Part shown: one piece after another, positions 1 through 38,412 of the stretch
Position numbering within the stretch: position 1 is the stretch's first letter
Layout of the letters: every line of letters begins with the position of its first letter
Program-made: the position numbers and the translations under genes
The notes under the pieces: generated by a model
Told to the model about the DNA's origin: nothing
The model's input: the letters and a program-made list of their open reading frames with translations, nothing else
Database searches by the model: none
Origin: Candidatus Didemnitutus sp.
Lineage (GTDB): Bacteria; Verrucomicrobiota; Verrucomicrobiia; Opitutales; Opitutaceae
Length of the DNA: 38,412 nt
Assembly (NCBI GenBank): GCA_023701285.1
Contig: JAMPXH010000030.1
Coordinates: 1 to 38,412 of the forward strand
Direction: 5' to 3'

Positions 1-1263
1 GCCGCGGCCGGAGCCATTACTGCCGGCGACCCAGACGCGGGCCTCGCCGGCGGACGCGGGCGTGCCGGTGATGGCACCAGTGACCGGATCGAGCGCGACA
101 CCGTCGGGCAGACGACCGCTGACGACCGTGAAGCCCGTGGGCGCGTTGGTGGCGGTGACCTGCACGCCGCTGAGGGCCGTGCCGGCCCGGCCGAGCACGA
201 TGGGCGAGCTGGTGATCACGGGCGCGTTCGGCGAGGCGTTGACCGTGACGGTGAGCGTGCCGACGGAGAGTCCGGCGCCGTTGGTGGCGGCGACGCCGAC
301 GACGCTGATGCCGGGCGCGGACGGCGTGCCGGTGATGGCGCCGGTGGCGGAGTCGAGCGCGAGGCCGTCGGGCAGGCCGCTGGCGGCGAAGCTCGCGGCG
401 GCGGGCGTCGTGGTGAGGGTGAAGGCGAACGGCGCACCGACGGTGGCGACGACCGAGGTCGCACTGGTGAAGCGCGGCGCGGTGGGCGCGGGATTCAGCG
501 TGAGCGTGACGACGGCGGTGGCGGAGCCGTCGGCGTTGGTCGCGCGGATCGCGAGCGGGAAGGTGCCGATCTCGGCCGAGGTGCCGGTGATCGCGCCGGT
601 CGAGGCGTTGAGCGACAGCCCGGCCGGCAACACCGAAGGCGAGCCGTCGGGCAGATTCACGAGGGCGTAGTTCGTGACGCCGGCGCCGAAGTTCGGCACG
701 TAGTTGAGCGCGGTGCCGGCGGTGGCGGCCACGCTGGGCGAGCCGGTGAACACGGGCGCATTGAGCGGCGCGAGGATGGAGAACGAGAGCACGGCCGAGC
801 TGCTGCCGGTGGCGTTCTGCGCCGTGAGGAGCGCGGTGTAGAAGCCGGCGAGGGTCGGCGTGCCGCTGATGACGTTGCCGGCGAGCGTGAGGCCCGGCGG
901 CAAGCCGACGGCGCCGTAAACCGTCGGCGCATTCGTGGCGGCGATGGTGTAGCTGAACGGCTGGCCGACGCGACCGCCGGTCGAGGCGGCACTGGTGATG
1001 ACCGGCGGCGGCGGCTGGACCGTGAGCCGCAGGACGCGCTGGTCCTGCCCGCTGACGTTGCTCGCGGTGAGCGTGATATCATACACGCCCGGCTGCGTGG
1101 GCACGCCGCTGAGCGTGCCGCTGGCCGCGGTGAACAAGAGACCGGGCGGGATCGGCGCGGCGACGAACGTGGCCGGGGTCTGGTTGGTCGTGATCTGATA
1201 CGAGAACGGCGCGTTCACCAACGCGGTGGCGGCGGACGGGCTGGTGATGAGCGGTGCGACCGG
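1..1263 (-). repeat. He_PIG (putative Ig) repeats at the visible C-terminal end of gene 1
   Basis: At least five units of about 80-90 residues occur, with the last cut by the window edge. Each begins APVITS-like and carries (L/V)PxGLxLxxxTGxIxGTPxxxG, for example LPDGLALDSATGAITGTP. This matches the putative-Ig / cadherin-like He_PIG family, usual in long secreted proteins. More copies may lie outside the window. Confidence 0.8.
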
Positions 1264-4200
1264 GTTCACGGTGAGCGCGACGCTGTCGCTCGTGACGGAG
1301 CCGGCGGCGTTGCGCACGACGACGCTGATCTGGCCGGCGTCGGCGAGCGTGAGGTTGGCGAGGCGCAGGCTGGGCGCGGTGGCGCCGGGGAGATCGAGGC
1401 CGTTACGGCGCCACTGGTAGGTCGGCGCAGGGATGCCCGTCGCGGTGACGCTGAACTCGGCGGTGCCGCCGACGACGACCGTGCGCGGCTGCGGCTGCGC
1501 CGTGAGGGCGACGCCGACGTTGAGCGTGAGCGTGGCGGTGCCGCTGGTGGCGGAGCCGAGCGCGTTGACGGCGGTGACGACGTAGTCGCCGGCGTCGGCC
1601 GCGGTGGCGGACGGGATGACGAGGATGGGCGAGTCGACGCCCTCGATCACGTTGCCGTTGTGCGTCCAGACATAGTCGACCGAGAAGGGCGACTCGGAGA
1701 CGACGGCCTTCAAGACGACGCGCGAGCCGGCGTTGGCCGTCTGGCTCTGCGGACCGGCGAGCACCGGAGCCCCGGCGGTCATGATGGTGCCGAAGTTGCC
1801 GACACCGACGACCTGCTCGCCGTGGAGCACGGTGTCGTTGAGCGGCTCGGCGGAGCCGGTGAAGCGGCCGGTCCACGTGAGGCCGTCGGTCGAGGTGTAG
1901 TATTGGTGGCCGTTGGCCGTGGCGATGAACCGGCCGGCGATGAAGTTCACCGAGGAGAGGTTTCCGTAGGTGAAGCGGACCGGGGTCCAGGCGGTGCCGT
2001 TGGTGGAGGTGGTCGCGAAACCGCCGCTGCCGACGGCCACGTAGATGCCGTTGCCGTGGGCGATGTCGTTGAGCGCAGAGCCGGAGCCGGCCAGTCGCAG
2101 GGTCCAGGCGGTGCCGTCGGTCGAGCCGACGATGCCGCCAATGCTGGTGACGGCGAGATAGCGGCCTCCGGCGATGACGAGCTTGCGGAGCTGGGTGGAG
2201 ACCGAGCTGCTGCTGGCCGTCCAGGCGGTGTTGTCGGTGGACGTGTAGATGTTGCTGTTCGCGCTGACGGCGACCCACTTCGCGCCGTCGTGGCGGATGC
2301 CGTTGAGGCTGGCGCCGTTCAGGCCGGTGCTGGCGACGTTGGTCCACGCGGAGCCATCAGTCGAGGAAAGCACGGTGCCGCCGTTGCCGACGGCGAGGAA
2401 GCGACCGTTGGCGTAGGTGACGTCGTTGAGGTTCTGCGTCGTGCCGGAGGCGCGATCGGTCCAGGTCGCGAGATCGGTGGTGCTGACGATGACGCCGCCA
2501 GCGCCGACCGCGACGACCGCGCTGCCGCTCGAGGCGACGCCGAGGAGGTTGGTGCCGTGACGCGGGCCGGTGATCTGGCTGGTCCAGGTGACGCTGTCGG
2601 CGGAGCCGAGCATGGCGCGGCCGGTGTTGCCCTGCTGGCCGACGACGATGTAGCGACCGTTGCCGAAGGCGGTGCTCTGGAGCACGCTCTGATTGCCGGC
2701 GGAGTTGCGGGCGGTCCAGAGGTTGCCGTCGAACGAGGTGAGGATCGTGCCGTTGGCGCCGGTGGCGACGAAGCGGCCGTTCACGAAGTCGATGCCGACG
2801 AGGTTCTGGGTGGTGCCGGAGTTGGCGTTGGCCCAGGTGGTGCCGTTGGTGGAGGTGACGATGACACCTCCCGCGCCGACGGCGACGAGGCGACCGGCGC
2901 CGTAAGCGAGGTTGCGCAGGCTCGCGGCGGGAGTCGCGGACCAAGTCCAGGTCTCGCCGTCGGCCGAGCTGTAGATGCGGCCGGTATCGGTCCCGATGGC
3001 GTGGAATTTGTTCAGCGTGTAGATGAGGCCGATGATCGTCTCGGTGACGCCCTGGCCGATGCTGCCCGGTGTCCAGGTGTGGCCGTCGGTGGAGCGGGCC
3101 GTGACGCCGCCGGTGCCGACCGCGACGAAGCGACCGCCGCCGTAGGTCATGTCCTGGAGCTGCGTGACGGCGCCGTCGAGGCCGGTGTCGCGCGAGGTCC
3201 AGATGCGGCCGTCGGTCGAGGTGATGATGAGATTGAGGCTGCCGAGGGCGACGTATTGGCCGTTCACGTAGCGGAAGCCGAAGAGGTTGTTCACTGCGGG
3301 GACGTGGCGCGTTTCCCAAGTGAGGCCGTCGTTGGAGACGAGCAGCGTGCCGCGGAGGCCGCCGACGATGAACTGGCCGTTGACGAAGGAGACGCGCGTG
3401 AGCCAGTTGCCGGCCGGGAACGGATTGCGCCAGCGCCAGCCCGCCTCGGGCGTGACGTAGATCGCATCGGCCGGCGTCGTGACGGTGGCGAGCGCATTCG
3501 CCACGGTGACGGAGTAGGCACCGGCGTCGGAGGGTTGCCAGTCCTGGAGGAACAACTGCTCACCGGTGGCGCCGGGGATGTCCTCGCCGTTGAACTTCCA
3601 CTGGAAGGTCATCGGGCGCGTGCCGGCGACGGGGAAGACTTGGAGGGCGGAATTCGAACCGGCCGGGAGCACCTGCGAACCGAAGGACGTGGAGATGTTG
3701 CCGAAGGCGCCGAAGGTCGGCGCGGACGGCGTGAATGCCACGGTCGCCGGCGCGGTGGCAATGGAGCCGAACGGCGAGCTCACGACGACGTGATAGCTGC
3801 CCGCGGTGCCGGCGTTGACGCCGTTGACGAAGAACGTGGACGAAGTCGCGCCTGCGATGGCGGTGCCGTTGCGATACCACTGGTAGCCGAGCGTGCCGGG
3901 GCCGCTGGCGTTGACGAAGAGCGTGAAGCCGCCGTTTTCGGCCACGGTGGCGCCGGCCGGCGGGGTGACGATCACGGGGGCAGCTGACACACCGGTGACG
4001 CGGTAGGTGGCGGGCAACGCATCGCCGGCAGTGCCCGGCGTGCCGAAGACGTAGAGTTGGTCGTTGGCCACGACCAGGTTCGCCGTCGCGACCGGCACGT
4101 CGCGGATGCCGAAGCCCGGGTTCCACGCGGTGTCGCGCGAACCGTCGGCGTTCAGCCGCAGCAAGCCCGGCGTCGCGAGGGTCTGCCCGTTGAAGGTCGT

Positions 4201-7200
4201 GAACCGGCCCGCGGCGTAGAGACGGCCGGCGGCATCGACCGTGAGCGCGCCCACATACGGTTGCGCATCGGTGGTGCCGGCCGCGATGCCGCTGCCGGTG
4301 AAGGTGGTGTCGAGCGTGCCGTTGGCGTTGAGCCGCACGAGGCCGCGCGGCACGCCGCCGAGCTGGAAGCGTCCGCCGACGTAGATCCTGCCATCGGGCA
4401 TCTGGACGGCGGCGCGCACGAGGTCGCCGGCGCTGTAGGTGCTGATCGGGAACTGGCCCGTGAAGCCCGTCGCCGGATCGGTCAGCACGCTCGTGAAGCC
4501 GGACGAAGGCGTGATCGTGCCGAAGGACGGCGCGGTGAACGTGGTGTCGAGCGTGCCGTCGGCGTTCAGGCGCTGGAGGCGGAGGTTGCCGTCGACCGCG
4601 GACACGACGATGAGCGCGCGGCCGTCGGGCAGGACTTGCGCGACGTTGAGGCCGCCGGTGCGGATCATCGTCACGGCGTTGTTGGTGTCGCGCTCGACGA
4701 TCGCGAACGACGAGAGGTTCGGCGCATAGGCGGTGTCGCGCGAGCCATCGGCGTTGAGGCGGAGGAGCGATTCGCCCGCGCCGCCGGAAAGGGCGACCTG
4801 CGCCGCCACCGTGCCCTGGGCGAGCAACAGACGGCCGCTGCCGCCGGCGTATGCCTGCGCGGTGCCGAGGTTGTAGTTGGCGGGCAACCGGGGAACGAAC
4901 GAGTTGTCCGTCGAGCCGTCCGCGTTGATCCGCAGGAGCGTCGCGTAGAAGGCGCCGTTCACGTTGCTGTTTTGCGACCAGATGACGTAGGTCTGGTCAC
5001 CCGCGGCGGGAGCGACGCTCGCGAAAGGCTGCGCGCGGGCGTAAGCCGGCGCCGCGGCCGGTGCCGCAAACTGATTGGCCGCGAGGGAGCCGGGGGCCGT
5101 GAATTGCGCGAGGCCCGCGAGCGTCGTGGCGCCGAAGCGGTTGAAGCCGCCGGCGAGCCAGACGCTGCCGGTGGAGAGGACGCGACCCGCGCTCGGATAC
5201 TGCACCCTGCCCCAGCCTCCGGTCTGGAAGGCGTGATTCGGCGCGCCGTTCGGATCGAAGCTGGCGATGCCGTTGCCCCAGATGGGTTGCGCGACCACCG
5301 CGCCCATCACCGTGGCGATGTCGGGCACGAAATAGCGGCCGTTGCTGCCGCGCTCGAGCCAGAAGGCCTCGCGATCGAAGGCTGCGCTGGCGAAGGAAGT
5401 GTCCGGCGCGCCGTTCGCCGTCACGCGCACGAGGCGGTCGCTGACGCCGATGAAGCTGTCGTCCGCGAGCATCACCAAATGGCGGAGACGCAGGCCGACG
5501 GCGGGATTGAACCCGAGCTGGCTGCGCAGCGGCTGGCCGTAGGTGGAGTCGAAGGTGCCGTCGGCGTTGAAGCGCACGGCCATGATCGGATCGGCACCGG
5601 AGCCGCGGCCCGTGTAGCGGAAATCACCGACGAAGACGGCGCGGCCGTCGGACTGGAGCGCGACGCTGCGGCCCTGCGATGAGAACCAGCCGGCCGGCAA
5701 AGAAGCGGCGTAGGCGCTGTCGAGCGTGCCATCGGCGTTGAGGCGCGCGACATTGCTGCGGGCCGTGCCGTTGATGGCGTTGAAGACGCCGGCGAGGTAG
5801 ATGCGACCTTGCGCATCCGTCACGGGCGGCCCGAAGAGCAGACCGGTGCTGTTGAGGAGAGCCGGCGCGAACGAGGCGTCGACGGTGCCGTTGGCGTTGA
5901 GCCGGTGCAGGCCCGGGGCGTTGGTCGCCAAAGCCCCGGCGGGCGCGTTGGCCTGGAGGTTGTCCGTGGCGACGACGAGCACCTTGCCGTCCGCCTGCGC
6001 GGTGATGAAGCGAATCGAGCGGGCGAAGAGCGGAGCCGCGAAGGTGCCGTCCACCGTGCCGTTGCTGTTCACGCGGATGACCGTGGTGGCATCGCCGGCG
6101 GCGACCGCGACGAGGACTTGGCCGTTCGCCAGCGGCGCGACGTGCATCGCGCGGCGGTAGCGGGCATCGAGTTTGAAGGTCGTATCGACATGGCCGGTGG
6201 CTTCGTCAAAGCGCACCAAGGCGCCGCGGAAGCGGCCGCCCACCCAGTCCGGGTTGCGGTCCTGGACCGACCACGGGACGTAGAGCCTGCCCGCGCCATC
6301 GGCCACGATCCGGGCCGGGCTGTGCTCGGTGCCGTATTCCGTGAATTGCTGCCAGAGCGCATTGTCCGTCGGCAGCACGGTGAGCGTGGCCACTTGGCTG
6401 AAGAGCGCACCGACCGCATCGGTGACGCGGACGGAGTAGCCGGCGCCGTCGTCGTTGAGCGACACCGCCGTGAGGGCTAGCGTTGCCGCATTCGCCCCGG
6501 CGAGGGGCTGGCCGTTGCGATGCCACTGGTAACTGAGCGGTGCGGTGCCGGTCGCGCCGACGACGAGCTGCACGTTGGAACCGGCCGAGACGCGGCGCGC
6601 CACGGGCTGGTCCACGATGCTCGGTCCGGTGGAGGCAACGGGCCCGACGCGCACGCCGGACACCGTCTCGCCGGCATCGGCAAAGGTGAAGATCCTGCGG
6701 TCGGCCGAAAGCACGAGCATCGGCACGCTGTCCGAATGGGACAGGCCCCACTCGCCGTTGTAATCGGCGGTGGCCTGCGCCGTCAGGGCGCCGGTGCTGG
6801 CGTTCCAAGTGAAGGTGCCGGACTCCAGTCCGTCGCGACCGCTGCTGTCGTCCTGCGGGCCGTCATCGGCGAGCAGGTAGGTGCCATCGGGGAAGAACAC
6901 GACCGCGGAGGATTGATCCGCGACGGTGGGATCGCCGACCACCCAGCCGCCCGTGAGCGTGCCGGGGGCGCCGAGGACGCGGGCCAACTGGATGTCGCCC
7001 TCACCGGGAATCGTGGCGGTGGCCACGTCGCCGGAGATGCGCACGGTGATGTCGTTGCGACCGTTCGCATCGGAGAGGCCGATGTCGCCGTTCGTGTCGG
7101 TGAGCGTGACGATGCGCAGTTCACCCGACGCGGGATTCCACGTGTAGGTGCCGCGTTCGAAGCCCGGCTGGGCGCCTTGCGCGATGTCCGCGGCGCTGGC

Positions 7201-10200
7201 GGTCTCCATATGGTAGTAGATGCCTTCGGGCAGGAAGAGGAGGACGGCATCGTTCACGCGCCACGTGCCGACGATGGCTTGGCCGGCGGCGGAGCGCGGG
7301 AGCGCGTTGTAGTTGGCGAGGAAACCGGCGGGCAGCTCGGCGACGAAGCCCTCGTTCACGCCGCGGTGGAGACCGCTGCCGAACACGAGCCGGCCATCCG
7401 GCGAGACGCCGAGCGCGCCGTCGAGCTTCCACTCGGCGAGATTCACGCCACCGGCGGCCAGTGCGCTGTGCAGGTGGAACCAGCCGTAGGCATTGCGGAA
7501 GTAGGTGTAGGAGCTGCCGCTGGTCAGGTTGGAGAAATAGGTCACGGCCACGGCGCCGTCCGCGGTGAGGCCGCCGAAGTTGGCCGGGCCCCAGGCGCTG
7601 TTGGGTGTGCCGAGGCGGCGGATCTGGCCGTTGACGGCGTTGTGGATCGCGAGCTCACCGCGCGAGGCGAACTGACTGTCGGCCGCGACGAGCGTTTGGT
7701 TGCCGTCGCTGGTGACAGCGAGCGCGCCGTTCCACGTGCCACCAGCGAGCAGCGGGAGGAGCGTGGTGGTGGCGTTGGCGTGCGTGTAACGGAAGGCACG
7801 GTTGCCAGGGACCGCCCAGGCGAAGTTGGTCTGGGTCGGATTGCTCGTGGTGCCGACGGCGACCGCGCCGTTGCTCGCGATGCCGCGGCCGGCGACGCTG
7901 CTCTCGGTGAACTCCGCGGCGGCGGCGGGCAGGAAGGTCATGGACGGACCGGCGACTTCGAAGCGCACGGCCTGGTTCACGCCGTTGGGGTTGGTGGCGA
8001 AGCCGTAAAGCACCGCGCCGTCCTCGCTGATCGCATTGGCCGCGCTGAAGCCGGAGACGCCACCGAGGCCGCCGAGATTCAAATTGGTCAAACCGTTCCG
8101 CGTGACGCGCACGGCATGGCGCAGCGAGCCGGTGTTCGCCCGGGCGCGGCTGGCGATGGAGGCGCCGTCGCGCGTGACCGCGGACGCCGTGATGAAGCTG
8201 GTCGCCGTGGTGTTGGCCACGAGATTGGGCAGGGCGACCAAGCCTTGGTCGGAAGTCCACAACACCGCCGTGTCGAAGACCGTGGAACCGGGATTGGCCG
8301 AAGCCGTGCCGACCGCGACGAGCGTGCCGCCCACGCGCGTCGCATCGCGCACCTGGCTGAGCGTCGCACCGCCGGAAAGGTCGCCGATGCCCGTGAGCGT
8401 GGCGAGCAACCCGGTGGTGTCGATGGTGGCGGCCGTGCTGGTGAAAGTCTGCCCGCCGGAAGCGGTCACCACGACATCGTAGGAACCGCCGTCAGCCGCG
8501 ATCGGGCTGGGGATGACGAAGGTGGAGCCGGTCGCACCGGGGACGTTCACCCCGTTGCGGCGCCATTGGTAAGTGTAGGGGCCGGGGCCGGCGACGCCGA
8601 CGAAGAGTTGCAGCGACTGGCCGGGCACGAGGCTCTGGGCCAGCGGCTGCGCGGTGATGCCGCTGGCGTTGGGTTCCGCGAGGCTGACGACGCGGAACGG
8701 CGTCGGCAGCGTGTCGGTGGCCGTGCCGACGGAAGAGCCGAACAGGTAGAGTTGATCGCCGACGATGCGGAGCTGGACCGTGAGCGTGGGATTTTCGGCG
8801 ATGCGGAGGCCCGGGTTCCATGCGCTGTCGAGCGTGCCATCCGGATGCAGGCGGCAGAGTCCGGCGACCGGCGTGCCGTTGTAGGAATCGAAGCGTCCGG
8901 CGAGGTAGATGCGGCCGGCCGCGTCCTGTTCGAGGGAGACGATGACCGGGGCATCCGCGCCGGACTTGGCGATGCCCGCACCGCCGGGATTGAAGGTGGT
9001 GTCGAGCGTGCCGTCCGGACGCAGGCGGAGCAGGCCCTTGGGCTGACCGGCGAGCGTGGCGGCGACATAGACGCGGCCGTCGGCCATCTGGCGCACCGCG
9101 CTGATGATGCCGCTGGCGGTGGAAGTGGAGATCGGCCACTGCGCCGAGGTGTTCGTGACCGGGTCGAAGGTGACCGGGGTGAAGCCGCTGGAGACCGCCA
9201 CGCTGCCGAAGCTCGGCGGCGTGAACGAGGCATCGAGTTCGCCGGTGGAGAGCAAGCGCTGCAGGCGCAGGTTGCCGTCCACCGCGGCGATCGTGACGAG
9301 GATGCGCCCGTCAGGGAGGATCTGGTTGACGGTCAGGCCGCCGGTGCGGATGGCCGTGACGGTGTTGTTGGCGCCGCGTTCGACGATGGCGAAGGAGGAA
9401 AGATTCGGGTTGAAGCCTTCATCGCGGGAACCGTCCGCGCGCAGGCGCAGGAGGGCGCTGCCGGCATTGCCCGCGAGGGCGGCGCCGGCGCTGACCGAGG
9501 ATTGCGAGAGGACGAGCTTGCCGTCGGGCGAGGCGTGGAGCGTCGTGGAGCCGCCGAGGCCATAGCCGGCGGGCAACTCGGGCACGAAGGAGGCATCCAC
9601 CGTGCCGTCGGCCGCGAGGCGTTGGAGGACTTGGAACGCGCTGTTGTTCGTGTTGGCCGCGTTCATGAAGGCCACGAAGACGCGGTCGCCGCCCGCGCTG
9701 GCGATGGACGAGAAGGGCTGGAGCCGGGCGCCGAGCGGCGCGCCGGCGGGGAAGTTCGCCTGCGTGCCCGTGAGCTGGCCGGCGGCGGAGAACTGCGCGA
9801 GGCCGGGCAGCGGCGCGCTACCGTAGCGATTGAACACGCCCGCGAGCCAGACGCGGCCGTCCGGCAGCGCGACACCGTTGCTGGTGCGGGTGGAGCGACC
9901 CCAGCCGCCGGTCTGGAAGCTGGTCACCGGAGCGCCGGAGGCCGAGAACACGGCGAGGCCGTTGTGCCACACGGGAAGGACGCTCGCAGCACCGTTCACG
10001 CCGGCGAGGTCGGGCACGTAGATCTGGCCGACGAGGCCGACCGCGAGCCAGAAGGTTTCGCGCGTGAACGTGGAGGCGGTGAAGGTGGTATCGAGCGCGC
10101 CGTTGGCGGTGAGGCGCACGAGGCGGTTGCTCACGGCGACCATGCGATCGTCGGGGAGAAGCTCCAGCCAGCGCAGGCGCAGGCCGGTGCCGAAGCCGAG

Positions 10201-13200
10201 CTGGGAGCGCAGCGGTTGCGCGAAGGTGGAGTCGAAGGTGCCGTCGGTGTTGAAGCGCACGGCCATGATGGAGTCCGCCGTCGTGCCGCGGGTCGTGTAA
10301 CGGAAATCACCGAAGAACACGGCGCGTCCGTCCGATTGCAGCACGACGCCGCGGCCCTGGGTGGAATTGAATCCCGCCGGGACATCGTTGGCGTAGGTGG
10401 TTTCGAGGGTGCCGTCGGCACTGAGCCGGGCGATATTCTGACGCGGGGTGCCGTTGATGGAGCTGAACGCGCCGCCGAGGTAAATGCGGCCCTGGAGGTC
10501 CACCACCGGCGGACCGAAAACATTCCCGAACGGCGCGTTCAGCGCCACCGGGGTGAAGGAGGCGTCGAGGCTGCCGTCGTTGAGCAGGCGGTAGATCGTC
10601 GGGGCCGCGAGCGCGAGCGCGTTGGCGGGCGGGTTGAGCTGCAGGTTGTCGGTCGCCGCCACGAGCACCTTGCCATCCGGCTGGAGCGTGACGAAGCGCA
10701 CACCGCGGGCGAAGGCCGGGGAAGTGAACGACGTGTCGGTCGAGCCGTTGGCGTTCAGGCGGACGACGCGATGGACATCGCCGATCGAGACGCCGGCGAC
10801 GATGCGGCCGTCGGTTTGCCGGGCGAGGTGGCGGACGGCGGCGATGGCGGGATCGACGCGGAAGCCCGTGTCCAGTGTGCCATCGGATTCGTTGAGCCGG
10901 GCGAGCGGCCCCGCGAGGCGGCCCCGCACCATGTCGGGGATCAACGCATTCACGGTCCAAGGGAAATAAAGTTTGCCCGCGCCGTCGCTGAAGATGCGCG
11001 CCGGGGAATTTTCCGTGCTCACCTCGCTGAAGGCCTGCCAGAGCACCGGATCGGCCGGCACGATGCTCACAAACGCCTCCTGCGAGGTCGCGGTGCCGCC
11101 GAAGCTGGTGACGCGCACGCTGTAGCCGCCGGCGTCGTTGGCCGTGACGGAGGGAATCTCGAAGTCCGCGGAGTTCGCGCGGGGAATATCCTGGCCGTCC
11201 TTCATCCACTGGTAAGTCACGGCGGTGTTGACGCCGACGCGCAGCACCAAGCGGCCGCCTTGCACCACGGTGGCGTCGGCGGGCTGGTCGAGGACGACCG
11301 GAGCCGGCGAAGAAGACGAGAGCGTCGCCGGGTTGCTCGTCACCTGCCCTTGGGCGGTGGTGACGCGGACGGTGTAGTCGCCGAGGTCGGACGCCTGCAG
11401 ATTGGTGAGGCGCAGCGTCGAGGAAGTGGCTCCGGCGAGGGCGGTGCCGTTGCGGAACCACTGATAGGCGGCCTGCAAGCCGGGCTGCACCGCGACAGTG
11501 AACGTGGCCGTGCCACCGGACTGGCCGCTGACGTTCACGGGCGGCGTGACGATGCTCGGCGCGACTGAAGCGACGAGGCGGTTGAGGCCGGACGGGAAGC
11601 CCGACGGAGAACCGAAGCCGCCGGCGAGCACGACTTCACCGCTCGGACCGAATTCGATGCCCACGCCGCCGCCGAGGTATTGGCGATAGGCGAGGTCCGA
11701 CGCGAATGTGGTGTCCACCGTGCCGTTGGCATTCAGGCGCACGAGGCCCGGCGCCGCGACGCCGGCAAAGGTATCGAACACGCCCGCGACCCAGATCCTG
11801 CCGTCGGGAGCGACGGAGATCGTCTGGACGAGCGGATTGCGGTGGGACAAGCGGCGGAGCTCGGGACCGGAGCCCACGGAGAATGACGTGTCGATCGCGC
11901 CGGTGTTGGTGAGCCGGGCGATGCCGGGCAGCGAGACGCCCGCGAGGTTCGTGAAGGCGCCGTAGACGATCACGCCGCCGTCGGGCTGCGGCACCGCACC
12001 GGAGAAGGGCGAGCCGCCGACTTGGCGCAGGGTCCATTGCGCGGAGACATTGCGCGCCGGGTCCAAGGTGACCGGCGTGACGCCGAGCGTCGTGGACCAT
12101 GAGAGCGGCGCGACATTGAAGGTCGAATCGATCGTGCCGTCGGTGTTCACCCGCAACAGGGTGACCGGCAGGCCGGCGGCACCGGCGGGATAGTTGGCGC
12201 TGCCCGGGAGCGTCGCCACGACGAGCGCGCGGCCGTCGGGATAATGCGCGATGACACGGAATTGCCCGAGCACGATCTCGGTGATGGCGTTGCTGGGATT
12301 GCGGTAAACCTGGCCGAAGGAGGAGGAGCCGAGGCCGGTGAAGCCGGCATCGATCGCGCCGTCCACCGTGAGGCGCTGCATGACGACGCGGTTATTGAGC
12401 AGATCGGCCGCCGCGAGACCCCACGCAAGGATGCGGTTGTCGGGCAGCACGCGCACGTTCGCGGAGATGGCGCCGGCCGCGAGGGCGAAACTGCTGTCGA
12501 GCGTGCCGTCGGCGTTGAAGCGCGCGAGCGAGTTGGTGAGATTCGTCTGGTAGGTGCCGCGCAGGACGCTGGCGAGGATGCGACCGTCGCTCAGCACGCT
12601 GGCGGAGCCGACGCTGTAGAGATTGCTGATCCCGGCGAAGGAGAAGGCCTCGAGGGCGCCGCCGGGGGTGAAGCGCGCCGCGCCGGTCCGCGGGGTGGCG
12701 GTCGAGCCGACGGCATCGAAGTTGCCGAACGCGAGGATGCGTCCGTCGGGCTGGACATGGATGTTGCCGGGGTAGACCAGCGTGCTGAAACGTCCGGGCG
12801 CGAAGGCCGGATCGAGCTGGCCGTTGGCGGTGAAGCGCACCGGGCCGCTGAGCGTCGTGCCGTTGAGGGTGGTGCCGAACTCCGGCGGCAGGTAAACCCG
12901 GCCGTCGGCGAGCGTGTCGATCCAGAAGGGTTCCTGGTTGAAGGTCGGGGCGGCGAAATTGCCGTCCACCGTGCCGTCGGCGTTGAAGCGCACGAGCTTG
13001 GTGGAGACGACGGTGAACTGGTCGTTCGGCAGCATGTTCAGCAGGCGCACGCGCGTGCCGTTGGCGGGGTTGGTGCCGGTGGCGTCGTCGCCCACGAGGG
13101 TGAAGCCGGCATCGAGCGTGCCATCGGTGTTGAGGCGGACGACCGGACGGGAAACTCCGTTCACGGTGAGCGTGCCGCCCGCGACGAGGACCTTGTCGGC

Positions 13201-16200
13201 GTTGGCGCCTTGCGTCTGCACGCCGAGGCCGCGCACCTGGCCGCCGAAGGTGTAGCCGGAAGGGACGAAGCCCGCATCGAGCGTGCCGTCGGGATTCAGG
13301 CGGGCCACGCCGGCGCGGGGGACGCCGTAGACACTGCCGAAGGTGCCCGCGATGAGGATGCGGTTCTGCGAATCCACGACGATGGGCGCGAAGAGCGGAT
13401 TGATGGTGCTGAACGTCGGGATGTTGAACGAGAAATCGCGCGAGCCGTCGGCATTGAGGCGCACGAGGTTGGAGAGACCGCCGTTGTTCGTGAAACTGCC
13501 GGTCGAGGGCGTGACCAGCAGCTTGCCGTCCGGCTGCAGCGTCATGTAGCGGATGATGCCGGTGAACACGGGCGAGGTGTAGGACGGGTCGCGGGAGCCA
13601 TCGGCGTTGAGCCGGAAGACGCGGTAGAGCGTGAGGCCGGTCTCGAAGCCTTCATCGGCGGCGACGCCGCTCACGAGAATGCGGCCCGTGCCGTCGTTCA
13701 GCGGCAGCACCGCCCAGGCATCGATGAGCGCCGGTCCGGGATTGAAACCGAAGTCCACCTGCCCCTGCGCGTTCACCTTGATGACGGCGCCGACGGGGCG
13801 GCCATCCACGGCGTTGACCGTGCGGCCGTTGCTGAAGGTCAGGTAAACCGAGCCGTCCGCCGCCGCGGTGATGCGGCCGGGCAGCGAGTGGCGGAGGAAT
13901 TGCGGCCGCGTGAACCCGGAGTCGCTCGCGACGACGCCGGCCGTGGGCGCCAAGGTCACGCTGACGCTGCCGCTCGTGACGGAGCCCGTGCTGGTGCGGC
14001 CATCGTCCTCGGACAAGCGGTTCGCCGTGACCACGACGTCATAGGCGCCCGCCTGGGCCGCGGTGAAATTGGTGACGGTGTAAACGGAGGACGTCGCGTT
14101 GGCGATCGGCTGGCCGTTCAAGCGCCATTGATAAGTGAGCGGGTAGGCGCTCGTGGCGTTGACGAAGAGCTGAGCCGCGCCGCCCGGGGCGACCGTGGCC
14201 GGCGCGGACAACGTGCTGACTACCGGCGCGCGGGGCGCGGAGGAGAGGATGGTGGAGTCGTTGCCGACGACGACGAAGGTGTCGGGGCTCGCGGCGATGC
14301 CGCGCAGGGTGTTCACGGCGGGCTGGGCCGGATGCGCCTTGTAATCCCACGTCACTCCATCGGTGGAAACGGCGACGTTGTTGGGTGAGCCGACGACCAT
14401 CCAGCGGCCGGCGAGATGGCGGATCGTCCACGCAAAGGTCAGGCCGGGCAGTTCCTGACGCGACCATGTGACGCCATCGTCGGTGGAGCGGAGAACGAAG
14501 GCGCCGCCGCCGTTGATGTTGGCGGAGCCGACCGCGCTCCACACGCCGTCGGCGCAAGCCACGCCCCAGAGCTGGCCCGTGGTGCCGGCGGTGCGCGGCG
14601 TCCAGGCGAGGCCGTCGTCGGAAGTCAGAATCGTGATGGAAGTGCCACCGGTGTCGTTGCCGCCGACAGCGACGAAGCGGCCGTTGGCGTAGCCCACGCG
14701 GCGGAGCATGGTGGTGACGCCGCTGGAGGTCGCGGTCCAGGCCGCGCCATCGGTGCTGGTGTAGATGGTGCCGTTGGCGCCGACGACGACGGCGCGCGTC
14801 GCACTGACGGCGACACTGTGGAATTGGGCATTCCCCAACCCGCTGATCGTGTTCCACGATTGGGCTCCGTCATCGGAGGTGTAGAGCGTGCCCGCCGAAC
14901 CGGTGACGATGAGGCGGGAGCCGAAACGCGCCCAATCGGTGAGGAAGCCATTCGTGACGGACGGCTGGGAACGGCGCAACCAATCGGTGCCGTCGCGGCT
15001 GCCGGTGACGATGTTGCCGTTCGAGCCCAGGGCGATGAATTGGTTGGTTGGGGCATCCCACTCCACGTGGTTGAAGAAATCGGTGTAGAACGAGTGCACC
15101 GATTCGCTGAAAGGCCCGATGTCGCCGACGGAGAACGTCCCGCCGGTGGTCATGCCGACGAGGCGGCCATTGGCTCCGGTGAGGACGGTCAGGTTGCCGT
15201 TGGCGGCGATGGCGTTGAGGGCGGTGGTCACGCCCGGGGCGGTGGCCGCGGCCCAGGTGGCGCCTCCGTCGGTGGAGGTGACGACCGTGCCGGCCACACC
15301 GACCGCGACCCAGGTGGACGAGGCTGTCAGATAGCCGACGCCGAGCAGGCTCTGCGTCGTGCCCGACGCCACGCTGGTGAAAGTCTGGCCGTCGGTGGAG
15401 ACACGGATATTGCCTCCGTTGCCCACGGCGACGAAGCGCCCGCCCGCGAAGGCGATGGCGTTGAGGTTGGCGGTGGTGTTGGTGGTGGCCGCGGTCCAGT
15501 TGTTGCCGGCGTCGGCGGAGACGAAGGCGTTGCCGGTCGGTCCGACGGCGACAAAACGTCCTGCGCCGCCAGTGGAAGGCACGCCGTAGGCCACGGCGTT
15601 GAGCTGGGTGACGTTGGTGAAGTTCGCCGGAGTGGATGCGGGCAAGATCCAGGCGCCGCCGGAGACCGAGCGGCGGATGAGCGCACGCGTCGGGCGGACA
15701 TAGAAATCGGAACCGACCACCACGACCGTGCCGGCGCCGTCGGCCGCGACGCCCGTGTAGCCGTCGTCCACGCCGGTGAGGCTGCGATTGGTCCACGTGC
15801 GCGCATCCGGGGAGGAGAGGATCGTGCTGAAGCCACCCACGGCATAAAATAGCTGGGAGGCCGCATCATGCGTGACGGCGGCGAGCGAGTTGCCGTTGCC
15901 GCTGGTGCCGATGTAGGCGTCCTCGCCGTCGGTCGTGGTGATCACGGAGCCACCGCGGCCCACGGCGACCAAGCGGCCGTTGGCGCTGGTGATCGCGGCG
16001 AGGTTGTTGCCCTGCGGGTCGGGATTTTCCCAGTGCCAGCGATCGAGCGGATCGGGCTGGCTGGCGAGCGCCAGCGTGATGGGGCTGACGGTGGTGGAGC
16101 CGTAGGCGTTGGCGATCGTCGCGGTGTAGACGCCGGCGTCGGCCGCCGAGACTGGGTCGAGCTCGAAGGACGTGAGCGAGGAGCCGTTGAAACCGGGGAG

Positions 16201-16722
16201 CGCCACGCCGTTGCGGCTCCACTGGATGGCGAGCGGGCGCGAACCGATGATGTTCGCGAAAAGGCGGGCGCGACCGCCGGGAGTGACGCTGATCGTCGTC
16301 GGCGACTGGTTCGCCACGCTCGGCGGCGTGTCCGTCACGGTGATGACGGTGCCGTTGGTCACGGCCGGGCTGGAGGGCGCGGCGCTGTCGGTGACGATGG
16401 CGGTGTAGGTGCCGTTGTTCGCCGTGAGGAAATTGGTGATCGTGAGCGTCGTGCCCGTGGCGCCATTGATGATCGTCGTCATGGGAGCGCCGCCGACATC
16501 CGTCGTCACGGAGCCGTTGGTGAGGTTCACGCCGTTGCGCTGCCATTGGTAGCTCAGGGTGCCGCCGGCGTTGCTCGTGGCCGCGACGGTCAGATTCACG
16601 TTGGTCCAACCACTCGCGCCCGAGAGCGCGGACGAGGGCTGCGACGTGATCGTGGGCGGCGTCTGTGCGCCGGCGATGATCGCGGTAAAAAGGAAGCCGC
16701 AAAGCAGGCGGGAGATTTTCAT
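1..16722 (-). CDS. Giant secreted multi-domain protein (Ig-like / YCF48 / delta-60 / HAF / He_PIG repeats), C-terminus beyond window
   Basis: One frame is open without a stop for 5574 codons, from ATG at 16722 to the left edge, so the 3' end is missing. The N-terminus MKISRLLCGFLFTAIIAGAQ is a clear signal peptide, likely cut after AGA (residue 19). Approximate order: Ig-like 22-132 and 133-215; YCF48/BNR-type repeats 216-828; Ig 830-920; delta-60 repeats 934-1720; two Ig 1721-1890; delta-60 1896-2683; Ig 2684-2770; HAF-type repeats 2771-3137; two GTYTWN modules 3140-3354; Ig 3355-3450; delta-60 3451-4240; two Ig 4241-4418; YCF48 4420-4970; two Ig 4971-5150; He_PIG repeats 5152 onward. Cysteines are very rare. 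The start at 16722 was chosen for its signal peptide; an in-frame ATG at 16827 has none and neither has a Shine-Dalgarno. The protein is presumably exported; its ligand is unknown and no catalytic motif was seen. Frame and architecture are secure; function is not. Confidence 0.9.
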   Translation of the reverse strand, partial: MKISRLLCGFLFTAIIAGAQTPPTITSQPSSALSGASGWTNVNLTVAATSNAGGTLSYQWQRNGVNLTNGSVTTDVGGAPMTTIINGATGTTLTITNFLTANNGTYTAIVTDSAAPSSPAVTNGTVITVTDTPPSVANQSPTTISVTPGGRARLFANIIGSRPLAIQWSRNGVALPGFNGSSLTSFELDPVSAADAGVYTATIANAYGSTTVSPITLALASQPDPLDRWHWENPDPQGNNLAAITSANGRLVAVGRGGSVITTTDGEDAYIGTSGNGNSLAAVTHDAASQLFYAVGGFSTILSSPDARTWTNRSLTGVDDGYTGVAADGAGTVVVVGSDFYVRPTRALIRRSVSGGAWILPASTPANFTNVTQLNAVAYGVPSTGGAGRFVAVGPTGNAFVSADAGNNWTAATTNTTANLNAIAFAGGRFVAVGNGGNIRVSTDGQTFTSVASGTTQSLLGVGYLTASSTWVAVGVAGTVVTSTDGGATWAAATAPGVTTALNAIAANGNLTVLTGANGRLVGMTTGGTFSVGDIGPFSESVHSFYTDFFNHVEWDAPTNQFIALGSNGNIVTGSRDGTDWLRRSQPSVTNGFLTDWARFGSRLIVTGSAGTLYTSDDGAQSWNTISGLGNAQFHSVAVSATRAVVVGANGTIYTSTDGAAWTATSSGVTTMLRRVGYANGRFVAVGGNDTGGTSITILTSDDGLAWTPRTAGTTGQLWGVACADGVWSAVGSANINGGGAFVLRSTDDGVTWSRQELPGLTFAWTIRHLAGRWMVVGSPNNVAVSTDGVTWDYKAHPAQPAVNTLRGIAASPDTFVVVGNDSTILSSAPRAPVVSTLSAPATVAPGGAAQLFVNATSAYPLTYQWRLNGQPIANATSSVYTVTNFTAAQAGAYDVVVTANRLSEDDGRTSTGSVTSGSVSVTLAPTAGVVASDSGFTRPQFLRHSLPGRITAAADGSVYLTFSNGRTVNAVDGRPVGAVIKVNAQGQVDFGFNPGPALIDAWAVLPLNDGTGRILVSGVAADEGFETGLTLYRVFRLNADGSRDPSYTSPVFTGIIRYMTLQPDGKLLVTPSTGSFTNNGGLSNLVRLNADGSRDFSFNIPTFSTINPLFAPIVVDSQNRILIAGTFGSVYGVPRAGVARLNPDGTLDAGFVPSGYTFGGQVRGLGVQTQGANADKVLVAGGTLTVNGVSRPVVRLNTDGTLDAGFTLVGDDATGTNPANGTRVRLLNMLPNDQFTVVSTKLVRFNADGTVDGNFAAPTFNQEPFWIDTLADGRVYLPPEFGTTLNGTTLSGPVRFTANGQLDPAFAPGRFSTLVYPGNIHVQPDGRILAFGNFDAVGSTATPRTGAARFTPGGALEAFSFAGISNLYSVGSASVLSDGRILASVLRGTYQTNLTNSLARFNADGTLDSSFALAAGAISANVRVLPDNRILAWGLAAADLLNNRVVMQRLTVDGAIDAGFTGLGSSSFGQVYRNPSNAITEIVLGQFRVIAHYPDGRALVVATLPGSANYPAGAAGLPVTLLRVNTDGTIDSTFNVAPLSWSTTLGVTPVTLDPARNVSAQWTLRQVGGSPFSGAVPQPDGGVIVYGAFTNLAGVSLPGIARLTNTGAIDTSFSVGSGPELRRLSHRNPLVQTISVAPDGRIWVAGVFDTFAGVAAPGLVRLNANGTVDTTFASDLAYRQYLGGGVGIEFGPSGEVVLAGGFGSPSGFPSGLNRLVASVAPSIVTPPVNVSGQSGGTATFTVAVQPGLQAAYQWFRNGTALAGATSSTLRLTNLQASDLGDYTVRVTTAQGQVTSNPATLSSSSPAPVVLDQPADATVVQGGRLVLRVGVNTAVTYQWMKDGQDIPRANSADFEIPSVTANDAGGYSVRVTSFGGTATSQEAFVSIVPADPVLWQAFSEVSTENSPARIFSDGAGKLYFPWTVNALIPDMVRGRLAGPLARLNESDGTLDTGFRVDPAIAAVRHLARQTDGRIVAGVSIGDVHRVVRLNANGSTDTSFTSPAFARGVRFVTLQPDGKVLVAATDNLQLNPPANALALAAPTIYRLLNDGSLDASFTPVALNAPFGNVFGPPVVDLQGRIYLGGAFSSINGTPRQNIARLSADGTLETTYANDVPAGFNSTQGRGVVLQSDGRAVFFGDFRYTTRGTTADSIMAVRFNTDGTFDSTFAQPLRSQLGFGTGLRLRWLELLPDDRMVAVSNRLVRLTANGALDTTFTASTFTRETFWLAVGLVGQIYVPDLAGVNGAASVLPVWHNGLAVFSASGAPVTSFQTGGWGRSTRTSNGVALPDGRVWLAGVFNRYGSAPLPGLAQFSAAGQLTGTQANFPAGAPLGARLQPFSSIASAGGDRVFVAFMNAANTNNSAFQVLQRLAADGTVDASFVPELPAGYGLGGSTTLHASPDGKLVLSQSSVSAGAALAGNAGSALLRLRADGSRDEGFNPNLSSFAIVERGANNTVTAIRTGGLTVNQILPDGRILVTIAAVDGNLRLQRLLSTGELDASFTPPSFGSVAVSSGFTPVTFDPVTNTSAQWPISTSTASGIISAVRQMADGRVYVAATLAGQPKGLLRLRPDGTLDTTFNPGGAGIAKSGADAPVIVSLEQDAAGRIYLAGRFDSYNGTPVAGLCRLHPDGTLDSAWNPGLRIAENPTLTVQLRIVGDQLYLFGSSVGTATDTLPTPFRVVSLAEPNASGITAQPLAQSLVPGQSLQLFVGVAGPGPYTYQWRRNGVNVPGATGSTFVIPSPIAADGGSYDVVVTASGGQTFTSTAATIDTTGLLATLTGIGDLSGGATLSQVRDATRVGGTLVAVGTASANPGSTVFDTAVLWTSDQGLVALPNLVANTTATSFITASAVTRDGASIASRARANTGSLRHAVRVTRNGLTNLNLGGLGGVSGFSAANAISEDGAVLYGFATNPNGVNQAVRFEVAGPSMTFLPAAAAEFTESSVAGRGIASNGAVAVGTTSNPTQTNFAWAVPGNRAFRYTHANATTTLLPLLAGGTWNGALAVTSDGNQTLVAADSQFASRGELAIHNAVNGQIRRLGTPNSAWGPANFGGLTADGAVAVTYFSNLTSGSSYTYFRNAYGWFHLHSALAAGGVNLAEWKLDGALGVSPDGRLVFGSGLHRGVNEGFVAELPAGFLANYNALPRSAAGQAIVGTWRVNDAVLLFLPEGIYYHMETASAADIAQGAQPGFERGTYTWNPASGELRIVTLTDTNGDIGLSDANGRNDITVRISGDVATATIPGEGDIQLARVLGAPGTLTGGWVVGDPTVADQSSAVVFFPDGTYLLADDGPQDDSSGRDGLESGTFTWNASTGALTAQATADYNGEWGLSHSDSVPMLVLSADRRIFTFADAGETVSGVRVGPVASTGPSIVDQPVARRVSAGSNVQLVVGATGTAPLSYQWHRNGQPLAGANAATLALTAVSLNDDGAGYSVRVTDAVGALFSQVATLTVLPTDNALWQQFTEYGTEHSPARIVADGAGRLYVPWSVQDRNPDWVGGRFRGALVRFDEATGHVDTTFKLDARYRRAMHVAPLANGQVLVAVAAGDATTVIRVNSNGTVDGTFAAPLFARSIRFITAQADGKVLVVATDNLQANAPAGALATNAPGLHRLNANGTVDASFAPALLNSTGLLFGPPVTDAQGRIYLAGVFNAINGTARSNVARLNADGTLDSAYAASLPAGWFSSQGRSVALQSDGRAVFVGDFRYTGRGSGADPIMAVRFNADGTFDSTYGQPLRSQLGFNPAVGLRLRHLVMLADDSFIGVSDRLVRVTANGAPDTSFASAAFDREAFWLERGSNGRYFVPDIATVMGAVVAQPIWGNGIASFDPNGAPNHAFQTGGWGRVQYPSAGRVLSTGSVWLAGGFNRFGATTLAGLAQFTAPGSLAANQFAAPAAAPAYARAQPFASVAPAAGDQTYVIWSQNSNVNGAFYATLLRINADGSTDNSFVPRLPANYNLGTAQAYAGGSGRLLLAQGTVAAQVALSGGAGESLLRLNADGSRDTAYAPNLSSFAIVERDTNNAVTMIRTGGLNVAQVLPDGRALIVVSAVDGNLRLQRLNADGTLDTTFTAPSFGTITPSSGFTSVLTDPATGFTGQFPISTYSAGDLVRAAVQMPDGRIYVGGRFQLGGVPRGLVRLNANGTLDTTFTGSGIAAGTTDAQPYVGALTVDAAGRLYAAGRFTTFNGQTLATPGLLRLNADGSRDTAWNPGFGIRDVPVATANLVVANDQLYVFGTPGTAGDALPATYRVTGVSAAPVIVTPPAGATVAENGGFTLFVNASGPGTLGYQWYRNGTAIAGATSSTFFVNGVNAGTAGSYHVVVSSPFGSIATAPATVAFTPSAPTFGAFGNISTSFGSQVLPAGSNSALQVFPVAGTRPMTFQWKFNGEDIPGATGEQLFLQDWQPSDAGAYSVTVANALATVTTPADAIYVTPEAGWRWRNPFPAGNWLTRVSFVNGQFIVGGLRGTLLVSNDGLTWETRHVPAVNNLFGFRYVNGQYVALGSLNLIITSTDGRIWTSRDTGLDGAVTQLQDMTYGGGRFVAVGTGGVTARSTDGHTWTPGSIGQGVTETIIGLIYTLNKFHAIGTDTGRIYSSADGETWTWSATPAASLRNLAYGAGRLVAVGAGGVIVTSTNGTTWANANSGTTQNLVGIDFVNGRFVATGANGTILTSFDGNLWTARNSAGNQSVLQSTAFGNGRYIVVGQQGNTGRAMLGSADSVTWTSQITGPRHGTNLLGVASSGSAVVAVGAGGVIVSTTDLATWTDRASGTTQNLNDVTYANGRFLAVGNGGTVLSSTDGSAWTNVASTGLNGASLNGIRHDGAKWVAVSANSNIYTSTDNTAWTASSSSVSTQLRKLVIAGGRYLAVTSIGGIVGSTDGTAWTLRLAGSGSALNDIAHGNGIYVAVGSGGFATTSTNGTAWTPVRFTYGNLSSVNFIAGRFIATANGHQYYTSTDGLTWTGRFTGSAEPLNDTVLHGEQVVGVGNFGTIMTAGAPVLAGPQSQTANAGSRVVLKAVVSESPFSVDYVWTHNGNVIEGVDSPILVIPSATAADAGDYVVTAVNALGSATSGTATLTLNVGVALTAQPQPRTVVVGGTAEFSVTATGIPAPTYQWRRNGLDLPGATAPSLRLANLTLADAGQISVVVRNAAGSVTSDSVALTVNPVAPLITSPSAATALVNAPFSYQITTNQTPATFVAAPIPPGLLFTAASGTLSGVPTQPGVYDITLTASNVSGQDQRVLRLTVQPPPPVITSAASTGGRVGQPFSYTIAATNAPTVYGAVGLPPGLTLAGNVISGTPTLAGFYTALLTAQNATGSSSAVLSFSILAPLNAPVFTGSPSVAATAGTALNYVPNFGAGVTNYALVNLPDGSPSVLPAGLSLNASTGAITGTSAEIGTFPLAIRATNADGSATAVVTLTLNPAPTAPRFTSATSVVATVGAPFAFTLTTTPAAASFAASGLPDGLALDSATGAITGTPSAPGISVVGVAATNGAGLSVGTLTVTVNASPNAPVITSSPIVLGRAGTALSGVQVTATNAPTGFTVVSGRLPDGVALDPVTGAITGTPASAGEARVWVAGSNGSGRG
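1810..3465 (-). repeat. YCF48/BNR-type repeat block 2 in gene 1
   Basis: At least a dozen short units of the form YGNGRYVAVG..G.I.TS.DG..W..R.SG show the same class as block 1 near the N-terminus. Examples are VNGRFVATGANGTILTS and YANGRFLAVGNGGTVLSS. Confidence 0.75.
4000..6370 (-). repeat. Delta-60 repeat block C in gene 1 (paralogous to block B)
   Basis: It starts near the motif GTEHSPARIVADGAGRLY and runs in register with block B for nearly 790 residues. It is followed by a tandem Ig pair and the second YCF48-type block. The clear collinearity with block B indicates a segmental duplication inside the gene. Confidence 0.8.
6660..7300 (-). repeat. Tandem pair of GTYTWN modules in gene 1
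   Basis: Two copies of a module of about 100 residues follow each other. Each has a W.V.D start, then F.P.G.Y, then G.E.GT(Y/F)TWN..(S/T)G.L, then D.NG..GLS. The copies differ at most positions but keep these anchors. The look is that of a small beta-barrel or lipocalin-like fold, but I do not recognise the family with confidence. Confidence 0.6.
7310..8410 (-). repeat. HAF-type repeat block in gene 1
   Basis: Units such as LTGIGDLSGG.....V.DATRVGGTLVAVGTA, LGGLGGVSGFSAANAISEDGAVLYG and FGGLTADGAVAVTYF resemble the HAF extracellular repeat (G.LGG..S.A.AIS.DG..VVG). It separates delta-60 blocks B and C. Assignment is by motif only; a diverged propeller of another class is possible. Confidence 0.55.
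8670..11035 (-). repeat. Delta-60 repeat block B in gene 1 (paralogous to block C)
   Basis: About 790 residues starting near the motif STENSPARIFSDGAGKLY. Unit after unit can be lined up with block C (about 4000..6370), for example ALQSDGRAVFxGDFRYT followed by RFNxDGTFDST and QPLRSQLGF. The similarity is visible in the DNA, as in 10141..10360 against 5470..5690. The preceding Ig domain is also duplicated. Confidence 0.8.
11560..13920 (-). repeat. Delta-60 repeat block A in gene 1
   Basis: Units follow the pattern RLNADGT.D..F ... QPDGKILV.G.F, typical of delta-60 (DUF5122) propeller repeats. It is the most N-terminal of three such blocks and looks clearly more diverged from blocks B and C than those are from each other. 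Confidence 0.75.
14236..16074 (-). repeat. YCF48/BNR-type repeat block 1 in gene 1
   Basis: Hand translation gives successive units of the form GRFVAVG..G.I.TSTDG..WT, about 40-60 residues each. This is the signature of the YCF48-like (PSII_BNR) seven-bladed propeller class. The block is flanked by Ig-like domains on both sides. A second block of the same class lies at about 1810..3465. Boundaries are approximate. Confidence 0.75.
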
Positions 16723-16838
16723 GACGGAAGAGACGGGATTGGAAAGGAACGGGGATTGCGGGCGCAGCCAAGCGGGCGACTGACGCGCGCACGCGCGGCC
16801 AACCCTCAAAAGGGACGAGAAGTTCATGGTGACCAAAA

Positions 16839-16850
16839 TGTGTGTGTGTG
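16839..16850. repeat. (TG)6 dinucleotide tract, read as (CA)6 in the gene 1 leader
   Basis: Six TG units lie just upstream of an in-frame ATG at 16827 and 117 nt upstream of the preferred start. The gene 1 frame is open back to a TAG at 16872..16870, so the tract lies inside the open frame only if translation started upstream of it. Confidence 0.6.
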
Positions 16851-16863
16851 ATCGCTCAAACGT

Positions 16864-16878
16864 GGCGCCCTAGGCGCC
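16864..16878. other. Short inverted repeat GGCGCC-CTA-GGCGCC
   Basis: Two GGCGCC palindromes are separated by CTA and can form a 6-bp stem with a 3-nt loop. It lies about 145 nt upstream of gene 1 and its middle carries the TAG that closes the gene 1 frame. There is no following T-run, so a terminator is unlikely; function unknown. Confidence 0.35.
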
Positions 16879-17149
16879 GGAAACGACTGAACGAAAAATG
16901 GACGCGCCCCACCCTGCCCGACGTGCGCCGCCACGCTCGCCCGTTACCGGGGTGCCGGGCCGCGCAGTCAACTCCGGTCGCGCCCAACGCACCGCAGCGC
17001 GGGACGCAGAAGGCGAAAACGCCACTGCGGAAAAAATCCGGCACAGGACCGGACGCGTGGATTCCAGGGGCATGGATGAGCGCGTTGATGCACAGCGCCC
17101 GCCAGCAACGCACGTTAATTATCTCTGAATATTTTCCCTATTAAGTTTC

Positions 17150-17178
17150 CGTATAGTTTAGACCCGGCGATTCGCCAA
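17150..17178 (-). promoter_or_regulatory. Candidate sigma-70-like promoter for gene 1
   Basis: On the minus strand TTGGCG (17178..17173) and TATACG (17155..17150) are separated by exactly 17 nt, each matching 4 of 6 consensus bases. The spacer and -35 overlap a small inverted repeat GGCGA-T-TCGCC (17166..17176) that could be an operator. It sits about 430 nt upstream of the gene 1 start in the only AT-rich part of the spacer. Weak evidence. Confidence 0.25.
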
Positions 17179-17232
17179 AATCCGCCCCTCCAGTCAATTG
17201 AGTCATCCGTCTCTCTAGGGGATTTCCTTACG

Positions 17233-17273
17233 AAAAAAACGCTCCAGCCAGATCTCACTGCCCGATCCGGAGC
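17233..17273 (-). terminator. Candidate intrinsic terminator of gene 2
   Basis: On the minus strand GCTCC pairs with GGAGC, an inner GATC pairs with GATC, and the arm is followed by G and seven T residues (17239..17233). The stem is interrupted and overlaps the stop codon of gene 2, which is unusual. The T-run directly after the stem is the main support. Confidence 0.4.
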
Positions 17274-20200
17274 CGGAAAAACCGAGCTACAGGGCCGAAT
17301 GGCACTGTGGCACGCCAGGTCTCGGTCGGGCCGGTGGCGGTGCGCGTGGCGGCGACATCCGTCCACGTTGTGAGGCTGGTCGACGTCTGCACCGTGTAGG
17401 TGACGTCGCTGCGGTCAGCGGGGCGCGTGTAGGTGAAGGTCCACTCGCTGGCGCTCGCGGCCACGGTGGGGACGTCTGCGTTGCTCGCGACACGCGGGTC
17501 GAGGCCAAGCGCGTATTCCAGAAGGTTTGTGATGCCGTCGCCATCGGGATCAGCGCTCGCACCGAAAATCATGGCGTTGCTTCTGTCTTCGTCACCCAGG
17601 TGTGCAAGCTGCCAGGAATCGAAGCTCTTCAAGACCGCGAAAGTCCGCTGCAACGCGGGGGCGACCGCATACATGCCATTTCCCGTCTGCAAGGCCTGCA
17701 CCGTCACGTTGCCGACGCCGGTGAAGAACAATTTGTCACCGTCCACGATCGCCGGCCCTGCCAACACGGTGAAAGTCACCGGTAATCCGGAGCTCGCAGT
17801 GGCCGTGAGATGGAAAGGCGTGAGCGTCAATCGGCGGTCTGCAATCAGATCGAACGCTATGGTCTGACTTCGCTTGGCGACGGAAATCGATTGGGCGACC
17901 GTGTCGGTGCGTGCGCCGACAGTATCCACGGCGCTCAAGATGAAGGTATAGACTCCCGCTCCGTCGGTGGGAGTGAAGGCAAAGGTGCGGTTTGTCGCGC
18001 CAAAACCAGCCACCGAATTGTGCGCAGCATCAATGTCTGGCGCCGTCACGGTGGCGCCATCGCTGCGCACGATAATCCAGCCGCGATCGGGCGTTTGGAT
18101 GCGCAGGTTTGCGAAGGCAAAATTGCCATCGGCATCGTTCACGTGGAGGGACGCAGTGATTGTTTCGCCCAAGGTCCGCTCACCGGACAAAAAGAGGGTC
18201 GCCGTCGGTGGACGATTTTCGCCGACCACGACTTCAATGCTATGGTCCGTGCGCAGCCCAGCGGCGTCGATGGCCGAAGAAGCGATGATGTAAGTGCCGG
18301 GGCCGTCTTCCGCCGTCGATGTAAACGCCACCATCCGCAACCCGCTTGTCGTCGTCAGCGCATTCGCGAGCGTGAACTCGTCGGAGGCGATCGTCGTGCC
18401 ATTCGGCAACAGGGTGCGCCAGCCGCGTCCCGGCGTCTTGATCCGCAGCGTAGCGAAAAGAAGGTCACCGTTGGCGTCGCCGACGCTGAACATGATGGAG
18501 AGCGATTGCCCCACCCGCCTTTCGTCCCAGGCCGACAAGGAAATCACCGGCGCGCGCGGGCCGGAACCCAAGATGAACAGTGCCGCCGACTCGCTCGACA
18601 CGGTTTCATTTCCGTTGCTGACACGGCAACGATAACGTTCGCCATGCAACTCGACTGCCGCGGGAGAAACCGTCAATTGCGATGTGGCCGTGCCGGTGTA
18701 GAGACCGCCCTCCGCCAAGTCGACCCACGCGCCGGAAACCGCGAGTCGTTGCCAGCGATGACTGAGCGTGCCCGCTCCCGCAGCGCTCACGCTGAAACGG
18801 ACCGAGTCCCCGGTGAACACCGAACGATTCGTGGGATGTCCCGTGACAACCAAGGTGGTGGAGGCCAAATCGCAAAGCACGAGCGAGTGCGAGGCACCGG
18901 CAGCGATCGCCACTCCCTCCGGTAGATCCGCAGGCATCAACTCGGTCTCCCTGCCCCAACGCACCACGGCGCCATCGGCACGCAACGCTAGCGAATGGCC
19001 GCTGCCCGCAGCCACCGCGACGACGTCCTGCAGGCCGTCTGGCACGTTGGCTTGGCCAGCGAGGTTGTAGCCCCAGGCCACGATGGTGCCGTCGTCCCGA
19101 AGTGCGACAACGTGGGATTCCATGCTGCTGGCGGTGCGGACGCCGGCGAGTCCTGCCGGAGGGGTCATCACGCCATGCTCGCCCAAGCCAACCAGCGAGA
19201 CGCCGCCGGACTCGTCGATGACGCCCACAAATTTACTCCCGGCAAACGGCTTCCCCACGGCGCGGGTGTGCGGGAAATAATCGTGCGCTCCATTGAACAT
19301 CTCGCTCCACACCACGACTGATCCGTCCCGTTTCAGCGCGACCGAGATGTCGCGCGCCGCGGCGATGGCCACCACGTCCTTCAATCCCGCCGCGATCGCG
19401 GCGGAGTTGCCACTGCCCCAGATGACGACCGTGCCGTCGCTCTTCAACGCGAGCGAATGGGACGAGCCACCCGCAATCGCGACGACGTCCGTCAACCCGG
19501 CCGGCACCTGCGACCCCGACGTCGAACCCCACGCAGCGACCGTGCCATCGCGCCGGAGCGCCAGCGAATGGTAATCCCCGGCAGCGATCGCAATGGCATC
19601 GGCAAGATCCGCCGGAGGCCGGTTCGCATCGAACAGCGAAAAACCGAATGCGACCACCCGCGTTTCCTGCGGCGCCACAGTCACGAACATCGTCTCGCTG
19701 CGCTGCGGCCCCACATCGTCCGTCACATCGACGTAGTAATAGCCGTTCGCACGCACCGTCACGTCGCGCAACGTCAGCACCGCAGAGTTTTGCTCCGGCA
19801 GCGGACGCCCGTCGTGATACCATTGGTAACGCAGCGCGCCGGTGCCGGTGGCGGCTACGCGCAACGTCATGGTCTCACCCGGCACCGCGGCTTGACGCCG
19901 CGGTGCCGCGAGGGAAACCACGGGAAGCGTGCCCACGGCCAATGTCGCGACCGCGCTCGTGGTCGAACCGATATGATTGGAAATCACGACGTCGTAACTC
20001 CCAACATCATTGGCGGTGACCGTGCGGGCGAAGGTGGCAGCCGTGGCCCCGGAAATCTCCACCCCGTCCTTCCGCCATTGGTAGGAAAAAGGACCGGCGC
20101 CGGACACCTCGACGGCGAAGGCAGCCGTCTGCCCGGGCAGGGCGCTGATATTCTGGGGAGATCTGACAATCGTCGGTGCGGTGTCGCCGGATGCATCGCG

Positions 20201-23200
20201 CACTGCGATGGAGACGTCCTGATAGGCAAAAAGGGCGGCCGTGTTGCTGGCCAGCGTCGGCGGCACGGCGCTTTGCCCCTGCGCGTTGCTGCCCCATGCC
20301 TGCACCACGCCGTCGGCATTCCGCAACAGCACATGCCAGGCGCCCGCCGCGACCTCAACAACGCCGCTCGGCGGACCGCCCAACGCTGTCTCCGGCAAGG
20401 CAATATTGCCCCACGCCACAACACCGCCATCGAATGTCTGACCCACGATGAAATAGGCCCCTGCTGCGATGCGCTGAAACGGCGGCAGCGTCACCCCGGG
20501 CGGCGGCTCGACACCGCTGCGCGAGCCGAGAGCGATGATCGTGCCATCTTCCTTCAGCGCGTAGGTGACGTAATTTCCGCCGGTAGCGATCTGCACCACG
20601 TTCGTCGGAATCGTGCTGAAGTTGAGTTCTCCGTAATCGTTGTCACCCCACGCCACGATCGTCCCGTCCGCCTTTAGCGCGAACGCCGCCTGATAGTTGA
20701 TCTGCAGATCCACCACGTTGGCGAGGCCCGGCGGCAGGTTGAAATGGATGTTCCCGCCAGTCTGGCTGACGGATTCCACGGTGCCGTCGGCCTTCAACAG
20801 CAATTGGCCTACCACCTTCGCAATGCCCGTGCGGCCGAGCGCAGGATGCGACACGCCTGACCTCAATGCCACCACCGTCCCGTCCCGCCGCACCGCTACG
20901 CCAGAAGGGTCGACCGCGACAATCGGTTCGGACGACAAAGTCGCATCCGGATTCATGCCATAGCCCCAGGCGACCACCTGCGTGCGTGCGAACACCGGCC
21001 GGACGAACGCGATGAACCACGAACGCAGTCCCGTGGCATCGGTGATTTCGAGCGAGTAGGTGCCGGCGTCTTCACGAGCAAAAGAGTCGAACGACAGCGT
21101 GGCCGAGATGGCCCCCGGGATGAGGCGATTGTTTTTTCTCCACTGGTAGCTCAACGGCAAATTCGCCGATGTCGCAGTGACCGCGAGTTCCAAACGATCA
21201 CCGAGATTGGCACTCACCAAGTCGGGCGGCGCGGTGACGATCGCCGGCGGCGCTTCCACCACCACCTCGGCACCTGCGCTCGTCACGCTGCCGCGGTGGT
21301 TGCTCACGACGACATCATAGACACCTCCGTCACCGAGTTGCAGATTCTCCAGCACGAGCGTCGCGCTGGTCTTACCGGGGAGATTCGTGCCATTCCGACG
21401 CCATTGATAGCTGAGTGGCCCCGGGCCACCCGCAACGACCGTGAGGCTGATCTCTCCGCCGGCGGCCCGGCGACCGCCGGTCGGCTGCATCGTGACCGTC
21501 GGCAGCGAATCACCCGAGGCGTCGCGCAAAGCAACCGTATACGAATTGCCGAGCACCGCGCCAAATACGTTCTTGAGCGTGGCAGGCACCGCAAGTTGTC
21601 CATAGGTATTCCAACCCCACGAGGCCACCGTGCCGTCAGCCTTGATCGCGAGCACATGGTAGGAACCGGCGACAACCGCAAACGCGGGCTGCGCGGCGGC
21701 CGGAACTGTCGTCTGGTTCCCTTGGTCAGCCTGCCCCCACGCCACGATGGAACCGTCCGCGCGCACCGCGAAGGATGTCTGCGTGCCCGCGGCAATCGAA
21801 ACCACGTTGGAAAGCCCGGCCGGAACGGAACTCTGTCCGAACGCATTGTTGCCCCACGCGACCACGGTGCCGTTGCGCAACAGCGCGAGCGAATGCGTGC
21901 CGCCCGCGGCCACCTGCACGACCTCACTGAGGCCCGCGGGCACCGAAGCCTGACCAGAAGTATTCGCGCCCCAGGCCACCACTGTCCCGGCCGCCGTCAA
22001 TCCCAGCGCATGTCCTCTGAATGAAACATCAATCAGCTGCGTCGCCGATGCGGGAATCGTTGTCACGCTGCTTAATGTGTCGCCCCAGACCACCGGCTTG
22101 CCATTGGACAACAGCGCGATCGCATTCCAATCGTTGGCGTGCAACGCCACGACCCCAGCAAGTGCTGCAGGCTGATTCCGGAATACGTAAGGCAGTGTTC
22201 CCCATGGCCGGATCGTGCCGTCGCGCTGCAGGAAGTAACCGGGCGTGATGGCGATGGCTTGGCCGGTATCGGCGCCGCCGGTGGCGGTCGTGGTATATCC
22301 CCAGCCCACGACTTGAGTCTGCTCATAGTGCGGCACCACAAAACTCGTCACATAAGTCTTCAGACCACGGCCGTCTGTGATCACCAGCGTGTAAGCACCG
22401 GCGTCGCCATTGTTGAAATTTGAAAGGGCCAGCGTTGGATCCGTCGCACCAGCGATGGGCCGGTTCTGGCGATTCCACTGATACGTCAGCGGTGGATTCG
22501 CCGTCACTGCGGAGGCGGAAAGCGTGATCGTGCCGCCAAGTGTGCCAAGAATCCGCGCGGCAGAACGCGAGGTCAGCGCGGGCGGGGAGTTTTCCCCGAC
22601 CACCGCCAGTGACACCGTCTCGCTGGTAACGGAGCCGATGTGGTTGGTGACGACGACATCATAGAAGCCCACGGCGGCGCTGGTCGCGGTGACGGAATAG
22701 CTCGAACTGTTCGCTCCGACAATCGCCACGCCGGCCAGCCGCCACTGGTAATGCAGCGGTCCGGAGCCCACCGTGGCCACCGTGAGCGTTGCCGTCGTGC
22801 CTTCGTCGGCTTGGACGCTGGCCGGTTGCGTGGTGATGCGAGGAGCGATGTCGCCGCTGCTCCCTCGCACCGCCAGCGTGTGGGATTCGCCGCCGGCGAC
22901 GGCAAACACCGGGCCGAGATCTTCCGGTGGCGTGCCCTGCCCGGAGATGTTGCGCCCCCAGAAGACGAGGGACCCGTCCGCCCGCCGTGCGATGGAGTGA
23001 TAAGGCCCGGCGGCGATCCCCACCACATTGTTGAGATTGGCAGGCACGGAGCGTTGCCCCGCCGAATTGTCGCCCCAGGCCACCACCGTGCCGTCGACTC
23101 GCAACGCCAGCGTGTGCGCTTCGCCTGCGGCGATCGCCTGAATGTCATTCAGCCCGGCTGGCACGCCCACGACGCTGGCCGCCCCCTCTCCCCAGCTCAC

Positions 23201-24604
23201 GAGTGTGCCATCCTCCTTCAAGGCCACCGAATGCCGGCCTCCCGCCGCAATCGCCACCACGTCGCTCAAACCATCCGGCGGTCGCGGCGATGCTAAGGAA
23301 TTAAGATTTATCGACGCGACCGTTCCATCTTCGCGCAGAGTGAGCCGCTGCCCCGAATTTCCACCCAAGGCCACTGCGATGCCTCCGACGGAGCTGGACC
23401 CACCCGCATTCTGCGCACCGAACTGCGAAATGCCGCCCTCGGCGTGCAGATACAGCGTATTGTCGCCATACGCGGCGACGGCCACGGCGTTGGTGATGCT
23501 GGCGGCATAAGAGCGCGAATAGGAGCTCGCCTCGCCCCACAGCGTCAGTGTGCCGTCCACTCGCAACGCCACACTGTGAGTGCGCCCCGCGGCGACGGCC
23601 AAGGCATTGTTCAGGTCCAGCGGCACGTTCGTCTGCCCGCTGGCGTTCGCTCCCCATGCGCGCACTTGCGTCGGACCGGGATCGACCACCAGGAAGCGCG
23701 TCAACCGCGCCACCGCCCCATACGCATCCCGCACCTCCAAAGTGTAGGCGCCGGCGTCACTCATCGTGACGTTGGAAAGCGACAACGTCATGCCCGTCGC
23801 CCCGGGAAGCGGGCGGTTGTTCCGTTTCCACTGGTAGGTCAGCGCCGATCCCACAGCCGACTCCGCCGTGGCGTCGAAAACGACGGAGGTTCCCGGAGCC
23901 ACGACGCGGCGGGCGGCGGTTGCACTTTGCACGGTGATCGCTCCGGCCACGAAGAGCCGTGCTTCGGCACTGGTCGTTTCGCCCACCGAGTTGCTGACGA
24001 TGCAACGCACCCGTCCGCCGTGGCGGGCGAGTGAGTTGGTGAGGATAAGTTGCAGATAGGCGACACCCTGCGTCCCGGCATCCTCCGTGAGATCGCCCCA
24101 TGCCTCGTCATCGCGCGCCCGCCATTGCCACCGATAAGCGAACGGACCGGTGCCGATGGCGCTGACGTAAAACCACGCATTGGCGCCGGCGGCAGCAGAC
24201 TGATCCGTTGGCTGAGTGACCAACTTGGGTGGAGCGATCACCACCAACTCCGCGGTGTTGCTCTGCACAAAAAATCCGGCGGAGTTGGTCACCACGACGA
24301 AATAGATGCCCGCGTTCTCGACATCGACGTTCACGAGGGAGAGCGTAGCGGCCCTCCCGTCGGTCATCTGAGTGCCATCCTTCACCCACTGGTAAGTAAA
24401 TGGCCCCGGTCCTACGGCTTCGACGTTGAAGGAAACCGACTCCCCTTTGTGCACAATCTGACTGGCGGGATGGGTCAAGATGGCCGGCAGCGTTTGCTGT
24501 TGGGCAACCAACTCGACGCCGAGCAAGGCGATGACCGTCCAAAGTGCAAGGGGACGGAGCACACGATCCAAGAGACCGCAGGGACGGACAGACAAGCCGA
24601 ACAT
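17255..24604 (-). CDS. Secreted 2449-aa RCC1-repeat / Ig-like protein with Ca-binding-like C-terminal module
   Basis: The start is placed at ATG 24604, because translation there gives a signal peptide (LWTVIALLGVELVAQ, cut near residue 35). The longer frame back to 24781 adds 59 residues with no signal character. Order: three Ig-like domains 38-311; RCC1 block 312-583; two Ig 584-760; RCC1 761-1034; two Ig 1035-1205; RCC1 1206-1475; two Ig 1476-1645; RCC1 1646-1917; Ig 1918-2015; two similar modules of about 105 residues 2016-2240; an MBG-like domain to about 2320; then the DPDGDGITNLLEYALGLDP loop and terminal beta module to 2449. RCC1 units read AWG.N..GQ..VPAGL..VV.VAAG..HSLAL..DGTV. RCC1 is a seven-bladed propeller fold, here presumably a secreted binding scaffold rather than a nucleotide exchange factor. 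Few cysteines; no Shine-Dalgarno seen. The ligand is unknown. Confidence 0.9.
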   Translation of the reverse strand: MFGLSVRPCGLLDRVLRPLALWTVIALLGVELVAQQQTLPAILTHPASQIVHKGESVSFNVEAVGPGPFTYQWVKDGTQMTDGRAATLSLVNVDVENAGIYFVVVTNSAGFFVQSNTAELVVIAPPKLVTQPTDQSAAAGANAWFYVSAIGTGPFAYRWQWRARDDEAWGDLTEDAGTQGVAYLQLILTNSLARHGGRVRCIVSNSVGETTSAEARLFVAGAITVQSATAARRVVAPGTSVVFDATAESAVGSALTYQWKRNNRPLPGATGMTLSLSNVTMSDAGAYTLEVRDAYGAVARLTRFLVVDPGPTQVRAWGANASGQTNVPLDLNNALAVAAGRTHSVALRVDGTLTLWGEASSYSRSYAASITNAVAVAAYGDNTLYLHAEGGISQFGAQNAGGSSSVGGIAVALGGNSGQRLTLREDGTVASINLNSLASPRPPDGLSDVVAIAAGGRHSVALKEDGTLVSWGEGAASVVGVPAGLNDIQAIAAGEAHTLALRVDGTVVAWGDNSAGQRSVPANLNNVVGIAAGPYHSIARRADGSLVFWGRNISGQGTPPEDLGPVFAVAGGESHTLAVRGSSGDIAPRITTQPASVQADEGTTATLTVATVGSGPLHYQWRLAGVAIVGANSSSYSVTATSAAVGFYDVVVTNHIGSVTSETVSLAVVGENSPPALTSRSAARILGTLGGTITLSASAVTANPPLTYQWNRQNRPIAGATDPTLALSNFNNGDAGAYTLVITDGRGLKTYVTSFVVPHYEQTQVVGWGYTTTATGGADTGQAIAITPGYFLQRDGTIRPWGTLPYVFRNQPAALAGVVALHANDWNAIALLSNGKPVVWGDTLSSVTTIPASATQLIDVSFRGHALGLTAAGTVVAWGANTSGQASVPAGLSEVVQVAAGGTHSLALLRNGTVVAWGNNAFGQSSVPAGLSNVVSIAAGTQTSFAVRADGSIVAWGQADQGNQTTVPAAAQPAFAVVAGSYHVLAIKADGTVASWGWNTYGQLAVPATLKNVFGAVLGNSYTVALRDASGDSLPTVTMQPTGGRRAAGGEISLTVVAGGPGPLSYQWRRNGTNLPGKTSATLVLENLQLGDGGVYDVVVSNHRGSVTSAGAEVVVEAPPAIVTAPPDLVSANLGDRLELAVTATSANLPLSYQWRKNNRLIPGAISATLSFDSFAREDAGTYSLEITDATGLRSWFIAFVRPVFARTQVVAWGYGMNPDATLSSEPIVAVDPSGVAVRRDGTVVALRSGVSHPALGRTGIAKVVGQLLLKADGTVESVSQTGGNIHFNLPPGLANVVDLQINYQAAFALKADGTIVAWGDNDYGELNFSTIPTNVVQIATGGNYVTYALKEDGTIIALGSRSGVEPPPGVTLPPFQRIAAGAYFIVGQTFDGGVVAWGNIALPETALGGPPSGVVEVAAGAWHVLLRNADGVVQAWGSNAQGQSAVPPTLASNTAALFAYQDVSIAVRDASGDTAPTIVRSPQNISALPGQTAAFAVEVSGAGPFSYQWRKDGVEISGATAATFARTVTANDVGSYDVVISNHIGSTTSAVATLAVGTLPVVSLAAPRRQAAVPGETMTLRVAATGTGALRYQWYHDGRPLPEQNSAVLTLRDVTVRANGYYYVDVTDDVGPQRSETMFVTVAPQETRVVAFGFSLFDANRPPADLADAIAIAAGDYHSLALRRDGTVAAWGSTSGSQVPAGLTDVVAIAGGSSHSLALKSDGTVVIWGSGNSAAIAAGLKDVVAIAAARDISVALKRDGSVVVWSEMFNGAHDYFPHTRAVGKPFAGSKFVGVIDESGGVSLVGLGEHGVMTPPAGLAGVRTASSMESHVVALRDDGTIVAWGYNLAGQANVPDGLQDVVAVAAGSGHSLALRADGAVVRWGRETELMPADLPEGVAIAAGASHSLVLCDLASTTLVVTGHPTNRSVFTGDSVRFSVSAAGAGTLSHRWQRLAVSGAWVDLAEGGLYTGTATSQLTVSPAAVELHGERYRCRVSNGNETVSSESAALFILGSGPRAPVISLSAWDERRVGQSLSIMFSVGDANGDLLFATLRIKTPGRGWRTLLPNGTTIASDEFTLANALTTTSGLRMVAFTSTAEDGPGTYIIASSAIDAAGLRTDHSIEVVVGENRPPTATLFLSGERTLGETITASLHVNDADGNFAFANLRIQTPDRGWIIVRSDGATVTAPDIDAAHNSVAGFGATNRTFAFTPTDGAGVYTFILSAVDTVGARTDTVAQSISVAKRSQTIAFDLIADRRLTLTPFHLTATASSGLPVTFTVLAGPAIVDGDKLFFTGVGNVTVQALQTGNGMYAVAPALQRTFAVLKSFDSWQLAHLGDEDRSNAMIFGASADPDGDGITNLLEYALGLDPRVASNADVPTVAASASEWTFTYTRPADRSDVTYTVQTSTSLTTWTDVAATRTATGPTETWRATVPFGPVARFFRLRIGQ
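17308..17520 (-). repeat. C-terminal module repeat, copy in gene 2
   Basis: By hand alignment with 24901..25113 (constant offset 7593) I count about 11 differences in 213 positions, roughly 95% identity. Similarity falls off sharply beyond 17520. The segment encodes the end of the protein from about the ALGLDP motif through EWTFTYTRPADRSDV to ATVP. Confidence 0.85.
18860..23675 (-). repeat. Four RCC1 propeller blocks in gene 2
   Basis: Blocks lie at about 23675..22855, 22325..21500, 20990..20175 and 19665..18860, each about 270 residues. Each opens with (Q/R)V(V/R)(A/G)(W/F)G. Blocks 1 to 3 close with a conserved junction of the type RDASGD..P, followed by an Ig-like pair. The spacing suggests duplication of a unit of about 440-450 residues made of one RCC1 block plus two Ig domains. 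Confidence 0.8.
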
Positions 24605-24643
24605 GATGAGTGAGTATCGAGGTGAGATGGAGTCCACCTGCGC

Positions 24644-24657
24644 CGCAGTTAACTGCG
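24644..24657. promoter_or_regulatory. Perfect 14-bp palindrome CGCAGTTAACTGCG upstream of gene 2
   Basis: The two halves are exact reverse complements with no spacer. It ends 39 nt upstream of the chosen ATG, a position suited to an operator or an mRNA hairpin in the leader. No known regulator is assigned. Confidence 0.4.
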
Positions 24658-24805
24658 TCCCCGATGAACACGTCGAAGCATTGATCTCTTCGATCGCCCT
24701 GGCCCGTGAGCCGCCGAAGTTACGCTTTGCTACCAGTTCGCCGGGGCCTTTCAAGCCGCCCCAGCAGTGACGGCCGCGCAAAGTAACGCGTCACGACAGT
24801 CGAGG

Positions 24806-24827
24806 TGGCCGGCCTAATAGCCGGCCA
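24806..24827 (-). terminator. Hairpin after gene 3, candidate terminator
   Basis: TGGCCGGC and GCCGGCCA form a perfect 8-bp G+C-rich stem with a 6-nt loop, beginning 17 nt after the gene 3 stop on the minus strand. No T-run follows, so it may be a Rho-assisted terminator or an mRNA-stabilising hairpin rather than a classical intrinsic terminator. Confidence 0.45.
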
Positions 24828-24844
24828 TGCCCATCAGCCAAGGA

Positions 24845-27800
24845 CTAACGCTGCACCTTCAACCGGAAGACGAGATTAGGGTTGCCGGTGACGGGGACCG
24901 TGGCGCGCCAGGTCTCGGTCGGGCCGGTGGCGGTGCGCGTGGCGGCGACATCCGTCCACGTTGTGAGGTTGGTCGACGTCTGCACCGTGTAGATCACGTC
25001 GCTGCGGTCGGCGGGGCGCGTGTAGGTGAAGGTCCACTCGCTGGCGCTCACGGCCACGGTGGGGACGTTCGCGTGGCTCGCGACCTGCGGGTCGAGGCCA
25101 AGCGCGTATTCCACGAGGTTGCTGAAGCCATCGCGGTCGAAGTCGGCGTTCGGGCCGGTGAGCGCGGGGTTCCCGAGCTGCTCAGGTGTGAAACGGTCAA
25201 GCTCCCACGAGAGGAAGTTCGGCGTGACCGTGAAGCTGCGCGTCACGGGCTCCGCGGCCAGATGAGTGGCGTCGCCGGGCTGCGTCGCGCGGATCGTGAT
25301 CGTGCCCGTGCCGAGGAGCGTGAGTTGGTTGCCATCGAGCGACGCGTCGCCTGCGACCAGTTCAAATACCACCGGCAGGCCTGACGTCGTCGTGGCGCTG
25401 AGCGTGATCGGGAGCGGCGTGTAGGCGCGATCGAGCAACGGCGCGAAGCCGATGCTCTGCGCCACCGCGACCTGCGTCGACGGCGTGAGGGCGCGGAGGG
25501 TGTGGTTGTCGTGATCGGCCACGTAAAGCACGCCGTCCGGCGTCGCGACGATCGCGATCGGCACGTCGAAGCGCGCAGCGAGCGCGATGCCCTCGGCGGC
25601 GCCTTCCGTGCTGCCGGCGGCGGTGGTGGCGAGTCCGTCAACTGTCGAAACCGCGCGCACGCGGTGGCTCGCGTCGGTGACGAAGAGGCGATCCGGCGCA
25701 GCGAACGCGACGGCGCAAGGGCCGGTGAAACGCGCGTTCGAGCCGAGGCCGTCGGTCACGCCTTGGCTGCCGGCGAATCCGGCGAGCGTCGTCACGACGC
25801 CGGCGGGCGTGATCTGGCGCACGGTGTGATTGCCGAAGTCGGCCACGTAAACGTTGCCCTGCGCATCGACCGTGAGGCCGCGCGGTTGGTTGAAGCGCGC
25901 AGCGGTGGTCGTGCCGTCGAGCGCGCCGGCGACGCCAGTGGTCGAACCGGCGAGCGTCGTGACGGTGCCCGCGCTGATCTTGCGCACGTTGTGATTGCCG
26001 AGGTCCGTCGCGTAGAGCGCGCCAGAGGCATCGAACGCGAGACCGAAGATGAGATTGAAACGCGCGTTCGCCGCGGCGCCGTCTGTCGCTCCACCCTGCC
26101 CGACCGCGCCGGCGAAGGTCGTGACGTCGCCCGCCGGCGTGATGCGGCGGATGACGCGGTTGCCATAGTCGGCGACGAACACGTGATTGGCCGCATCGAC
26201 CGCGAGTCCGTAGGGCAGATTGAAGCGCGCGGCGGCACCGTTCGCGTTCGTCGCGCCCGACTGGCCAACCGCACCGGCGAAGACGGATACCGTGCCGTCA
26301 GGTGCGATCTTGCGGATGACATGCTGCGTCGGCTCCGCGACGTAGAGGTTGCCGGCCGAATCGCGCGCGATGCTCGAAGGATTCGTGAAGCGCGCGGCAG
26401 ATCCCTGGCCGTTCGCGGCGCCGGCCTGGCCGGGGGAACCGGCGAAGGTCGACACGACATAGGCGTAATCGACCCCGAGGCGCACGCCACCGAGCGACGA
26501 TCCGGCGGTGGGGTTGGTGTCGACGGCGATGAAATAAGTCGTGCCCGGCGTGGCGAGGAATTGCACCCGGCTCGCCCCACCCGCGAGCGCGTCGTCGTTG
26601 GCGGCGACGAGGGTGAGCGCGCCGACGTTGCCCCCGGTATAGACGGCGAGGCGCGTGTCGACGGCGCTGCCGGCGGTCTGCACGACCACCACGCCGCCGG
26701 CGGGAGCCATCCAACTCCACCAGAGCGAACGTGTGGCGGGAGCGCCGGCGTGCGCGGGCTCGCCGGCCTCGGCCGTGGCGGCGGTGGGAAATGCGGACGC
26801 CGTCACGCTGTTGCCGGTGAGGGCGAGCGCGTGGGCGAAGGCGTCGTTGGTGGGCGCGCTGGCGAGCGTGAGGCCGGCGGCGCGGCTCGTGACGGAACCG
26901 TTCGCATTGGTCACCACGACGTCGTAACTGCCGATCTGCGTGACGTTCGTCAGCGTGATCACGGGGCTCGTGGCGCCTTCGAGCGGCGTGCCGTTGCGCC
27001 GCCATTGATAGGTCGGAGCAGGCTGGCCGGAGGCGACGACGGTGAAGCTGACGGTGCCGCCGCTCGCGACGGATTGCGGTTCGGGCTGGGTGACGATGCG
27101 CGGCGCACCGGGGCCGGCCTGGCGCTGGCCGATGTCGATCAGCGACATCATCGTGCCGACGTAGAGGAAGCCGCCGGCATCGATGGCGATGGCGCGCGGG
27201 TTGCCGAAGGCGGCAGCCTCGGCGGTGCCGACGTTGTGCGCGTTGCGCGACGGCTCGCCGCCGATCGTGCGGACTTCGCCGCGCGGCGAGATCTGGCGCA
27301 CGACGTTGTTGTTCAGGTCGGTGACGTAGAGGTTGTCCTGCGCGTCGATGGCGAGTTGCGTCGGACGGTTGAAGCGCGCGATGCCGCCGGCGCCGTCGCT
27401 GAAACCGGTGACGCCGTTGATGTCGCCGGCGAACTCGACGCCGGTGCCGTCCGGGAGAACTTTGCGGATGTTCGCATTGTCGGCGACGAAGAGGTTGCCG
27501 GCCGAGTCGATCGCGAGGCCCCACGGCGCACTGTAGTAGCGCGCGGAGTTGCCGGAGGTGTTCAATCCGCCCGCGAAGGTCGTGACAGCGCCGGTCGCGA
27601 GCGTGAGCTTGCGGATGAGTTTGTTGCTGTAATCGCTGACGAAAAGTTCGCCCGCGGCGTTCACCGCCACGCCGGCCGGAGTCGCGAAGCGCGCGGCAGT
27701 GCCGGTCGCGTCGACATAGCCGTATTGGCCGGCCGCACCGGCGATGGTGCTGACGGTGGCGGTGGCGATCACGATCTTGCGGATCGTGTGGTTGTCGGTG

Positions 27801-30800
27801 TCGGCGACGTAGAGGTTGCCGGAGCGGTCGGCCGCGAGACCGAAGGGTTGGTTGAAGCGCGCATTGGCGCCCACGCCGTCGGCGCTGCCCGCGACGCCGG
27901 CCGCGCCGGCGAAGACGGACACCTGGCCCTGCGGGGTGATGCGGCGGATGACGTGGTTGCCCGCCTCGGCGACGTAGACGTTGCCGCCCGCGTCCGTGGC
28001 GATCGCGGTGATGCCGTTGTAGGTTGCCTGGGCGAGCGCACCGTTCGCGGCGCCGCTGCCGTTCGGCGTGCCGGTGTAGAGCGCCCAGTTCCAGCTGTAG
28101 TTGATGGCGAGGCGCAGGTCGCCGGTGGCGCCGCCCACGCCGTCGACGGCGATCTGGAAGACGTCGCCCGCGTTCGCAACGAAGCGGACGCGGCTGAATT
28201 TCCGGCCGGGGTCGCCCGCGTGCTCGGCGACGAGTTGGAGCGCAGCGAGCGCATCGCCGCGATAGACGGCCAAGCGCGTGTCGAAGGTGCTGCCGAGGGT
28301 ATCGATCGTGACATCGCCGTTGGCGGGCGCGGTCCACGTGAACCACGTCGACCGGCTCGCAGGCGCACCGGCGTGGGCGGGCTCGCCCGGTTGCGCGGTG
28401 GCGGAGTAGTTGTAGGTCGAGAGCGACACTTGCGCGCCGAGGATGCGCGCGCGACTCGCGAACGAGTCGTTCGCGGGCAACGGCAGGATCTCGACCACGG
28501 CTGCGTCGCCGACGAGCGAGCCGAGGCTGTTCGTCGCGACGAGCGTGTAGCTGCCGCTTTGCGCGGGCTGCGCGTCGGTCAGCGTGAGCGTCGGCAAAGT
28601 CGCGCCCGGGACATCCACGCCATTCCGCTGCCATTGGTAGCTCGGCGCAGGATTGGCGACGGCGGAGCCGGTGAGTGTGACAGTCGTGCCGGCGATGACG
28701 CGCACGCCGCGCGGCTGCAGGCCGCGCTGGGGCGCCTGCGGCGTGCTGCTGAGCACGCCGACGCGCAACGTGTGGTTGCCTTGGTCGGTGACGTAGATGC
28801 GCCCCTGGCCGTCGGTCGCGATCGTCGCCGGGAAGTAGAATCCGACTTCGAGGCCGACGCCATCGGCGGCGCGAGTCGGTGCGCCGCCGGCGACGGTGAG
28901 CACGAAATTGTCCGGTGTGAGCTGGCGGATGGCGTTGGCGCCGCGATCGGCGATGAGGACGGAGCCGTCGGCGAGCGCGAGCACGCCGTTGGGTTGGGAA
29001 AACAGCGCCGTCGCCGCCGGGCCGTCGATGTAGCCGGGAGAGCCCGCGACCCCGGCGACCGTGGTGACGACGCCGGCGGGCGTGATCTTGCGGATCGTGC
29101 GATTGCCGTAATCGGCGGCGTAAACCGTGCCGTCGGCGGCGACGGCGACGCCTTCGACGGCGTTGAACCGCGCGGCCGTGCCTGTGCCGTCGACCGCACC
29201 GGAAGTCCCGGGCAGACCGGCGAGCGTCGTGACGACGGCCGACGGGCTGATCTTGCGCACGGCATGATTGCCCGCCTCGCCCACATGGAGGTTGCCCTGC
29301 GGGTCGACGGCGATCGCGGCCGGTTGGTTGAAGCGCGCCGCCCCGCCGGTGCCATTGGCCGTGCCGGCGGCGTTCGTGCCGGCGAACGTCGATGTCGCGC
29401 CGGTGTTCGGGTCGACGCGGCGGATCGCGTGGTTGTTCGCATCGGCGACGTAGAGGAATCCGTTCCAATAGACGATGCCCGCCGGGAGATTGAAGCGTGC
29501 GGCGCTGCCGGTGCCGTTCACGTAACCTTCGGCGCCCGCCAGGCCGGCGAGCGTCGTGACGACGCCGGCGGGCGTGACTTTGCGGATGGTGTGATTGTTG
29601 AGGTCGGCGACGTAGATCGTGCCGTCGGGGCCGACCGCGGAGCCGTTGAGGCCGCGGAAACGCGCGGCGCTGCCGGTGCCGTCGGCCGAGCCGGCGTTCT
29701 CCGCGAGACCCGCGATGGTCGAGAACGAGTAGGCGAAGGCCACGTGCACGGCGACGGCGCCCGGGAAACCGCCGACGCTGTCGACGGCGATGCGATACGT
29801 CGTGCCTTCGACCGCCACGAACATCGCGCGGGCGCGGCGCCAATTCAGCGAACCCAGCGGCGTCTGCTGGCCGCGCGCGACTTCCGTGAGCGTCGCGGGC
29901 GCATCGCCCGTGTAGACGGCGACCGCGGTGTCGACCGCGCTGCCGGAGGTGTCGACGATGACGGTGCCGGAGGCCGGCGCGGTCCATGTCCACCAGACGG
30001 AGGTGCCGCTGCCGTTGCCGGCGTGCCACGGTTCGCCCGCCTCGCGCGTGGCACCGGCGGTGTTCGATGTGCCGGCGGCGAAACCGCCTGTCAGCAGCGG
30101 CGCCTGCGCAAATAGATCGTTGGCCGGCGGCGTGCCGAGCGTGAGCGTCGCTTCCGCGGACGTGATCGTGCCGCCGGCGTTGCTGACGATGACGCGATAC
30201 GCGCCGACGTCCGCGGCGCTGACCGCGGACAGGCGCAACGTGGCGGAATCGGTGCCGGGCAGGTCGACCTGATCCCGTTGCCAACGGTAAGTGAGCCCGG
30301 TGCCCGTCGCCTGCACATTGAAGTAGGCCGACTGACCCGGGAAGACGGTCACGGACACCGGCTGCGCTTGGAGCCCCGGGGCAGACGTAACCGTCGGGAG
30401 CGCGAAATCGGCCGGCACGATGCGCTGCAGGCGACTCTGCCCCACGGCCCAACCACTCATCCCGCCGGTGAGGATGACGTTGTTGCCGATGGACGGACTG
30501 AGGAAGGTCTGGCTTCCGTCGCGCCCGAACTGGCGCACGCCGTCGCCCGCGACGACGATCAGGTTGCCGTCCGGATCGATTGAAATCGTGGAGTAGCCGC
30601 GATTGGCGCCGTAGTAATGCACCGTGCGCACATCGCCGGTCGGCGAGAGCGAACGCACCGCGGACCCGCTGCCGAAGGAGCCGACCGCCCCGCTCTCGGT
30701 GAAGAACAACATGCCGTCGGGCGCGCGGACGATGTCGCCCGGGCCGAGCAAGCGCGCCGCGCTGCCCACGCCGTCGGCGGGTGGCGCCGAGCGCGAGTTC

Positions 30801-33800
30801 TGCGTGCCGACGAGCGTCGTGACGGCGTTGGTCGCGAGCGTGAGCTGGCGCAACAGCACGTTGCCCGCATCGACGATGATCAGCGCGGTCTCGTCCGCAT
30901 TCAACGCGAGGCCGCTCAGGGAGCTGAAGCGCGCCGCCGCTCCGACCGCATCGACATAGCCGAACTGCGAGGTCGAACCGGCCAGCGTCGTGATCGTGCC
31001 ATCGGTCCCGATCCGCCGGATCGCCGCGCCGTCGACCACATAGAGCGTGCCGTCACCGGCCCGCGTGAGCGCCGTCGGATTCTGCAGCATCCCCTGCCCC
31101 GCCGGTCCATCGACCGCGCCCGCGCTGCCCTCGATGCCGGCGACGATCGCATACCCGCCGGCCGCGGTGCGTTTCCGGACGACGCGCTGCGCCGGATCGG
31201 TGAAATAAAGCGCGCCGTCCGCGCCGGCGATCACGCGCTGAGCCGACGGATTTTCCGCCAGCGCCTGCGTCGCGAGCGCATAGCGCAACCCGAGCTGGAT
31301 CTCGCCGGTCTGGTTGTTGCGGCCCGCGACCGCGATTTGATACGTCGTGCCCGCGGTGATGGCCAACGTCACCGTGGGCGGCTCCGCGATGCTTCCGGTG
31401 GCGCCGGCCAGCCGCTGCAGACCGGTCAGCGTATCGCCGGTGTAGATGGCGAGCGCCGGGTTGAAGCTCGAACCAGCCAGACTCGCGATCACCGTGCCGT
31501 CGGTCGGCGCCGTCCAGGTGAACCACACGGAGCTGCCCGTGTTGTTCTCGAGGTGCGCGGGTTCGCCCGGCTCCGGCGACGCGGTGTAATTATGCGTCGT
31601 GCGCGCCACGGGCAGTGTCGCGAGCGGCTCGCGCGCCGCGAAATTATCGTTGGCCGCCGCGCCGTAAACGCGCAGCGCGATCGGGGCGGAGACGACGGTC
31701 GTGCCGCCTTGCGTGGCTTCGAGCGTGTAGCGGCCGCTGTCGCCGGGCTGCGCCGCGGCGAAAACCAGACGTTCGCCGACCGCGCCGGGAACGACCTGGC
31801 CGTCGCGCTTCCACGCGAGCGTCGGCGTCGGGTTGCCGACGACATGGGCGAACACCTCCACCCGCGTGCCCGCCGCGGCATAGCGGCCGGGCGACACGGC
31901 CACGATCGCGACCGCGCGCGGCATCGTGCTCGGCTCGGCGCGACGGATCACCGTCTCCGACGCGCTTGAGATCAGCAGCGAGCCATCGGCGTTCAGCACC
32001 ATGTCGCCGTTCTGCGTGAAGCGCGCCGCCAGACCCGCGCCGTCGCGCATCACGATTTGCGACTCGGTGTCGCCCGCGAGCGTCGCGACCTGCCCGTCGG
32101 TGCCCCAGCGCCGCAGCGCGCGCAGGACACGTTCGTAGAAATACACGTTGCCCGCCGCGTCGGTGGCGATGCGGTAGGGCTGCGAAAGCGCGACCTCCGC
32201 GGCCGGACCGTCTCGCGCGGGCTTGCCCGCGCCGCCGAGCACGGTCGTGACGGCGTTGTCCGCGAGATTGAGCCGGCGCAGCGTGTTGCCGTTGGTGTCG
32301 GCGACGAGCACCTGGCCGTCGGCGCCGAGCGCCAGATCCTCGATGCGGCTGAAGCGCGCCGCCGTGCCGACACCATCGAGTTGCCCGGAAGTGGTGGAAC
32401 CAGCCGCGGTCGTCACCGCGAGCGTGGACAGCACGAGGCGCCGGATCACGCGACCGCTTTGATCGGCGAGGTAGAGCGAGCCGTTGGGGGCCGCGACGAG
32501 CGCGCTGACGCCGGAGAAGCGCGCCGCCGTGCCGGTGCCGTCCGTCGAGCCGGAGGTGTTCCACGCACCCGCGAGGGTCGTGACGACGCCGGCGGGCGTC
32601 ATGCGGCGCACGGTATAAGCGTCCGCAAAGTAGAGATTGCCGTCCGCCGCGACGGCCATGCCGACCACCTGCGGGATGCGCGCCACGCTGCCGGTGCCGT
32701 CGACGGACGTGGACGTTTGCATCGCCGCACCCGCGATCGAACTGACTTCGCCGGTGGGCGTGATTTTGCGGATCAGGCCCGCGTCCCAGAGATAGACGTT
32801 GCCCGCAGCGTCGCGCGCCATCGCGTTCACGTAGCCGAAGCGCGCCGCGGCGAGCGTCGGGGCATCGAGCTGGCCCGATGAGCCCACCTGACCGCCGACC
32901 GTGACGACCGTGTAGCCATAGTGGAGCGCAAGCCGCAACGCCCCTTCGCTCGGCGCGAAGTCCGCGAGGCCGTCCACCACGAAGCGATACATCGTGCCCG
33001 CCGTCACCGGCACCGACACGCGCGTGAAGTTGTCCGCCGCGTTGTCGTCCTGCGCGAGCAACTGCAGCGCGCCGAGCGTGCCGCCGGAGTAAACGGCGAG
33101 CGTGTTCTTCATCTCGGCGCCGATGGTCTGCACGACGATCGTCCCGTCGCTCGGTGCGATCCACGCCCACCAGACGCTGCGGCCCGCCGCCGCGGCGCCG
33201 GGGCGGACGGGCTCGCCGCTCTCGCGCGTCGCACCGTAATTCTGTCCCGTCGCGGCAGCCGCCGCGCCGCTCAACACCGCGGCGTTGGCGAAGGCGTCGT
33301 TCGCCGCGACCGGTTGCACGCCGAACGCGACTTCGGCCGTCGTCGTCGCAATGCCGCCCGCCGTGACGGTCACGGAATAATTGCCCGCATCCGTCAATGC
33401 CGCGCTGGGGAACGTCAGCGCCGGCGCGGTCTGGCCCGCGAGCGGGCTGCCATTCTTGCGCCATTGGTAAGTGACGGTGGGGCCGCCGTAGGCCGTGACG
33501 GAGAACGTCGCCGCCGCGCCCTCGCCGACCGTGCGCGCCGCGGGTGCCGCGGTGATGACCGGGGCGACGTTGCCGGAAGTCGCCGCCGCGCGATACACGC
33601 TGCGCGACGAGGTGTAGAAGAGGTTGCCGGCCGGGTCGACCAGCACGCCCTGCGGCTCGCCTGCCGCGACGGCCAGCGGATCGCCCGCGCTCAGGCCGCC
33701 GGTCTGGTTGCCGTTGCCGACGTGCAGCGCGATGCGGCCGTTCGGGCTGATGCGCCGGATGGCGTAGAGGCTGGCGAAATAGAGATTCCCCACGGCATCC

Positions 33801-36175
33801 GCGCGCAGCGACGTGCCGTTGCGGCCGATGACGTCGCTGCCTTCGGCCAGGGTCGTGACGGCCAGCGTCGGCAGATCGACCACGCGCAGGCGGTTGGACT
33901 GCTGGCTGAGCGTGTTGTCGATGAAGTAGAGCTTCGTCCCGACGACGACGAGACTGCGCGGCAGGTAGAGCTGCGCGGCAGCGCCGTTGCCATCGGCGGA
34001 GCCAAACTGCCCCGGCGTGCCGACGATCGTCGTGACCGCGCCCGCCGGCGTGATGCGGCGGATGACGTGGTTGCTCTGGTCGGCGACGTAGAGGTTGTTC
34101 GCCGCGTCGATCGCCACGTCGTAGGGCCAGCTGAAACGCGCCGCGCCGCCGGTCGCGTCGACGTGGCCCGACGTGTTCTCCGCCCCGGCGAGGATGGAGA
34201 CCGCGCCCGCCGACGTGATGCGGCGGATGACATGCCGCACGGGATCGGCGACGATGAGGTTGCCCGCCGAGTCGAACACCAAGCCGAGCGCCTGCACGCC
34301 GGTGACGAAGTTCGCCACGACGCCCGCCGGCGTGATGCGGCGGATCGTGTTGCCGTCGCCGACGTAGAGATTGCCGGCCGCATCGCGCGCCAACGGTCCG
34401 GCACTGGTGAAGCGCGCATCGAGAGGATTGGTGGCGTTGGTGCTGCCCGACTCGGTGGGCGAGCCCGCGTAAAGCGCGGCTACTTGCGCGTAGGCGAGCG
34501 AGAGGTGCGCCGCGCCGGGAGCCGAGGCCTCGACTCGCTCCACCGCGAGGCGATACACGGCGCCCGCGGTGACGGCGAACGTCACACGCGTCGGGTTGTC
34601 GAGCGAGGCGTAGGCGGAGAGCGCCGGCACCGGCGTGAGGGCGTCGACGGAGTTGCCGGTGTAAACCTGCACGACGGACGGCGTCGTGGACGCGGCGACC
34701 TCGGCGCGCACGAAGCCGGTCGACGGCGCGGTGAAATTCCACCACAGCGAACCGCCGCTCGCGCTGCCGTTGTGCGCGGGCTCGCCGGCTTCGCGCGTCG
34801 CGCCGATGTAGTCAGCGCTCACGGTCACCGGAGCGGAGTTGAGCGCGAGTGCGCCGGAGAAACTGTCGTTGGGCGAGACGGCCTGCACGTGCAGGGCCAC
34901 ATCGGCGGAGGTGGCGGAGCCGTTCTCGTTGCTGGCGCTGACGCGGTAGAGCGCCGCGTCGGCAGGGGTGAGATTGCTCAGCGTCAACGTCGGGCCCGTC
35001 GCGCCGACGATCGCCTGACCGTTCTTGAACCATTGGTAGACCGGCGTCGGCGTGCCCCACGCGACGACGGAGAAGGTGTGGCTGCCGCCGAGCAGGCCCG
35101 TGGCCGCCACGGGCGGAAACTCGATCGCCGCTGGCGCCGGGACGCCCTCGAGCGCGATCCAGCGTATCCGGCTTTCATCGACCACCACGAGCCGGCCGCC
35201 GGGGCCGAGCGTGAGCGCACCCGGATCGCGGAAGCGCACGACGCTGCCCGCGCCGTCGACCCGCTCGGCGGGCAAATCCGCGCCCAGCAACGTGGTCACT
35301 TCACCCGCCGGCGTGATGCGGCGCAGACGACGCAGGTCGAGGACGTAGGCATTGCCCGCGCTGTCGACGGTCAGATACCGCGGATCGTAGAAGCGCGCGG
35401 CGGCCCCGACGCCATCGATCACGGCGGAACTGGCCGAGCTGCCCGCCACCGTGCTCACGCTGCCGTCGGGCGCGACGCGGCGCAGGCGGTTGCCGTCGAT
35501 CACCCAGACGTCGCCGGACGGCGTCACCTCGATCTCGCGCAGCGAGGCGAAGCTCGCGACCGCGCGCGGACCGTCGAGGCCGCTGGAGTCGTTCGTGCGG
35601 CCGGCCAGCGTGGAGACGAAGCCGTCGGGGTTCATGACGCGGATCAACCGGTTCGAGGTGTCCGCGATGTAGAGGTTGCCCGCCGCATCGCCGCCCAGAT
35701 CGCCGGGCGAGAGCCACAGCGTCGTGCCCATCGCGTCGCGATCGCCGAAGACGCTGCCCCCGCCGGCCACGACCGTGGTCGTGCCGTAGAAATTGAGTTG
35801 ATAGACCTTCTGGCTGTCGGCGACGAACACGCGTCCGTCGATCATCGTCACGAGTCCAGTAGTCTGGTTCGGCAACGAGTTGGGCGAGAGCTGCACCAGA
35901 AGGGAGCCCGGCTCCGCCGAGACGCGGCCAAAATAGGCGCCGGTGGTCCAGTAAAGCGTGTGAGTGGAGGCTTGGTAGGCCAGGCGCGAGGCGGAGAGAA
36001 ATTCCGGATAACTCGGCGTCGTGACGATCGGCGGACGATCTTGCCCGAGCAGGTCGCCGCCGCCCAGGAGCGTCAGGCCGAGGAGCAGACTCGCGACCCG
36101 GCAAAGCAAGGTGCTGGCAATACGAGAACCGGCGCGAGCGTGGACACGCGCCTTCCGGCTTACAGGGACAACCAT
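24845..36175 (-). CDS. Secreted 3776-aa NHL-repeat / Ig-like / PPC-like protein with Ca-binding-like C-terminal module
   Basis: The frame is open from ATG 36175 to TAG at 24845. A basic N-terminus and the hydrophobic run VASLLLGLTLLGGGDLLG suggest an atypically long signal peptide ending near residue 45. Seven NHL blocks (60-345, 566-872, 1092-1423, 1640-1925, 2155-2477, 2705-3022, 3242-3572) carry units like DGVGSAARF..P.GLAVDA.GNLYVAD..N..IRKITP.G.V.TLAG. Between successive blocks lies an Ig-like domain and then a PPC-like beta-sandwich (NDxFAxAxxL, AT.EAGEPAHAG, S.WW.WTAP.SG, LAVYTG). The C-terminus has an MBG-like domain, the DFDRDGFSNLVEYALGLDP loop and the module shared with gene 2. NHL repeats form propellers that bind proteins, sugars or RNA in known families; no catalytic site was seen here. 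An extracellular scaffold or adhesin is an inference. I saw only one cysteine after the signal region. No Shine-Dalgarno at the usual distance. Confidence 0.92.
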   Translation of the reverse strand: MVVPVSRKARVHARAGSRIASTLLCRVASLLLGLTLLGGGDLLGQDRPPIVTTPSYPEFLSASRLAYQASTHTLYWTTGAYFGRVSAEPGSLLVQLSPNSLPNQTTGLVTMIDGRVFVADSQKVYQLNFYGTTTVVAGGGSVFGDRDAMGTTLWLSPGDLGGDAAGNLYIADTSNRLIRVMNPDGFVSTLAGRTNDSSGLDGPRAVASFASLREIEVTPSGDVWVIDGNRLRRVAPDGSVSTVAGSSASSAVIDGVGAAARFYDPRYLTVDSAGNAYVLDLRRLRRITPAGEVTTLLGADLPAERVDGAGSVVRFRDPGALTLGPGGRLVVVDESRIRWIALEGVPAPAAIEFPPVAATGLLGGSHTFSVVAWGTPTPVYQWFKNGQAIVGATGPTLTLSNLTPADAALYRVSASNENGSATSADVALHVQAVSPNDSFSGALALNSAPVTVSADYIGATREAGEPAHNGSASGGSLWWNFTAPSTGFVRAEVAASTTPSVVQVYTGNSVDALTPVPALSAYASLDNPTRVTFAVTAGAVYRLAVERVEASAPGAAHLSLAYAQVAALYAGSPTESGSTNATNPLDARFTSAGPLARDAAGNLYVGDGNTIRRITPAGVVANFVTGVQALGLVFDSAGNLIVADPVRHVIRRITSAGAVSILAGAENTSGHVDATGGAARFSWPYDVAIDAANNLYVADQSNHVIRRITPAGAVTTIVGTPGQFGSADGNGAAAQLYLPRSLVVVGTKLYFIDNTLSQQSNRLRVVDLPTLAVTTLAEGSDVIGRNGTSLRADAVGNLYFASLYAIRRISPNGRIALHVGNGNQTGGLSAGDPLAVAAGEPQGVLVDPAGNLFYTSSRSVYRAAATSGNVAPVITAAPAARTVGEGAAATFSVTAYGGPTVTYQWRKNGSPLAGQTAPALTFPSAALTDAGNYSVTVTAGGIATTTAEVAFGVQPVAANDAFANAAVLSGAAAAATGQNYGATRESGEPVRPGAAAAGRSVWWAWIAPSDGTIVVQTIGAEMKNTLAVYSGGTLGALQLLAQDDNAADNFTRVSVPVTAGTMYRFVVDGLADFAPSEGALRLALHYGYTVVTVGGQVGSSGQLDAPTLAAARFGYVNAMARDAAGNVYLWDAGLIRKITPTGEVSSIAGAAMQTSTSVDGTGSVARIPQVVGMAVAADGNLYFADAYTVRRMTPAGVVTTLAGAWNTSGSTDGTGTAARFSGVSALVAAPNGSLYLADQSGRVIRRLVLSTLAVTTAAGSTTSGQLDGVGTAARFSRIEDLALGADGQVLVADTNGNTLRRLNLADNAVTTVLGGAGKPARDGPAAEVALSQPYRIATDAAGNVYFYERVLRALRRWGTDGQVATLAGDTESQIVMRDGAGLAARFTQNGDMVLNADGSLLISSASETVIRRAEPSTMPRAVAIVAVSPGRYAAAGTRVEVFAHVVGNPTPTLAWKRDGQVVPGAVGERLVFAAAQPGDSGRYTLEATQGGTTVVSAPIALRVYGAAANDNFAAREPLATLPVARTTHNYTASPEPGEPAHLENNTGSSVWFTWTAPTDGTVIASLAGSSFNPALAIYTGDTLTGLQRLAGATGSIAEPPTVTLAITAGTTYQIAVAGRNNQTGEIQLGLRYALATQALAENPSAQRVIAGADGALYFTDPAQRVVRKRTAAGGYAIVAGIEGSAGAVDGPAGQGMLQNPTALTRAGDGTLYVVDGAAIRRIGTDGTITTLAGSTSQFGYVDAVGAAARFSSLSGLALNADETALIIVDAGNVLLRQLTLATNAVTTLVGTQNSRSAPPADGVGSAARLLGPGDIVRAPDGMLFFTESGAVGSFGSGSAVRSLSPTGDVRTVHYYGANRGYSTISIDPDGNLIVVAGDGVRQFGRDGSQTFLSPSIGNNVILTGGMSGWAVGQSRLQRIVPADFALPTVTSAPGLQAQPVSVTVFPGQSAYFNVQATGTGLTYRWQRDQVDLPGTDSATLRLSAVSAADVGAYRVIVSNAGGTITSAEATLTLGTPPANDLFAQAPLLTGGFAAGTSNTAGATREAGEPWHAGNGSGTSVWWTWTAPASGTVIVDTSGSAVDTAVAVYTGDAPATLTEVARGQQTPLGSLNWRRARAMFVAVEGTTYRIAVDSVGGFPGAVAVHVAFAYSFSTIAGLAENAGSADGTGSAARFRGLNGSAVGPDGTIYVADLNNHTIRKVTPAGVVTTLAGLAGAEGYVNGTGSAARFNLPAGIVYWNGFLYVADANNHAIRRVDPNTGATSTFAGTNAAGTANGTGGAARFNQPAAIAVDPQGNLHVGEAGNHAVRKISPSAVVTTLAGLPGTSGAVDGTGTAARFNAVEGVAVAADGTVYAADYGNRTIRKITPAGVVTTVAGVAGSPGYIDGPAATALFSQPNGVLALADGSVLIADRGANAIRQLTPDNFVLTVAGGAPTRAADGVGLEVGFYFPATIATDGQGRIYVTDQGNHTLRVGVLSSTPQAPQRGLQPRGVRVIAGTTVTLTGSAVANPAPSYQWQRNGVDVPGATLPTLTLTDAQPAQSGSYTLVATNSLGSLVGDAAVVEILPLPANDSFASRARILGAQVSLSTYNYSATAQPGEPAHAGAPASRSTWFTWTAPANGDVTIDTLGSTFDTRLAVYRGDALAALQLVAEHAGDPGRKFSRVRFVANAGDVFQIAVDGVGGATGDLRLAINYSWNWALYTGTPNGSGAANGALAQATYNGITAIATDAGGNVYVAEAGNHVIRRITPQGQVSVFAGAAGVAGSADGVGANARFNQPFGLAADRSGNLYVADTDNHTIRKIVIATATVSTIAGAAGQYGYVDATGTAARFATPAGVAVNAAGELFVSDYSNKLIRKLTLATGAVTTFAGGLNTSGNSARYYSAPWGLAIDSAGNLFVADNANIRKVLPDGTGVEFAGDINGVTGFSDGAGGIARFNRPTQLAIDAQDNLYVTDLNNNVVRQISPRGEVRTIGGEPSRNAHNVGTAEAAAFGNPRAIAIDAGGFLYVGTMMSLIDIGQRQAGPGAPRIVTQPEPQSVASGGTVSFTVVASGQPAPTYQWRRNGTPLEGATSPVITLTNVTQIGSYDVVVTNANGSVTSRAAGLTLASAPTNDAFAHALALTGNSVTASAFPTAATAEAGEPAHAGAPATRSLWWSWMAPAGGVVVVQTAGSAVDTRLAVYTGGNVGALTLVAANDDALAGGASRVQFLATPGTTYFIAVDTNPTAGSSLGGVRLGVDYAYVVSTFAGSPGQAGAANGQGSAARFTNPSSIARDSAGNLYVAEPTQHVIRKIAPDGTVSVFAGAVGQSGATNANGAAARFNLPYGLAVDAANHVFVADYGNRVIRRITPAGDVTTFAGAVGQGGATDGAAANARFNLIFGLAFDASGALYATDLGNHNVRKISAGTVTTLAGSTTGVAGALDGTTTAARFNQPRGLTVDAQGNVYVADFGNHTVRQITPAGVVTTLAGFAGSQGVTDGLGSNARFTGPCAVAFAAPDRLFVTDASHRVRAVSTVDGLATTAAGSTEGAAEGIALAARFDVPIAIVATPDGVLYVADHDNHTLRALTPSTQVAVAQSIGFAPLLDRAYTPLPITLSATTTSGLPVVFELVAGDASLDGNQLTLLGTGTITIRATQPGDATHLAAEPVTRSFTVTPNFLSWELDRFTPEQLGNPALTGPNADFDRDGFSNLVEYALGLDPQVASHANVPTVAVSASEWTFTYTRPADRSDVIYTVQTSTNLTTWTDVAATRTATGPTETWRATVPVTGNPNLVFRLKVQR
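24901..25113 (-). repeat. C-terminal module repeat, copy in gene 3
   Basis: This is the partner of 17308..17520, with about 95% DNA identity. It encodes the final EWTFTYTRPADRSDV module. Upstream parts of the two genes encode different propeller classes and are not similar at this level. Confidence 0.85.
25460..35130 (-). repeat. Six Ig + PPC-like + NHL supermodules in gene 3
   Basis: Each unit is about 510-555 residues. Ig parts begin near 35128, 33560, 31900, 30400, 28740 and 27108. The PPC-like parts open with an ND.F motif near 34875, 33305, 31650, 30120, 28470 and 26850. NHL parts follow each. Short DNA words recur exactly; the 17-mer ACGACGCCGGCGGGCGT occurs at 25794, 29067, 29559 and 32583. 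A first NHL block precedes the array. Confidence 0.8.
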
Positions 36176-36448
36176 ACCGCGAGCGTTATCGGTTCGCCCC
36201 GCTCCTCAAGCGACCAGACGTGGGGGATTCCCTGATTTTTAGCCGTTCGGCATCTTGCATCGGTGAACTACCCTGCAAGCCCTGCACCGTTCAGCCCTAA
36301 ACCGGAGCGGGAGGCCTCGCCCGCGTCTGCGAACGAGATCATGGCCGGCGGAAATATCAGCGCGTGATTACAACGCCTGAACCCGCCTGTTTTCCTTTCG
36401 GGAGACAACGCCGCAGCGACGGGGACTTCTTTCCATCCGAAGAATGCA

Positions 36449-36477
36449 ACGGGCCGGGAGTTCGTCATGCGGCCCGT
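36449..36477. other. Inverted repeat ACGGGCCG ... CGGCCCGT
   Basis: A perfect 8-bp stem with a 13-nt loop, extendable to 10 bp with one bulged A. The plus-strand 3' side runs into GCTTT. It could be a terminator remnant or an intergenic repeat element; no assignment is possible without genome comparison. Confidence 0.4.
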
Positions 36478-36487
36478 GCTTTACATC

Positions 36488-36529
36488 AGTAGGCTTTCCG
36501 CGGTCCTGCACAGCCGGCAAAAGCCTACT
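36488..36529. other. Inverted repeat AGTAGGCTTT ... AAAGCCTACT
   Basis: A perfect 10-bp stem encloses a 22-nt G+C-rich loop. It lies 10 nt after the preceding inverted repeat and about 110 nt upstream of the first lipoprotein gene. It could be an operator, an mRNA leader structure or a small mobile repeat. Confidence 0.45.
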
Positions 36530-36573
36530 CCAGAAAACAGAGTTTGAATATCAGATGCTTACGGACTCTCATC

Positions 36574-36585
36574 GGCCCGTGGGCC
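36574..36585. other. Small hairpin GGCCC-GT-GGGCC
   Basis: A 5-bp palindromic stem with a 2-nt centre, 54 nt upstream of the first lipoprotein start. A comparable GCCCGC/GCGGGC hairpin precedes the second lipoprotein at a similar distance (32 nt). Confidence 0.3.
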
Positions 36586-36623
36586 AAGAAACTGTAGGCA
36601 ATCTACTTAGTCTGAATAACACT

Positions 36624-36651
36624 GATCGCCGAAAGAAAGATGAAGAAGCTC
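36624..36651 (+). repeat. Shared leader of the two lipoprotein genes, copy 1
   Basis: The 16 nt before the ATG and the first 12 coding nt match 37160..37187 at 26 of 28 positions. The AAGAAAG just before the ATG is a weak purine-rich ribosome binding site. Confidence 0.7.
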
Positions 36652-37041
36652 TTTGGCCTTTCGCTTCTGTTGATGCTATTCGCGCTTGCAGCGTGCGGGC
36701 CGAGCAAGACCGCCGAGCAGATTCGCGCATTGACCGCCGCAGATTACGAAAGGCTCCAGAAGATTGTGGCGGATATTTGCGCGAAGCAGTTCATTCCCGA
36801 GGGAGAGTCTCATGTTTTCCTCAATGGTTCGGAGAGCCCAGAAAAGCTGCGTTACCTTGCGCCTGAGTTTGTGGAGATTGGAAGAAGCTACGCCGTGATC
36901 TATCTGCAGAAGTCACCGGCCGGCGAGGACTCCATCCAAGTTGGTCGCGATGAGCGCGGCGTTTGGACGATCCAAACACATATCGGAAGTTGGAAGAACC
37001 CGCCGCAAACTGTGTGGACATCCTCGAGAGAGGCGATGTAG
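36640..37041 (+). CDS. Small predicted lipoprotein, 133 aa
   Basis: The N-terminus MKKLFGLSLLLMLFALAAC has a basic start, a hydrophobic stretch and a lipobox LAAC with Cys at residue 19, so the mature protein should be lipid-anchored after signal peptidase II. The remaining 115 residues are soluble and mixed, with a predicted helical start (TAEQIRALTAADYERLQKIV) and then strands including EIGRSYAVIYLQ and GVWTIQTHIGSW. No family is recognised. The ATG is preceded by GAAAGAAAG. The second lipoprotein gene follows 134 bp downstream in the same direction and starts with the same leader, which suggests a duplicated expression unit rather than related proteins, as the mature parts show no clear similarity. 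Base composition is visibly lower in G+C than the giant genes. Confidence 0.8.
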   Translation: MKKLFGLSLLLMLFALAACGPSKTAEQIRALTAADYERLQKIVADICAKQFIPEGESHVFLNGSESPEKLRYLAPEFVEIGRSYAVIYLQKSPAGEDSIQVGRDERGVWTIQTHIGSWKNPPQTVWTSSREAM

Positions 37042-37128
37042 CAGCCACAGCGCAACGCCCTTGATTGCACCTGATTCGCTGATTTCATCTGCGCTCAACA
37101 TGGCCCAGTCATTCAAAACAGACGGCTT

Positions 37129-37143
37129 GCCCGCTCGGCGGGC
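37129..37143. other. Hairpin GCCCGC-TCG-GCGGGC between lipoprotein genes
   Basis: A perfect 6-bp G+C stem with a 3-nt loop, 88 nt after the first lipoprotein stop and 32 nt before the second start. It lacks a T-run; it may be a weak terminator or a leader structure. Confidence 0.35.
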
Positions 37144-37159
37144 GTGGCTGATCTGAGTC

Positions 37160-37187
37160 GATCGGCGGAAGAAAGATGAAGAAGCTC
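37160..37187 (+). repeat. Shared leader of the two lipoprotein genes, copy 2
   Basis: It differs from 36624..36651 at only two positions over 28 nt, then the coding sequences diverge at once. Start-to-start distance of the two genes is 536 bp. Confidence 0.7.
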
Positions 37188-37613
37188 GGCTATTTATTAC
37201 TCCTGGTCGTTGCGAGCGCGTGCAGCGGCGCAGACGCGTTCCCAATGCGGTTCTTCTTTGCGTTGCCCGACTCGCAGGTCGCAGATGTGAAAGAGGTCGT
37301 TTTCCGGGTTCTCACGACCGAAAAGAAAGCGCTGCCGAAAGAAGATTTCCCCGAAGGCGGCTATGGCGTCGAGTTCGGCGCAGAGTTTGTCGGGGCGTCC
37401 GCATTCGAAGGAAAGAGCGGCCAAAGGTTCGTCTCGATGGTGGTTCCCGGGCGGTCGCCTTTTGAGGGATATCCCGCACTCAGGGTTGGGCAGGTCATTC
37501 ACTTTCGCCTGCATTACCAGCGAGGTCAGCTCCTCTATGGTGTTATCGACCGCATCCAAGCGGCCGGTCCAGACCGCCAGAGAACACCGCGCGGGATGCG
37601 ACCTAAATCGTAG
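37176..37613 (+). CDS. Small predicted lipoprotein or secreted protein, 145 aa
   Basis: The N-terminus MKKLGYLLLLVVASAC ends in a lipobox-like A-S-A-C with Cys at residue 16. The -3 residue is Ala rather than the usual Leu/Val, so signal peptidase I processing near ADA cannot be excluded. The mature part is about 129 residues with alternating hydrophobic segments (EVVFRVLTT, RFVSMVVPG, QVIHFRLHY, LLYGVIDRI), which suggests a small beta-rich domain. The tail GPDRQRTPRGMRPKS is basic and probably disordered. No family is recognised. Its stop codon lies 4 nt before the inferred end of the IS3-family element, so the insertion left the reading frame intact but removed any native 3' region. Confidence 0.75.
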   Translation: MKKLGYLLLLVVASACSGADAFPMRFFFALPDSQVADVKEVVFRVLTTEKKALPKEDFPEGGYGVEFGAEFVGASAFEGKSGQRFVSMVVPGRSPFEGYPALRVGQVIHFRLHYQRGQLLYGVIDRIQAAGPDRQRTPRGMRPKS

Positions 37614-37617
37614 GCGC

Positions 37618-38412
37618 TGACCTGCCCCCCGAAGCTGGAGGCTTATAATGAGAGAACCGGATCGGTTGGGTTTGGTTTAGGGGAGAAGGTTCTGACTGCA
37701 AGCGCAGGGCTGAGTTGATCCACAGGGGCCCCCATGGGGGCCGCCGCGACTTTGGCCGCAAACTCGCTCGGCGTGAGCCCGTCGAGGGCGCTGTGCGGAC
37801 GGTTCAGGTTGTAGTCGTCGCGGAAGGCGTCGATCAGTTCGCGGGCGTGGTGGAGGTTGAGGAACTCGTGTTCGTTGAGGCATTCATCGCGGAGCTTGCC
37901 GTTGAAGCTCTCGATGTAGCCGTTCTGGGCGGGTTTTCCTGGCGTGATGAACCGATGGTTGACGGCGTGTTCGTGCGCCCAGCGCTCCAGCGCCAGGCCG
38001 GCGAACTCCGGTCCGTTATCCGTGATCAGGCTGGCGGGTTTGCCCCGGAGCGCGGTGACGAAGTCGAGCACGCGTGCGACCCGCGGGCCGGAGAGCGAGG
38101 TGTCGGCCTCGATCCACAGACACTCGCGGGTGTAGTCGTCATGCACCGTGAGCAGTCGCAACGAGCGACCGCTCACCATTCGATCATGCACGAAGTCGAG
38201 ACTCCACCGCTCGTTGGGACGTTGCGGAGTGATCGGCGTCACCGCGCCGCGCACGATGCGTTGCTTGCGCCGCCGACGTTGGCGCACTTGCAGCCGTTCC
38301 TCGCGATAGAGCCGGTAAACCCGCTTGTGGTTGTCCGGGATACCGTCGCGGCGAATGAGCACGAGCAAACGCCGATAACCCCAACGTCTCCGCACCTCGG
38401 CATGTCGCCGCA
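37618..38412 (-). mobile_element. IS3-family insertion sequence (IS407-like), right end inside window, rest beyond edge
   Basis: The proposed terminus TGACCTGCCCCCC at 37618..37630 fits the TG... G+C-rich ends of IS407-type elements as I recall them, and lies 25 nt beyond the transposase stop, a usual distance. The other end and any target-site duplication are outside the window, so the exact boundary is inferred. Confidence 0.7.
37643..38412 (-). CDS. IS3-family transposase OrfB, N-terminus beyond window
   Basis: The frame is open to the right edge; the GTG at 38395 is not a real start, because residues encoded further upstream (RRHAEVRRRWGYRRL) continue the family pattern. Visible parts are the HTH_21-type segment GYRRLLVLIRRDG..DNHKRVYRLYRE, then the rve integrase core with the DDE triad: D in WSLDFVHD, D in LITDNGPEF and E in GYIESFNGKLRDECLN. 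The last two are separated by 35 residues, as expected. In known IS3 elements OrfB is made by -1 frameshift from OrfA and catalyses strand transfer through a circular intermediate. The visible part has no frame damage and could belong to an active copy; OrfA would lie to the right of the window. Confidence 0.92.
   Translation of the reverse strand, partial: RRHAEVRRRWGYRRLLVLIRRDGIPDNHKRVYRLYREERLQVRQRRRRKQRIVRGAVTPITPQRPNERWSLDFVHDRMVSGRSLRLLTVHDDYTRECLWIEADTSLSGPRVARVLDFVTALRGKPASLITDNGPEFAGLALERWAHEHAVNHRFITPGKPAQNGYIESFNGKLRDECLNEHEFLNLHHARELIDAFRDDYNLNRPHSALDGLTPSEFAAKVAAAPMGAPVDQLSPALAVRTFSPKPNPTDPVLSL

Follow-up and report, generated by a model that had tools for sequence, protein, structure and literature searches.

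What kind of proteins do three giant genes lying one behind another in a verrucomicrobial genome encode, and do they belong together as a conserved set? The question is raised by a window of 38,412 nucleotides from Candidatus Didemnitutus sp., which comprises the whole of contig C163 in a 4.02-Mb genome assembled into 220 contigs and 95% complete. Positions 1-36175 are covered by three tandem minus-strand open reading frames (Table 1), and the original prediction of three consecutive giant genes, encoding at least 5574, 2449 and 3776 residues, was confirmed. Since the window is an entire contig, gene 1 is cut by the assembly. The signal-peptide-like N-termini that had been proposed for all three giants were borne out by hydropathy, the measure on which the signal peptides of the three proteins were judged throughout: the probable start codons of genes 1 and 2 each lie shortly upstream of a hydrophobic core, and in gene 1 the residues MKIS are followed by a core with a 13-mer hydropathy of 2.35.

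The genes are separated by gaps of about 240 and 530 nt, with two terminator-like sites between genes 2 and 1 (mean in shuffles, 1.0). Promoter scans of the three intergenic stretches revealed no consensus site, and tRNA, Rfam and tandem-repeat scans of the window returned no matches. The GC3 of gene 2 (0.755) is lower than that of gene 1 (0.906) and gene 3 (0.888); a lower GC3 was also seen in several other RCC1-bearing members of the family. Beside the cluster, at the contig edge, lies an IS3-family transposase fragment (37643-38410, minus strand; NF033516, 204 bits), and upstream of gene 3 are two small genes (36640-37041 and 37176-37613, plus strand) that look exported or lipoprotein-like by eye. 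This right flank was rejected as a synteny marker, its 133-aa gene (36640-37041) being present in 1 of 13 genomes of the genus, namely its own.

Table 1. Features of the window and of related loci. Block borders are approximate because the local HMM profiles were built from segments of the window itself.
Feature	Position	Strand	Basis or remark
Gene 1, ORF	16836..1	-	5612 codons, open at contig edge
Gene 1 from probable ATG (Met39 of ORF)	1..16722	-	at least 5574 aa, 3' end lost at contig edge
Gene 1, first YCF48/BNR-like propeller block, 10 repeats	14347..15993	-	local HMM; sub-threshold Sortilin, DUF6242, F510_1955
Gene 1, delta-60 (DUF5122) block 1, 12 repeats	11701..13689	-	curated models and local HMM
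Gene 1, delta-60 block 2, 11 repeats	8815..10815	-	curated models and local HMM
Gene 1, HAF-like stretch (weak)	7948..8187	-	sub-cut-off TIGR02913; position from local HMM
Gene 1, delta-60 block 3, 12 repeats	4120..6255	-	curated models and local HMM
Gene 1, second YCF48/BNR-like block, 13 repeats	1867..3393	-	local HMM; DUF6242 43.3 bits, cut-off 29
Gene 1, He_PIG (putative Ig) array, five domains, cut by contig end	1..1257	-	PF05345, E = 1.1e-34
Gene 2, ORF	24781..17255	-	2508 codons
Gene 2 from probable ATG (Met60 of ORF)	17255..24604	-	2449 aa, four RCC1 blocks
Gene 2, RCC1 block 1	22925..23668	-	curated model and local HMM
Gene 2, RCC1 block 2	21584..22156	-	curated model and local HMM
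Gene 2, RCC1 block 3	20261..20923	-	curated model and local HMM
Gene 2, RCC1 block 4	18869..19600	-	curated model and local HMM
Gene 2, presumed MBG-like domain preceding tail	17633..17863	-	local HMM
Gene 2, C-terminal tail domain (CTD)	17258..17614	-	sequence profile
Gene 2, tract homogenised with gene 3	17318..17524	-	codon comparison; 58/69 codons identical
Gene 3	24845..36175	-	3776 aa, seven NHL blocks in NHL-Ig-PPC repeat
Gene 3, last NHL block	25460..26485	-	local HMM; within modelled unit 25436-27121
Gene 3, presumed MBG-like domain preceding tail	25226..25456	-	local HMM
Gene 3, C-terminal tail domain (CTD)	24848..25207	-	sequence profile
Gene 3, tract homogenised with gene 2	24911..25117	-	codon comparison
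Metzincin-type protease heads on CTD-tailed propeller/Ig proteins	L100 5818-14568; L135 4832-9631; L098 8670-13040
Second giant triplet, genome G005 (6797, 4940, 4224 aa)	L088-L090, C1 9170-57950
CTD-bearing He_PIG/Ig gene after apparent gene 1 end	L124 (C157) 863-2620	+	same order in G005, G008

Repeat architecture of the three proteins

Repeat maps of all three genes were drawn with local HMM profiles built from window segments and compared with curated models. Ig_3 or I-set domains were matched in all three proteins, with Ig_3 in genes 1, 2 and 3, in agreement with the repeated Ig-like linkers described earlier. The different propeller classes that had been assigned to the three genes were upheld by curated models for delta-60 in gene 1 (TIGR02608 in 13 and 5 stretches of its two halves, E = 5.5e-111 and 1.8e-49, together with DUF5122), RCC1 in gene 2 (RCC1_2 in 13 stretches, E = 1.9e-104) and NHL in gene 3 (NHL, E = 9.6e-84; TEN_NHL, 1.8e-79), E-values by which these classes are not chance matches. 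The YCF48 blocks of gene 1 stood as a BNR-like class and not as YCF48 proper: the YCF48 model had no match in gene 1, where BNR-like models alone responded (Sortilin-Vps10, DUF6242 and F510_1955), and of these only DUF6242, in the second half, reached its cut-off. The HAF propeller proposed for the same gene was not confirmed, as TIGR02913 scored 12.4 bits (E = 0.12), below its cut-off of 22.65.

Gene 1 runs through Ig2, ten YCF48-like repeats, Ig, twelve delta-60 repeats, Ig2, eleven delta-60 repeats and Ig, and it continues with the HAF-like stretch, Ig, twelve delta-60 repeats, Ig2, thirteen YCF48-like repeats, Ig2 and five He_PIG domains cut by the contig end, corresponding to the five PF05345 matches on C163. 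Gene 2 consists of Ig3 and four RCC1 blocks separated by Ig pairs, followed by Ig, a domain that we take to be MBG-like and a C-terminal domain (CTD). Gene 3 is built of six NHL-Ig-PPC units and a seventh NHL block, followed by a domain of the same presumed type and the CTD; its PPC domains, located between Ig and propeller (PF04151, 36.6 bits), had been missing from the original prediction. The three window proteins yielded no match to protease or other enzyme domains.

An Ig-PPC-NHL unit of gene 3 was modelled from an alignment that contained just its five sister units; the predicted fold had a pLDDT of 84.9 and superposed on solved NHL propellers (among them TRIM71 and the designed Pizza6) at a target-normalised TM of ~0.80-0.87. 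The first-ranked PDB matches of this model were teneurins, with a poor overall superposition (rmsd 13-18). This likeness to teneurin and YD-repeat proteins is set against a difference, in that no RHS/YD repeat or toxin family matched the three window proteins at E<=0.01.

A terminal domain spread through the phylum

The common C-terminal plan that had been claimed for the triplet holds for genes 2 and 3, which terminate in the CTD of ~120 aa, and not for gene 1, whose visible end consists of He_PIG repeats. When the last 122 residues of gene 2 were searched against their own genome, 53 matches were obtained at E<=0.01, self included, and at all 30 loci that were fetched the CTD ends 2-8 aa short of the stop. 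Five genomes of the genus supplied a second set, of 53 distinct copies (32 from the own genome, G000, and 6, 6, 5 and 4 from the other genomes G005, G007, G010 and G008), in which every copy ends 0-6 aa short of the stop. These distances lean low because the sequences behind the profile themselves extended to the stop, and none of the 53 proteins continues beyond the CTD. Outside the genus, the best CTD match ends 0-6 aa from the stop at 20 of 20 chosen loci in 19 genomes; the same 20 loci held two further weak partial matches (32.0 and 18.4 bits) at non-terminal positions. The CTD is a C-terminal tag on very different predicted proteins of the phylum. In one genome, this single uncurated domain marks the ends of dozens of proteins, and at least 108 of the 288 phylum genomes contain it (match at E<=1e-6, with up to 15 candidates scored per genome), copy counts per genome being lower bounds. 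Among 19 other genomes, reached via an RCC1 search, short partial matches were found in three and full matches in none, and one of the genomes that gave no match is titled Spartobacteria, a class of Verrucomicrobiota.

By a crude hydropathy test, 32 of 43 CTD-bearing ORFs have an N-terminal hydrophobic core, compared with 48 of 776 segments from the interior of these proteins; some of the remaining 11 may have wrong starts. Over a stretch of about 30 kb, the own genome has a run of several smaller CTD-bearing genes (L102-L103, contig C16). No curated family covers the domain, a PDB sequence search with the CTD profile gave 0 matches at E<=1, and literature searches found no description of the CTD or of the protein family, which does not prove absence. 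The predicted CTD structure, obtained from a two-row alignment, was poor (pLDDT 54), and the PDB matches of that model (first E = 5.6e-04, TM 0.28) were left out of account.

Sorting tag or binding module

T9SS substrates of Bacteroidota combine a signal peptide with a strictly C-terminal sorting domain, and many unrelated passengers occur per genome. The CTD resembles such domains in being strictly terminal on varied passengers of one genome (53/53 copies terminal, 32/43 ORFs with hydrophobic cores). It differs in that the NCBIfam families to which any of 30 CTDs gave a match at E<=1 included no T9SS sorting-domain model, and in that SprA exceeded its cut-off in 0 of 288 phylum genomes, with one sub-threshold match and none in the own genome. 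The first 14 control genomes for SprA included no positive and two genomes were added; positive controls were found in Flavobacterium enshiense (2827 bits) and one Bacteroidetes/Chlorobi bin. T9SS identity of the tail route was ruled out by the lack of a T9SS tail model and of SprA. Here, we tentatively propose, as a possible reading, that the CTD is a sorting tag of an undescribed outer-surface secretion or anchoring route of this phylum, functionally parallel to the T9SS and using other machinery, of which the giants would be the largest clients, with gene 1 as a tagless client held by a small tagged neighbour. If it is a sorting tag, the CTD would offer a handle on the transport of enzymes and scaffolds to the surface and a search profile for further clients.

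The CTD could alternatively be a binding or folding domain and not an address. One such explanation, that it is a substrate- or Ca-binding module merely placed last on freely secreted polymer-binding or polymer-degrading factors, draws on the resemblance of its first third to a TSP3 loop, with TSP3_bac matched in 1 of 30 CTDs (8.6e-05), on weak matches of a galactose-binding family in 5 of the 30 (best E = 0.0092; best NCBIfam E, 0.0042), and on the proteases and the GH72-like protein among the CTD-bearing relatives. Binding modules are usually found at internal positions as well, and against this explanation stands the terminal position of all 53 copies, the two weak non-terminal partial matches notwithstanding; we consider it unlikely.

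These CTD-bearing relatives, often with the same propellers, gave M11, M12B, M10 and GH72-like matches over cut-off, and the HExxHxxGxx[HD] motif is intact, for example, in own-genome proteins of contigs C183 (2916 aa), C185 (1599 aa) and C199 (1456 aa). Both the motif and a metzincin domain are absent from the three window proteins; the motif is also absent from many family members, including a 6797-aa giant of G005 with a borderline Reprolysin match. With protease heads on some of the relatives and none here, the window genes resemble members of a protease/scaffold family that do without the protease.

Gene 1 and its tagged neighbour

Gene 1 itself appears to have no CTD. Its counterparts in G005 and G008 contain eleven He_PIG domains followed by a stop, without a CTD, and the next gene downstream, which begins 347 bases from that stop in G005 and 47 in G008 (start as placed), encodes a signal-peptide-like start, four He_PIG domains, Ig and the CTD. 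In the own genome, contig C157 opens with matching He_PIG domains, a stop and, after 9 bases, a 585-aa gene that is 55.7% and 57.4% identical to the neighbour gene of G008 and G005, respectively. Because the window end and the start of C157 lie 263 residues apart against both G005 and G008, we take C157 to be the continuation of gene 1 beyond a gap of ~0.8 kb and to include its end. The own genome very probably has a pair of gene 1 and CTD-bearing neighbour like that of G005 and G008. Overlapping frames in G005 had hinted at a frameshift separating gene 1 from its neighbour; this was rejected, since three genomes each show a stop and then a new hydrophobic N-terminus.

Beyond the CTD gene of C157 lie what we take to be rng and rodA. 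Downstream of rng, CTD, PPC or Ig genes occur in G000, G010, G008 and G006, with differing members at L138-L139 (G010 C16), L177 (G008) and L178 (G006), and none were found in ~15-16 kb of G004 and G001 nor in ~7 kb of G009. A fixed rodA-rng island for such genes was not upheld, given G004, G001 and G009, and was retained as a lead; the contigs of G005 and G011 end too early.

Conservation of the triplet and exchange of modules

Three adjacent genes on the same strand with a shared plan, together with another giant triplet in G005, would suit a conserved, co-evolved multi-protein machine (a surface layer or a system for prey or polymer capture) that needs all three propeller classes. The neighbourhoods in relatives, a comparison that the original prediction had itself named as a refuting test, partly refuted a conserved triplet. 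In G010, where two contig-edge pieces are assumed to form one gene 1-like gene, a presumed recJ-like gene lies upstream of its start, and genes that we take to be pyrG and rsmE-like lie upstream of the gene 3-like gene; as these upstream genes differ, the arrangement gene 3, gene 2, gene 1 has not been preserved. Within the 60 kb examined from each of G005 and G008, gene 1 has neither gene 2 nor gene 3 beside it, and among the matches listed for G007, a genome that is 86% complete, those to all three queries are partial. The machine was thus rejected on the neighbourhoods of G010, G005 and G008 and is very improbable; the window triplet is a lineage-specific cluster. The G005 triplet, with predicted RCC1 (13 blocks), RCC1 plus YCF48-like, and delta-60 content and the CTD on all three proteins, shows that giant clustering recurs with other members, and the G008 homologues of its first and third genes are located on different contigs.

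Comparison of gene 1 with its counterparts revealed where modules differ. At the visible end of gene 1, a span of ~1,330 residues, residues 4285-5610 match the G005 protein at 52.9%, and residues 4287-5612 the G008 protein at 53.6%. In the middle, the G005 and G008 proteins are made of NHL/PPC, and gene 1 carries additional delta-60 blocks and the HAF-like stretch in that place; the three delta-60 regions of gene 1 each align with a single shared region of the G005 or G008 protein, at 29-38%, and the NHL/PPC part of the G005 and G008 proteins has no partner in gene 1. Judged from these alignments, module replacement between giants is real.

A second kind of exchange affects the gene 2 and gene 3 tails. 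Across 20-codon windows that begin at gene 2 codons 2420-2470, the two genes share 88-100% nucleotide identity, compared with 78-80% at the tract edges and 40-58% in windows further upstream, and the tract includes one 63-base exact match. The GC3 of the gene 2 tract (0.873, versus 0.753 before and 0.667 after it) and of the gene 3 tract (0.944) suggests gene conversion into gene 2. The best 40-column tail windows between gene 2 or 3 and genes on C199, C183 (two) and C159 are also 88-96% identical, at positions that are not always the same. The cluster thus displays both module replacement and tail conversion between giant genes. The proposed swapping of repeat classes on a common plan is supported by gene 1 against G005 and G008 and by the tail exchange of genes 2 and 3, and does not extend to gene 3, whose NHL content is constant: its paralogue on C199 (59%) and its homologue on G010 C35 (57%, contig ending inside the gene) both have seven NHL blocks. 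The count of seven recurs in each of the three copies compared, so reshuffling does not affect every member of the family.

The same retention bears on whether the giants are neutral genes, that is, repeat expansions, selfish or in decay, that serve no dedicated function. The lower GC3 of gene 2 could be read in this way, as could the strain-specific giant genes reported by an earlier study cited in PMC11573180. Opposed to it are frames of 7-17 kb that are open and stop-free, the seven NHL blocks of gene 3 retained at 57-59% identity in two homologues, and the 13 RCC1 blocks common to the G005 and G008 giants, and we regard neutral expansion as scarcely credible.

Discussion

The three genes, whose architecture, signal-peptide-like starts, terminal tag and recombination are established by sequence, are probably members of a large family of exported, often giant, tail-addressed binding scaffolds. 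As for their working, we infer export, surface location, binding and partner anchoring as follows. The Sec pathway would export the chains, and the CTD would direct or hold the protein at the outer surface or matrix, through machinery other than a SprA-type T9SS. The propellers may present many binding faces to polymers, proteins or other cells, and the CTD-bearing neighbour may retain the gene 1 protein through the similar He_PIG arrays of the two. The family would evolve by whole-module replacement and by gene conversion of tails. What makes the cluster notable is the tail rather than the triplet.

How does such a family compare with known systems? PEP-CTERM/exosortase proteins are exported and bear a C-terminal tag. 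The CTD differs from that tag in having, by eye, no PEP motif, transmembrane segment or basic tail. PEP-CTERM-like ends were seen by eye on other genes of the own genome. Repetitive beta-propellers, as described in PMC9218822, have been amplified from single blades in RCC1/BLIPII and other lineages, bacterial included, whereas the window giants combine several classes on one plan with Ig linkers, gene 1 doing so in one chain. The PVC superphylum had already been noted for huge proteins (PMC11573180).

The nearest analogue of the window cluster is the Giant1-5 set of Apilactobacillus kunkeei, consecutive genes for exported proteins of 3,000-8,000 aa, as presented in PMC12863079. Consecutive giant genes with signal peptides (by hydropathy in our case), long repeat bodies and recombination within the cluster are common to both, as is a shared C-terminal attachment domain, SH3b-like there; the synonymous divergence of giant4a/5a falls at the C-terminal ends (PMC12863079). 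The two differ in that A. kunkeei is a lactic acid bacterium, whose giants have beta-solenoid heads, helical or beta-sheet repeats and another C-terminal domain, with propellers not mentioned in the sections consulted. A cluster of the A. kunkeei type would have its C-terminal attachment domain on all members, and here the CTD is carried by genes 2 and 3 and the gene 1 counterparts are without it. Exported giants were already known, and in the family described here the shared part, the CTD, can be followed across proteins.
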